Positions 1 through 48,708 of a stretch of 48,708 bases of DNA are shown here, one piece after another. This stretch comes from a candidate division TA06 bacterium (GTDB lineage Bacteria > Hydrothermota > DG-26 > E44-bin18), in NCBI GenBank assembly GCA_004376575.1, contig SOJN01000046.1, positions 1 through 48,708 of the forward strand, given 5' to 3'. Positions within the stretch are counted from its first letter, which is position 1. Each line of letters opens with the position of its first letter. The notes beneath the pieces were generated by a model. That model saw nothing but the letters and a program-made list of their open reading frames with translations, was not told the DNA's origin and did no database searches. The position numbers and the translations under genes were made by a program.

Positions 1-26
1 GAAAAACCACTGAGCTTGTTTTGATA

Positions 27-100
27 CACGCCCGAGAGGATTCGAACCTCTAACCGGCGGATTCGAAGTCCGACGCTCTATCCAGTTGAGCTACGGGCGC
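27..100 (-). tRNA. tRNA-Arg (anticodon TCG)
   Basis: The reverse strand folds as a full cloverleaf. A 7-bp acceptor stem starts GCGCCCG, the D arm contains AGCTCAACTGGATAGAGC, the 7-base anticodon loop is CTTCGAA, and the T arm contains GGTTCGAATCC. Loop positions 34-36 read TCG, which decodes the Arg codon CGA. The bases after the discriminator are not CCA, so the CCA end must be added after transcription. Confidence 0.96.
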
Positions 101-452
101 GTTTACATTGAAGATTGAAGATTTCAGATTGCTGTTTCAAAGAACCGTGTCAAAAGGAATCCTGTGTCAGGTTCCACTTGGGATTGTAGGGGGAAGGCGG
201 GGGGTTGTCAACGAAATCATCTAATCCGGCTACTCCAGGGCAGCAAGCTTCAAGGTGAGGCTACGTGCGTTTGCAGAACGCTGGATCCTCGCGGCTAGCT
301 GTAGGCCCTAAATCCTTCCAGGAAGCTGGATTCCGGCATGAATCTTGCGACTTTATGTATAGTAGCAACGGAAATGGATGTCTTGGTGGCTGTAATTCTG
401 CGTGATTGGCAGAACCGCAGAGTCAGTCGCAATAAGCGGGGAGGTGGAGCAC

Positions 453-896
453 ATGGCCATGTTTGCACTAACCCAACCGAATGTGATCAAGCTAAAGGCT
501 ATGAGGAATATTGGGGGCCTGGCAAGAGCCTTGAAATATAGGGCCGACTCAGGTGTTCGGGCGGACGCTGCTCAGGCTCTTGGAGAGCTCCGAAACAGGT
601 TGGCTATACCCCCTCTCGTTGGAGCGCTCAGGGATGAGAACAGATTGGTCCGAAAGAACGCTGCTCAGGCTCTCGGCAAGATAGGGGGCAGCAGCGCGCT
701 GGAACCTCTCGTTGAGGCCCTGAATGATGAAGATTGCTTTGTTCAAGCGAAGGCAGCGGCAGCTCTTGGAAAGATGGGAGACAGAAGGGCGATAGATCCC
801 CTCCTTCGTTTCATTCACGATGTCAAACATGAGTATGTTCGAGAAACAGCACGTGCGGCAGTCAACGCGATAAAGATGCAACTGACATTCGTATGA
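453..896 (+). CDS. Small HEAT-repeat (PBS-lyase type) protein, copy A
   Basis: The protein has 147 residues built from about four HEAT-like repeats of roughly 31 residues. Each carries the pattern VRxxAAxALGxxxDxxAxxPLxxAL, as in PBS-lyase HEAT proteins, which serve as alpha-solenoid binding scaffolds. There is no signal peptide and no catalytic motif, so it is probably cytoplasmic with an unknown partner. I chose the internal ATG preceded by GGGGAGGTGGAG over an upstream in-frame ATG because it aligns exactly with the start of the next gene. That gene is a clear tandem paralogue, with about 60 percent identical residues by eye and a partly conserved leader. The exact function is unknown. Confidence 0.85.
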   Translation: MAMFALTQPNVIKLKAMRNIGGLARALKYRADSGVRADAAQALGELRNRLAIPPLVGALRDENRLVRKNAAQALGKIGGSSALEPLVEALNDEDCFVQAKAAAALGKMGDRRAIDPLLRFIHDVKHEYVRETARAAVNAIKMQLTFV

Positions 897-929
897 ACGG
901 CTGTGCGTGAAAGTGAGCATTCCGGACCC

Positions 930-958
930 TTGACAAATCGCCTTTTGGGTATTACAAT
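930..958 (+). promoter_or_regulatory. sigma70-type promoter for HEAT copy B
   Basis: A perfect -35 TTGACA is followed after 17 bp by TACAAT. It lies about 150 bp upstream of the second HEAT gene, so each duplicate may be transcribed separately. Confidence 0.65.
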
Positions 959-1107
959 TTTGTATGAGGTGATGCGTCAGGCAGGTTAGGAGTTAGATAT
1001 TCAGCGAGACGGCGGATTTGGGATTCGGGGTCCCGCTGAGCTGGCGAGATTTGCCTGGTTGGCAGAATGGTGGAATTGGTAGCCACAATTCTGAGGGGGG
1101 TGAGCGT

Positions 1108-1551
1108 ATGGCCTTATTCGCGCCAATCGAGCCCAATGTGGTTAGGCTAAAAGCTGCGAGGAATGTGAAGGCTCTGATAAAAGCCTTGAAGTACGTGAAT
1201 AGCTCGGATGTCAGAAAGGGTGCAGCAGCTGGATTGGGAGAGCTGAAGGACGAGACAGCGGTAGATCCTCTTATTGAAGCGCTTAAGGATGAAGACAAAT
1301 ATGTTCGAAAGAATGCGGCGGAGGCTCTCGGCAAGATAGGGGACAGAAGAGCAATGGAGCCTCTCATTGAAGCCCTGGAGGACGAAGACTGGTTTGTTCA
1401 AGAGAAGGCGGCAGCAGCGCTTGGAAAGATAGGAGACAAAAGAGCAGTAGATCCTCTCCTTCGGTTCATTCGAGATTTAAAACATGAGCATTTCAGGGGG
1501 ACTGCACGTGCCGCGCTGCATTTGATAAAGCTCAGGCAGCAACTCCGATAA
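1108..1551 (+). CDS. Small HEAT-repeat (PBS-lyase type) protein, copy B
   Basis: The protein has 147 residues and is a tandem paralogue of the preceding gene over its whole length. The HEAT units are cleaner here: [28 protein letters not shown] and [17 protein letters not shown]. The start is an ATG behind GGGGGGTGAG; the longer in-frame extension upstream is rejected because copy A has no equivalent. Sequence before the start (TTGGCAGAA followed by a purine-rich tract) resembles the copy A leader, so the duplication included regulatory DNA. It is likely a cytoplasmic protein-interaction scaffold. Nothing nearby fixes the partner. Confidence 0.86.
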
Positions 1552-1635
1552 ATAGCTGTAGGTTATAAATGGGTTCTGTTTCTGGTTCGGGGCTTTCAGT
1601 GTTGATGGCTGGCAGGGCTGAATCTAACATAGAAT

Positions 1636-1790
1636 CAAATTCCAAATCTCGAATTCCAAGTTCCAAATAAATCCCAAACTCCAAATCCCGAATCACAAAC
1701 TTGAACCATCATTTGTTTGTAGTTTGGTCCTTGGTCATTCGAATTTGTTTATGATTTGGAGTTTGGTTATTGGAATTTGTTTGTGATGGT
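1636..1790. repeat. Permuted CAAAT-word palindromic repeat, copy 1
   Basis: An AT-rich intergenic block made of permutations of CCAAATC, CCAAACT, ATTCCAA and ACAAAC, followed by the complementary words. CCAAACTCCAAATC at 1674-1687 is exactly complementary to GATTTGGAGTTTGG at 1753-1766, so the block can form a long hairpin. A closely similar block lies at 7122-7270. Confidence 0.8.
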
Positions 1791-1791
1791 C

Positions 1792-1820
1792 TTGTATGTT
1801 CGGAATGCTTCGGATATAAT
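1792..1820 (+). promoter_or_regulatory. Candidate promoter at the edge of the repeat
   Basis: TTGTAT and a perfect TATAAT are separated by 17 bp, directly after the palindromic repeat and about 95 bp upstream of the small membrane protein gene. This could be its promoter. Confidence 0.5.
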
Positions 1821-1915
1821 AGAAACTCAGGGGAATGTCCTTAACGAGTCGGGGTCATCTCTCTTGAGTAATCGCTGTCTGATGCAAATAGCTGGTCAAC
1901 CAAAAGGGGCATGAT

Positions 1916-2362
1916 ATGATTCCGCAGGCACGGTATGGGGGAGAAGAAGGCCAGGATGTTATTGTACGTATCAGAACCATCATCGGAGTAGCATTAGTAA
2001 TTGTTGGATGCATGATGGCTTTTTGGGCATTCGCGAGTGTTTATAAGATATTCACGAATCCTCAGGAGATCGGGGCCTTCAAACAGATTGCGCCAGAGAA
2101 CCCCGAATTTAGAGAGCTGGATATAGAAGGAAAAAAGGTGGTAATACCAGAAGGCCTCTTCCATTTCATGGCATATGTTATTGCATGTTTCTTGCTACTC
2201 ATAGCAGGAGTCATTGGTGCGAGTTTGGTTACAGGCGGCGCGAACTTGCTGCAAAGCAGCTTCAGGAGACTGGAAGCGAAAGTCGACAAGAAGATGGATA
2301 AGCTGAAGAATAAGATGGAGGAAATAGGAGAGCTGATTGAGAAGAAAACGGGCGCCGAATAA
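1916..2362 (+). CDS. Small two-TM membrane protein with C-terminal coiled coil
   Basis: I do not recognise a family. The 148-residue product has a hydrophobic segment at about residues 18-41, a polar stretch, and a second hydrophobic segment at about 70-97. A charged heptad-like tail follows (EAKVDKKMDKLKNKMEEIGE), which suggests a coiled coil. Both ends are probably on the same side of the membrane. The annotated start has a weak ribosome-binding site; a purine-rich GGGGGAGAAGAAGG lies just downstream, so initiation a few codons later at a rare start is possible. It lies between a repeat and a radical SAM gene with about 200 bp on either side, so no operon is evident. Confidence 0.7.
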   Translation: MIPQARYGGEEGQDVIVRIRTIIGVALVIVGCMMAFWAFASVYKIFTNPQEIGAFKQIAPENPEFRELDIEGKKVVIPEGLFHFMAYVIACFLLLIAGVIGASLVTGGANLLQSSFRRLEAKVDKKMDKLKNKMEEIGELIEKKTGAE

Positions 2363-2558
2363 TACAACCACAGACTTTGTGTAGAATCGAAGGAGAGCCA
2401 TGCCGCTTCCTGGTGGCAGGATTCTTTTGTCGTTGTTACCCTGAGTAGTTAGTCTTTGACACTGCCTGTTTCATTGCATACAATCTTGCCTGATTGTCGG
2501 AATTGGCGTTAGGGTATGGTGTGAAATTGTTCGTGTACAGTGGAGGCAAAACATCACG

Positions 2559-3458
2559 TTGACAGGGCTGCATTTTCTTCTGAGCTATATGTGCAATCTG
2601 GAGTGTGATCACTGTTTTGTGTACAGTGCCCCAAGTGCCAAAGGCACCTTCACGCTGAAGCAAATACGCGATGTTCTTGGTGAAGCAGTTAAGATTGGGA
2701 CAATAGAGTGGATATACTTCGAAGGTGGGGAGCCGTTCTTATTCTACCCCATAATGGTTGAAGGCATCAAGCTCTCTCGGGACATGGGATTCAAAACTGG
2801 TGTTGTGACTAACGCCTATTATGCAACCTCCAAGGAAGATGCAGAGATCTGGCTGAAACCTCTTTGTGAAATGGGAATATCTGCTCTCAGCGTGAGTGAC
2901 GATTCATATCACAGTGAAGACGAAAAAGACAATGCTGCCAAACGAGTTTCAGCTGCGGCAAAAAGGTTGGGCATGCCCGTGAATTCGATTTGCATTGAGA
3001 AACCTACGGTTGAAACAACTACGGAGAAGGAGGAAGATAAGGGAGCACCGGTCATCGGAGGTGGTGCGAAGTTCAGAGGAAGAGCAGTTGAGAAACTGCT
3101 GGAGGGACTTCCCAGAAGGCGGTGGGAGGAATTCACAGAGTGTCCGGATGAAGACCTAAAGGAACCCAAAAGAGTGCATCTCGACTCATACGGTAATGTT
3201 CATCTGTGTCAGGGACTGAGTATGGGTAATATGTGGAAGACTCCCCTGTCAGTGTTAGTGAAAAACTATGATGCTGATTCACACCCAATATGCGGCCCCT
3301 TGGTGAGAGGTGGGCCTGCACTTCTGGCTAAGGAGTGTGGTATCGACCACCATGACGAGTATGTTGATGCCTGCCATCTCTGCTATCTCACTCGCCTGGC
3401 CATGATAGATAAGTTTCCAGAATACCTTGCACCGAGACAAGTATATGGGCTTGAATAG
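2559..3458 (+). CDS. Radical SAM protein with C-terminal cysteine cluster (A)
   Basis: A radical SAM enzyme of 299 residues. The iron-sulfur motif CNLECDHC (CX3CX2C) starts at residue 12, and FEGGEP provides the SAM-binding glycines. The C-terminal half carries more cysteines: a VHLDSYGN strand followed by LCQG, a CG pair, and CHLC. This resembles a twitch or SPASM-like auxiliary cluster domain. A TTG start is used, 12 bases after GGAGG. A related enzyme on the opposite strand at 8.3 kb shares VHxDxYGN, the glycine-rich CxGxSxG and the CHLC...R signature. No RiPP precursor or obvious substrate gene is next to it, so the substrate is unknown. Confidence 0.85.
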   Translation: MTGLHFLLSYMCNLECDHCFVYSAPSAKGTFTLKQIRDVLGEAVKIGTIEWIYFEGGEPFLFYPIMVEGIKLSRDMGFKTGVVTNAYYATSKEDAEIWLKPLCEMGISALSVSDDSYHSEDEKDNAAKRVSAAAKRLGMPVNSICIEKPTVETTTEKEEDKGAPVIGGGAKFRGRAVEKLLEGLPRRRWEEFTECPDEDLKEPKRVHLDSYGNVHLCQGLSMGNMWKTPLSVLVKNYDADSHPICGPLVRGGPALLAKECGIDHHDEYVDACHLCYLTRLAMIDKFPEYLAPRQVYGLE

Positions 3459-3468
3459 CTTTCACAAA

Positions 3469-3594
3469 GGAGGTTCTGGGGTTCAATGTTGAACATTTGA
3501 ACAATTGAACACTTGAACGGGAGTTGTAGGGAGGAATCAGGGGAGGTTCTAGGGTTCAATGTTGAACATTTGAACTCTTGAGCATTTGAACGGG
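3469..3594. repeat. Two copies of a GAAC-word repeat
   Basis: Two near-identical units of about 53 bp (3469-3521 and 3542-3594) begin GGAGGTTCT and run through GTTCAATGTTGAACATTTGAAC to CTTGAACGGG-like ends. The words TTGAAC and GTTCAA are self-complementary, so hairpins are possible. No coding signal is seen here. Confidence 0.75.
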
Positions 3595-3690
3595 GGGGAG
3601 GAGAAAGGTTATGAGGGGAATAAAAGGGAGGGTGACAATATTGAGTGACGAGGGGCGAAGAACGAAGTACAAAGTGAATAGGATGTGCAG

Positions 3691-5643
3691 ATGAGAAGGA
3701 CCGTATGTATCGCGGTAGCTCTTTTTCTGATGTTTGTTTCGGACGGTCATGTTTTTTCTTATGAGGGCCGGAAGGAACAAGGAAATCTTGTTATCGAAGG
3801 GATTCCTGGGATTCCACAAAGGATTATAGAACGGAGTTTTCAGTATCAGAACACTCGCTCGGCCTCTGTGCGTGATTGGAATCCTACCGGCGGTGGCATG
3901 CTGATTTCTGCGCGCTTTGGCGAAACAAGCCAGTTTCACTACATAGAGAAACCAGGCGGTGCGCGGAGGCAGATCACATTCTTTTCAGATCCGGTCGGCG
4001 GCGCTGCGATGTGTCCGGATCCTTCCAGACAGGGATTTCTTTACACCAAGGACGTGGGAGGAAAAGAGCTCTATCAGATCTTCTATTTCGATCTCGACAA
4101 TGGGAAATACACGATGCTGACAGATGGCACATCCAAGAACGGGGGGATGCGCTGGTCCAATAAAGGGGACAGATTCGTCTACCGCAGCACGAAACGGAAT
4201 GGCCGTGATTGGGACCTGTACCTGAGCAGTATGAATAGCCCGCACAAGGCGAAACTAATCTTTGAAGGCGAAGGGTGGTGGAGTGCGGGAGATTGGTCGC
4301 CGGATGACAAGCTTTTGCTAATCCACAAATATGTCTCGGTTAACGAGTCTTACTACTACATACTTGATATCGCATCCGGCAGGATCAGACAGATCAACCC
4401 AACTGACGAGAAAGTTGCGTATGGATCCGCTCGTTGGGCAAAGAATGGCAAGGGGATTTTCATTACATCGGATGAAGGGAGTGAATTCCGGCAGTTGCAG
4501 TGCTATGACCTTGGTACGAATGAGGTTAGCGATTTGACAGCAGAGATTCCCTGGGATGTAAAGGCAATTGAGATGTCCCGAGAGCGAGACAAGCTGGCAT
4601 TCTCAACGAACGAGGGTGGTATCACCAAGCTCTATCTCCTCGATACGAGTACTAAGAAATACAAGCAGATTCCGGGCATTCCCCTTGGACAGGTCTATGC
4701 GTTAAACTTTCATCCTGATGGGATTCGATTGGCGTTAGTCATCAACACGCCCCAGAGACCAGGTGATATCTATGTACTTCATCTTGAAGACAATTCGCTT
4801 GTCCGTTGGACGCACAGTGAGGTTGGTGGGCTCAACACAGATTCATTTGTGGTGCCCAAGTTGGTCCATTATGAGACGTTCGACAAGGTTGATGGCAAGT
4901 CTCGTATGATTCCAACGTTTTACTACAAACCACAGAAGGGGAAGGGCCCGTACCCTGTCGTCGTTAGCATACATGGAGGACCTGAAGGCCAATACGTTCC
5001 ATACTTCTCTCCCACAGCGCAGTACTATGTTAACGAGTTAGGGGTAGCCGTGCTTGCCCCGAATGTACGTGGTTCTTCCGGCTACGGAAAGAACTTTCTC
5101 AAGCTCGACAATGCCTACAAGCGAGAAAATTCCGTCAAAGACATCGGCAAACTCCTGGATTGGATTGAAGATCAGCCGGAGCTTGATGCTTCACGAGTCG
5201 CGGTTGTCGGCGGTTCTTACGGAGGATATATGGTTCTTGCTTCCATGACTCACTATGATGGCCGGATCAAATGCGGCATAGATGTCTTCGGGATCAGTAA
5301 CTTCGTGACGTTCCTTGAACGCACCGGTGAGTACAGGCGGGACCTCCGGAGAGTCGAATATGGGGATGAACGGGATCCCCAGATGCGCGAATTCTTGGTA
5401 GGCATCTCACCAACAACGAATGCTCACAGGATAACCAAACCAATGTTCATTGTGCAGGGTCTGAACGATCCGAGGGTGCCAGTAACCGAATCAGAGCAAA
5501 TCGTTTCGGCCATCCGGAAGAATGGAGGCGTCGTGTGGTATCTGCTGGCCAAGGATGAGGGGCACGGATTCAGCAAAAAGAGTAACCGCGATTACTACAA
5601 GAATGCCGTTTTCCTGTTTCTTGAGAAATATCTGTTGCAATAA
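3691..5643 (+). CDS. Secreted S9 family (prolyl oligopeptidase-like) peptidase
   Basis: A serine peptidase with an N-terminal beta-propeller (about residues 40-380, WSxDG/NKGD-type blades) and a C-terminal alpha/beta-hydrolase domain. Counting from an upstream GTG at 3685, the nucleophile is S511 in GGSYGG, the acid is probably D595 in GLNDPRVP, and the base is H627 in DEGHGF. The spacing is normal for S9 acylaminoacyl-peptidase or DPP-like enzymes. Residues 1-22 form a signal peptide, so it should act outside the cytoplasm on short peptides. I prefer the ATG two codons after the GTG. It stands alone between repeats and a HIT gene. Confidence 0.92.
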   Translation: MRRTVCIAVALFLMFVSDGHVFSYEGRKEQGNLVIEGIPGIPQRIIERSFQYQNTRSASVRDWNPTGGGMLISARFGETSQFHYIEKPGGARRQITFFSDPVGGAAMCPDPSRQGFLYTKDVGGKELYQIFYFDLDNGKYTMLTDGTSKNGGMRWSNKGDRFVYRSTKRNGRDWDLYLSSMNSPHKAKLIFEGEGWWSAGDWSPDDKLLLIHKYVSVNESYYYILDIASGRIRQINPTDEKVAYGSARWAKNGKGIFITSDEGSEFRQLQCYDLGTNEVSDLTAEIPWDVKAIEMSRERDKLAFSTNEGGITKLYLLDTSTKKYKQIPGIPLGQVYALNFHPDGIRLALVINTPQRPGDIYVLHLEDNSLVRWTHSEVGGLNTDSFVVPKLVHYETFDKVDGKSRMIPTFYYKPQKGKGPYPVVVSIHGGPEGQYVPYFSPTAQYYVNELGVAVLAPNVRGSSGYGKNFLKLDNAYKRENSVKDIGKLLDWIEDQPELDASRVAVVGGSYGGYMVLASMTHYDGRIKCGIDVFGISNFVTFLERTGEYRRDLRRVEYGDERDPQMREFLVGISPTTNAHRITKPMFIVQGLNDPRVPVTESEQIVSAIRKNGGVVWYLLAKDEGHGFSKKSNRDYYKNAVFLFLEKYLLQ

Positions 5644-5830
5644 GAGACGGCACAGAAGAGTCGACAAACGTGGAACCTAGGTCTTTCTCGAATTCCATCT
5701 GTGTGGCTGTGCGCTATGCAGGTGTTCGGAAGAAAGAAAGACCAAAAGGTCTAGACTAGAGCGATCAAGCTCTGGCAAGGGGGACTATTGGAACGTACGC
5801 ATTCTGGATGTAGGAAGAAGGAGTACAAAA

Positions 5831-6274
5831 ATGGCAGAAAGGATGCACGAATGCGTGTTTTGCAAGGATATTGCCGCAAGATTTGAAAGAAAACGCCCCC
5901 AGTGGATAGCTGACTTGCAGGTTTCAACCGCAATTGTGTGTAGCAATCAAATATGTCGAGGTTATACCATTCTCATTTACAATAAGGCGCATCATACAGA
6001 ACTATTTCAGCTCGAGAGGGAGAACCAGGTAGCATACATGGAAGACTTAAGCAAAGTAGCAAGGGCCATATATGATGTTTATCGTCCCCATAAGATGAAC
6101 TATGAACTCTTGGGCAATGTTGTGCCTCATTTGCACTGGCATATTATTCCTCGTCGAGAAGCAGATCCGATTGAACTGCATTGGCCCATCTGGGGCAAAG
6201 ATTACACTGAAGTCAGGCTGGCAGACAGCGAGTACCGTGAGATAGTCAGGCAGATAAGAGCACATCTTTTGTAA
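5831..6274 (+). CDS. HIT family (histidine triad) protein
   Basis: A nucleotide hydrolase or transferase of the HIT superfamily, 147 residues. The catalytic triad HLHWH covers residues 100-104 (H100, H102, H104) and is followed by IIPRR. An N-terminal CVFCKD pair of cysteines is typical of zinc-binding HIT proteins. The ATG is preceded by GAAGAAGGAG at good spacing. Family members hydrolyse dinucleotides or nucleoside phosphoramidates; which substrate is used here cannot be told. The next gene starts close behind, so the two are probably co-transcribed. Confidence 0.92.
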   Translation: MAERMHECVFCKDIAARFERKRPQWIADLQVSTAIVCSNQICRGYTILIYNKAHHTELFQLERENQVAYMEDLSKVARAIYDVYRPHKMNYELLGNVVPHLHWHIIPRREADPIELHWPIWGKDYTEVRLADSEYREIVRQIRAHLL

Positions 6275-6307
6275 ATGGGAAATGCCAATGGAACAGAGGA
6301 TGAAGGG

Positions 6308-7111
6308 ATGAATAAATTCGGCGGATATGACGACCCGTTATTTGCTGAGCTTTACGACTTCACACCTCCTTATAACGCGCGGCCGGACATAGATTTCTAT
6401 CTAAACCTTGCAGGTTCTATAGAAGGCAAGATTCTGGAACTGGGCTGCGGCACGGGAAGGATACTGATACCCTCCGCGGTGGCAGGCTGCCGAATCGTCG
6501 GGCTAGACAATTCTGAGTTCATGGTGGCAAGGTGCCGTGAAAAGCTGCAAAGCCAGCCCAAGGAAGTACAGGGGCGCGTTCAGCTTGTTAACGGCAGTAT
6601 GACCGACTTCGAATTGGGGAAAATGTTTGCACTAGTGACAGCACCTTTCCGGGCTTTTCAGCACCTCATTTCCATCGAGGAGCAGCTTAGTTGTCTGCGT
6701 TGCGTGAATCGTCATTTGCGGGTAGGTGGGAGACTTGTCTTTGATGTCTTTCAAGTCGACCCTTCAAGGATAGACAACCCAGCATATACAAAGGAGACTG
6801 AGGAGTTTGCAGAGGTAATACTGTCTGATGGCAGAAGCTTCCGTCGCTCCCACCGAACTATTGCTTTTCACAGAGCTGAACAATACAACGACATTGAATT
6901 GATTTTTTATGTGACCCATCCTGACGGGCGAACTGAGCGATTGGTTCAGGCGTTTCCCTTTCGATACTTCTTTCGGTACGAAGTGGAGCACCTTTTGGCA
7001 CGAGCAGGTTTCGAGGTGATCCAGTTGTTCGGGAATTTTGATAAGTCGGAACTTACAAATGATTCCAACGATATGATTTTTGTTGCGAAGAAATGTGAGA
7101 GTACACTATGA
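6308..7111 (+). CDS. Class I SAM-dependent methyltransferase
   Basis: A Rossmann-fold methyltransferase. Motif I is ILELGCGTGRILIP, followed by the acidic end of strand 2 (IVGLDNS) and a motif IV-like VTAPFRAFQHL. The length of about 267 residues fits the family. I prefer the ATG behind AGAGGATGAAGGG over an ATG at 6275 that abuts the preceding stop but lacks a ribosome-binding site. It resembles small-molecule methyltransferases (methyltransf_25/11 type); the substrate is unknown. It follows the HIT gene on the same strand and its stop runs into a palindromic repeat. Confidence 0.88.
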   Translation: MNKFGGYDDPLFAELYDFTPPYNARPDIDFYLNLAGSIEGKILELGCGTGRILIPSAVAGCRIVGLDNSEFMVARCREKLQSQPKEVQGRVQLVNGSMTDFELGKMFALVTAPFRAFQHLISIEEQLSCLRCVNRHLRVGGRLVFDVFQVDPSRIDNPAYTKETEEFAEVILSDGRSFRRSHRTIAFHRAEQYNDIELIFYVTHPDGRTERLVQAFPFRYFFRYEVEHLLARAGFEVIQLFGNFDKSELTNDSNDMIFVAKKCESTL

Positions 7112-7121
7112 GAAATAACTT

Positions 7122-7270
7122 CCAATCACCAAATCCCAAATCACAAACAAATTCCAAGCTCTAAATCGCAAATCACAAACTTGAACCGTCACTTGTTTGC
7201 AATTTGGTGCTTGGTCATTGTGATTTGTCTGTGATTTGGAGTTTGGTTATTGTGATTTGCTTGTAATTTG
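7122..7270. repeat. Permuted CAAAT-word palindromic repeat, copy 2
   Basis: The core from 7171 closely follows copy 1 from 1691: AATCACAAACTTGAACC, then TTGTTTG, TTTGGT, CTTGGTCATT, GTGATTTGGAGTTTGG. Flanking CCAAATCCCAAATC-type words complement the right arm. It lies between two convergent genes and supplies the last codons and stop of the minus-strand radical SAM gene, so it may act as a bidirectional terminator-like hairpin. Confidence 0.8.
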
Positions 7271-8356
7271 GGAATAGAATTTCTTCGGGGCAAGCTCTTT
7301 GAATTCCCTGGGTTGCTGAATGAGGTGTTTGCGAATGTCTGTGCAGAGATGGCATTTAGAAATGTAACCCTCTGGTAATTCTCTGTAACCAGATTTTGTC
7401 CCGAGTTCAAAAAGTCCTTCCATTTTTGTCATGAGGGCTTCCAAGACCGGATAGTTACGCAAATCTATCCCCTGACAGAGTAAGCTCAGATCATGCGCAT
7501 CACCCAGGGAAATGCCTCCACAATATCCGGTCATGTAGTTGCCGTAATTGTCAACGTGAACATGCCAGTCGCGCTCCAGCTCTTGTCGACAGGATTCAGC
7601 AAAGAAATGCCTTGCCGGGTATTTTTTGAACAGATGTCCAAGCTTGTATAGCAATCTCCCCGTCGGGAGTAACTCAGCATAGTATAGGCCTTCCAGACCT
7701 GCCTTATCCAGATATCTTTCAAAGGGGAGGGTATTCTTGATACCGAGCTTGCTGAACTGGTGATAAAAGAAATCTTGGTAAACCAATGTATTATTTCCAA
7801 ACATCTCCATACTGATACGCAGAGCTCTCTCTGTTCTTTCAAAGGGGACGTGCTCAAGAATGAAGGGATTGACGCTTATCAGTATACCATTCAGGCCATT
7901 GCCTTTTAACTGCGCGAGTTTGTTCCTGGTCACTTCGTCGCTCGTGCACCAGTGACAGTTGGTCTCCACGAAAGTTGAAGGGATTTGCAGTCCACAAGCG
8001 ATTTTTGTGCATTCTAGCAAGAGACCAAAGTTCAGGAATGGTTCACCGCCTGTGAAGTGAAGCCCATAGTTTACGCCGACTTTGTTTGGGCCGTAGGGGC
8101 TGGGCTTAATCTTGCCTGATAGTTGAGTTAGAATCTTTTCTGCATCTTCTCTGGAAATCCAGTCAGCATCCCATTTCGGTGACCCGGCATACATACAGTG
8201 CTTGCACTCGCTGGTACATTTGTATGAAAGTAGCAGACCTCCAGAGATCGGCTCAGGTATTGACAATGTTTTCACCGGGGTGCCTTTTTGCCGAGGCTTG
8301 GTATGTTCCTGAGAGCTGGCTTGCTTCCTTGGGTCTTTGGCCTGTTTCAGTTTCAT
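7247..8356 (-). CDS. Radical SAM protein with C-terminal cysteine cluster (B)
   Basis: A radical SAM enzyme of about 369 residues. CTSECKHC (CX3CX2C) lies near residue 50 and HFTGGEPF follows. The C-terminal part contains VHVDNYGN, GYCGGISLG and CHLCTDIR, matching the layout of the radical SAM protein at 2.6 kb, so both belong to one family. The middle has an extra CHWC pair. The N-terminal 35 residues are charged and lysine-rich and probably disordered. I prefer the ATG to a GTG three codons upstream; neither has a strong ribosome-binding site. The last residues (about QITSKSQ) are encoded inside the palindromic repeat. Substrate unknown. Confidence 0.85.
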   Translation of the reverse strand: MKLKQAKDPRKQASSQEHTKPRQKGTPVKTLSIPEPISGGLLLSYKCTSECKHCMYAGSPKWDADWISREDAEKILTQLSGKIKPSPYGPNKVGVNYGLHFTGGEPFLNFGLLLECTKIACGLQIPSTFVETNCHWCTSDEVTRNKLAQLKGNGLNGILISVNPFILEHVPFERTERALRISMEMFGNNTLVYQDFFYHQFSKLGIKNTLPFERYLDKAGLEGLYYAELLPTGRLLYKLGHLFKKYPARHFFAESCRQELERDWHVHVDNYGNYMTGYCGGISLGDAHDLSLLCQGIDLRNYPVLEALMTKMEGLFELGTKSGYRELPEGYISKCHLCTDIRKHLIQQPREFKELAPKKFYSQITSKSQ

Positions 8357-8365
8357 GTCTAACAC

Positions 8366-8912
8366 TCTACTGAGTCAGGACCCATCTTGTGGAGTGACTA
8401 ATTTACGTCTCCCTCTACTATTATCATACCGTAATCGCTGCAAATGTCAATAGACACCATGACGCAAAGTACGAAGTACGAGATGCGAAGTACGCAGTGT
8501 TGTGAGACAAAAATGTGTAATGCCAACTGTGAAAGCCTGAGTTAAGTTCTCCTGCTGGGCTTCACAGATTGAGAGGTGACTGCCCAGAGTTTTCTATGAT
8601 TGTGAGTTGACTTTTGTGGTATTTTGGACAAAATTGTGGCAAACAACAAGGATGGTAATGTCCTGCGCGCTATGTGCAGTCGAGGCAACGCAAAGAACTA
8701 GCGTACAGAAAAGCAGTGGCACATTAACCATTCTCCTCATAGCTGCCGTACCTCCATCTTGGGTTTTAGGTGGTTATGGCTCGCCTTTAGCCGGGGGTCC
8801 TGTCTAAATTGACGATTCCTATCTAGTAGAATATAGCCACTGGTAGGGAGAAATGTCAGGCGACAACTGGCAGAGCATTGTCCGTGCTAGGCAGGCACGA
8901 CACTTTAACGTG
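8366..8912. other. Intergenic stretch without a supported gene
   Basis: Near 8461-8500 there is a permuted-word tract (GCAAAGTACGAAGTACGAG, GCGAAGTACGCAG) like one at about 3655-3680. A plus-strand frame at 8607-8807 could encode 66 residues with a hydrophobic C-terminal part, but it lacks a convincing ribosome-binding site and I do not call it. Confidence 0.5.
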
Positions 8913-9833
8913 TCAAGGTATGTTTTTCTCGAGCCAGGGGACGGCGATGGCCAACAGAGAGTCGATTTGGGGTGTCACACCCGGGAAAAGGTGCTCTGCA
9001 CGTTCGAGCATTATTTCCTTGGGCTCAAGGGCAGTTTCTGCGAGCTTTCTCGCAGACTCTATAGGTATCAATTCGTCGTCTTCTGCAATGACAAACAGGC
9101 ACGGTGTGGGGGATATCTTCTTGACATACTTAAGCGGCTCGAAAGGTGAATAGTAAATCCTCGCTGCATATCTGATGAGCCTCTTGAAGAATCGATTGAC
9201 TTCAAATTGATTGGCGGCAATCAGGCCGACATCACCTCCACCTTGTATCATGACCACTGCCTTCACCCTGGGGTTGTTGGCTGCCACTGGTGGTGCAAGT
9301 ATGGCCCCCAAGCTTGTGGCCATGACAGCGATCCTGGTGCTGTCAATATCGTCCCTTGAATAAATGTACTCTATCGTCCGCCTTATGTCGAGAATGGCTT
9401 CGTGCGCTGCTCTCCTTCCCTGAAGGAAGATCAGTATCTTGTTGCTCGTGCTGCCTGAGTATCTGTAGTCCATGGTGAGAGCAGCGAACCCAACTTCCCA
9501 CCACGAGTCATCAATATAATCTATCACCTCTTTTCCCGGGCCTAACCCGTTGAAAAAGACGATAGCAGGGTAGGGAGGATGGGTCTTGGGGAGTTTCAGG
9601 TAGCAATTGATGTTTTCGTTGTCCAGGCTGTTTAAGACGACACTGTACAACTCATAAGTCTCGCCGGTTCGTCTGTGTTCCACCTTCGGATAGAACGGAA
9701 CGGTCCCCTCATATCTGGAATAGTCTACATAGGGAATCTTGATGGTAAGCAGAGTCGTGACGAAGAGCAGGAGCAGAAGTGACCCCACAACAATGATTGA
9801 CAGTCTTACCTTTCTTATTACTCCAATTTTCAT
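8913..9833 (-). CDS. Membrane-anchored alpha/beta hydrolase
   Basis: A 306-residue protein with an N-terminal membrane anchor at about residues 9-31, followed by an alpha/beta-hydrolase domain. The oxyanion region is FFNGLGPG. The nucleophile is S174 in ATSLGA, a nucleophile elbow with Ala in the first glycine position. The acid is probably in AEDDELIP and the histidine in AEHLFPG. The layout suggests a dienelactone-hydrolase or BAAT-like esterase facing outward. It ends a minus-strand series; the upstream gene stops 14 bp before its start, so the two are probably co-transcribed. Confidence 0.85.
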   Translation of the reverse strand: MKIGVIRKVRLSIIVVGSLLLLLFVTTLLTIKIPYVDYSRYEGTVPFYPKVEHRRTGETYELYSVVLNSLDNENINCYLKLPKTHPPYPAIVFFNGLGPGKEVIDYIDDSWWEVGFAALTMDYRYSGSTSNKILIFLQGRRAAHEAILDIRRTIEYIYSRDDIDSTRIAVMATSLGAILAPPVAANNPRVKAVVMIQGGGDVGLIAANQFEVNRFFKRLIRYAARIYYSPFEPLKYVKKISPTPCLFVIAEDDELIPIESARKLAETALEPKEIMLERAEHLFPGVTPQIDSLLAIAVPWLEKNIP

Positions 9834-9847
9834 ATTGTCCGAACCTA

Positions 9848-10537
9848 TCAGTGTTGCCTGGTAGCTGTATAGATGTGGTACTCGACCTCTTTCCCCATTT
9901 CTGTGGTGCTTATCGTATGAACCGAGGCATTTTTGAATACGCGTCTCAGTCTATCCTCGAACAGGTTTGCTCTGCTTGATGACCAGATTCCCAGACAGCC
10001 GCCGGACTTCAGCACATTCTTAATCTGATTCAGTCCAGACTCCTCGTACAATACTCTATTTTCTTCCCAGACCAGCCAGTCGGGTCCATTATCCAGGTCA
10101 AGGCACATAGAATCATAGGCTATTCTGGTGTTCCTTATGAAGCTCAAGAAATCGCCAACCGCAATACTGACTCTTGGGTCTTCAATGGACCTGCCGTTGT
10201 AGGGCCCAAAGTAAGTCTTGCACCAGTCTACTATCGTCTTCTCTTTCTCCACTACCGTCACGGAACAAACCTCTTTGTATTCCAGTACTGCCCCAAGAGT
10301 GTATCCTATTCCCAGACCGCCAATGAGAACATGAAGTGGTCGCCTCAAAGTCAGAACGGGATAGACTGCCAGCCTTGCAAGAGCCCTCTCAGAATCACGA
10401 TTGTATGTGGAAAAGAGGAACGTGCCATTAACCACCACCTCGAAGTGCAAATTGCCCTGTGGACTGGTGAGCTGGCGCAGGGCGATCTCGCCATCCTCAG
10501 TCACGCTCCTGTGGAGAGTTATTCGGGTCTCGCTCAC
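9848..10537 (-). CDS. Spermidine synthase-like protein
   Basis: A 229-residue protein of the spermidine/spermine synthase methyltransferase-like fold. LIGGLGIGYTLGAVL is the nucleotide-binding loop, VTVVEKEKTIVDWCK the acidic strand, and DPRVSIAVGDFLSFI the region normally holding the catalytic Asp. It is shorter than a true spermidine synthase (about 280 residues) and does not show the full polyamine-site motif, so it may be a SpeE-like protein with another substrate. A GTG start lies 20 bp after the upstream gene's stop, consistent with one transcript. Confidence 0.78.
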   Translation of the reverse strand: MSETRITLHRSVTEDGEIALRQLTSPQGNLHFEVVVNGTFLFSTYNRDSERALARLAVYPVLTLRRPLHVLIGGLGIGYTLGAVLEYKEVCSVTVVEKEKTIVDWCKTYFGPYNGRSIEDPRVSIAVGDFLSFIRNTRIAYDSMCLDLDNGPDWLVWEENRVLYEESGLNQIKNVLKSGGCLGIWSSSRANLFEDRLRRVFKNASVHTISTTEMGKEVEYHIYTATRQH

Positions 10538-10556
10538 TGGAATGAAAGGGATGGTT

Positions 10557-11243
10557 CTAGCGACCTATTCCCGGTTTGGGCATCTTCTCAGGCTCCTCGC
10601 TGATTGACGTCTTTGCGCCGGATTCCCCGTAGCCTGTGATTTCCATGGTCATCCCAGCCTGAACCAGCTTCGCAATACCAAAGAATGGTATTGCTTCATT
10701 TGTCCAGAGGTCTGTTTGCCCCTCCTGGTTCTTGATTCTAAGGTGCGTGCATTTGATCTTTCCTGCTGGTGTAGTTATCGTCTCTTTTCCTACGGTAAAG
10801 AGGTTTTCTTCTTCGGAGACAACTTCTGCCTCGTTGGATTCTCTGACTCTGGAAGGAGGCGTGCCAGCGCCGTGCGAGGTGCCGACAGGGAGCTCAACAG
10901 CAGGTTCATCTCCGCTCTTGATGATAAGTCTCTTGAGATGTCCTGGCTCATCCGGGTCACCGGAGACCAACATTTTCACCATATTTGTCTGCTTGCCTTC
11001 GGTCGTTTGAAACTCGTACCAGTAGCAATCGGTCTTTCCACACTTCTCCTTCCCGGTAAGAGAGTATTTGAAAACAACGGTATCTCCCTCTTCGGTGCTT
11101 ATGGACCAGTACTGTGACCAGGAGCCGACAGATGGCATCTTGAATTCAGTTGGCATGTAAGGCATGCGTGTCGTGGGGATCTGAGCCGACGCTGAAAGGA
11201 CGATCAGAAAAGGTACAAAGGCAAGTAACGCATGCTTTCTCAT
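10557..11243 (-). CDS. Secreted protein of unknown function
   Basis: I do not recognise the family. The chosen ATG is preceded by GGAGGTAGGT and opens a clear signal peptide (MRKHALLAFVPFLIVLSASA, cleavage before Q). The longer in-frame extension is rejected. The mature part of about 208 residues is beta-rich with repeated glycine/threonine turns, and a CGKTDCYW pair could form a disulfide. It resembles secreted proteins that measure or bind lipids or glycans, but no motif decides. It is probably the first gene of a run of three on the minus strand. Confidence 0.75.
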   Translation of the reverse strand: MRKHALLAFVPFLIVLSASAQIPTTRMPYMPTEFKMPSVGSWSQYWSISTEEGDTVVFKYSLTGKEKCGKTDCYWYEFQTTEGKQTNMVKMLVSGDPDEPGHLKRLIIKSGDEPAVELPVGTSHGAGTPPSRVRESNEAEVVSEEENLFTVGKETITTPAGKIKCTHLRIKNQEGQTDLWTNEAIPFFGIAKLVQAGMTMEITGYGESGAKTSISEEPEKMPKPGIGR

Positions 11244-11510
11244 ACCTACCTCCTTGGGGATTACCAGAGGAGTTCTACACTTGCGCACAAAGACTACGCG
11301 AACAGAGTGACCCTGTCAAGGAAGGAAAACAGCCTTCTGGTCTTCTCCACCAGGGGGAACAAAGACCCCGTCGGTGGAGTCAAAGGGCGTGGTGACGCTC
11401 TGAACACGTCTGTACAGGCCATCACTGAAGTCCGGACCCCCACCAAGAGAAGGAGGACCCTGGCTTTCGCTTACTGTGGGATTTGGGAAGTAGCAGTATC
11501 CGGATGAGGG

Positions 11511-12962
11511 CTACTTATTTTCCTTGGACATTTTTCTTTTCAGGCTTTCTATCTCCGATACAACCATGTCCTTCCATTCGATGTCAGGATATCTGGATAA
11601 GAGATACTGGTAGGCTGACATGGCTAATTCGTGCTGGTTCCTCTCACCAAATACTGTTGCACACTTAAGAACGCCCTTTGATGCTACGGTGCTGTCCGGG
11701 AATTTCTTTATCAATTGTTGATACATCTGAAGCGCCTCCTCCACTCTTCCCTTCCTGTATAGAGCGCCAGCAAGACCGTAAAGGTCATCCGGCCCCAAGG
11801 GCAGCGGAATATTGCGCACTTTCATCTCATAGTATGTGTTCAAAGCGGCTTCTTGTTCGCCTTTCTTGAGCGACAATTGAATTACCTTGGTGAATGCGTC
11901 CGCTGCCTTGTCCGGGTTGTTGATAGTAGTGTGGATGTTTGCCATTTCTCTATAGGCGTCTACATTTTCTGGTTGTTGAGAAGTTAATTGCTCCAGGAGC
12001 TCCACGGCCTTCTCAAAATTCCCCTTTTCTCTTTCTTTGAAGGCCCGGTCCATCAGAGGAGAAACCTTGACCGCTTCAATTCCCTCTTCCAGTTTTGGGG
12101 TTATGTACTTCTCCTCAATCCCTTTTGCTTTAAATGCCACTGCCGTTCCGATACCTGCCACGAATCCACCCACGTGTGCCCAATATGCGGTTCCTGTCGC
12201 ACGGCCAAAACTGACGACCCCGTAGAACAAATCGAATAAGAGATAGAGCCCCATGGCTACCCACGCTGGAACCAGAACAGTTCCCATAAGGGCAGGGTGT
12301 GGGTACAGGAAGTAAAAGAACTTTATTTTCGTCTTGTAGTTTCTAATCATAAATGCGCCCATGACTCCGGCAATTGCGCCGGATGCGCCAATAGTGGGGA
12401 CTTCAGAGCCGAAGTTTATCAGGCTGTGTAAAAAAGTGGCCACAATGCCCGCTGCAAAGAAAAACAACAGAAAATTCCGTCTCCCCCAGATGTCTTCGAT
12501 ATTGCACCCCAGAAGCCACAGAAACCACATGTTACCAAGGAAATGAACAACTCCACCGTGCACAAGGACTGAGGTGAAGAGAGTATGGACTCTCCAGAAT
12601 TTAGAAGGGATGAACCCAAGAACGTGGAAGATGGTACTTGTAGATTTTTTTCGGTATTCAGAGTCCACCTCTTCCCAGATTTTGTATTCTCTGCTGTCTT
12701 TGTCAATGATCTCACCAGCTCTCATTCTCTCCTCAAACTTGTCGTACGCCTCTTTGCTGGATATTGCACCGAGGCCTTCGTCAAACATGTACTTGCTCTC
12801 TATCCCAAACTTCTTCATCCACAGTTCAAGGATCTCTCTCCTTTGAAGGGCCATGACGGTATTGGTGACGATAAGCAGAAGTAGACAGATTATCGTGATT
12901 GTGGCGGTCACAATAGGCCATCTCTGGACCGTCTTTTTTTCAGTTGAGAGGGGAAAAAACAT
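11511..12962 (-). CDS. Rhomboid intramembrane serine protease with C-terminal TPRs
   Basis: A 483-residue fusion. Residue S194 lies in GASGAIAG and H263 in AHVGGFVAG, the catalytic dyad of rhomboids. HxxxN-like VHFLGNMWFLW lies near residue 139. A first TM at about 18-40 is separated from the rhomboid core by a charged loop of about 80 residues, and the core spans about residues 110-275. From about residue 310 to the end, TPR-like helical pairs (EKAVELLEQL, DKAADAFTKVIQL, EEALQMYQQLI) occupy the cytoplasmic side. The protease should cleave TM substrates, and the TPRs may recruit them. The serine, histidine and overall length fit rhomboid-TPR proteins of several phyla. Confidence 0.92.
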   Translation of the reverse strand: MFFPLSTEKKTVQRWPIVTATITIICLLLLIVTNTVMALQRREILELWMKKFGIESKYMFDEGLGAISSKEAYDKFEERMRAGEIIDKDSREYKIWEEVDSEYRKKSTSTIFHVLGFIPSKFWRVHTLFTSVLVHGGVVHFLGNMWFLWLLGCNIEDIWGRRNFLLFFFAAGIVATFLHSLINFGSEVPTIGASGAIAGVMGAFMIRNYKTKIKFFYFLYPHPALMGTVLVPAWVAMGLYLLFDLFYGVVSFGRATGTAYWAHVGGFVAGIGTAVAFKAKGIEEKYITPKLEEGIEAVKVSPLMDRAFKEREKGNFEKAVELLEQLTSQQPENVDAYREMANIHTTINNPDKAADAFTKVIQLSLKKGEQEAALNTYYEMKVRNIPLPLGPDDLYGLAGALYRKGRVEEALQMYQQLIKKFPDSTVASKGVLKCATVFGERNQHELAMSAYQYLLSRYPDIEWKDMVVSEIESLKRKMSKENK

Positions 12963-13043
12963 GTTTCCTTCGCGACGTTCTTCTGTTGGGCCTCGAGTTC
13001 TGTTCTCGGAGCCTAGAGGAGCCTGCTGAGCATGTTTGCCTTT

Positions 13044-15149
13044 CTACTTCTTATACTGCAACTGATAGAGCCTGTAGTAGATGCCTCTTTTCTTCAGCAA
13101 TTCCTGATGTGTACCCTCTTCTACAATCTCGCCCTTGTGCAGCACAATTATTCTGTTTACCCTCTGAATTGTAGAGAGCCTATGGGCAATTATAATCGAA
13201 GTTCTTCCTTTCATCAAGCGTTGAAGTGCATCCTGTATTAGAACCTCAGTCTCAGTGTCAATGTTTGAAGTTGCTTCATCCAACACAAGTATTGAGGGAT
13301 CGAAAGCGAGAGCCCTGGCGAAAGAGAGGAGTTGTCTTTGACCGGCTGAGAGTGTGACGCCTCTCTCTTTCACCTCCGCCGAGTAGCCGCCATCGAGCTT
13401 CTTGATGAAGCCTGAGGCATTCGCGTACTCGGTTGCTCTTCTGACCTTCTCGTCGCTGATGGAGCTGTTGCCAAGCCGGACATTCCCTTGTATGTCTCCG
13501 GCAAAGAGGAAGACGTCCTGCATGACAAGACCAATGTTGGAACGCAAGTCCGATTTTCGCATTTTTCTTATGTCTACACCGTCTATCAATATGGTTCCCT
13601 TCTTGACTTCATAGAAGCGCTCCAGCAGATTGATTATGGATGTCTTGCCTGCCCCGGTGGCGCCTACTATGGCCACGCTTTCCCCCGGCCTTACCTCAAA
13701 GGTAACATCCCTGAGCACGTATTCTGTGTCATAAGAGAACCAGACGTTTTTGAACTCTACTTTGCCATCAATTTTCCCCAATTCGACAGGTTCACCAGGC
13801 TCAAGGATGGTATTTTTGGTATCCATAAGAAGGAAGATGCGCTCAGATGAGGCCATCGCCGCCTGGAGGGTGTTGAACTTCTCGCTCAGGTCTCTTATCG
13901 GTCTGAAGAACATCTGGACGTAAGAGAGAAACGCGACGAGAGTTCCCAGGCTTATTGCCTCCATTATCACCTGACCGCCGCCATACCAGATGATGAGCGC
14001 CACGGCTGAAGCACTTATTATCTCTATGAGCGGCCTGAATGTGGCAAAGATCACTATCTGCCTCATGTTCGCAAGGAAGTAGTCATGGTTTATCCTGGAG
14101 AATCTCTTATAGTTTTCCTTCTCCCTTACAAACATCTGGACTACTCTCATCCCTGAGATATTTTCTTGCAGGGAGACGTTGATCTTGGCTAGCCTGAGTC
14201 TCACCGACCTGAAGGCGTCTCTTGCCTTTATTCTGAAGTACATAGTCACATAGACTATTAGTGGTATGAGAGTGAAGGATACGAGGGCAAGCCGTACGTT
14301 CAACCTGAGCAGGATTATCACTATGCCAACAAGCATGAAGATGTCTTTGAAGAAGGTGATAAGAACAGAACTGAACATCTCACTCAGGACCTCGACATCA
14401 TTGCTCACTCTTGTAACGAGTCTGCCCACGGGATTCTTGTCAAAGAAAGAGACAGATAATGTCTGGAGGTGGGAGAAAAGCCTCATTCTGAGATCGAACA
14501 TGAACTTCTGGCCCGTATATTGAATAAGATAGACCTGGCTGAAGTTGGATAGGAAACTGAGGATTAGTATTCCCAGGAAGAGCATCGCCATGAACCGCAC
14601 GCCTTTGAGGTCACTGCTTCTTAAGACCCAAAGCTCTTTTCCAGGGATTTTTGACATGTCGTCCAGGGCTATGTACCTGTATCCTTCCGCTGTGTGGAAG
14701 AGGTCGGAATGTTCTTCGATGATCGCAAGGATATCGCCCTTTGTCTCGTTTTCGGAAAGCATGTAGTATCTCTTCGGCATCAAATAGTCGTCCCGCTCCA
14801 ACCGTTTGAGGTCTCGACGGTCATAATCCTTGAAAGATGTGGATTGAACCATGTATCTGTTTCCTTCTATTTTTATGAGCGTCCCGGAATAGTCTGTAAG
14901 TATCTTCTTTTCAAGTTCTGAATCCCGACCTGCAAGCGTCAACATTCTCGCATAGGGGATGATATACCGGTCTATGGTTACCTTGCTGATGTACGGAAGC
15001 GAAAGGTCAAAAGCTGTGGCAAAGAGAAGCAGAAGTACGGCAAATGCTATCAGCCGTTTGTATGGTTTGGTGTAGCCGAGTAGCCTTTTCATCAACCGGG
15101 CGTCGTATGGCTTGTGAAGCTCTTCTTCTTCCTGGAAGAATTCAGACAA
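13044..15149 (-). CDS. ABC half-exporter, catalytically complete subunit with extracytoplasmic insert
   Basis: A type IV ABC exporter half of 701 residues with an N-terminal permease and a C-terminal ATPase. The Walker A is GATGAGKTS (K502), the signature is LSAGQRQ and Walker B reads ILVLDEATSN with the catalytic Glu present. Between the first TM (about 32-55) and the second (about 185-205) lies a soluble insert of about 130 residues, reminiscent of the extracellular domain of BmrD-type subunits. The partner subunit is encoded directly upstream, 3 bp away. The pair should export drugs, lipids or peptides; the substrate is not shown. Confidence 0.93.
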   Translation of the reverse strand: MSEFFQEEEELHKPYDARLMKRLLGYTKPYKRLIAFAVLLLLFATAFDLSLPYISKVTIDRYIIPYARMLTLAGRDSELEKKILTDYSGTLIKIEGNRYMVQSTSFKDYDRRDLKRLERDDYLMPKRYYMLSENETKGDILAIIEEHSDLFHTAEGYRYIALDDMSKIPGKELWVLRSSDLKGVRFMAMLFLGILILSFLSNFSQVYLIQYTGQKFMFDLRMRLFSHLQTLSVSFFDKNPVGRLVTRVSNDVEVLSEMFSSVLITFFKDIFMLVGIVIILLRLNVRLALVSFTLIPLIVYVTMYFRIKARDAFRSVRLRLAKINVSLQENISGMRVVQMFVREKENYKRFSRINHDYFLANMRQIVIFATFRPLIEIISASAVALIIWYGGGQVIMEAISLGTLVAFLSYVQMFFRPIRDLSEKFNTLQAAMASSERIFLLMDTKNTILEPGEPVELGKIDGKVEFKNVWFSYDTEYVLRDVTFEVRPGESVAIVGATGAGKTSIINLLERFYEVKKGTILIDGVDIRKMRKSDLRSNIGLVMQDVFLFAGDIQGNVRLGNSSISDEKVRRATEYANASGFIKKLDGGYSAEVKERGVTLSAGQRQLLSFARALAFDPSILVLDEATSNIDTETEVLIQDALQRLMKGRTSIIIAHRLSTIQRVNRIIVLHKGEIVEEGTHQELLKKRGIYYRLYQLQYKK

Positions 15150-15152
15150 CTA

Positions 15153-16907
15153 CTATCTCCTCGTGGTTGATTGTTCCAGTTCCTCCTCAAGTAGCTGCAT
15201 GTAGTACATCTCAGAGTAGATGCCTTCATTTTTCAGAAGCTCATCGTGTGTTCCCTGCTCAACTATCTTTCCTTCATCGAGGACGATTATCTTATGCGCG
15301 TCTTTGACCGTTGAGATCCTGTGAGAGATGATGATGGTAGTCCTTCCTTCCCTCTTCTTCTTCAATGAGTGAAGTATGGCATCTTCTGTGTCCGTGTCCA
15401 CTGATGAGAAGGCATCGTCCAGGATGAGTATCTCAGGATCCAGGAGCAACGCCCTCGCTATAGCAACTCTCTGTCTCTGACCTCCGGATAAGGTGACACC
15501 CCGTTCTCCGACCAGAGTATCCAGTCCCTGCGGAAAATCCTCCAGGTCCTTGTTCAACTGCGCGGCTGAGGTGATCTCTTCTATTTCCTCTTCTGGAACA
15601 TTGGCATTCCCGAAGGTGATGTTCTCTCTCAGTGTATCCGAGAAAAGGAATGTGTCCTGGGGAACGCATCCGACGCTTCTTCTGAGGGCTTTGAGTGGGT
15701 ACCTTTTCAGACTGTGTCCTCCAATAGTTATCTCTCCTTGCTGGACGTCAAAGAGTCTGGGTATGAGATTTGCCAGGGTGCTCTTTCCGGTTCCTGTTCT
15801 ACCCACTAGCCCGAGGGTCTCTCCCTGTTTGACCTTCAGCGATACGTTGGTGAGGATTGGACCAGAACCGTTGTAGGAAAAGGTCACATTCTTGAACTCT
15901 ATGTCTCCTTTTACGGATTCCGTCTCGATCAGGTCTTCGCCGTCTTTTATGTCCGGCTTAGTGTCCAGAATTTTGTTTATCCGGCCCAGGGAGGCTGCGC
16001 CTCTCTGTAGCATATTTATCACCCAACCGATAGCCATCATCGGCCAGATTAGAATCCCCAGATAGCTGGTGAAAGCTACGAAGTCTCCCATTGAAATCTC
16101 AGTGAGAATTACCTTTCCACCACCAAACAGGAGCACAATCGCAGAGCTCACGTGTGCGAAGAACATTATGGTTGGGAAGAACATCCCCCACACCTTCACC
16201 AGGTTCATGTTATCCTGTACATAGAGAGAAGAGATCTCCGAGAACTTGTCTGTCTCGCTTTTTTCCTGTACGTATGACTTTACCACTCGGATACCTGAAA
16301 AGTTCTCTCTCGCCCTTTCCATGAGAAGAGCAAAAGTGGCCTGGACTCCCTCAAATCGCTTGTGGAGCATCTTTCCAAAGAAGAGTACGGTCACGATGAG
16401 AAAAGGAGCTATGGATAAGGCCATGAGGGTCAGCCTGACATTTATGGCAAACATGAATGCAAGGGCAGCGCTTCCCAGTACTACTGAGTCGGTTGCAGCG
16501 ACCAAGCCGATTCCAGAAGCCATCCTTACGGCATTCATGTCATTGGTCGCGTGCGCCATAAGGTCGCCCGTCTTGGTGTTGTTGAAGAACTTGAACGAGA
16601 GTGTCTGTATGTGCGAGAAGAGTCGGTTTCTGAGTTTCTCCTCGATCTTTCTGGAGTTTCCAATTATGAAGTATCTCCAGAAGAATCTGATGAAGTTCAT
16701 GCTGACAGAGATGGCCACAATATAAAGGGCGTATCTGAGCAAACCAAATGGATTGACTCTGCCTTCGGTCAAGTCGTCAACGGCCCATTTTATTATCCTG
16801 GGGATTATGAGCTGGAGAGCATCCACCAAAAGGAGGCTGAGGAATCCGGCCAGCAAGCGCCATCTGGCTTCGAAGAAGTAGCTTTTTAGTGTGAGAAACG
16901 CCTTCAT
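15153..16907 (-). CDS. ABC half-exporter, degenerate-site subunit
   Basis: A half-exporter of 584 residues from the preferred ATG. Walker A is GRTGTGKST, the signature is LSGGQRQ and Walker B is ILILDDAFSSVD. The catalytic Glu is replaced by Asp, as in TM287 and other degenerate subunits of heterodimeric exporters. A longer frame begins 37 codons upstream, but MKAFLTLKSYFFEARWR matches normal exporter N-termini. It shares a transcript with the following ABC gene, their junction being 3 bp. A TATAAT promoter would place the transcript start only about 9 bases before the ATG, so translation may be nearly leaderless. Confidence 0.92.
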   Translation of the reverse strand: MKAFLTLKSYFFEARWRLLAGFLSLLLVDALQLIIPRIIKWAVDDLTEGRVNPFGLLRYALYIVAISVSMNFIRFFWRYFIIGNSRKIEEKLRNRLFSHIQTLSFKFFNNTKTGDLMAHATNDMNAVRMASGIGLVAATDSVVLGSAALAFMFAINVRLTLMALSIAPFLIVTVLFFGKMLHKRFEGVQATFALLMERARENFSGIRVVKSYVQEKSETDKFSEISSLYVQDNMNLVKVWGMFFPTIMFFAHVSSAIVLLFGGGKVILTEISMGDFVAFTSYLGILIWPMMAIGWVINMLQRGAASLGRINKILDTKPDIKDGEDLIETESVKGDIEFKNVTFSYNGSGPILTNVSLKVKQGETLGLVGRTGTGKSTLANLIPRLFDVQQGEITIGGHSLKRYPLKALRRSVGCVPQDTFLFSDTLRENITFGNANVPEEEIEEITSAAQLNKDLEDFPQGLDTLVGERGVTLSGGQRQRVAIARALLLDPEILILDDAFSSVDTDTEDAILHSLKKKREGRTTIIISHRISTVKDAHKIIVLDEGKIVEQGTHDELLKNEGIYSEMYYMQLLEEELEQSTTRR

Positions 16908-16922
16908 AATTTCTGGCGGGTA

Positions 16923-16951
16923 ATTATAGATGCAAAGAGCATCGGGCACAA
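16923..16951 (-). promoter_or_regulatory. Candidate promoter of the ABC exporter pair
   Basis: On the reverse strand TTGTGC and TATAAT are separated by 17 bp. The predicted transcript start is very close to the ATG at 16907, leaving almost no leader. Confidence 0.5.
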
Positions 16952-17110
16952 GCAAAAACGGAACTTCACCCCTGCGGAGTCCAACCTTTGCAACCACAGA
17001 TTTCACAAGATTTCTCATTGTCTGGTCTGGCTATAAGGTGTTATTTTCGATTTTCCATTTTCGTGTTTCGTGTCATCGAATCTCGTGTAATCTCGTGGTT
17101 CCGTGGTTTT

Positions 17111-18028
17111 ATGGTCTTGACAGTTGAAGGTGAGGCTTGTAGACTAACTCAACGCATGAGGTTCGACAGACTGCACAATGAAGATCAGGAGATCGACGAT
17201 CTCTTGGGGTGTCTTGTGGATAGAACTAGCTCTCTTCTTGGTGACCGGGTTGGTGCGATATACATAACTGGAAGCCTAGCCTATGGTGATTTCGTCCCGG
17301 GCAGAAGTGACATAGATGGCTTCTGCTTCTTTAGGGAAGGTGCTTCCGCAGAGGATTTGACAAAGTATGATGATATGATTTCAAACCTTGGGAAGATCCA
17401 TCCGACATACGAGGGGAAGATTCTTGATCATCCAATCAGTATGTCCTCTCTTCAGGACAGGAAGAAACTGGAGGAGGATCTGGGATTTGTTAACCTGACT
17501 TCATTGATTCAAAGCGGCAAGCTTATATATGGCAGAGAGATTATCATGTCAGTGCAGCCGCCAACAAGATGGGAACTTGATACATACATGGCCCAGGATA
17601 TCGCTAAGATCTTGAGGAAGAGAGAGGCCGGGATCCCCTGTGATATTGAGGAAGATGAAGAATCTATCAAGGAGTATTCTCAGAATCCTGAACTCGTACT
17701 CGACTGGCTCCTGTATCCTGCCAGGGTCCTTTACACAATGAAGACCGGTCGAGTAGGTTCAAAGAAGACTGCTGTCCACCAGTATTGCCTGTCACATGAT
17801 GATAGGTTCAAGATGTGGCTTGAGCAAGCCCTCGAATACAGAAGCCAGAAGACAGAAGTCATTCCTGAGCATCAAGTCAAGGCCATTATGGAAGTTGCGA
17901 TTGACTTCTTCTGGCATCTGGTGAATCTTGTTCAGGCCAAAATGGGGTTGGTGAGAAAGGGTGAGGAGCAAGTCTGTACTCCCGCCGATGCTGTAAACAG
18001 ATTTCGCAGGCTGCTGGATGTAGCCTGA
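17111..18028 (+). CDS. Nucleotidyltransferase-domain protein
   Basis: Residues about 47-70 contain ITGSLAYGDF and RSDIDGFCFF, the GS...DxD signature of polymerase-beta-type nucleotidyltransferases such as aminoglycoside adenylyltransferases. The C-terminal half is alpha-helical and resembles the DUF4111-type domain found with such enzymes. The full chain is about 305 residues. I chose the ATG at the phenylalanine-rich boundary; an ATG 45 bp later is possible, and the upstream extension runs through a low-complexity TTTTCG tract. It might adenylylate a small molecule, and antibiotic modification is a possibility but not shown. A helicase gene starts 12 bp later, so it may lead the repair gene series. 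Confidence 0.75.
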   Translation: MVLTVEGEACRLTQRMRFDRLHNEDQEIDDLLGCLVDRTSSLLGDRVGAIYITGSLAYGDFVPGRSDIDGFCFFREGASAEDLTKYDDMISNLGKIHPTYEGKILDHPISMSSLQDRKKLEEDLGFVNLTSLIQSGKLIYGREIIMSVQPPTRWELDTYMAQDIAKILRKREAGIPCDIEEDEESIKEYSQNPELVLDWLLYPARVLYTMKTGRVGSKKTAVHQYCLSHDDRFKMWLEQALEYRSQKTEVIPEHQVKAIMEVAIDFFWHLVNLVQAKMGLVRKGEEQVCTPADAVNRFRRLLDVA

Positions 18029-18040
18029 TTCAAGCCGCAT

Positions 18041-20320
18041 ATGCAGCTTATCCAACTTATTGAGAGTCTTCGCGCAGAAAAGGGGTTCGGCGACAGGATA
18101 ACCGCCTACAGCGTACTCCCTGTGAAGGAAGGCTCCTACAGGGAGTATCCCTCTTTCCTGAGGGAATCTCTTGTGAGAGTGCTAAAGGGGATGGGGATAA
18201 GTAAGCTCTACTCGCATCAAAGGGGGGCTGTGGATCTCATAGATGCAGGGAAGAACGTTGTGGTTGTGACCCCCACCGCTTCAGGGAAAACTCTCTGCTA
18301 TAATTTGCCGGTATTAGACTCAATTGTTGGTGACGAGAAGTCGAAGGCCATATACCTGTTTCCCACAAAAGCCCTTTCCCAGGATCAAGTTTCAGAGCTC
18401 AACGGAATAATCGATGCACTCGATTCTGACATCAAAGCATACACGTACGACGGTGATACTCCAAAGGACGCGCGCAAGTCGATAAGGATGAGGGGCCAGA
18501 TTGTGGTTACCAACCCCGACATGCTCCACACAGGCATACTTCCGCATCACACCAAATGGAACGAACTTTTCAGTGGGCTGAAATTTGTGGTTGTTGATGA
18601 GTTGCACACGTACAAGGGTGTATTTGGCAGCCATTTTGCAAATGTGATAAGAAGGCTCAAGCGGATTTGCAAATTTTACGGCTCAAGCCCTCAGTTCATT
18701 TGCTGTTCAGCCACCATAGGCAATCCCAGAGAGCTTGCTCAGGAGCTAATAGAGGAAGATTTTGTGCTTGTTGACAAGAGCGGAGCTCCGCGGGGCGAGA
18801 AGATAATGATCTTCTACAATCCTCCAGTCATAAACAGGCAGTTGGGAATAAGAAAGAATCTGCTTCTGGAGACACGCAGGGTAGTTTCAAAGTTTATGGA
18901 GGCTGGTGTTGTGACGATAGCCTTCGCAAGGAGTAGGCTTTCTACTGAGGTTTTGGTCACCTATCTGAAAGAGGAAATTGTACGCCGTGGGAAATCAGCA
19001 AACCTGATAAGGGGGTATAGAGGAGGATACCTTCCCCGGGAGAGGAGGGAGATTGAGAAATCATTGAGGAATGGGGAATTGCTGGGCGTTGTATCCACAA
19101 ACGCTCTGGAACTGGGTATCGATATTGGGAGCTTGCAGGCCTGTGTCATGGCAGGATACCCCGGAACAATTTCTTCGACCTGGCAGCAGGCTGGTCGAGC
19201 GGGGAGGAAGTCCGAGGCCTCCTGTGCGGTTCTGGTGGCCAGTTCTTCTCCCCTTGATCAGTTCATCATAAACAACCCGGACTACTTCTTCGGCTCCAAT
19301 CCGGAGAATGGTGTAGTGGGCCCAAACAATCTGCACATCGTCCTGAGTCACATCAAATGCGCCGCCTTTGAGCTTCCTTTCAAAAAAGGGGAGAAGTTTG
19401 GCAGCCAGGACACCTCCGAGATTCTCTCATTTCTTGAGGATAAAGGAGTAGTCCACCTGGTCGGCGGTCGCTACCATTGGATGAGCGATTCCTATCCCGC
19501 TGAATCGATTTCGCTGAGATTCGCAACCCCCGAAAACTTTGTAGTCTTCAATTCAACGCGTGGCAACGAGGCTATCGGGGAGGTCGATCTGGAAAGCGCG
19601 CCCATGCTTTTACACAAAGATGCGATCTACATGCATGAAGGGAAACAGTTCCAGATCGATGAGATGGACTGGGAAGGGAAAAAAGTGTACGCCAGTGAGG
19701 TAGACGTTGACTACTACACAGATGCCAAGATTGATACAGACATACAGGTGATGGAAGTCTTCTCGAAACAAACATCTCTCGATGTACAAAAATGCGAGGG
19801 AGAGATATCAGTCAAGAAACTGCCCACCATGTACAAAAAGATCAGGCTGCATACGCACGAGAATATCGGTTCCGGCGAAATTCATCTTCCAGAAATGGAG
19901 ATGCACACGACCTCCTACTGGATTAGTTTCCTGGAATCTTTCACAGAGAAGCTGGAAAACGCAGACCTGAAGGAAGCGCTTTGCCCGCTTGCGAATGTTG
20001 TCAGAAATGTTGTCCCTGTGTTTCTATTGTGCGACCCGCGGGATGTGTTCGCTGTACATCAAGAAAAATCTCCATTTACAGGTCACCCTACAGTTTTTAT
20101 GTATGATGTGCATCCGGGAGGAGTTGGCCTGAGCAGGAAGATCTACGAGATGGATAGAGCGATTTTTGAAGCCTCTGTCAGACTGATAGAGAAGTGCGCA
20201 TGTTCTGCTGGCTGTCCGTCCTGTGTGGGACCGGTGGATGAGGTAGGGCCCAGGGGCAAGGATGCAGCACTACAGACACTGAGACTGATACTGCATCTCT
20301 TTGGTGAGGACGATTCTTGA
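18041..20320 (+). CDS. mrfA: MrfA-like superfamily 2 helicase
   Basis: A DEAD/DEAH-type helicase of 759 residues with C-terminal DUF1998. Walker A is TPTASGKT (K83) and the Walker B box is VVDELH (D186, E187). Helicase domain 2 holds STNALELGIDIG and QQAGRAGR. C719, C721, C725 and C728 form the C-terminal zinc-binding cluster characteristic of MrfA/YprA. In Bacillus subtilis MrfA works with the exonuclease MrfB in excision repair of mitomycin C damage. The next gene encodes a MrfB-like protein, which strongly supports this assignment. It lies 45 bp before that gene on the same strand. Confidence 0.92.
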   Translation: MQLIQLIESLRAEKGFGDRITAYSVLPVKEGSYREYPSFLRESLVRVLKGMGISKLYSHQRGAVDLIDAGKNVVVVTPTASGKTLCYNLPVLDSIVGDEKSKAIYLFPTKALSQDQVSELNGIIDALDSDIKAYTYDGDTPKDARKSIRMRGQIVVTNPDMLHTGILPHHTKWNELFSGLKFVVVDELHTYKGVFGSHFANVIRRLKRICKFYGSSPQFICCSATIGNPRELAQELIEEDFVLVDKSGAPRGEKIMIFYNPPVINRQLGIRKNLLLETRRVVSKFMEAGVVTIAFARSRLSTEVLVTYLKEEIVRRGKSANLIRGYRGGYLPRERREIEKSLRNGELLGVVSTNALELGIDIGSLQACVMAGYPGTISSTWQQAGRAGRKSEASCAVLVASSSPLDQFIINNPDYFFGSNPENGVVGPNNLHIVLSHIKCAAFELPFKKGEKFGSQDTSEILSFLEDKGVVHLVGGRYHWMSDSYPAESISLRFATPENFVVFNSTRGNEAIGEVDLESAPMLLHKDAIYMHEGKQFQIDEMDWEGKKVYASEVDVDYYTDAKIDTDIQVMEVFSKQTSLDVQKCEGEISVKKLPTMYKKIRLHTHENIGSGEIHLPEMEMHTTSYWISFLESFTEKLENADLKEALCPLANVVRNVVPVFLLCDPRDVFAVHQEKSPFTGHPTVFMYDVHPGGVGLSRKIYEMDRAIFEASVRLIEKCACSAGCPSCVGPVDEVGPRGKDAALQTLRLILHLFGEDDS

Positions 20321-20365
20321 GATGGGCCTGCAAGATCGCTTGCACGGTCGTCTCTGGTAAAAGAC

Positions 20366-21565
20366 ATGGAACTTCGGGATAGGTTAGAGGAAATTCTTGG
20401 GGAAGGCAAGAGTGAAGCCCTGATAAAGAGCACGGGTGGCATTCAACATTATGTCCCCGGTCAGAGTCTGTTGACTGAGTACGGCTCCTGTTATTGCGTC
20501 AGCACTGAATATCCAGCGGGTTACATGTATGGTCATCATTCCCTCGGTTCTGTCATGGAACTTGACGCCGAGAGCGTTTGCGTTGCCGGCAAGGACAGCC
20601 GGTTTTTTTCCTTTGATACAAAAGATTGTATTTTCCTGGATGCTGAGACGACGGGTCTCCATGGCGGTGCGGGAACATGCGCATTCTTGATTGGCGTGGG
20701 ATTCTATGAGGGGGACACATTTCACGTTCAGCAAATATTCATGCGCGACTATGATGAAGAGACAGCTCTCCTCAGCACGCTATCAAGACTGGTAAAGAAC
20801 CGCAGATTCATTGTGACGTATAATGGCAAGAGTTTCGATGTACCTTTGATTGAAAGCAGACTTATCATGTCCAGAATGAAAGCAGTATTCAGCAGTGTGG
20901 AGCACCTTGACCTTCTACATGCTGCCAGAAGAGTGTGGGGAAGAAGCTTGGAGGACTGCCGCCTGCATACTGTTGAACAGAGGGTGCTTGGGGTTAAGCG
21001 GCTCAGAGATATGCCCGGCGAAGAGATCCCGTCCAGGTTCTTCGCATTCGTCTCAAGTGGTGATGCTTCCGGACTGCCTTTGGTCTTTGAACACAACAGG
21101 AATGATGTTCTTTTCCTCCCGGTTTTGATGAAGGAAGTCTGTGGTGCCGTAAAGGACGTAACCCACCGAACGCTCTCTCCAATAGATCTCTATTCGATTG
21201 GTGTGGTTTACGACAGTCTCAGTAAGCGCAATGAAACCTTGCCATTTTACAGAAAGGCACTGAAGAGCCTTAGAGGGAGTGCCAGGGCTGCTGTTGCATA
21301 CCGCCTGGGGATGACCTACAAGAGGCTCGGCAGATGGGACGAAGCCGTGTCTGCGTGGAAGAGACTCTTGGAAAGCGATACTTATGGAGCCTACGAAGAG
21401 CTTGCGAAGTACTACGAACATGTAAGTAGAGAACTAGATGAGGCTGAGGCGGTTGTCGTCAAGGCCCTGAATATCTTCCGCGGGACCATCTACGAGGGGA
21501 AGTTGGAGCACAGACGGAGAAGAATCGTTCGGAAGTTGCGGCCAGGGGTGCATCTTGGTAGTTGA
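20366..21565 (+). CDS. mrfB: MrfB-like DEDD exonuclease
   Basis: A YprB/MrfB-type RNase H-like exonuclease of 399 residues. FLDAETTGL gives D92 and E94, YNGKSFD gives D158, and EHNRND gives H243 and D247, which together make a DEDD metal-binding set. The C-terminal third (about 275-399) is helical with TPR-like repeats (GRWDEAVSAWKRLLES). Pairing directly after a MrfA-like helicase matches the mitomycin repair pair of Bacillus. Its end overlaps the next gene by 11 bases, indicating translational coupling. Confidence 0.9.
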   Translation: MELRDRLEEILGEGKSEALIKSTGGIQHYVPGQSLLTEYGSCYCVSTEYPAGYMYGHHSLGSVMELDAESVCVAGKDSRFFSFDTKDCIFLDAETTGLHGGAGTCAFLIGVGFYEGDTFHVQQIFMRDYDEETALLSTLSRLVKNRRFIVTYNGKSFDVPLIESRLIMSRMKAVFSSVEHLDLLHAARRVWGRSLEDCRLHTVEQRVLGVKRLRDMPGEEIPSRFFAFVSSGDASGLPLVFEHNRNDVLFLPVLMKEVCGAVKDVTHRTLSPIDLYSIGVVYDSLSKRNETLPFYRKALKSLRGSARAAVAYRLGMTYKRLGRWDEAVSAWKRLLESDTYGAYEELAKYYEHVSRELDEAEAVVVKALNIFRGTIYEGKLEHRRRRIVRKLRPGVHLGS

Positions 21566-22178
21566 GCAGATAGTGGTGGGTCCCGTGGCAACTAACTGCT
21601 ACGTGGTGGCTGACGGAGAAGAAGGTGTCGGAGCGATCATTGATCCAGGAGGAGAACCAACAAAGATAATGGATGTGGTGAACAGGCTGAGTGTTCAAAT
21701 CGCCTATATCATAAACACCCACGGACACATCGACCACATTGGGGCAAACGGCAGTATAAAAGAGTTGACAGGTGCTCCCATAATGATTCACGGGGCGGAC
21801 GCCGGAATGCTTACCTCGGCAGTCCACAACTTATCCACACTCATGGGGTGTGAGATTACCTCGCCCGATGCAGACAGGATTCTTGGCGAGGGAGACACCA
21901 TAATGTTAGGGGATGTAAAACTGGAGGTTGCACACACTCCCGGCCACTCTCCCGGTTCTATCTGTCTTTTGGGTGACGAGCTCGTATTTTCCGGCGACAC
22001 GATGTTCTTTGACTCTATTGGAAGAACAGACTTCCCCGGTAGTTCTTATGAGGACATTATGAACTCGATAAGGGAAGTTCTCATCCCTCTAAACGATGAT
22101 GTCACAGTATATCCGGGCCATGGACCGTGGGGGAGAATGGGGGAAATAAGAGCGGTGAACCCCTTCCTCTGTTTATGA
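21555..22178 (+). CDS. Metallo-beta-lactamase-fold hydrolase (glyoxalase II-like)
   Basis: A 207-residue protein with THGHIDHIG at residues 55-63, the HxHxDH zinc signature (H56, H58, D60, H61). HTPGHSPGS and PGHGPWG supply later metal ligands. Length and motif order match the short glyoxalase II-like hydrolases. It opens with TTG inside the last codons of the exonuclease gene. Actual substrates of this family include S-lactoylglutathione and other thioesters, and none is indicated here. Ends 1 bp before the next start. Confidence 0.88.
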   Translation: MVVEQIVVGPVATNCYVVADGEEGVGAIIDPGGEPTKIMDVVNRLSVQIAYIINTHGHIDHIGANGSIKELTGAPIMIHGADAGMLTSAVHNLSTLMGCEITSPDADRILGEGDTIMLGDVKLEVAHTPGHSPGSICLLGDELVFSGDTMFFDSIGRTDFPGSSYEDIMNSIREVLIPLNDDVTVYPGHGPWGRMGEIRAVNPFLCL

Positions 22179-22179
22179 T

Positions 22180-23559
22180 ATGAAGATTAGCTTTCTAGGC
22201 GCAGCAAAGAGCGTTACAGGGTCATGCCACAGGGTGGAGTGTAATGGCAAGACGGTTCTATTGGACTGTGGTCTTCACCAGGGGCACAGAGACGAAGCTG
22301 ACAGGCTCAATAGGTCTTTTTCTTTTGAGCCGAGCCGGGTCGACTTTGTACTGGTCTCACATGCTCACATTGACCATAGCGGGAATCTGCCTACACTGGC
22401 CAAAAAGGGTTTCAGGGGAAGGATAATAGCGACGCGCGCGACAATTGATCTTCTGAATGTGATGCTGAAAGATTCGGCCCACATACAGAAAAGAGACATT
22501 CAATATGTGAACAAAAAGAGGAAGAAGAAGGGCCTCCCTCCCAAAGATATCCTTTACACCCTGGATGATGTGGAGCAGGCTCTTGGAATGATGGAAGGAG
22601 TAGACTATGGCACCCGGGTCTCGCTTGGCGAGGGAGTCAGTGCAGAGTTTTTCGATGCGGGACACATACTTGGTTCAGCTCTCATAAGAATTGAAGACGG
22701 GGAAACGACTCTGACCTTCACAGGAGATCTGGGAAGAAAGAACATGGCAATCCTGAGAGATCCTTACCAGGTCCAAGAAACTGACTCTCTGATTACTGAA
22801 TCTACATACGGCAACAGGCTACACGACAGGGCGGTGGAGACCGAGGAGAAGCTGGCCGAGATTATCAGAGAGAGCGTGCGTAGGAAGGGGAAGATGATAA
22901 TCCCTGCATTCTCGGTAGGCAGGACCCAGGCCCTCGTCTACAGCCTGCATTCGCTCTCCCTTGAAGAGAAGATACCGAAGCTCCCCATGTTTGTGGACAG
23001 TCCGCTTTCTATGAATGTTACGGAGATTTTCAAGAGACATCCGGAATGCTATGATGAAGAAATTAGAGAAATGTTGCATAGCGAGGGAGATCCTTTCGGA
23101 TTCGGGAACCTCAAGTATGTGAGCGATGTGGAAGAGTCGAGGGCCTTGAATCGCGTGGACTATCCCTGTGTCATAATCTCAGCCTCTGGAATGTGTGAAG
23201 CTGGTCGTATTCTGCACCACCTGAAGAATTCGATTACTGATAAGAGAAATACTGTTTTGATCGTGGGATATCAGGCCCAGGGAACGTTGGGCAGAAGGCT
23301 GGTGGAGAAAGAGAAAATCGTAAGGATATTTGGAGAGAAATACAAAAGGAGATGCAGGATTGAGGTCCTCAACGGTTATAGCGCTCATGCAGACAAAAGG
23401 GAACTGGGCGAATATATCGGGAAGATGAATATTACGAAGAATATCTTCTGCGTTCACGGTGAGGAGAACGCCACAAAGGAATTCGCGGAGAGTCTACGCA
23501 AGAGTAACAACTGTGGTGTTCACGTTCCCAATCTTGGAGACAGCTTTGAACTCCATTGA
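22180..23559 (+). CDS. MBL/beta-CASP/RMMBL-family RNA exonuclease-like protein
   Basis: A 459-residue protein. SHAHIDHSGNLP (H61, H63, D65, H66) is the metallo-beta-lactamase core, FTGDLGR and ITESTYGNRLH mark the beta-CASP boundary, and the C-terminal EVLNGYSAHAD is the RMMBL signature. The layout is that of bacterial CPSF73-like nucleases of the YSH1/MTA class, which process RNA. The start follows the preceding stop by one base. Why a probable RNA nuclease sits between a repair nuclease pair and a recombinase is unclear. Confidence 0.9.
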   Translation: MKISFLGAAKSVTGSCHRVECNGKTVLLDCGLHQGHRDEADRLNRSFSFEPSRVDFVLVSHAHIDHSGNLPTLAKKGFRGRIIATRATIDLLNVMLKDSAHIQKRDIQYVNKKRKKKGLPPKDILYTLDDVEQALGMMEGVDYGTRVSLGEGVSAEFFDAGHILGSALIRIEDGETTLTFTGDLGRKNMAILRDPYQVQETDSLITESTYGNRLHDRAVETEEKLAEIIRESVRRKGKMIIPAFSVGRTQALVYSLHSLSLEEKIPKLPMFVDSPLSMNVTEIFKRHPECYDEEIREMLHSEGDPFGFGNLKYVSDVEESRALNRVDYPCVIISASGMCEAGRILHHLKNSITDKRNTVLIVGYQAQGTLGRRLVEKEKIVRIFGEKYKRRCRIEVLNGYSAHADKRELGEYIGKMNITKNIFCVHGEENATKEFAESLRKSNNCGVHVPNLGDSFELH

Positions 23560-24460
23560 GACTGCAGACCAACTGGGTAGTACGGTAGTAACCTTCGTAG
23601 ACTACCTGCGATCCGAGCAAGGGCTGTCGGAGAATACAGTTATTTCTTATAAATATGATCTTTCGAAGTATGTGAAACATCTTTTTCATAAAGGAGTGAA
23701 GAAGGTCACTCTGGCCACAACTGAAGATATAGAGGACTTCTTGTTAACCATGAAGGATGAAGACGCCGCGCCTACCACCGTGGCTAGAGCAGTGTCATCT
23801 CTGAAGTCCTTTTACAGATACCTGGTCACTGAAGGAAAGGCTACTGTCGACCCTACCTTGAACATTGACGCTCCCAGATTTCTGAGGCGTTTGCCAGACG
23901 TGCTGTCCCCCGAAGAAGTTTTTGAGATTCTCGAAGCACCCGACACCTCAAAGCCTCTCGGTCTGAGAGACAGAGCGATTCTGGAGTTAATGTACGCGAC
24001 TGGTGCGAGGGTGTCTGAGATATTGGGTCTCAGGATTGGTGATTTGGTTTGGGAAAGTTCGATGGTAAGGGTTTTCGGGAAGGGATCCAAGGAGAGATTG
24101 GTGCCTGTTGGTGCGGTTGCCAAGGAGTTTGTCGACAAATATCTCAAGAGTGTCAGGCCCACTCTTCGAGCCGCGGCTCAATCTGATTACCTTTTTTTGA
24201 GTACCCACTCTGGAAAAATGTCGAGGAACACACTGTGGAAAATGGTCAAGAGATGTGCTCTGCGGGCTGGAGCAAAGAAGCACGTTACCCCCCACACATT
24301 CAGACACTCTTTTGCGACTCACCTGCTGGAGGGAGGTGCAGATCTTGTGGTTGTTCAGGAGCTTCTGGGGCACGCAGACATCTCCACTACCCAGATCTAC
24401 ACCCATGTTGACAGAGAGTATCTTAGAGAAGTGCACAGGACCTGCCATCCTCGAGGCTAA
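23546..24460 (+). CDS. XerC/XerD-type tyrosine recombinase
   Basis: A site-specific tyrosine recombinase of about 304 residues with an N-terminal SAM-like core-binding domain and a C-terminal catalytic domain. The conserved residues are visible: Arg in TGARVSEILGLR, Lys in GKGSKERLVP, HTFRH, and the final HADISTTQIYTH with the nucleophilic Tyr. Length and motifs fit chromosome dimer resolution recombinases; XerC cannot be told from XerD here. The start is uncertain: a TTG inside the preceding gene is the best candidate because sequence further upstream is that gene read out of frame. Confidence 0.9.
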   Translation: MNSIETADQLGSTVVTFVDYLRSEQGLSENTVISYKYDLSKYVKHLFHKGVKKVTLATTEDIEDFLLTMKDEDAAPTTVARAVSSLKSFYRYLVTEGKATVDPTLNIDAPRFLRRLPDVLSPEEVFEILEAPDTSKPLGLRDRAILELMYATGARVSEILGLRIGDLVWESSMVRVFGKGSKERLVPVGAVAKEFVDKYLKSVRPTLRAAAQSDYLFLSTHSGKMSRNTLWKMVKRCALRAGAKKHVTPHTFRHSFATHLLEGGADLVVVQELLGHADISTTQIYTHVDREYLREVHRTCHPRG

Positions 24461-24634
24461 ATGCTACGCGAGGTCGAAGGATCTGCTTTTCAACGTCTTA
24501 CCCTGGGTCAATTTCTGTTTTCGAAGGTGCAGGGGAGGGGATGCTGGGGTTTTCGATCTTCGATTTTCGATTTTCGAAGGTGTATGGGAGGGTTGGCGGG
24601 AATTTCGTGTGTATAGGTATAGCGTATAGCGAGA

Positions 24635-24663
24635 TTGACAGTACGCATTGGTTGTAGTATGCT
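24635..24663 (+). promoter_or_regulatory. sigma70-type promoter of the birA gene series
   Basis: A perfect TTGACA is followed after 17 bp by TATGCT, about 25 bp before a TTG start. It follows a TTCGATTTTCGA-word tract and probably drives the birA to accD run. Confidence 0.65.
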
Positions 24664-24687
24664 TTAATTCAGCAGGAGGATGGTTTT

Positions 24688-25656
24688 TTGGAAGACATAG
24701 AGGAAAAGATAGCTCAGTTCCTGAAGGTTGGAGAGTACGTGCGCAGCGACGAATTGGTCGCCGAGGCGGGATGCTCGCTGGACGAACTGGAGAATTTCCT
24801 ATCTTCACTGAAAAAGAGAGGTTATGAGATCGAAGAGAATCCTGCGCTTGGGATAAGGCTCCTGGAGGAACCGGACACCCTTTCAGAGGTTGAAATTGCC
24901 AGAAGGCTCAAGACCAGTGTTATAGGAAGAAAGGCTTATTGCTATTCGAGCGTTGGATCCACGAATGAGCTGGCGATCAGGCTGGGTCAGCAAGGGGCAG
25001 AAGAAGGTGCGGTGATCATAGCAAATGAGCAGACAAAGGGAAAAGGGAGGTTCGGAAGGAGTTGGGTTTCGCCAAGAAGAGAAGGAATATGGATGAGTCT
25101 TATTTTGAGACCCGAACCACATCTGGAACCGGCCACTGCTCTTTCTTTAGTTGCAGCCTACTCTGTTGCGATTGCACTGCGGGAAGTTGCTGGCGTGCGC
25201 GCAATGATAAAATGGCCAAACGATGTTCGTGTCGGTGAGAAGAAGATATGCGGAATCCTTGCTGAACTTAGCAAAGACGCAAGGGGAAACCAGTTCATCG
25301 TACTTGGTTTTGGAGTGAATGTAAACCAGTCAAGCTTTTCGGGGGACCTGGAGCAAGTTGCCACTTCCGTAAAGATCGAAACCGGTGAGAAGATACCAAG
25401 GTTGCCTCTAATCAGAAAGCTACTCGAAAACCTGGAGGAGTTCTATTTTCAGTGCAAGAAGGACGGGTTTTCTGGGATTCTCAAGGGTGTGAGGGAGATT
25501 TCTACACTAATGGGGAAGCGGGTTGAAGTGAGTCTTGGTGGAGAGACCATATCGGGTTACGTCCAGGACATAGACGATATGGGCAGGCTCATAATAAGAA
25601 CAGATGATGGAAATATAAGGGAGATATTCGCCGGAGAGGCTAATACAGTGAGGTGA
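24688..25656 (+). CDS. birA: Bifunctional biotin protein ligase / biotin operon repressor
   Basis: A 322-residue BirA. Residues 1-65 form a winged helix (VRSDELVAEAGCSLDELENFLSSL), and the ligase follows with GKGRFGRSWVSP as the biotinyl-5'-AMP loop and MIKWPNDV as a biotin site motif. The protein biotinylates the acetyl-CoA carboxylase carrier and may repress transcription. accD further down in the same run fits this role. The start is TTG 8 bases after AGGAGG. Ends 4 bp before the next start. Confidence 0.94.
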   Translation: MEDIEEKIAQFLKVGEYVRSDELVAEAGCSLDELENFLSSLKKRGYEIEENPALGIRLLEEPDTLSEVEIARRLKTSVIGRKAYCYSSVGSTNELAIRLGQQGAEEGAVIIANEQTKGKGRFGRSWVSPRREGIWMSLILRPEPHLEPATALSLVAAYSVAIALREVAGVRAMIKWPNDVRVGEKKICGILAELSKDARGNQFIVLGFGVNVNQSSFSGDLEQVATSVKIETGEKIPRLPLIRKLLENLEEFYFQCKKDGFSGILKGVREISTLMGKRVEVSLGGETISGYVQDIDDMGRLIIRTDDGNIREIFAGEANTVR

Positions 25657-25660
25657 ACAA

Positions 25661-26428
25661 GTGTTGCTTGCGATAGAGGTCGGTAATACGAACACACTTG
25701 TGGGTTTGTTTGATTCCAGTAAGGTTGTTCGCACCTGGAGATTATCCACGCAGCGTCCCATGACTGGTGATGAGAGTATGCTTTTGATTAGCCAACTTCT
25801 TAGTTCAGCTGAGGTGCCTGCCCGAAGCGTGAATGGGGTGATACTGTCATGTGTGGTGCCAGAACTTACTGATACGTTTGTTCGCGGCGCAAGAGAGATA
25901 ACTCACGCGGAACCCGTAGTCGTTGGTTCTCATCTGAAGATGGATGTGGAGCTTTGCTATTCCGTCCCGGAAGAGATGGGCGCTGATAGAATTGCAGATG
26001 TGGTTGGCGCGTGGGATAGGTATCACGGTCCGTTGATCGTGATCGATTTCGGAACAGCTACCACTTTTGATGTTGTCAGCAGGGATGGCAGGTGTGTGGG
26101 AGGAGCCATTTGTCCTGGTATTCTGAGCGGTGCTCTCGACCTGGCCAGAAGAGGAGCCAAACTCCCTCAGGTGGAGATAAAGGTACCGCAGAGAGCTCTG
26201 GGCAGAAACACTTTGGAGAGCATGCAATCGGGTATCATCTATGGTGCGGTGGGACAGGTGAAGGAGCTGATCTCCAGGCTCACAGAAGAGCTGGGGGAAA
26301 AGCCAAAGGTTGTTGCCACTGGTGGGTTCGTAGATGTTATTGCCCCCGAACTGGGCGATGTGGAGATAGACAGAAACTTGACACTTAAGGGCCTTAGAAT
26401 CCTCTACGAAAAGAACAAGAAGGACTGA
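25661..26428 (+). CDS. coaX: Type III pantothenate kinase
   Basis: A 255-residue CoaX, phosphorylating pantothenate in coenzyme A biosynthesis. EVGNTNTLVGLFD is the P-loop-like phosphate site with catalytic Asp expected there, GADRIADVVG and FGTATTFD complete the ASKHA nucleotide site. Starts with GTG. Its stop overlaps the following ATG by one base (ATGA). birA-coaX neighbourhood is common in many bacteria. Confidence 0.95.
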   Translation: MLLAIEVGNTNTLVGLFDSSKVVRTWRLSTQRPMTGDESMLLISQLLSSAEVPARSVNGVILSCVVPELTDTFVRGAREITHAEPVVVGSHLKMDVELCYSVPEEMGADRIADVVGAWDRYHGPLIVIDFGTATTFDVVSRDGRCVGGAICPGILSGALDLARRGAKLPQVEIKVPQRALGRNTLESMQSGIIYGAVGQVKELISRLTEELGEKPKVVATGGFVDVIAPELGDVEIDRNLTLKGLRILYEKNKKD

Positions 26429-26898
26429 TGTCTACCGTTCTCAGGACGAAAAGTGTCGAAGAGACAAAAGAATTTGGGAGATGGTTCGGCGCCTGGGTGG
26501 AAGTCGGCGATGTACTGGCTCTGTATGGAGAACTCGGGACAGGAAAGACAGTACTGGTAAAGGGGTTGTCGGAGACACTTGGTGTAAAAGAGAATGTTGA
26601 AAGCCCCACCTTCACGATAGTCGGCGAGTACGAGGGCAGGATTCCGCTTTACCATATGGACCTTTTCAGAATGTCAAGCTTGGAGGAGATTCTGAGGATC
26701 GGGTATGAGGAGTACGTGTATGGTGACGGAGTTTGTGTCATCGAGTGGGCTGACAAGATCCAGCGGTTGTTGCCGGAAAAGAGACTGGACATCAAACTCT
26801 TCCATGTGGCTGAAGACGAAAGAAAGATAGAAGTAATTCCTCGCAGTGTGGTGCTGCCACCTCTGCCGGTACACCTTCTTCAAGAGATCCAAGGCTAG
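26428..26898 (+). CDS. tsaE: tRNA t6A biosynthesis ATPase TsaE
   Basis: A 156-residue TsaE with GELGTGKTVLVKG as Walker A, SPTFTIVGEY, and HMDLFRM and VIEWADK as downstream family motifs. It supports TsaB-TsaD during threonylcarbamoyl transfer to tRNA A37. The start codon overlaps the preceding stop, giving translational coupling. tsaB follows; tsaD is not in this window. Confidence 0.95.
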   Translation: MSTVLRTKSVEETKEFGRWFGAWVEVGDVLALYGELGTGKTVLVKGLSETLGVKENVESPTFTIVGEYEGRIPLYHMDLFRMSSLEEILRIGYEEYVYGDGVCVIEWADKIQRLLPEKRLDIKLFHVAEDERKIEVIPRSVVLPPLPVHLLQEIQG

Positions 26899-26922
26899 CA
26901 GTCGAGGGCAAAGGTGCATCCT

Positions 26923-27615
26923 ATGAACCGGTTGATCCTTGGCATCGAAACCTCCTCGGATTTTGGTGGGGTCGCACTAGCAGACGAGGGGGGTGTAGTT
27001 GCGGAGGAACTCACCAGGAGAAGGCTCAACCATTCCGAAGAGCTCGTCAAGCTTATAAGCTCTGCGTTGAAGGGCCTCCGGTCCGGGCTCGACGACCTGC
27101 AAGGTGTGGCGGTTTCTATAGGGCCGGGTTCGTTTACAGGACTGAGGGTAGGTCTTGCCGCGGCGAAAGGATTGTGCCTTTCAAAGGGGCTCCCGCTTTT
27201 GGGCATTCCCTCTCTGGATGCCCTGGCAAGCATGTGCCCTGAGAGCTCTCTGCCCGTGCACGCCATTATTGATGCAAAACGGGGAGAGGTCTACTGGTCG
27301 AGCTACAGGTACGAGTCCGGAATGCAGACGCGAACTGGAGAATACATTGCAGTTACTCCCCAGGGCCTTGTTGAACGAATATCAGAAGAAACAATGTTGA
27401 TCGGGTCGGGAGTAGATGTGTATAGGGATTTTATCGTCGAGAATAGGAAAGGATTGGCAAAATTTGTGACGCCGAATCCTCAATCTCCGTTGCCATCAGT
27501 TATCGCTGTCCTGGGCTTACAGAGGCTCAAAGCTAACCAGATAGAGGAGATTGAATCTCTTGAACCAATATATATCAGGCCGTCGGATGCAGAGATCAAG
27601 GAGAAAAATGGGTGA
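26923..27615 (+). CDS. tsaB: tRNA t6A biosynthesis protein TsaB
   Basis: A TsaB-type ASKHA protein of about 230 residues. ILGIETSSDFGGVAL opens the domain, VSIGPGSFTGLRVGLAAAKGL is the family hallmark, and AIIDAKRGEVYW follows. TsaB dimerises with TsaD for t6A formation on tRNA. I prefer the ATG over an upstream GTG. Its 3' end overlaps rimI by 8 bases. Confidence 0.94.
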   Translation: MNRLILGIETSSDFGGVALADEGGVVAEELTRRRLNHSEELVKLISSALKGLRSGLDDLQGVAVSIGPGSFTGLRVGLAAAKGLCLSKGLPLLGIPSLDALASMCPESSLPVHAIIDAKRGEVYWSSYRYESGMQTRTGEYIAVTPQGLVERISEETMLIGSGVDVYRDFIVENRKGLAKFVTPNPQSPLPSVIAVLGLQRLKANQIEEIESLEPIYIRPSDAEIKEKNG

Positions 27616-28078
27616 GGATACAGCGGATAAACTTTCGGATGTGACAATAGAGGCTATGAGTGTCCGCGACGTTGATGAGATTGTTGCCATCGAGAAAACT
27701 AGTTTTCCTAGCCCGTGGCCGGCAGATACCTTCATAGAAGATATCAAAAGTAGCCGTTCAGTCTGCTATGTAGCTAGAACAAAAGGCAGACTGGTAGGAT
27801 ACGCTGTTTGCTGGCTGGTTCCCGGTGAACTACACATCGGGAACCTTGCAATAGATGTGCCGCTTCGAAGACAGGGAATCGGTTCAAGGTTGTTGTCCAA
27901 ACTTCTAGGGTTGGCCAGGGAAAAAGGGGTTGAGAGGGTCACGCTTGAGGTCAGGGTATCTAATACGGTGGCAATATCACTCTATCATAAGTTTGGATTC
28001 AAGGATGTTGCAATAATACGCAACTACTACGGGAGTGAGGATGAAGATGCCCTGGTTATGTTACTCCGTACAGGATAG
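27608..28078 (+). CDS. rimI: Ribosomal protein alanine N-acetyltransferase RimI
   Basis: A 156-residue GNAT acetyltransferase. LAIDVPLRRQGIGSRLL supplies the acetyl-CoA pyrophosphate loop (RRQGIG) and EVRVSNTVAISLYHKFGF the C-terminal GNAT motif. RimI acetylates ribosomal protein S18 and related N-termini. The start has AAGGAG upstream inside tsaB and overlaps it by 8 bases. tsaB-rimI is a recurrent bacterial pairing. Confidence 0.92.
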   Translation: MGEDTADKLSDVTIEAMSVRDVDEIVAIEKTSFPSPWPADTFIEDIKSSRSVCYVARTKGRLVGYAVCWLVPGELHIGNLAIDVPLRRQGIGSRLLSKLLGLAREKGVERVTLEVRVSNTVAISLYHKFGFKDVAIIRNYYGSEDEDALVMLLRTG

Positions 28079-28141
28079 TTTTTTGTTTTGACAGGGGACA
28101 GGAGGTGTGCTAGCCTTGTTGTTGTCAGCAGGAGAACGATC

Positions 28142-28984
28142 TTGGTTCATATACCGTGGTTCAAAAGACCGAGAGAGGAACGTAAACCGCAGAAAAGACG
28201 AGAGATCCCTGACGGTCTCTGGATGAAGTGCGACGGCTGCGGTGAGATACTCTATACGAAGGAACTGGAGAGAAACCTCTGGGTCTGTGGAAAATGTGAT
28301 TATCACTTTCGCATAGGCAGCAGGCAGTATGCTCGAATACTTCTGGACAAGGGCGTGCTGGCAGAGATGAATGGGAACCTGGGAAGTGTCGACGTTCTCA
28401 ACTTTCCTGAGTATAGGCGCAAATTGAGGGTCTCAGCAGAGAGGTCTGGGACACCTGAAGCCATAACTTGTGGAGAAGGCACGATAGATGGAAAGCGTGT
28501 TGTTATGGCCATCATGGATTTCAAGTTCATGGGTGGAAGCATGGGCTCGGTGGTGGGCGAGAAAGTGGCGAGGTCTACAAGAGAGGCAAAGAAGAAAAGG
28601 ATTCCTCTTATCATAGTGTGTGCCTCCGGCGGGGCACGGATGCAAGAGGGGATAATATCTCTCATGCAAATGGCGAAGACCTCGGCATCTCTGGCGGAGC
28701 TTTCCAGAGAGGGAATAGCCTATATCAGCGTGCTCACAAATCCTACCACCGCAGGTGTGATGGCCTCTTATGCGTCACTGGGGGACGTTATTGTTGCGGA
28801 GCCCGGAGCATTAATAGGTTTTACCGGGCCGAGGGTGATAATGCAGACGATTGGAGAAGAACTGCCGGAAGGTTTCCAGCGCTCGGAGTTCCTACTCAAG
28901 CACGGGATGATAGACATGATTGTCCACAGAGGAGAATTGAGGCAATTACTGTCCAGACTACTCGACTTCCTTGGAGAACAATAA
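28142..28984 (+). CDS. accD: Acetyl-CoA carboxylase carboxyltransferase subunit beta
   Basis: AccD, 280 residues from a TTG preceded by CAGGAGA. An N-terminal zinc ribbon (CDGCG and CGKCDYHF) precedes the crotonase-like carboxyltransferase domain with GGSMGSVVGEK, CASGGARMQEG, and PTTAGVMASY. It transfers carboxyl from carboxybiotin to acetyl-CoA together with AccA, the first step of fatty acid synthesis. Placement in the same run as birA links the enzyme with its biotinylation. accA is not visible here. Confidence 0.94.
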   Translation: MVHIPWFKRPREERKPQKRREIPDGLWMKCDGCGEILYTKELERNLWVCGKCDYHFRIGSRQYARILLDKGVLAEMNGNLGSVDVLNFPEYRRKLRVSAERSGTPEAITCGEGTIDGKRVVMAIMDFKFMGGSMGSVVGEKVARSTREAKKKRIPLIIVCASGGARMQEGIISLMQMAKTSASLAELSREGIAYISVLTNPTTAGVMASYASLGDVIVAEPGALIGFTGPRVIMQTIGEELPEGFQRSEFLLKHGMIDMIVHRGELRQLLSRLLDFLGEQ

Positions 28985-29064
28985 AGTACACAATCCCGCC
29001 TTTTCGTTCTGTACGCCGGCAGGTGTCTTTCCTTAGAGTCCTGGGAGACTAACAAGCACTAGTG

Positions 29065-30012
29065 ATGTTGTTGAGCAATCGATGGAAAAGTCTCATCAGT
29101 TTCGTCGTACTCATTCCAATAGTTCCTCTGCTGGCCATAGCCTCCACACTCAGTTCACCCCATTTTGTTCTTGAGTTTGAACAGGCGGATGCATCCCTTG
29201 CCTCAAGAATACTCGACTACTCTGAAAGATCCTTTGAACAGGTGAGTGGTCAGTTAGGGCACGCCCCAACAAAAAAGATAAGGATGGTTCTGTGTTCCTC
29301 TGCTGAAACATTCAACGGAATGACTAAGGGTAAGTTTCCGGAATGGAGTGCGGCCTTCGCTATTCCTTCTGAGAATTTGATAATTCTAAAATCGCCCAGA
29401 CTATTGAAGAGGAATGTCAACTTCACTGAGGTAATCACTCACGAAGTCACACACATCATTCTCCATAGCTTTGTGGGAAAAGCTAGGATTCCACGTTGGC
29501 TGGATGAAGGATTCGCAATGTATCAATCAAGAGAGTGGAGGATCGGGAATAGTTGGATTGTCGGAAGAGCAGCCCTTTCAAATTCTCTCCATGACTTGGG
29601 TGACCTTGAAGTCGCATTTCCAAGATCGGAAGACGAAGCTAACCTTGCATACACAGAGTCGTTTTTGGCAGTAGCGTATATCATCCAACAGTTTGGGAAA
29701 CAAGCACTTATCAAGCTACTCCAGGAAGTGGAATCTAGCGGAGACATGGAACAGGCGATGAGAAAAACGATGGGAATTGGATACGAGAGATTCAAAAGAG
29801 ACTGGATGGAGTACACGAAAAGTAGATTCAGCATCACATCTTTTATCTTCAGTCCCGGCATAGTCTGGTCGACAATAATTGTACTGTTTGTCATTGTTTT
29901 CATAACCAAGCATCAACGGAATAGAAGAAGGTTGTTGACCATGGACAGAAACGACTTTTCATTCTACGAAGACGATGATGTATGGTCGAGTACAGATGAA
30001 CATTGGGAGTGA
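29065..30012 (+). CDS. Membrane-anchored gluzincin-like protease (peptidase MA-type)
   Basis: A 315-residue protein. An N-terminal hydrophobic segment (about 10-29) is a signal or anchor. ITHEVTHIILHSF gives HExxH (H126, E127, H130) and WLDEGFAMY the third glutamate ligand, so a zinc protease fold is likely. A second hydrophobic segment sits at about 258-283, followed by a basic and acidic tail. The layout, protease domain outside and short cytoplasmic tail, resembles peptidase MA-like proteins. No substrate is indicated. It ends just before the promoter of the basic protein gene. Confidence 0.82.
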   Translation: MLLSNRWKSLISFVVLIPIVPLLAIASTLSSPHFVLEFEQADASLASRILDYSERSFEQVSGQLGHAPTKKIRMVLCSSAETFNGMTKGKFPEWSAAFAIPSENLIILKSPRLLKRNVNFTEVITHEVTHIILHSFVGKARIPRWLDEGFAMYQSREWRIGNSWIVGRAALSNSLHDLGDLEVAFPRSEDEANLAYTESFLAVAYIIQQFGKQALIKLLQEVESSGDMEQAMRKTMGIGYERFKRDWMEYTKSRFSITSFIFSPGIVWSTIIVLFVIVFITKHQRNRRRLLTMDRNDFSFYEDDDVWSSTDEHWE

Positions 30013-30060
30013 AGGTGTAGAAAAAAAATGAAAAACGTACGTAAAACATGTCATTTCTTG

Positions 30061-30089
30061 TTGACATCATGTAGTGTCTAGTTTATAAT
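30061..30089 (+). promoter_or_regulatory. Consensus sigma70 promoter
   Basis: A perfect TTGACA and perfect TATAAT are separated by exactly 17 bp. An A-rich tract (AAAAAAAATGAAAAACG) upstream could act as an UP element. This is the strongest promoter seen in the window and belongs to the small basic protein gene. Confidence 0.85.
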
Positions 30090-30139
30090 TGTGTTGATTT
30101 GAATGTTGCATATCGAGATGAAAGGAGGTGAGAAGGAAT

Positions 30140-30310
30140 ATGGTAACTAGAAGAAAGAGGAAGACGACAAGAAAGGCTGCCAAGAGAAAGACTACGAAGA
30201 AGAAGGTTACAGGATTAAAGTGTGCAGCTAGAACTGCGGCCGGGAGAAAGTGCAAGAAAACTGCTGCGAAGGGTTCGAGGTACTGCACAGTGCATAAGAA
30301 GAAACGGTAG
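30140..30310 (+). CDS. Small highly basic protein with C-terminal Cys/His motif
   Basis: A 56-residue protein of unusual composition. The N-terminal half is a lysine, arginine and threonine-rich tail (TRRKRKTTRKAAKRKTTKKK). The rest contains C-x9-C-x10-C-x2-H (LKCAA, GRKCKK, RYCTVH), which could bind zinc and resembles the small DUF5763-like CxxH proteins. The start is fixed by AAAGGAGGTGAGAAGG. A consensus promoter and perfect terminator flank it, so it should be an abundant monocistronic product. It looks like a nucleoid or RNA-binding protein comparable to histone H1-like tails; the precise role is not established. Confidence 0.87.
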   Translation: MVTRRKRKTTRKAAKRKTTKKKVTGLKCAARTAAGRKCKKTAAKGSRYCTVHKKKR

Positions 30311-30331
30311 CCGACATGAATTAGATGAGAT

Positions 30332-30370
30332 GCAGTATGCCCGTCACTTTGTGACGGGCATACTGCTTTT
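30332..30370 (+). terminator. Rho-independent terminator
   Basis: A perfect 16-bp stem, GCAGTATGCCCGTCAC against its complement, closes a 3-base TTT loop and is followed by TTTT. It lies 21 bp after the basic protein stop and should terminate that transcript efficiently. Confidence 0.92.
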
Positions 30371-30439
30371 CGGAATGGGTTCGGGATTGATACGTCGCGT
30401 GCAAACTTCCGTTTCCTCAAGGATGGTGCACCCACACCA

Positions 30440-30521
30440 GTCTCCCTCCCTTGAGGGACGGCCTGTCCCGAGTGAAGTCGAGGGGAGAGAATTCGAAGGG
30501 AGTAAGAGGGAGGGTGAGTCA
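30440..30521. repeat. CTCCCTCCCTTGAGGGA inverted repeat, copy 1
   Basis: CTCCCTCCC at the left and GAGGGAGGGTGAG at the right are complementary. The interior has CCTGTCCCGAGTGAAGTCGAGGGG, split here as CCTGTCCCGAGTG and AAGTCGAGGGG. A related block is at 32383-32441. This is probably a dispersed bacterial intergenic repeat. Confidence 0.6.
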
Positions 30522-30557
30522 GCTATGTTTGTGGGAGACGAGCCGGTACTCTAGACT

Positions 30558-31919
30558 ATGTGTAACAAGATTTCCTTTTCGCTCATAAGCCTGGGATGCC
30601 CTAAGGCCCTTGTGGATTCAGAAGTACTCCTGGGGAAAATGGTGAAGAATGGATTTCTCCTGTGCGAGGTGCCCAGCGAGTCTGACATTGCAATAGTCAA
30701 CACTTGTTGTTTTGTTGAAGAAGCAACAAGAGAATCTCATGCAGCGATTGAGGATGTCCTTGCTCTAAAGTTGTCGGGTGCAGTCAAGGGCGTAGTCGTT
30801 TTTGGGTGCATGTCACAACGGTACAAGGAAGGCCTCCTCGTGAAGTACCCCGGATTGGATGCCGTTGTCGGTCTAACCGAAAGGGATGAACTACCGCAGA
30901 TCTGCATGTCCATCCTCTCGGGCCAACTGTCTCCAAGGGTCATAGTCTCGAGGTGTTTTGACAAGGTGCTGGATGGCCGCTCCAGATTGAGAATGACTCC
31001 CAAGCATTATACTTATCTGAAAATCTCAGAAGGCTGTAGCAACAAGTGTGCGTATTGCATAATACCTTCGATCAGAGGACCTATGAGATCAAGGTCCATG
31101 GAGGAGCTACTGATTGAAGCAAGAGAATTGTCCTCAGACGGAACGGTTGAACTAAACCTGATTGCGCAGGATACTGCCGCATACGGACAAGATGTTCACG
31201 GTGCATCAAGGCTTCCTCAGCTCATACACAAACTCTCCGGGATTGAATCAATAAGATGGATAAGGATACTGTATGCTCACCCCGCACACATTTCAGAGGA
31301 ACTTATCAACACCATGGCAACAAATGAAAAAGTTGTCAAATACATTGATGTTCCCATACAGCATGCGTGTGACACCATTCTCGACAGGATGAAGAGATTG
31401 ATAGACAGGAATGGTCTGTCCAGTCTCGTGTCTCTTATGAAAGAAAAGATAGAAGGTCTTGTGCTAAGAACAACAATCATGGTTGGATTTCCCGGTGAGA
31501 CGGAAGAGAATTTCAAAGAGGTTTTGGATTTCACAAGAAAGATACAGTTTGATCGACTTGGTGTTTTCCGCTACTCAAAAGAAGAGGGAACAGAGGCTTT
31601 CGATCTTCCAGATCAGGTGGGCGAGGATCTGAAGATGAAGAGATTTGAGTTGCTAATGAAGACTCAGCAAGAAATAGCATTCAAGAAGAACAAGGAGCTC
31701 GTGGGAAAGATTGTAAAAGCAATTGTAGATGAAAAATGCAAAAAGGGGGGATTTGCGTGGGTGGGAAGAACATATGGCGATGCGCCTGAGATTGATAATC
31801 GGGTATACTTTGATGACAAATCGCTTACCCCAGGGACAATTCTGGATGCGAAAATAATTACTGCAGACGGTTATGACCTTATTGCCGAACCCACTCACGA
31901 AGGACTAAAACGAAAATAG
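30558..31919 (+). CDS. rimO: Ribosomal protein S12 methylthiotransferase RimO
   Basis: A 453-residue methylthiotransferase. The N-terminal UPF0004 domain has cysteines in SLGCPKALVDSE, NTCCFVEEA and FGCMSQRY for the auxiliary cluster. The radical SAM motif is CSNKCAYC within SEGCSNKCAYCIIPSIRGP. A TRAM-like domain starts near residue 380. SLGCPKALVDSE and ISEGCSNKCAYC patterns match RimO rather than MiaB. It methylthiolates the conserved Asp of ribosomal protein S12. The start is the ATG close to the preceding intergenic repeat; a promoter is not obvious. Confidence 0.95.
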   Translation: MCNKISFSLISLGCPKALVDSEVLLGKMVKNGFLLCEVPSESDIAIVNTCCFVEEATRESHAAIEDVLALKLSGAVKGVVVFGCMSQRYKEGLLVKYPGLDAVVGLTERDELPQICMSILSGQLSPRVIVSRCFDKVLDGRSRLRMTPKHYTYLKISEGCSNKCAYCIIPSIRGPMRSRSMEELLIEARELSSDGTVELNLIAQDTAAYGQDVHGASRLPQLIHKLSGIESIRWIRILYAHPAHISEELINTMATNEKVVKYIDVPIQHACDTILDRMKRLIDRNGLSSLVSLMKEKIEGLVLRTTIMVGFPGETEENFKEVLDFTRKIQFDRLGVFRYSKEEGTEAFDLPDQVGEDLKMKRFELLMKTQQEIAFKKNKELVGKIVKAIVDEKCKKGGFAWVGRTYGDAPEIDNRVYFDDKSLTPGTILDAKIITADGYDLIAEPTHEGLKRK

Positions 31920-31952
31920 AAAATCGAAATCCTGTCACAAGGAGGAGAACCG

Positions 31953-32306
31953 ATGAAAGTTATTCATTTCCAGGATGCGGAAAGTTATGAACCTGAGAAG
32001 GATTGGAAACGCGTGAGTCTTTGTGCCGAGGACGACATTTCGATAGAGCACATTGTCAAGCCGCCCGGTCACGCGTCCCCTCGACACGAACATCCGAGCG
32101 CACAGGTTCTAATTGTGTTGCATGGTAAGCTTGTCATCGATACGGATGGTGACGGGGAGCAAGAACTCGGCGAGGGTGATGCCGCCTACATCCCCGGGAA
32201 CGAGCCACACGTCGTAAGGAATCCCCTTAACCATGCATCGACCGGTCTTGATATATTCGTTCCCGGCCGATCATTTGACTTCTGGTTGAAACGAAAACAG
32301 GTCTAA
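31953..32306 (+). CDS. Single-domain cupin protein
   Basis: A 117-residue cupin. The two motifs are visible: motif 1 as PGHASPRHEHPSAQVLIVLHGKL and motif 2 as EGDAAYIPGNEPHVV. H, H, E/Q-type and H metal-ligand positions are mostly kept, so it can bind a divalent metal. The start has AAGGAGGAGAACCG upstream. It may follow rimO on the same transcript (33 bp gap). Cupins are functionally diverse, so the reaction is not assigned. Confidence 0.85.
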   Translation: MKVIHFQDAESYEPEKDWKRVSLCAEDDISIEHIVKPPGHASPRHEHPSAQVLIVLHGKLVIDTDGDGEQELGEGDAAYIPGNEPHVVRNPLNHASTGLDIFVPGRSFDFWLKRKQV

Positions 32307-32382
32307 GGGCCAGCAACGCAGTGCTTGCCCGCCCGAGCCGTCCCACGGTCCCCCGCTCCACGGGGTCCCCATGCTTATTCAA

Positions 32383-32441
32383 TCTCCTCTCCCTTGAGGG
32401 ACGCCTTACCTTTACCTTCCCCTCCCTTCAGGGAGGGTGAG
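32383..32441. repeat. CTCCCTTGAGGGA inverted repeat, copy 2
   Basis: CTCTCCCTTGAGGGACG and CTCCCTTCAGGGAGGGTGAGT resemble the block at 30440-30521. The arms can pair, so a hairpin can form here as well. Confidence 0.55.
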
Positions 32442-32500
32442 TGAACGAAGAACGAATGACAAACTCCTCTCTTCCTCACCCTGACGAGCACACTCCGCTT

Positions 32501-32605
32501 GTCATTGCGAGAAGCCCGACAGGGCGACGAAGCAATCCAGATGGAGAGAGGACTAAGGAGGGTCATTGCTAGCCCAGCCCCAGGCTGGGCGTAGCAATCT
32601 AGATG
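32501..32605. repeat. Two GTCATTGC...GCAATC palindromic units
   Basis: Two units (32501-32543 and 32562-32605) share GTCATTGC at one end and GCAATCnAGATG at the other. The inner stems differ but both pair: GCCC with GGGC in the first, GCCCAGCC with GGCTGGGC in the second. Similar CATTGCGAG...GCAATC palindromes are scattered in many bacterial genomes. Confidence 0.75.
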
Positions 32606-32647
32606 AGCGGAGGTTGAATGACGTTCTCACAAGTTCGCAAGGCCGTA

Positions 32648-32721
32648 CTTTTCTCTTGACCTAAGCCACACAATTGCATAGAATTCTGTTGGGGAGTGGC
32701 AATTCCGTCGTCTTTGAGGAC
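32648..32721 (-). repeat. Island repeat (about 75 bp), copy 1
   Basis: Read on the minus strand it gives CCTCAAAGACGACGGAATT, then CCACT, AACAGAATTCTATGC and GGTCAAGAG. This follows the order of the copy at 37291. The repeat has seven recognisable copies in this window, all downstream of 32.6 kb. Confidence 0.7.
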
Positions 32722-32855
32722 AAAATGCGATGCCCCACGAAGCTAGGTAGAGTGTAACCAGACGAAGCCACCGAAGGCGGAGGCTGGCGAAGTGGGGCAG
32801 TCAAGCAAAGCCTGACGGAGCCAAAAGAGGTGAAGTCAGGGGAGACGTAGTCGGG

Positions 32856-32904
32856 TCAGAAAGTCGAAAGTCCTTCGAGTATTCGAAGGGTCATGCACCG
32901 TTCC
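32856..32904. repeat. Hairpin plus GCACCGT composite, copy 1
   Basis: TCAGAAAGTCGAAAG is followed by TCCTTCGAGTATTCGAAGGG, a self-complementary hairpin, then by GCACCGTTCC. The same order occurs at 36368-36417. It lies just upstream of a lipoprotein gene. Confidence 0.65.
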
Positions 32905-32923
32905 TAAGGAATAGGAGGCAAAA

Positions 32924-33283
32924 ATGAAATCTTTGGTACTATTAATGATCGTAGTTCTCATCATTAGCGGCTGTTCTTCGGCGACAAGGCCACCTGGACA
33001 AGTCGTTGCATCGAAGAATAATTTTGAAAATGGGGTAAAACAGTATGAGCGAGGGCACATCAAACAAGCAATTCACCAATTCGAGAAGGCCATCGAAAAA
33101 AACCCCGCTAACTTCAAAGCATATTTCTACTTAGGTCTCTGCCATAAACAGAAAGGCACACCGAAGGCAGCCCTTAAGAATTTTCAAAAGGCCATTGACC
33201 TTAATCGCAATGATCAATCCTGGGTCACAAAGGTGAAGGCAGAGATGGAGGCGCCTGGTCGGAAAAAAGGAAAGAAAAAGTAG
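32924..33283 (+). CDS. Small TPR lipoprotein
   Basis: A 119-residue protein. An N-terminal lipobox (IISGCSS at residues 13-19) predicts a lipid-anchored signal peptide. The rest holds about two TPR units (GVKQYERGHIKQAIHQFEKAI, AYFYLGLCHKQKGTPKAALKNF) and a lysine-rich tail. The start is fixed by GGAATAGGAGGCAAAA. TPRs bind partner proteins; which one is unknown. It sits between repeats at the start of the repeat-rich region. Confidence 0.87.
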   Translation: MKSLVLLMIVVLIISGCSSATRPPGQVVASKNNFENGVKQYERGHIKQAIHQFEKAIEKNPANFKAYFYLGLCHKQKGTPKAALKNFQKAIDLNRNDQSWVTKVKAEMEAPGRKKGKKK

Positions 33284-33678
33284 TTCGCTTTACCTATAAC
33301 GAATGTTCGGTGCCAGGCTTTACATTTTTACATTTCGGCCGGTGCCCGTCGCTAGCCCCAGCTTTCACAAGGTTTTCCGGGGAGTGCACTAGTGAGCTTG
33401 GGACCAGTTTAGCCAATTCTGTTTACATTTTGCCGCAGTAGTCGATAGCGCCTTTATCCCCATACTTGTCCAAAACACAGCAACCTGGTGCTTGTCCCCA
33501 CGCCCTAGAATGAATTGGGGACGGTGCCCCTCGACGGTGCTCGGGATTTTCTACGTGATATTCTGACAAAATGGCTTCGACTTCCCTGGCAGGGAATTCA
33601 AGTTGACACGTTGAGTTGGGGTTTGTATCATCGTGCCGGGTTGCGGCTGGTCATTAATCAACGGGCGAGGAAAATCAC
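33284..33678. other. Intergenic region with a REP copy
   Basis: No coding region is supported. GGGGACGGTGC occurs at 33517-33527, followed by CCCCTCGAC. The stretch CCTGGCAGGGAATTC is locally palindromic. Confidence 0.5.
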
Positions 33679-34041
33679 ATGGGAAAGATTAATTGCAGAA
33701 TAGGTGAGATAAATGTTGTATGCACCGATGCTGAGAAATCTCTCAGATTTTATCGAGACATTCTTGGATTTGAAGTTCTTGGGGAAGACGGAGGTTGTTG
33801 GCATCTTGCCTGTGGAGAGACGAAATTCCTACTTCTACCATTTGCGGGCAGTCCTCGCAAACCGCCGAAGTACTGCGCAGAGGCATCCTTTTCGGTTGAT
33901 TTGCTAGTGTCAGATTTACAGGCAACTAAGAAGTTCTTCGAATCAGAAGGAGTAGATTTTGTTAAAGAAGTTTCCCCAAATGAAGAGAGATTCTTCATAC
34001 GAGATCCTGATGGATTGGTGCTTGAAATAATCCAATCATAA
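33679..34041 (+). CDS. VOC-family (glyoxalase/bleomycin resistance) protein
   Basis: A 120-residue vicinal oxygen chelate protein. Two beta-alpha-beta-beta-beta modules are visible: INVVCTDAEKSLRFYRDILGFE and FSVDLLVSDLQATKKFFESEGV, ending in RFFIRDPDGLVLEIIQ. The DPDG-E tail is typical and E116-like residues often bind metal. It may act as an isomerase, dioxygenase or resistance protein. The start has GGCGAGGAAAATCAC upstream. Confidence 0.85.
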   Translation: MGKINCRIGEINVVCTDAEKSLRFYRDILGFEVLGEDGGCWHLACGETKFLLLPFAGSPRKPPKYCAEASFSVDLLVSDLQATKKFFESEGVDFVKEVSPNEERFFIRDPDGLVLEIIQS

Positions 34042-34101
34042 CCACCGTATGGGTGAAAACGCATCATTTGAGGTTTGACCCCAAATATGATCCAAATAAG
34101 T

Positions 34102-35244
34102 TTATGATTTGTTTTCAATCCATTTTACCATTACATCAAGCGCAAGACCTATGTTTCCTATCTGACAATGATTTTGGGCTTGTTCTTCCTTTGTGAAAAC
34201 CCTGGCGGTCACAGATTTGGCATTGGTTAATGCTTTCACCTGCATGTCATGCATCTTAAAAGGAATAAAATGATCATCTCTTCCAGTAAGAATCAGAACA
34301 TCTTGTTTTACCAGATCTGAATGAAGATTTCTCTCATTAAGCTGTAACCAGACTTCGAATGCGTCCGCAGGTGTCTCTTTCTTTGTGATATACATTAGAT
34401 TACTGGTCATCCATGCTTCCATTCCTTTTCCCTTTTTGATTGTCTTCATTGCCATGTTATTTGTAAGATTCCTGAGATATTTGAAGAACCACAAATGCAT
34501 CTTTCGAAATACAACATTCATACTTTGCATATAATCAAATGCAATGCTTGAAGCAATCACTCTATTTATTCGTTGTTCAAATGCTGCGGCTCTGAAGCAA
34601 AACCATCCACCCATTGATACTCCAAGCCAGGTGACATTATTCTGCTTGAAATAATCCAAAACCGCTTTGGCAGGTTTCTCCCATTCATAATCTAACGCAA
34701 GTTCGTATTTTTTGCGGGCAGCGCCCTGCCCAGGACCTTCAAAAGCAATCACCTCATAACCATGGTCTGAAAAATATCTCATCCAGGAGTAGAACTCCTC
34801 GATGAAGGAATCAAATCCCCCATGCATGATTATGGTACTTTTCTTCCTTCCACTCGCGGGAGGCATTTTCATTGCCGGTAGAAATGCATTGTCATAGGGC
34901 ACTTTGAATCTTTCAATTTCATCTTTTTGAAAAACCCTGTAAAAAAGGTCTGTGAACTTATCATACAGCAATTCCTTGTCTGGATCTCCTGGAGTCACAT
35001 AGAACTCAGCTGCCCGGTAATAAAAGGCGGCGTTCATAAGCCTCTCTTCAGAAACGGCTTTTTCCGCCAGTCTCAGCATTTCCGTTTTCCATTCCCCAAA
35101 CGAATTTATCTTCTGACCCGCTTCTTTCATATCCTCAAACCTGGCGTATCCAAGGGAGTACCAACGATTTAGCTGGAAATTGTAGAGTTGGTCTTTATGG
35201 AACTGATGGTATCCGACCGGGAATGTGAACTTGTGTTTAGCCAT
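34102..35244 (-). CDS. Alpha/beta hydrolase with helical N-terminal domain
   Basis: A protein of about 380 residues in the esterase/FrsA-like branch of the alpha/beta-hydrolase fold. The nucleophile elbow is LGVSMGGWFC, the acid is expected in LTGRDDHFIP and the histidine in AQNHCQIGN. HGGFDSFIEEF marks the oxyanion region. The N-terminal 110 residues are helical with RAAEFY-type motif as in 2,6-dihydropseudooxynicotine hydrolase-like proteins. It is more AT-rich than its neighbours and stands alone, suggesting recent acquisition. GTG two codons upstream is an alternative start. Confidence 0.87.
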   Translation of the reverse strand: MAKHKFTFPVGYHQFHKDQLYNFQLNRWYSLGYARFEDMKEAGQKINSFGEWKTEMLRLAEKAVSEERLMNAAFYYRAAEFYVTPGDPDKELLYDKFTDLFYRVFQKDEIERFKVPYDNAFLPAMKMPPASGRKKSTIIMHGGFDSFIEEFYSWMRYFSDHGYEVIAFEGPGQGAARKKYELALDYEWEKPAKAVLDYFKQNNVTWLGVSMGGWFCFRAAAFEQRINRVIASSIAFDYMQSMNVVFRKMHLWFFKYLRNLTNNMAMKTIKKGKGMEAWMTSNLMYITKKETPADAFEVWLQLNERNLHSDLVKQDVLILTGRDDHFIPFKMHDMQVKALTNAKSVTARVFTKEEQAQNHCQIGNIGLALDVMVKWIENKS

Positions 35245-35317
35245 ATTCACTACTTCAGTTTATTAGGTATGCAATGATGGAATTGAGAATTCATTCAGCA
35301 CCGTGTGAAGGCCATTT

Positions 35318-35341
35318 TGTCAAATGTCAAGCACCGTCCCC
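35318..35341 (-). repeat. REP copy (RAYT-type), full length
   Basis: AAATGTCAAGCACCGTCCCC, the reverse complement of the GGGGACGGTGCTTGACATTT unit that brackets the transposase at 40.7 kb. Confidence 0.75.
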
Positions 35342-35412
35342 AGGCTGAGTGGGTAAGTATCTGAAACACAGCTACATGGAAACACACACTAATATGCTAA
35401 GAGGGCGAAATG

Positions 35413-35434
35413 TCAAATGTCAAGCACCGTCCCC
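35413..35434 (-). repeat. REP copy (RAYT-type), full length
   Basis: A second AAATGTCAAGCACCGTCCCC unit, same orientation, about 90 bp after the preceding copy. Confidence 0.75.
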
Positions 35435-35536
35435 AATCCCCACTCTGGAAAAGGGAACGGAGAGGCTGGGACCGCCTACGCTTCCCACCGGCGAATCCGC
35501 AACCTCCAGCTTCGTCGGTCAAGATTCGACCCCTTT

Positions 35537-35788
35537 TCAGAGAAGCCTTTTCTTCATAAAAGCCCTCCCCGAAGAGCTCTTCAAGTATTTCTCGAAATCG
35601 GTTGCCTTCCTCTTCTCGCTGAATACCACATAAGTTAACAGTTCCCAGGGAACGTATCTCTTGGTATGCATCTGAGAGCCCGAATTGTGTTCTGCAATCC
35701 TCCGATCGACATCGGTTGTCAAGCCCATATATGTTCTGTCGGGATCACCAATAGCCCTTAATATGTACACGTAATACTTGTCAGACAC
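35537..35788 (-). CDS. Small GIY-YIG nuclease-domain protein
   Basis: A compact GIY-YIG protein of 83 residues from an internal GTG. YYVYILRAIG and TYMGLTTDVDRRIAEHNSG are the N-terminal core, followed by WELLTYVVFSEKRKATDFEKYLK. The YvG rather than YIG spelling and length fit the UPF0213/YhbQ-like proteins. The full frame continues further upstream but is low-complexity and probably not translated. Members are structure-specific or mismatch-like nucleases by fold, but biochemical roles vary. It lies in the repeat-rich area. Confidence 0.75.
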   Translation of the reverse strand: MSDKYYVYILRAIGDPDRTYMGLTTDVDRRIAEHNSGSQMHTKRYVPWELLTYVVFSEKRKATDFEKYLKSSSGRAFMKKRLL

Positions 35789-35944
35789 TTGAAATACTCG
35801 ATCGCAGCAGCGATGCACACAATCCAGCCGGACAGGCCGCACAGACGGTGAGCAAGGCACCATAGAACTGGCGGAAGACGGGCTTGTCCGTCGTAGCCTT
35901 GCCAATTGACTGAAAACGTCTCACCAAGTTTAGGCGAAGACGGA

Positions 35945-36034
35945 CGGAGAGGCTGGGATTCGAACCCAGGGTGAGGTATTATCCCCACAACCGCTTAGCA
36001 GGCGGCTGCCTTCGTCCAGCTCGGCCACCTCTCC
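35945..36034 (-). tRNA. tRNA-Ser (anticodon GCT)
   Basis: A 90-base cloverleaf on the reverse strand. GGAGAGG pairs with CCTCTCC, the D arm has TGGCCGAGCTGG, the anticodon arm is GCCGC-CTGCTAA-GCGGT, a long variable arm is typical of tRNA-Ser, and the T arm has GGGTTCGAATCCC. GCT decodes AGC and AGT. CCA is not encoded. Confidence 0.96.
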
Positions 36035-36181
36035 GTGCTCTGAACTTCTATTTTTCGATAATACCCTAACCCGCCCAAAAAATCAAACCCATTACATGGG
36101 CGCACTCCATCTGAGTCGACCTATTGGTCTTCAATTTCGTAATTTCTCAATTTCCTAATTTCGTGTCTTGAGGATTAGGAG

Positions 36182-36265
36182 CGGAGGGCGAGGGATTCGA
36201 ACCCCCAAGTCCCGAGGGACGGTGGATTTCAAATCCACTGCCTTACCAGTTAGGTCTAGCCCTCC
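36182..36265 (-). tRNA. tRNA-Ser (anticodon TGA)
   Basis: An 84-base cloverleaf on the reverse strand with acceptor GGAGGGC, anticodon arm GTGGA-TTTGAAA-TCCAC and a long variable arm (GTCCC-TCG-GGGAC). The T arm has GGGTTCGAATCCC. The anticodon TGA reads Ser codon TCA; it is not a selenocysteine tRNA (TCA). CCA is not encoded. A second Ser tRNA is about 150 bp away. Confidence 0.95.
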
Positions 36266-36367
36266 GTGTACGGAATGATGATACTGTCGGCCAATTGGCG
36301 TGTCAACTCGAATCAGAGGACATGATTAGTACTCAACACCATGCTTTGCCAGCGTGCAGTAGAGAAA

Positions 36368-36417
36368 TGTCAGAAAGTTGAAAATCCTTCGAGTATTCGG
36401 AGGGTCACGCACCGTCC
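36368..36417 (-). repeat. Hairpin plus GCACCGTCCCC composite, copy 2
   Basis: TCAGAAAGTTGAAAATCC continues into TTCGAGTATTCGGAGGG, then GCACCGTCCCC. It fuses the CCTTCGAGTATTCGGAGG hairpin with the REP core, the same order as at 32856. Confidence 0.75.
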
Positions 36418-36477
36418 CCAGTATACTCTCAGGCAGCAGGGCCGCGGTACTCAGGCTCGCTCGTCAGAAACGGGACG

Positions 36478-36972
36478 CTATTGTGTGCCGGCAATCGGTT
36501 TGGTGCTATTCCAAATCGCGCGTACTTCTCTCCACGCCCCGTCGGACTGGCGTTGCCAAATGCCAATGAAATTGACTTGGTCGCTAATCCCCTCGCCCCC
36601 GCCTTCTGGGACAATCACCCATTCGTATGAGCTACTTTCAAATGCCCAGTCACCAGAGACTATAACCTCTCTTTCCACTGTCTTAAGCTCTGTCATAGTG
36701 AAGTGATCGAAAAAGCCTTGCAGGAAACTGCGAATTTCTTCCTTTCCGGTTTTCCTTTCTACATTCGGCGGCATGAGAATCATATCATCCGCAGAATTGG
36801 CAATTATGACATCAACATCTTCGGATAACCAGGCTGCGTCTACCTCCTTTCTAGCCTGATCTAAGGCTTCTTTGCTCGTTGAATTTTCCCTTTGGCAGCC
36901 ATAAGTAAAGAAAAGCAGGATTAGAGTGACAATCCAAGTGGTTCTTGTGATCAACCGAATTGATTCTTTCAT
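36478..36972 (-). CDS. DUF4440/SnoaL-like lipoprotein
   Basis: A 164-residue protein. The lipobox is FTYGC at residues 22-26, so it should be a lipid-anchored protein. The mature part follows the DUF4440/SnoaL pattern: EVDAAWLSEDVDVIIANSADDMILMPPN, SYEWVIVPEGG and W..VRAIWN. Such proteins are dimeric ligand-binding or isomerase-like folds without a common reaction. The start has AAGGAGGAGAAA upstream. Confidence 0.85.
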   Translation of the reverse strand: MKESIRLITRTTWIVTLILLFFTYGCQRENSTSKEALDQARKEVDAAWLSEDVDVIIANSADDMILMPPNVERKTGKEEIRSFLQGFFDHFTMTELKTVEREVIVSGDWAFESSSYEWVIVPEGGGEGISDQVNFIGIWQRQSDGAWREVRAIWNSTKPIAGTQ

Positions 36973-37660
36973 TTTCTCCTCCTTACTGGTTAGACCAGCG
37001 TTAAGATTTCGAGTAACCCCAAATGTATCATTGGGGAGTTAATTTGCATAAAATGTCTGTGGACATCACCTCCTTCAACATTGAGTCATTGAAATTGCGA
37101 GCCGCCTAACATAAGTTTATCTGTACTAATAGAATCAAATCATGGCTATTCTTAACCACATAAACCTCCTGCGCTCCTGTTTTGCCGGAGTCGGCACGAG
37201 CAAAATCTCAGCAGTGTCTGGACAACACCTCTGAATTCGTTTTTAGAGTTATGAGAGATTGGTGATGGTGCTCGACTTTGTGACATTCCTCTCCTCAAAG
37301 ACGACAGAATCGTCACTTCCCAGAAAGAATTCTATGCCATCGTGAGGCGCAAGTCAACGAAACAATACCGTTGTCACTGCGATAGACTACTTGTGAAACT
37401 CGGTGCAGGACTGGTCGCTAACCTTTGTCCAGACCCGCAGGAGCCAAAGAGCCTTGCCCGCGCACTCAGGCATCGTCACCGGGTTTCATCTCACTAACCA
37501 CCTCCCGACTTCCTGGGACCCGTCGGGAACCTAATGTCCCTTCCCTTGGCCTCGAGTATGGCCCTCCTGCAGGATTTCTTGAAAACCTCGTCGTTTGGAT
37601 ACTCAAGCACTGTTACTACTGCTTTGTGGACATACCTCGGTGGTTGACACTATGACAGTT
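36973..37660. other. Intergenic region carrying an island repeat
   Basis: No coding frame is supported. Copy 2 of the island repeat is at 37291-37363. The rest (37380-37660) shows no recognisable gene. Confidence 0.5.
37291..37363 (+). repeat. Island repeat, copy 2 (best reference)
   Basis: It begins CTCCTCAAAGACGACAG, then AATCGTCACTTCCCAGAAAG, AATTCTATGCCATCGTGAGG and CGCAAGTCAACGAAAC. GACGA and TCGTC form a short hairpin and GAATTC is a local palindrome. Other copies are at 32648, 38971, 42354, 44359, 46585 and 47311. Confidence 0.8.
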
Positions 37661-37865
37661 CTATTCCAGTTTGCGCATTCGAGCCTTTGCCCTTCTGTAC
37701 AACTGACCCAGCAAGTAGTGCTTCAGTGACTGAAACGGCGAGTAACGCACAATCTCCGAATACGTTAGGCCTGCTCTCTCCTTCAATAAAACCAAGAGCT
37801 CATCTCTCAATCTCGTTTCTCTGCTCCCGGGATGCGCCCTTGTAGGTCAGTTTGGTTCTTTCCAC
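37661..37865 (-). pseudogene. Internally deleted RAYT (transposase) relic
   Basis: A non-coding remnant of the transposase at 40.7 kb. The first eleven codons (GTG-started VERTKLTYKGAS) match VRRARLTYKGAY. After a junction and frameshift, the 3' codons read RLRDELLVLLKERAGLTYS, then PFQSLKHYLLGQLYRRAKA, ending in a stop. They match the end of the intact transposase (RRLREELMIMLKDKAGLTYS, PFQSLKYSTLGKLYIRAKA). About 230 internal codons are gone. The composite hairpin repeat lies just upstream of its start, at 37891-37940. Confidence 0.82.
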
Positions 37866-37890
37866 GACACCGTAATACAGACCTACTGTC

Positions 37891-37940
37891 TGTCAAAATG
37901 TCAAGTCGAAGATCCTTCGAGTATTCGGAGGGTCGAAGAT
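37891..37940 (-). repeat. Hairpin composite, copy 3, beside the RAYT relic
   Basis: TGTCAAAATGTCAAG is followed by TCGAAGATCC and TTCGAGTATTCGGAGGGTC. The hairpin matches copies 1 and 2; the expected GCACCGT core is weaker further on (CCACGGTCCCC, about 37960-37970). Confidence 0.65.
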
Positions 37941-38018
37941 GCCGAGCTTGTCGAGGGCCACGGTCCCCAAGCATCTAAAGCGCGGAGCGCGTATATCGGA
38001 GTCGGTTGAATGCTCTGG

Positions 38019-38741
38019 TTATGTGTCCCCTGCTGAGTGGGTTTGCATTGAGAGCACTGCAAAAATCGTATTTCCTGACTTGCGAAATAGTTTTGGAAAC
38101 CAGCCGAGGAACACATCTTCCAGAGATGTCAGAAATACCGAGGAGGTTGGCAAGTTTGCGTATCGTGTTTCAAAGAACTCAATTATGAAATTCGTTTCAT
38201 CAACGACTTCCTTAAAACGGCGGTTATCGAAGTAGAATTTGTGCTCCGGATTGTTGTCGGGGAAGCTACCTAGAAGTAAGAACCTGAGTCTACTGTTCAA
38301 ACTTGGCATATTTGGAGTTGTAATAATTATCTTGCCATCTTTATCAAGAATCCGTTCTGCTTTCCTGAGCATCGCGCCTGGATCACTGAAGTGTTCCAAG
38401 ACCTCCCCCAGTATGATCCCATCGAATGCTTCACTCTGATCAAAATCATCAAAGGATGACTGAGTGAAAGTTACGTCCTGACCGCATTTTTCGGCCAGCC
38501 ATTGCGCTTGTTTCAGTCTTTCAGGCTCAAAGTCAATGCCGTGAACCCTATAGCCCCTGATGGCAAGTTCAATGGCAATGTCACCCGATGCGCAACCGAC
38601 ATCAAGAAGCCGGCTCCCCAAGGGGAGATGCTTACCAACTAGTTCGATGAGATCGTTCTTTCTTCTTTGATGTTGAAACAATCGAGTCCCTGTTAATCCT
38701 GTGGCATCTACAACGTCGGTCACGTCTATTCGAAGGCTCAT
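38019..38741 (-). CDS. Class I SAM-dependent methyltransferase
   Basis: A 240-residue methyltransferase. Motif I is LLDVGCASGDIAIELAIRGY, the acidic strand ends in GIDFEPE, and GIILGEVLEHFSDPGAML and TTPNMPSLNSRLRFL follow, the pattern of Ubi/COQ3-like and glycan or lipid O-methyltransferases. It could methylate a glycan or quinone; no neighbour decides. A GAGG-like ribosome-binding site precedes the ATG. It lies between repeats, so it was probably acquired. Confidence 0.87.
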   Translation of the reverse strand: MSLRIDVTDVVDATGLTGTRLFQHQRRKNDLIELVGKHLPLGSRLLDVGCASGDIAIELAIRGYRVHGIDFEPERLKQAQWLAEKCGQDVTFTQSSFDDFDQSEAFDGIILGEVLEHFSDPGAMLRKAERILDKDGKIIITTPNMPSLNSRLRFLLLGSFPDNNPEHKFYFDNRRFKEVVDETNFIIEFFETRYANLPTSSVFLTSLEDVFLGWFPKLFRKSGNTIFAVLSMQTHSAGDT

Positions 38742-38827
38742 CTACTTTTGCCTCAATCACTCATTCTGATGATATTGGACATATAACATTGTTTATGCCG
38801 ATCCGCATAACAGCCCATGACTTCCTT

Positions 38828-38838
38828 GGGGACGGTGC
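38828..38838 (+). repeat. REP copy (CCCC subtype)
   Basis: GGGGACGGTGC followed by CCCTTCAC, the second subtype of the repeat also seen at 33517 and 46480. Confidence 0.65.
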
Positions 38839-38970
38839 CCCTTCACAACTCAGAACGTAGATCGCAGAACTTAGATCGAAAAACACGTGACTGCTTGGGC
38901 CTGGTACTCGGAACAGCCCTTATCTTCGGTCCTTCCACAGACCCAGGATCTCTGCTTGGTATTTTGCCCT

Positions 38971-39037
38971 GGAAGACGACAGAATCGTCACCTCTCAAAA
39001 GGCATTCTATGCCATCAGACTTTATGGGTCAACGAAA
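38971..39037 (+). repeat. Island repeat, copy 3
   Basis: GAAGACGACAGAATCGTCAC, CTCTCAAAAGG, CATTCTATGCCATC and GGTCAACGAAAG follow the reference copy. It lies at the start of a segmental duplication. Confidence 0.7.
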
Positions 39038-39285
39038 GAATATGGCTTGAGGGCCAATGCCAGATTTGATTCCCTGACCTTTTGGGACCGAGATGGGCTC
39101 AGCCGAAAAGACCCGGCCAGACCATTACTCCTTTCTGATGTTCTGGCAAAGTGTTTACAGTTTCAGTTTGTCTGACGAGTGGTAGAACATACTCCGGTTG
39201 CAAAACAGTCAACCCAGGCACGCCTATCGGATGCCTGTAGAAAAGAACTTGCTCTGCCATCCAGTGCGCGGCTACAATAGGTTCG

Positions 39286-39423
39286 ATGCCTGCAGTCGTT
39301 GAGAAGAACACATGGAACCGCCGTGCAAGGCCCCTAAAAATGGGCCTGGGCATCCTGCAGGTTCTTATTGGCCTAGGTGGCGGTGGGGGTCATATTGACA
39401 CCGATTTTGAGTATGTTGTCTAG
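39286..39423 (+). pseudogene. Truncated copy of the 44.6-kb membrane protein gene
   Basis: An ATG-started frame of 45 codons reads MPAVVEKNTWNRRARPLKMG, then LGILQVLIGLGGGGG. The gene at 44556 reads MTPAAEKNTSNRRARRLRMG, then QGILQVLIGLGVVGGG. The match then stops and the frame ends after about 46 codons, without the later membrane segments. The upstream DNA is also duplicated, including GGGACCGAGATGGGCTCAG and GGCTACAATAGGTTCGATG. Confidence 0.82.
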
Positions 39424-39537
39424 ATGCTCCACCACACCTTTGAACACGGCGACTGGGACAACCTTGATTGGGCGAAGCCTGGCAAGCAGACGGACCCCAC
39501 ATTCTAGAGTGACAAAAGCGAAAGTAAGGGGGATAGA

Positions 39538-40587
39538 ATGAAAACACTTATAACACTTGTTACTGTTTTCAGTTTGTCTTTGTGGTCTGCAACTTCCTTT
39601 TGCTCCAATGGTGTATTAGAGAAGTACAAATACCGCTACGCATCTTTTGAAGAAGCTGATGTTGATACGGTTATCAAATTACTGTACCATTCTGATGCAG
39701 AGGTCAGAAATGAAGCAGCCACACTTGTTGATGTAGCATTCTCCAAGGGATTTGTCTCTGCGAGGAAAGCTCTACCACGTCTTATCGAAATCCTGGAATC
39801 AGACAGCAACAGCACTGTCCAAGTCTCTGCTGCCATTGCTCTCGGCAGGTCTGGACAGAGAAGAGTAGTAGGACATTTGATTGAGGCGGCGAAAGTCAAC
39901 GATTCTTCACAGCCCGTGCTGATAGCCGCAATAATGGACTACTTCCCGAAGGAAGCAGCAACCAAGAAAGAACTGCATGAAGTGGCCAATATAGCCGTCC
40001 AAAACATGAACACTACGCACTATTGGCTGCGCTTTAGGTCCGTCGAATGGGTTGGTGAATACAGGGATAGGGATGAGCGCATGAAACGACTTTTTCTGCA
40101 GTCGTTCATCGACCATTATGAGCATCCTGTACCGTCATTCAAGGATAGCATCATACCCGGCACCAGCGGCAGAACCCAGTGGGAGACATTGTCTGAGTGG
40201 TACGAAGTATATCTTCTTTCCTTTGAACCAGATTTGCTGATTCCGCTGCTGGGCCATTCAAATCTACAGATAAGACTGAAGGTTGCTCTAACATTAGCCA
40301 GGTTGCACGATAAGAGGAGCATTGGTCCGCTCATCGAAATCCTGAGGAATGGAAGTGACTATGACCATGGATCTAGATGCCACGCTGCCAGAGCTTTGCC
40401 AAGGGACAAGAGGAGCATTTCGGCCTTGAAGGATGTCATGAATGACCAATTTGCCATCGAGGGCAAGGACGGTAAGCCGTACAGGGTAGTCGCCGACTGT
40501 GCGTATGAAGCCTTGATGAGGATGGGCATAGTGGTTGATGAACCTCAGGATATAAGGGACTCAAGGCCCCTACGACACAGATTATAG
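39538..40587 (+). CDS. Secreted HEAT-repeat protein
   Basis: A 349-residue protein. Residues 1-22 form a signal peptide (MKTLITLVTVFSLSLWSATSFC), so it is exported. About seven HEAT-like repeats follow (LLYHSDAEVRNEAATL, VSAAIALGRSGQRR, LRLKVALTLARLHDKRSIGPLIEIL). The pattern is alpha-solenoid binding. Its 3' end lies only a few bases before the first REP unit at 40598, so its original tail may have been lost. A GGGGGATAGA site precedes the ATG. It is not closely related to the HEAT pair at the start of the window. Confidence 0.87.
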   Translation: MKTLITLVTVFSLSLWSATSFCSNGVLEKYKYRYASFEEADVDTVIKLLYHSDAEVRNEAATLVDVAFSKGFVSARKALPRLIEILESDSNSTVQVSAAIALGRSGQRRVVGHLIEAAKVNDSSQPVLIAAIMDYFPKEAATKKELHEVANIAVQNMNTTHYWLRFRSVEWVGEYRDRDERMKRLFLQSFIDHYEHPVPSFKDSIIPGTSGRTQWETLSEWYEVYLLSFEPDLLIPLLGHSNLQIRLKVALTLARLHDKRSIGPLIEILRNGSDYDHGSRCHAARALPRDKRSISALKDVMNDQFAIEGKDGKPYRVVADCAYEALMRMGIVVDEPQDIRDSRPLRHRL

Positions 40588-40597
40588 ATTGAGACTT

Positions 40598-40645
40598 GGG
40601 GACGGTGCTTGACATTTTAGACTTGGGGACGGTGCTTGACATTTT
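40598..40645 (+). repeat. Two direct REP copies upstream of the RAYT
   Basis: Two copies of ACTTGGGGACGGTGCTTGAC extended by ATTTT lie head to tail with a 7-bp gap. They end about 25 bp before the transposase start, the usual relation of REPs to their transposase gene. Confidence 0.85.
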
Positions 40646-40670
40646 GGCAGAACGAGTTTAACATTGGGCA

Positions 40671-41573
40671 GTGCGCAGAGCAAGACTAACCTATAAGGGT
40701 GCGTACCACCACGTGATGAATCGGGGTCATGGCGGAGAGAAGATACTCCTGGATGAGGTAGCCAAGACCTGTTTTCTCGAGATCCTCGAGCGCAGGTCCG
40801 TGGCCCAGAAGATAAGAATCTTCACGTACTGCATTATGGACAATCACTATCATATCGTTCTGCAAAACTCCAGTGGAAAGCTGTCCGAATTCATGAAGCA
40901 ACTGAATGGGGAATATGGAGCCTACTACCGAAGGAGAGCTGGAGGATCCGGCTATGTGTTTCAGGGTAGGTTCAAATCAACACTCATACAAGAAGACAAG
41001 TACATGGATATGGCAATCCTCTATACTTTGCTGAATCCGGTGCGCGCGCGAATAGCGAGTAGTCCCTGGCGATACAAATGGTCAAGCATAAGGGAGTATT
41101 TCACTCACAGGAGGGCTACGTTCATCGACAGCGGATTCGTCGAAGAACTGTTTGGAGAAAAGAAGGTTCTGAGGAGTCTACTGAAGGAGTGGACAGAACA
41201 AGAACTACCCGTAGAGAAGACGAGGATGGGGTACGCTCTTGGAGACGACAGCTTCATCGAAGCTGCTATCAGGAGGTTTGACCGACGGAAAAGGAAATCG
41301 AAGTCCAGGCGGATGCGGATGGAAGAGCACGATTTCCCAGCAGTTGACAAGCTGATAAGGGATTTCGAAAAAAGGAAGCAGCTGGGAATAGAGAAGATAG
41401 ATCCAGGGACTAGAGTCGGGAGGAGACTCCGGGAAGAGCTAATGATCATGCTGAAAGACAAGGCTGGGCTGACATACTCAAGAATAGCAGAATACGCGCC
41501 GTTTCAGTCACTCAAGTACTCCACACTCGGAAAGTTGTATATAAGGGCGAAGGCAAAAGGCTACAAGAAATAG
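40671..41573 (+). CDS. REP-associated tyrosine transposase (RAYT)
   Basis: A 300-residue Y1/HUH transposase of the RAYT (TnpA_REP) type. YHHVMNRG opens the domain, YCIMDNHYHIVLQ carries the HUH metal-binding pair HYH, GYVFQGRFKS follows, and LYTLLNPVRARIA contains the probable catalytic Tyr. A C-terminal helical extension (about 185-300) ends in LTYSRIAEYAPFQSLKYSTL, similar to the DnaA-like ends of many such proteins. The start is GTG. It is bracketed by GGGGACGGTGC repeats. Such enzymes mobilise or maintain REP elements but are often single-copy and domesticated. Confidence 0.92.
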   Translation: MRRARLTYKGAYHHVMNRGHGGEKILLDEVAKTCFLEILERRSVAQKIRIFTYCIMDNHYHIVLQNSSGKLSEFMKQLNGEYGAYYRRRAGGSGYVFQGRFKSTLIQEDKYMDMAILYTLLNPVRARIASSPWRYKWSSIREYFTHRRATFIDSGFVEELFGEKKVLRSLLKEWTEQELPVEKTRMGYALGDDSFIEAAIRRFDRRKRKSKSRRMRMEEHDFPAVDKLIRDFEKRKQLGIEKIDPGTRVGRRLREELMIMLKDKAGLTYSRIAEYAPFQSLKYSTLGKLYIRAKAKGYKK

Positions 41574-42260
41574 GGGAAAATGCCAAAATGCCAAGCACCG
41601 TCCCCGCACATAGATGGCTGCCATAATGATTTGATTCTGGATTAGCAATCCTGATATAGTTGAGTCCGCTACTCCCTTAAACCAGTCTATTTCTGTCTCA
41701 TTGACCAGATAGATGCAAATATTCCTCGCAACAATTGTACCGAATTTTCTTAGAAAGACTTCCCGGAGTTTTCCATATTCTTTGTCGTCAGCAGACTTTG
41801 GATCACCCTTTGTTTGATAAAGAAGGATATATGTTACATCTATGGATTCCTTGTTTGGGACTACTCGTTCTTTTTCAAATGACAATATTTTTTCAACCAC
41901 GTGGCTTAAGGGCAATCCTTCCCTATTATTTTCTTGAGTCAAAAGCCCTTGTGACTTTAGTCTTTTGATAATTTTATCAGCAATGTCTGCTTTGAACCTC
42001 TCCTGATCAGAGATGTATCGTTGTTCACAGATTTCATACCATGAATCCCTCGCCTCGCGTATCATTTTTCTTTTTCTAGGGTTACTACCAAAGGTTTCGT
42101 GGCAAGTCGGGCAAAGGGGAGCTGCATTATCAAAGGTGTTCGTACCGTTTTCTTGCTCTGGAATGATATGGTGGACTTCAATCCCCAGTGCTTGGCACAG
42201 ACAGCAAGAAAAGTGACTTTTCTTTCTAACATCTGTTTTTGTTTTTTCGGAAAAAGGCAT
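41508..42260 (-). pseudogene. HNH endonuclease gene with transposon-derived 3' end
   Basis: The N-terminal 60 residues are a complete HNH nuclease motif: CCLCQ, EVHHIIPEQENG, NAAPLCPTCHETFGSN. The C-terminal part (about 90-215) is an unrecognised helical and beta domain. From about residue 219 the reading frame runs through the inverted REP and then the antisense strand of the transposase end. The last 32 codons are therefore foreign. The gene was evidently truncated by the transposon insertion, and whether the product is still active is unclear. HNH proteins of this kind often belong to defence or mobile elements. Confidence 0.82.
41586..41605 (-). repeat. Inverted REP copy downstream of the RAYT
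   Basis: AAATGCCAAGCACCGTCCCC is the inverse of the units at 40598 and 40625, so the transposase is flanked by oppositely oriented REPs. It is also read as the last codons of the gene on the reverse strand. Confidence 0.8.
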
Positions 42261-42353
42261 TATGTTCTTCTATTTTAGTCTTCATAGCAATGATTATCTT
42301 GAACCGTACGATACTCGATGTGCAGTGGACGGCACTTCACTTCTTGGCACTAT

Positions 42354-42410
42354 CTCCCCAAATACGATGGAATCATCACTTCCCAGAGGTTTATGCCTGT
42401 CCCCACGAGG
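42354..42410 (+). repeat. Island repeat, copy 4 (divergent)
   Basis: TCTCCCCAAATACGATGGAA, TCATCACTTCCCAGAG and a TATGCC match the reference copy; the rest is divergent. Confidence 0.5.
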
Positions 42411-42416
42411 TTCGAG

Positions 42417-43076
42417 CTATTCCTGTCTCGCCATTTCACGTTGAATCGTTGCCAGGACCTTCTGGGCCTCTTCCTGGCTGTAGTCATAACAGTCATAGAC
42501 TGGGTAAATATAACGTACGTTTCTGTTAGTGTTCAACTTGAAGGTGCAATATGTATCACGGTAGGAGCCGAACACGTCCCTATATAACACCAGCAAATGC
42601 AGGAAGAACGTGCCGTCCGCTCCTACTCTTGATTCCTCAAGCTTCCACATCTGTGCATACGAGAACGAGTCCTTAGGAGGGATGTACTTAGAGAACCGTC
42701 CAGACAAGATGTCAAGGCATGCTGGGAATGTCGCACATGTGTCCAGCAGTGAGTCTCGCACACTGACCCTATCCATGCCGAATTCATAGACTTCGGAGAC
42801 GAGGTGGATGACCTCTGCCAAGGTACTCTGCTTGTTCTTCATCTTGACATCAGCTGTTACCGCTTCTGGCCGAGCACCAATAAACTGACCGTGGCTCAAT
42901 TCGAGGGCAAGAAAAGCCCTGAGTGTCTCTTGGTAGCTGCTTCTCGTGAGCGTCGTCTGTTCCTTCATTTCTCGCAACATGTAGAAAGTGAGAGCAACGT
43001 ACACACACGTGACCACCAATACCAGAGCTGGCGTCCAGTTCTTGATCCAGTTCGGAAAAGAAGCTCTAGCTCCCAT
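42417..43076 (-). CDS. Single-TM protein of unknown function
   Basis: I do not recognise a family. The 219-residue product has one hydrophobic segment near the N-terminus (WTPALVLVVTCVYVALTFYML, about residues 14-35). A charged coiled-coil stretch (EMKEQTTLTRSSYQETLR) and a cytoplasmic or extracytoplasmic domain follow, with no catalytic motif. It resembles the single-TM proteins found next to accessory or defence genes. GGAG at good spacing precedes the ATG, and a TTGACA/TACTCT promoter lies upstream. Confidence 0.75.
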   Translation of the reverse strand: MGARASFPNWIKNWTPALVLVVTCVYVALTFYMLREMKEQTTLTRSSYQETLRAFLALELSHGQFIGARPEAVTADVKMKNKQSTLAEVIHLVSEVYEFGMDRVSVRDSLLDTCATFPACLDILSGRFSKYIPPKDSFSYAQMWKLEESRVGADGTFFLHLLVLYRDVFGSYRDTYCTFKLNTNRNVRYIYPVYDCYDYSQEEAQKVLATIQREMARQE

Positions 43077-43144
43077 TGGGATGTCTCCAAGACAACTCGA
43101 TCTTCAAGCCAAACAAGAAGCTCCCTCTTGTTCAGCCTACTTAT

Positions 43145-43173
43145 AGAGTATCAAGAAGTTACACAAGTGTCAA
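43145..43173 (-). promoter_or_regulatory. sigma70-type promoter for the single-TM gene
   Basis: On the reverse strand a perfect TTGACA is followed after 17 bp by TACTCT. The transcript start would lie about 60 bases before the ATG at 43076. Confidence 0.6.
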
Positions 43174-43615
43174 TGCTCGACCCGTCGCTCTTGCTTCTCC
43201 ACAATAAGGTGGACTGGATTCAGCATGGTCTGACTCAGGGCACGAAGGAGTCATTGCACAGGCGGATGGCGTACGTAGCAGGCCTTCGACAACAATGTCA
43301 TAACGTCGCGCCAGGCACCAACGCAGACCATCAGGGAGGGGTGGCCAGCCTCTGTCCAGATCGGGAACCCCGCTTGCCCTCAGCCCTTCGGTCAACCAAG
43401 CTCGAACTAAGGCAAAGGGAAAGATTGAAGGGCCGGGCTCACACCGGGGCAGTCTGACGAAGCTATCCGAGCAAGGGCAGGCAAGAGCTAAAGATTTTTG
43501 CCCGGCGCTCGTGTGCCTGTAGCCAACCGGAGCCGGGATGGTCTCAGGTCAGTGAGATCGGGGGCAAAGGTCTACAAGTTTACGACTGTACCCACCGTTT
43601 TTCATACAGCAGATG
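43174..43615. other. Intergenic region without a supported gene
   Basis: A GC-richer block than its flanks. A reverse-strand frame of 78 codons has no ribosome-binding site or recognisable domain. Several GCCCGG-type inverted words suggest structured or decayed DNA, but nothing definite. Confidence 0.4.
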
Positions 43616-44356
43616 CTAGCCGAACAATTCCTTCTCGATGATCTTCATATACTTGTTGACATAGAACATGTCTGGTTCATGCCTGGACGCTCGCACTCTG
43701 ATGTCAAATTGCGGTTCGGCGATGTTGTTGCAATCAAACAGAATTAGGCCTACGCCGAAGATCAAACACAGCGCATCGAGTTTTGCGATGTCATCCTGAG
43801 CAGAGGTCTTTGGAACAACTATATACGATTTATGGCTGAACAGCTTATATGAACACGCCTGGCCGAAGGCTGTAATCAGATCTTTTGTGTTCGTCTTTAT
43901 CTCCGCGGAGACTATGTCTGTCGGAAACTTCACGATATCGCTCCTACGTGATTCGCGTATGCCAATCACATCTGGCGTTCCCCACTTGTCCCTGAACTTG
44001 TTCCCTCCCAGTGGCATTGCCTTAGTACATTCCTCGAGTTCGCTTTTCAACCATTCCGCGAAAGGCCCATAAAAGCACTGTTCCTCTATCCCTTCGGGTT
44101 CTGGGGAAATGGGCTCCGGCACAACCAGCTCTTCGTCCCTGAACTTGGTGTGCCTATAGAGCCCTCGTGCAGGCTTGTAGACTTGCTCGGGCAACAACCC
44201 CTCTAGCTCCCAAATCGTTCTTTCCACCGTCTTGAAAGCGACATCAGGGAGCTCTTCATCTATCTTCCTTACGAGACGAGAGTAACGGACACCTTGGGGC
44301 TCCGACAGTAATATGTCTAATGCCCTAGATAGGATCCTATCTTTCTTCGTTGCCAT
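43616..44356 (-). CDS. PD-(D/E)XK nuclease-like protein with N-terminal winged helix
   Basis: A 246-residue protein. Residues about 1-70 form a helical or winged-helix domain (KKDRILSRALDILLSEPQGV, FKTVERTIWEL). The centre has GTPDVIGIRES and IVSAEIKTN, the D...ExK pattern of PD-(D/E)XK nucleases, followed by AFGQACSYKLFSHKSYIVVP. This resembles restriction-like nucleases of accessory regions. Next to an HNH gene it may be part of a decayed defence region, but no partner methylase or ATPase is seen. Confidence 0.78.
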   Translation of the reverse strand: MATKKDRILSRALDILLSEPQGVRYSRLVRKIDEELPDVAFKTVERTIWELEGLLPEQVYKPARGLYRHTKFRDEELVVPEPISPEPEGIEEQCFYGPFAEWLKSELEECTKAMPLGGNKFRDKWGTPDVIGIRESRRSDIVKFPTDIVSAEIKTNTKDLITAFGQACSYKLFSHKSYIVVPKTSAQDDIAKLDALCLIFGVGLILFDCNNIAEPQFDIRVRASRHEPDMFYVNKYMKIIEKELFG

Positions 44357-44358
44357 TG

Positions 44359-44431
44359 TCTCCCCCGAGTCGCCGGAATCGTCACTTCCCAGAATGAATT
44401 CTATGCCATCGTGGGGCCCAAGTCAACGAGA
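44359..44431 (+). repeat. Island repeat, copy 5
   Basis: TCTCCCCCGAGTCGCCGGAA, TCGTCACTTCCCAGAATG, AATTCTATGCCATCGTGGGG and AAGTCAACGAGAG follow the reference. It is directly upstream of the preceding nuclease gene and begins the downstream half of the segmental duplication. Confidence 0.75.
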
Positions 44432-44555
44432 GATTGTGACTTGAGCGACAATGTCAGGTCTGACTCCCTGACGTTTTGGGACCGAGATGGGCTCAGTGGG
44501 ATGTTTGCAGAAAAGGCCTTGCTCTGCCAGCCAGTGCACGGCTACAATAGGTTCG

Positions 44556-44993
44556 ATGACTCCAGCCGCTGAGAAGAACACATCGAACCGCCGTGCAAGG
44601 CGCCTGAGAATGGGGCAGGGCATCCTGCAGGTTCTTATTGGCTTAGGTGTGGTTGGGGGAGGGATTGGTCTTGTCTCGAATCCATCGGGCGCTAATCTGG
44701 GTTTCCGGGTTGAGTGGCTAGCAGGATCGCCGTTCTCGAACTATCTCATCCCGGGCATCGCGCTGCTCGCCGTGAACGGTCTGGGTAGTCTTGCGGGAAG
44801 CATGGTGTCCTTCGCTGGGAAACGGTTCGCCGGAGAGACCGCTGCTGCACTCGGTCTGTTCATGATGGCGTGGATCGCTGTGCAGATGTACTGGATTGGA
44901 CTATCTTCTTGGCTCCAGCCCTTGTTCTTCGGCCTGGGTCTACTCGAGGTGGTATTGGGTTTTTGCGTAAGAAGAGATCTGCATAGCAGCTAG
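44556..44993 (+). CDS. Four-TM membrane protein A
   Basis: I do not recognise a family. The product has 145 residues with four hydrophobic segments at about 20-42, 63-85, 93-113 and 118-136 and an arginine-rich N-terminus (NRRARRLRMG) that should face the cytoplasm. Two further small membrane protein genes follow within 50 bp gaps, suggesting one transcript. The start and first 34 codons are duplicated as a truncated copy at 39286. The frame further upstream is rejected because the copy preserves the same ATG. Confidence 0.75.
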   Translation: MTPAAEKNTSNRRARRLRMGQGILQVLIGLGVVGGGIGLVSNPSGANLGFRVEWLAGSPFSNYLIPGIALLAVNGLGSLAGSMVSFAGKRFAGETAAALGLFMMAWIAVQMYWIGLSSWLQPLFFGLGLLEVVLGFCVRRDLHSS

Positions 44994-45008
44994 AGGCTAG
45001 GAGGCACA

Positions 45009-45464
45009 ATGGCACTTCAACCAACAGTTATCACATGGATACTCGTCATCTTTGGGGCCATTACGATTCTGGGGCTTCTGTACGCACAACTCCTAATGTT
45101 ACTGCAGCCGCACGGCGAAAGAGCCAAGAACCTTCTTATCGGCAAAGGAGAAGAGTGGCGGGGCAAGACCCATTTCCGCTACTCCTATGCATTCGCCTGG
45201 GTCGATTGGATGATCTGGGCACCGCTGTTAGTCTGCGGCAGTATAGGAGTGCTGCTGGGACAGCCATGGGGTTATGTGTTGTGGGTCGGAGCAGGAACCA
45301 TTTCGCTGTACATCAACATTGTCCTGTGGATTGCAGAGAAAGAATACGTATATCCCTCATGTGGACCACTCGTCTACTACACCTACTATTGGGGGTTCTT
45401 TGTGTATTGGGGTATACTCACCATAGCGTATTCCGCAGTGCGACTGTCGGGTGTGGCATTCTGA
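45009..45464 (+). CDS. Four-TM membrane protein B
   Basis: I do not recognise a family. The 151-residue product has four hydrophobic segments at about 6-33, 63-85, 88-108 and 123-146. Aromatic residues cluster in the last third (YYTYYWGFFVYW). TAGGAGGCACA precedes the ATG. It lies 15 bp after protein A and 45 bp before protein C, so the three probably form one membrane unit. Confidence 0.75.
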   Translation: MALQPTVITWILVIFGAITILGLLYAQLLMLLQPHGERAKNLLIGKGEEWRGKTHFRYSYAFAWVDWMIWAPLLVCGSIGVLLGQPWGYVLWVGAGTISLYINIVLWIAEKEYVYPSCGPLVYYTYYWGFFVYWGILTIAYSAVRLSGVAF

Positions 45465-45509
45465 TGGCGGGGTCTCTTCCATTTAAACAACTGACATGGG
45501 AGCCGCAAA

Positions 45510-45938
45510 ATGAACTTGATCTGGGGAATGATCCTTCTTGTTCTTTCTTTGATCGGCTGGATTGGGCAGGTCATCACTGTGTTTCGGCCGGTAACCGCCG
45601 CAAAGATGGGTTTAACCGAGCCTGAGGCTAATGTGGACCCAACGTTTTTCGCAGATGCCCGGGGTGAAGCGATTTGGGATGCAGTAAGCCTCTGGACCTT
45701 GACCGTTGCAGCCATACTGCTCATACTGGACAATCCTTCTTGGGCCTATTTCGGTTTGGTTGGCAGCGGCTCATATCTGTACTTCGCGGGGCGCGGGACT
45801 GTGGTTCGCCTCGTAATGCAACGCCGTGGTATTCGTATTGGACTGCCACAAAACCTGAAAGTGATCCGTGTGTTTCTAACCCTATGGGGATTGATGGCAA
45901 TCGGCACGATCGTCTTGGCTGTGAATACAATAATGTAG
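45510..45938 (+). CDS. Four-TM membrane protein C
   Basis: I do not recognise a family. The 142-residue product has hydrophobic segments at about 3-25, 57-75, 77-93 and 118-138, with a polar loop EPEANVDPTFFADARGEAIWD that could be a short extracytoplasmic region. It closes the run of three small membrane proteins. No ATPase, nuclease or enzyme is next to the run, so its role is open. Confidence 0.75.
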   Translation: MNLIWGMILLVLSLIGWIGQVITVFRPVTAAKMGLTEPEANVDPTFFADARGEAIWDAVSLWTLTVAAILLILDNPSWAYFGLVGSGSYLYFAGRGTVVRLVMQRRGIRIGLPQNLKVIRVFLTLWGLMAIGTIVLAVNTIM

Positions 45939-45985
45939 AGCGCAGCAACCGGTGACATCTGAGAACTGATCCCATATCCGCCGAT

Positions 45986-46417
45986 TCATTTTACCTCAAC
46001 CTTGCACTTTTGCCCATCCCACAGTGTTTCGCGCACTGCAAAACTAAGATTATCGTTCAGGCCCTTAATCATACCTTCCATTGGGTCAAGACAATAAAGG
46101 TTACATGGCTTCTGTGCACCAATTTTCTTGGCAAACCCACAAAGTTTGCAGGCTTTTGCCTCTGCAGAAAATCCCTCTTGCTCAGATATTATCTCCCAGC
46201 TTGCGCAGTTAAAGATTTCGGAAAGCTTTAGAAATACCTCTTCCGGTTGGGTAATACCAAATTGCTCCGCTTTCATTGTTCCTGTGAGCATCTGCTCTTT
46301 TTTCTTCTGCTGCGTTACCTTTTCCAAAACTCCTTCTCTGCCCATTTGAAGTACCGCATCAGCCAATACTCCTGCATAGGTGAACTGAAGAATTTGAAGC
46401 TTTTTCTCGTTTTCCAT
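45986..46417 (-). CDS. Cysteine-containing protein of unknown function
   Basis: The chosen ATG is preceded by AAAGGAGGAGTG. The 143-residue product has a helical N-terminal half with repeated glutamine and lysine, then CKLCGF and CNLYCLDPMEGM. The pattern CxxC...CxxxC recalls the L-2-amino-thiazoline-4-carboxylic acid hydrolase family and similar cysteine-containing proteins, but this is a weak match and metal binding is only likely. It stands alone. Confidence 0.65.
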   Translation of the reverse strand: MENEKKLQILQFTYAGVLADAVLQMGREGVLEKVTQQKKKEQMLTGTMKAEQFGITQPEEVFLKLSEIFNCASWEIISEQEGFSAEAKACKLCGFAKKIGAQKPCNLYCLDPMEGMIKGLNDNLSFAVRETLWDGQKCKVEVK

Positions 46418-46479
46418 TTGAAACACTCCTCCTTTTTGCAAGGTATTTTGCCGTTGCTATATACCTTTTTGTGACTTCA

Positions 46480-46490
46480 GGGACGGTGCC
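46480..46490 (+). repeat. REP copy (CCCC subtype)
   Basis: GGGACGGTGCC followed by CCTCTAC. It has the same order as the copies at 33517 and 38828. Confidence 0.6.
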
Positions 46491-46584
46491 CCTCTACATT
46501 TAAGATTGAAGATTTATGATTTAAGATTCCCGAAGATCCCAAAAGATTTGAGTAATTGGGAAGGGTACTTGACTTTTCGACATC

Positions 46585-46656
46585 GTCTCCTCAAAGACGG
46601 CTGAATCGTCACTTCCCAAACAGGATTCTATAGAGTTGTCCGCCAGAAGTCAAGGC
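46585..46656 (+). repeat. Island repeat, copy 6
   Basis: TCGTCTCCTCAAAGACGGCT, GAATCGTCACTTCCCAAACA, GGATTCTATAG and AGAAGTCAAGG follow the reference copy. CTTGACTT upstream at about 46568 is complementary to AAGTCAAG at the right end, giving possible inverted termini. Confidence 0.75.
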
Positions 46657-46684
46657 TGATGCCGGGCTTGACTTATTCAAAACA

Positions 46685-47275
46685 CTATTGTGAGTGTTCT
46701 TTCACAAAATCTGTTGGGTCGAGCCAGCCCAATTCGGTAGGATGAACAGACGTGTAGCCAGCCATCCAACGGTCATCACCGTCGTCCGGATAATCATACC
46801 TGCTCCCTTTACGAATAGCAAAATGCAGATGACAACCCCAGTCAGGATATCCATCTCCGCTTCCGTCCTCATCTTTATCAGCTAGATAACCGATGATCTG
46901 ACCCTTTTTGACTTTTCCTTCCGTTATTTTGTGTCTCCTGGTACTCAAATGACCATACAACGAATATACCTTCGCAGTCGGATGTTCAATTGTAATCAGC
47001 TATCCATACCCACCTCCTGGGCCTGAATAACTGATGTGCCCATCGGCTGCTGCATAAACAGGAGTACCAGGACTTCCGCTGGCGTCCTCACCAGCATGAT
47101 AATTTCTGCTGAATCTTATATTTATCTTGACGTATTTCTGAGACACAAAGTATTCCTGAAGTGGAAACCTAAAGGATGTGGAAGCTCTGTGCCCGCCATC
47201 GTAAATGGTCTCGGCGTCTCTCTCACACCCACAAAAGGCAAATGGTAGCAGACACAATAAGATGAACTTTTTCAT
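46685..47275 (-). pseudogene. M23-family lipoprotein peptidase interrupted by an amber codon
   Basis: A secreted M23 (LytM-like) metallopeptidase. The lipobox is FAFCGC, HAGED provides one histidine and aspartate ligand, LYGHLS and HLHF give the other histidines, so the zinc site is complete. The frame is broken by a single in-frame TAG (47000-47002, codon 92) within GGGYG-x-LITIEH, right before the catalytic core's second half. No frameshift is needed; the downstream frame continues for about 104 codons. A nonsense mutation is the simplest reading, because TAG is used as a normal stop elsewhere (for example rimO and the RAYT). Confidence 0.83.
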
Positions 47276-47310
47276 TCGGACCTTAGGTATGGTGGGTACT
47301 ATCCAAGATT

Positions 47311-47382
47311 TCTTCCTCAAAGACGACAGAGTTGTCACTTCCCAGACATTATTCTATCTCACCGTCCACAAGGAAGTCAATG
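47311..47382 (+). repeat. Island repeat, copy 7
   Basis: TTCTTCCTCAAAGACGACAG, AGTTGTCACTTCCCAGAC, ATTATTCTAT and GGAAGTCAATGCG follow the reference. A second right-end fragment with GCCATCGTGAGGCATAAGTC and AACGAAAC is at 47492-47522. Confidence 0.7.
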
Positions 47383-47874
47383 CGAATGTAGACGCGCATT
47401 TGCCTGTAATCGCAAACCTCGTGATTTGCGGTCTTTGGTTTGATTTTCTATTTTCGATTTTCGATCTTCGTCTTCATGTCTTGGTTAGTGCCATCGTGAG
47501 GCATAAGTCAACGAAACAATGCAGCTGGGGGTGCCGGAGCCCGGGTCGTCTGAGCAGGCTATGTCGGTCAGGACGTGCTCAATCTGTACCGGATTCATCT
47601 GTGATAATACCCTGATAACGAGTATCAAAACATGTCAAAGACTGAGATATGCAATGAATCGAAAAGCAAAGACACGCTACAGGGCCATATAACTCAGGAC
47701 TCGCGGTGTGGTCGCGATGGGCACCAGAGAGGCGAAGGCCCCACACGTAGCGAACATCTCTAGGTCAAGCCCCTCACCGACTTCAAGATGCCCCTTTACG
47801 GAGACTAGACTTCGTGATAGAATTGTGCTGGCATTACTGATGAAAGGCAGATGTCTGGCACACCAGTTTCTGCG
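47383..47874. other. Intergenic region without a supported gene
   Basis: Contains a TTTTCGATTTTCGATCTTCG word tract at about 47449-47472, a right-end fragment of the island repeat, and no recognised coding sequence. Confidence 0.5.
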
Positions 47875-48708
47875 ATGATAAATTCGACAAGAACGATGAT
47901 CACACTTGGAAGGTTCTTAGCATTTCTCCTATTGTGCTCCGGCCTTCTGAATCCCCCAACAGTCGGTGCGAGCGCAGACCCGGACGAGCAGATAATCTGC
48001 GGTGGAATCGTCATTGCGGAAAAGGCGTTGCTTCGCTCGGAACCCGACAGTGGTTCAGCGGTCATTAAGAAGCTCCAGTTCGGCACACCCTTCTACAGCC
48101 TTGGCGATCCCGAAGTGCCCAAGAGGTCGAACAGAAGGGACTATCCTGGGCGGGAACCGCCTCCGTGGTTTCACGTGCTTCTTCCCGATAGCACCACCTA
48201 TGGCTGGATTGCAGGCACAGAAGGCAGGGAAGCTGTGTTCGTGTATACAGGTCTTGAAGGTCCTGATTTCCACCTCCTCTGGTACATAGGTTCCCGACGA
48301 GATGATTTTGCCTACCAGAGATATCTTGTCGGCCTGAGGTCTCTGCATGAGAAAAACTATGAGACTGCGGAGCGTCTATTCAGACAACTTCTAGACAATC
48401 AGCCTGAAGTCGAGATACGATACTACGATAACTACATATTGACTAGGGGTAGCGCAAGAACAGGTGCCTCAATGGGCCTGGCGATAATGTACAGGTCTAT
48501 GAGGGAATACGAGAAAGCTCTTGAACACTACGAGATGATTGTTTCGGACAGCACCATTCCTACCGAGGCAAGAGCTAAAGCCGGGTTGATGATGATAAGG
48601 ATCTATGATCACGATCTGCGAGACCACGATTCGGGCCTGCAGACTGCCTACCGGATAATGGTTGCATTCCCAGGACAACCGACAAACGGCTTTGAGCACT
48701 ACGGCAAG
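47875..48708 (+). CDS. Secreted protein with SH3-like and TPR-like parts (3' truncated by window)
   Basis: An open frame of 278 codons runs to the window end without a stop, so the C-terminus is missing. A signal peptide is predicted at about residues 8-32 (LGRFLAFLLLCSGLL, GASA). An SH3-like module follows: GGIVIAEKALLRSEPDSGSA, GTPFYSLGD and WFHVLLPDSTTYGWI. From about residue 160, helical TPR-like repeats occur (YETAERLFRQLLDNQ, MREYEKALEHYEMIV). The layout resembles bacterial SH3b-TPR proteins that bind cell-wall or protein partners. The ATG has no strong ribosome-binding site, and its full length cannot be judged. Confidence 0.8.
   Translation, partial: MINSTRTMITLGRFLAFLLLCSGLLNPPTVGASADPDEQIICGGIVIAEKALLRSEPDSGSAVIKKLQFGTPFYSLGDPEVPKRSNRRDYPGREPPPWFHVLLPDSTTYGWIAGTEGREAVFVYTGLEGPDFHLLWYIGSRRDDFAYQRYLVGLRSLHEKNYETAERLFRQLLDNQPEVEIRYYDNYILTRGSARTGASMGLAIMYRSMREYEKALEHYEMIVSDSTIPTEARAKAGLMMIRIYDHDLRDHDSGLQTAYRIMVAFPGQPTNGFEHYGK

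Follow-up and report, generated by a model that had tools for sequence, protein, structure and literature searches.

A Likely Propagated Promoter-Leader Module before Accessory Genes of a Candidate Division TA06 Bacterium

What kind of element can occur in seven homologous copies at 32.65-47.38 kb of one bacterial contig, together with a truncated eighth piece, all in a single island? The question is raised by contig SOJN01000046.1 (assembly GCA_004376575.1) of a candidate division TA06 bacterium; the window, i.e., the whole stretch of DNA analysed, comprises its 48,708 nucleotides. An earlier sequence-only reading described the seven copies as an unfamiliar repeat, possibly a set of non-autonomous elements. 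The copies themselves stand: all seven were recovered by a repeat finder, by a single-sequence search and by a profile search, and the shared words named in that reading are correct. The repeat finder assigned six of the seven to one direct family of 71 nt, with 61-87% identity to the reference copy; copy 1 was retrieved as inverted arms relative to the other six because it sits on the opposite strand. The earlier single-sequence search found all seven window copies at E <= 1.2e-4, and a one-copy query gave 17 matches in the genome. A sequence-only profile yielded 36 genome matches at E <= 0.1, 35 of them at E <= 1.2e-5, spread over 14 of the 150 contigs. This profile was built from 25 copies, leaving about ten genome copies unused, and the seven window copies, being among the 25, match by construction (E = 6e-10 to 5e-21).

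The window's contig (C46) and C110 hold seven copies each, C45 has five, C43 three, and the others one or two each. Copy direction is uniform inside each contig, the sole exception being window copy 1. The same profile finds no copy at positions 1-32,600 of the window, in agreement with the earlier remark that none is seen in the first 32 kb. Genes recognised in that part are those of RimO, a XerD-type recombinase and AccD; hence the repeat is part of an accessory island that begins past the backbone genes. The suggestion that further copies should exist beyond the window was borne out within the genome (about 35 copies) and failed across other genomes. No copy was found in the 146 other genomes of the phylum (147 searched, including its own), among them the nearest relatives, one of the same order and one of the same class. 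Its 25-base core pattern has no match among the genomes of 84,980 species or in viral contigs, and a single-copy query has none in plasmid or phage collections; the many-genome searches used stricter filters, the pattern scans were exact, and the collection scans may omit records very near to the genome itself. Within the reach of these collections, then, the family is private to the lineage, all searches outside the genome having been empty. In a tree, the copies fall into two broad groups and one tight group, with no finer resolution.

The anatomy of the repeat becomes apparent on the strand opposite to that of the sequence-only reading. Intact copies have the form TTGACT-N17-TAGAAT, followed by a conserved leader, the sequence TTTGAGGA and ATG or GTG 5-6 nt further, the alignment of the copies being CGTTGACTT-(15)-TAGAAT-(about 8)-GGGAAGTGACGATTCTGTCGTCTTTGAGGAnAAAATG. 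The repeat thus looks like a sigma-70-type promoter, its boxes spaced at the optimal 17 bp, that is followed by a leader, a Shine-Dalgarno-like TTTGAGGA and a start codon. The spacer between TTGACn and TAGAAT, TACAAT or CAGAAT is 17 bp in 26 of the 27 copies with a recognisable -35 box, and 18 bp in the remaining one. ATG or GTG stands 5-6 nt past the GAGG-like box in 25 of the 31 copies where this box was located, the intervening bases being variable. Column conservation is 0.94 for the -10 box and for TTTGAGG, 0.85 for the -35 box, 0.84 for the leader, and 0.53 for the first 12 spacer positions. Promoters of the same class are present elsewhere in the host: a match of at least 10 of 12 positions to TTGACA-N16-18-TATAAT occurs in seven of 27 non-island upstream regions, versus 0.7 expected from shuffles. 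Departures from this plan include four copies with unrelated AT-rich sequence in place of the -35 half, and one subtype (C112, C52, C111, C134) without a start codon at the expected position. The window copies and associated features are listed in Table 1.

Table 1. Repeat copies, the genes that follow them, and associated features in the window
Feature	Position	Strand	Sequence features	Gene that follows
Copy 1	32653..32730	+	TTGACC-N17-TAGAAT ... TTTGAGGACAAAATG	Same strand, start 32924, TPR lipoprotein-like
Copy 2	37281..37360	-	Most typical of the window copies; -35 37352-37357; -10 37329-37334; SD (GAGGAG) 37291-37296; ATG 37284-37286	Same strand, start 36972, SnoaL/DUF4440
Copy 3	38957..39035	-	Promoter boxes intact, ATA in place of the start codon	Same strand, start 38741, methyltransferase
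Copy 4	42345..42423	-	Degenerate: leader and GTG retained, -35/-10 half unrecognisable	Same strand, start 42260, HNH endonuclease
Copy 5	44350..44429	-	Own ATG 44354-44356 is the start codon of the ORF that follows	246-aa ORF 43616-44356 (-)
Copy 6	46578..46656	-	Followed by REP-like AAGTCAAGTACC	Same strand, start 46417 or 46441
Copy 7	47304..47383	-	18-bp spacer	ORF 46685-47275 (-), start 47275, M23 peptidase-like by eye, in-frame stop near 47000; probably a pseudogene
Truncated eighth copy	47489..47527	-	-35 half alone (CGTTGACTTATGCCTCACGATGGCA), ends before -10	
Duplicated stretch upstream of the copy 3 -35	39028..39389		Duplicate at 44422-44659 upstream of copy 5; 85-87% identity, two blocks	
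IS200-like (Y1) RAYT-type gene 40671-41573	40586..41608	+	Inverted GGGGACGGTGCTTGACATTTT motifs on either side, REPtron-like	

The position of the copies relative to genes agrees with this anatomy. The next predicted gene lies on the same strand for 29 of 34 copies, compared with a fraction of 0.55 at random intergenic points of the same contigs (p = 1.6e-4), and the neighbour gene on the -35 side shows no strand bias (22 of 34). Gene starts were taken from a coding-score caller, one gene was included manually on account of its HNH match, and one downstream gene is counted for two of the 34 copies. Five intact-looking copies have no gene before them or point towards a convergent gene at its 3' end (C110:7524, C77:8619, C45:5177, C49:47923 and C80:2780). 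Since conservation tracks the boxes, the distance to the start codon is kept and the orientation of downstream genes is biased, the promoter anatomy is more plausibly function than coincidence. The early suggestion that copies near gene starts may carry promoters or terminators is accordingly upheld for promoters and dropped for terminators, because no hairpin is conserved in either half of the repeat according to RNAalifold.

The families encoded downstream are accessory-like: TPR, DUF4440/SnoaL, methyltransferase, HNH, HTH_26, DUF2283, PD40 propeller, subtilase, PDZ, HEAT and DUF4037. They include a Cro-type HTH protein with a small neighbour and a DUF2283 gene with a small neighbour. Apart from the gene shared by two copies, only two pairs of downstream proteins are related, one at 80% identity and the other weakly (28% over 96 residues). 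In the 80%-identical pair the upstream module halves differ between the members. The C110 member has its own AGGAGG-AATC-TTG about 50 nt past the module, and the C45 member has a REP-like sequence there instead, with the frame open from the module ATG into the gene. Direct in-frame use of the module start codon is also possible for window copy 5 and for a methyltransferase of C110, and in the other copies the module ATG begins a short frame of 5-52 codons. We infer translation from the module start codon, most strongly for these fused cases.

Taken together, these observations make it likely, in our view, that the repeat is a propagated promoter-leader module that serves accessory genes and was multiplied within the lineage independently of them. 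It would be a compact expression module with the promoter at its left edge, a leader of about 40 nt, a Shine-Dalgarno sequence (TTTGAGGA) and the start codon at its right edge; both transcription and translation are predicted to proceed from this module. Where the link is most direct, the start codon of the module would serve the gene as well. Elsewhere the gene would start at its own codon, and the module may contribute the transcript along with a short leader ORF and a spacer, either REP-like or a hairpin. The copies may later have exchanged halves, by gene conversion or homologous exchange in the short identical stretch around -10, and so produced mosaic promoters.

The edges of the homologous unit and the mosaics bear on how the family spread. 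Among 326 pairwise alignments through the core, 102 end at most 3 nt from the -35 edge and 93 at most 3 nt from the start-codon edge; since alignments tend to stop at these two places, the homologous unit roughly coincides with the functional one. Mean pairwise identity is 0.66 in the core and 0.32 and 0.31 in the flanking 30 nt. Alternatively, the edges could be sharp because purifying selection preserved the functional part of duplications that are old, and not because this part moved by itself. Not every copy moved as an 80-bp unit, because some of the sharing represents longer segmental duplication: copies 3 and 5 have a duplicated stretch of several hundred base pairs in common, and eight copies (group A) share about 140 bp of upstream sequence. 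Some copies are mosaics, as three copies of C110 illustrate. The copies at 9793 and 30814 are identical upstream of -10 (44/44) and about 50% identical downstream, whereas those at 9793 and 22212 are 20% identical upstream and 92% identical from -10 onwards, the leader being the same at 42/42 positions and the genes behind them unrelated. The simplest account of such mosaics would be that halves were swapped between copies inside the common stretch GGGATAGAATCA. Copies within one contig are only slightly more alike than those of different contigs (0.70 vs 0.67, p = 0.05), so local tandem duplication fails to explain the family. Given this, and as neither terminal inverted repeats nor target duplications were found, we favour the view that the family spread by recombination or gene conversion, along with segmental duplication, rather than by transposition.

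Another explanation would be a regulon: accessory genes under common control would share the repeat as promoter and as operator or leader, selection for one regulator that reads the leader (for example, at GACGA-N5-TCGTC) would keep the copies alike, and ordinary duplication and convergent tuning would account for their spread. The leader is indeed as conserved as the promoter boxes, which exceeds the need of a neutral 5'UTR, and about half of the copies carry the GACGA-N5-TCGTC dyad. However, in the second large group the corresponding AACCAGAGTATCGTC breaks the dyad, and no covariation was observed. Homology extends outside the boxes, which argues that the copies share descent and did not converge, and the near-identical post-start segments and swapped halves indicate copying. 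We therefore regard such a regulon as improbable.

The reading of the repeat as a MITE-like non-autonomous element, mobilised by a transposase in trans and carrying its outward promoter incidentally, accords with the many copies, with their discrete edges and with the Y1 transposase gene of the island, besides which the genome has six further Y1 matches. It is nevertheless quite unlikely, as terminal inverted repeats and target duplications are at the control level. Over 29 copies the longest exact inverted match between the ends averages 5.2 nt, against 4.7 nt in controls, so terminal inverted repeats were not found, and target-site duplications, which the sequence-only reading had proposed to look for, do not rise above background (3.4 nt vs 3.5 nt for mismatched pairs). 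Of the complementary outer ends that it had seen in copy 6, one is the -35 box (TTGACTT) and the other a separate adjacent REP-like motif (AAGTCAAG). The proposed search for a source transposase gave none consistently tied to the copies: the only RAYT of the island carries a different flanking motif, and this REP-like motif adjoins just seven of 35 copies. Moreover, random insertion would not give 29 of 34 copies facing the next gene, unless selected. With neither element ends nor target duplications nor a consistent transposase, and with a fixed orientation to the next gene, the notion of non-autonomous elements was abandoned.

The RAYT was also considered as the source of the repeat and rejected, no copy lying directly before the Y1 genes that were examined (in the window and in C112) and few copies adjoining the REP-like motif. 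As far as tested, the Y1 RAYT-type gene is a neighbour of the repeat and not its source. The identity of the repeat with REP or REPIN sequences was likewise rejected, since the module is about 80 nt long and without a conserved dyad, versus a 20-40 nt palindrome tied to a RAYT. As a separate observation, the REP-like core GCACCGTCCC occurs ten times in the window, always in intergenic regions and always beyond 32.8 kb.

If the repeats were attC-like recombination sites between the cassettes of an integron array, one would understand why co-oriented copies occur each 1-3 kb in several contigs amid cassette-like gene content, why the repeat edge GTTGACT fits GTTRRRY at six of seven positions, and why one contig, C77, has one canonical attC next to a copy as well as the C-terminal remnant of an integron integrase. 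Yet there is no common fold, the conserved part is at the 5' end of genes, whereas attC lies at the 3' end, and no genome match reaches the curated cut-off (TIGR02249) for an intact IntI; we consider this interpretation very unlikely. A scan of the island contigs for RYYYAAC/GTTRRRY hairpins found a paired hairpin at the edge of one of 35 copies. This only perfect edge hairpin (C110:16475-16553) is missing from the other copies and is probably due to chance. On C77 (locus L011) a GNAT-like gene (9057-9581, -) has at its 3' end the attC-like site GCCTAACCAGCGCG...GCCGTTATGC (9010-9062), and the integrase remnant, 24 residues long, is at the contig end (9774-9845). Together they may be a trace of a former integron. 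An integron array of the repeats was rejected, as these two features are not at the repeats and no attC arrangement extends across the copies. Finally, a structured RNA (a riboswitch, a leader or a small-RNA gene), to which a conserved transcribed leader preceding genes might point, is the least probable of all and was rejected, as at the gathering score Rfam reports only three tRNAs in the window and no match for the repeat, RNAalifold on 25 copies predicts zero pairs, and the short hairpin is broken in half of the family.

Several other contents of the islands were recorded. A NosD/beta-helix gene with a type IX-like C-terminal domain (L009 10167-12882, L010 2504-5240, L013 5676-7496) is duplicated two to three times at about 78-82% DNA identity, with a partner gene in L009 and L010, and every contig with such a duplicate also has module copies. 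Locus L014 (1-2610) encodes a long protein of internal repeats of about 70 residues (VGDGNGDGE..VYGAN) with a secretion-type C-terminus. Pairs resembling toxin-antitoxin or abortive-infection systems are found in L015 (2656-3176) and L011 (6957-8542), consisting of a small protein with a DUF2283 protein and of AbiEi/AbiEii-like proteins as judged by eye. In the window, the accessory island also contains two genes for tRNA-Ser (GCT and TGA), at 35942-36265.

Foreign genes usually come without a working promoter upon arrival in a new host. Placed before accessory genes that are mostly unrelated, a high-copy module private to one lineage would exemplify one way in which a genome may overcome this obstacle to the expression of foreign genes, and the mosaics would be a record of exchange between promoters. 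A bolder version of the propagated promoter-leader module is a dedicated promoter-donor system, by which the lineage would equip recently acquired accessory genes with a standard module, and recombination would move and re-assort its halves with a preferred exchange at -10. We put this forward as an unlikely extension; if true, islands of foreign genes would be switched on by one shared, interchangeable part, much as the genes of an integron are by its single fixed promoter. On a more general note, what looks like a transposon-type repeat may be an expression signal on the other strand.

Several known systems resemble the described family to a different extent. REP/REPIN sequences with their RAYTs (PMC3733652, PMC8049555) are similarly dispersed intergenic repeats in islands, and the Y1 gene of the window with its inverted REP-like motifs belongs to the same picture; however, the module is neither palindromic nor 20-40 nt long, and the REP-like motif does not adjoin most copies. 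In the Vibrio superintegron, gene-less cassettes contain promoters that are dispersed in the accessory array, activate the downstream cargo and are bounded by attC (PMC11014356); promoters are scattered among accessory genes here too, in contrast without an attC arrangement. Horizontal regulatory transfer, or regulatory switching, reported by Oren et al. (2014) and outlined in PMC9944727, also exchanges intergenic regulatory DNA apart from the flanking genes. It is described there as allelic replacement between strains at a single locus, whereas the present family is spread over many loci within a single genome. The closest likeness is with the "mobile" or "propagated" promoters of Matus-Garcia, Nijveen and van Passel (2012) and van Passel et al. 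(2014), summarised in PMC8049555, PMC9208149 and PMC9944727 as short promoter-bearing repeats before non-homologous genes. As in those, the repeat is multi-copy in one genome, is oriented as a promoter upstream of genes that are non-homologous, and has a recognisable promoter inside, and it may have multiplied in the lineage apart from the genes that it drives. As features that may set it apart, the unit here spans the region from the -35 box to the start codon, including the Shine-Dalgarno sequence, reaches about 35 copies, resides in accessory islands and forms half-swapped mosaics. Thus the repeat is most likely a new family of this known class of promoters, as the class is portrayed in the later papers.
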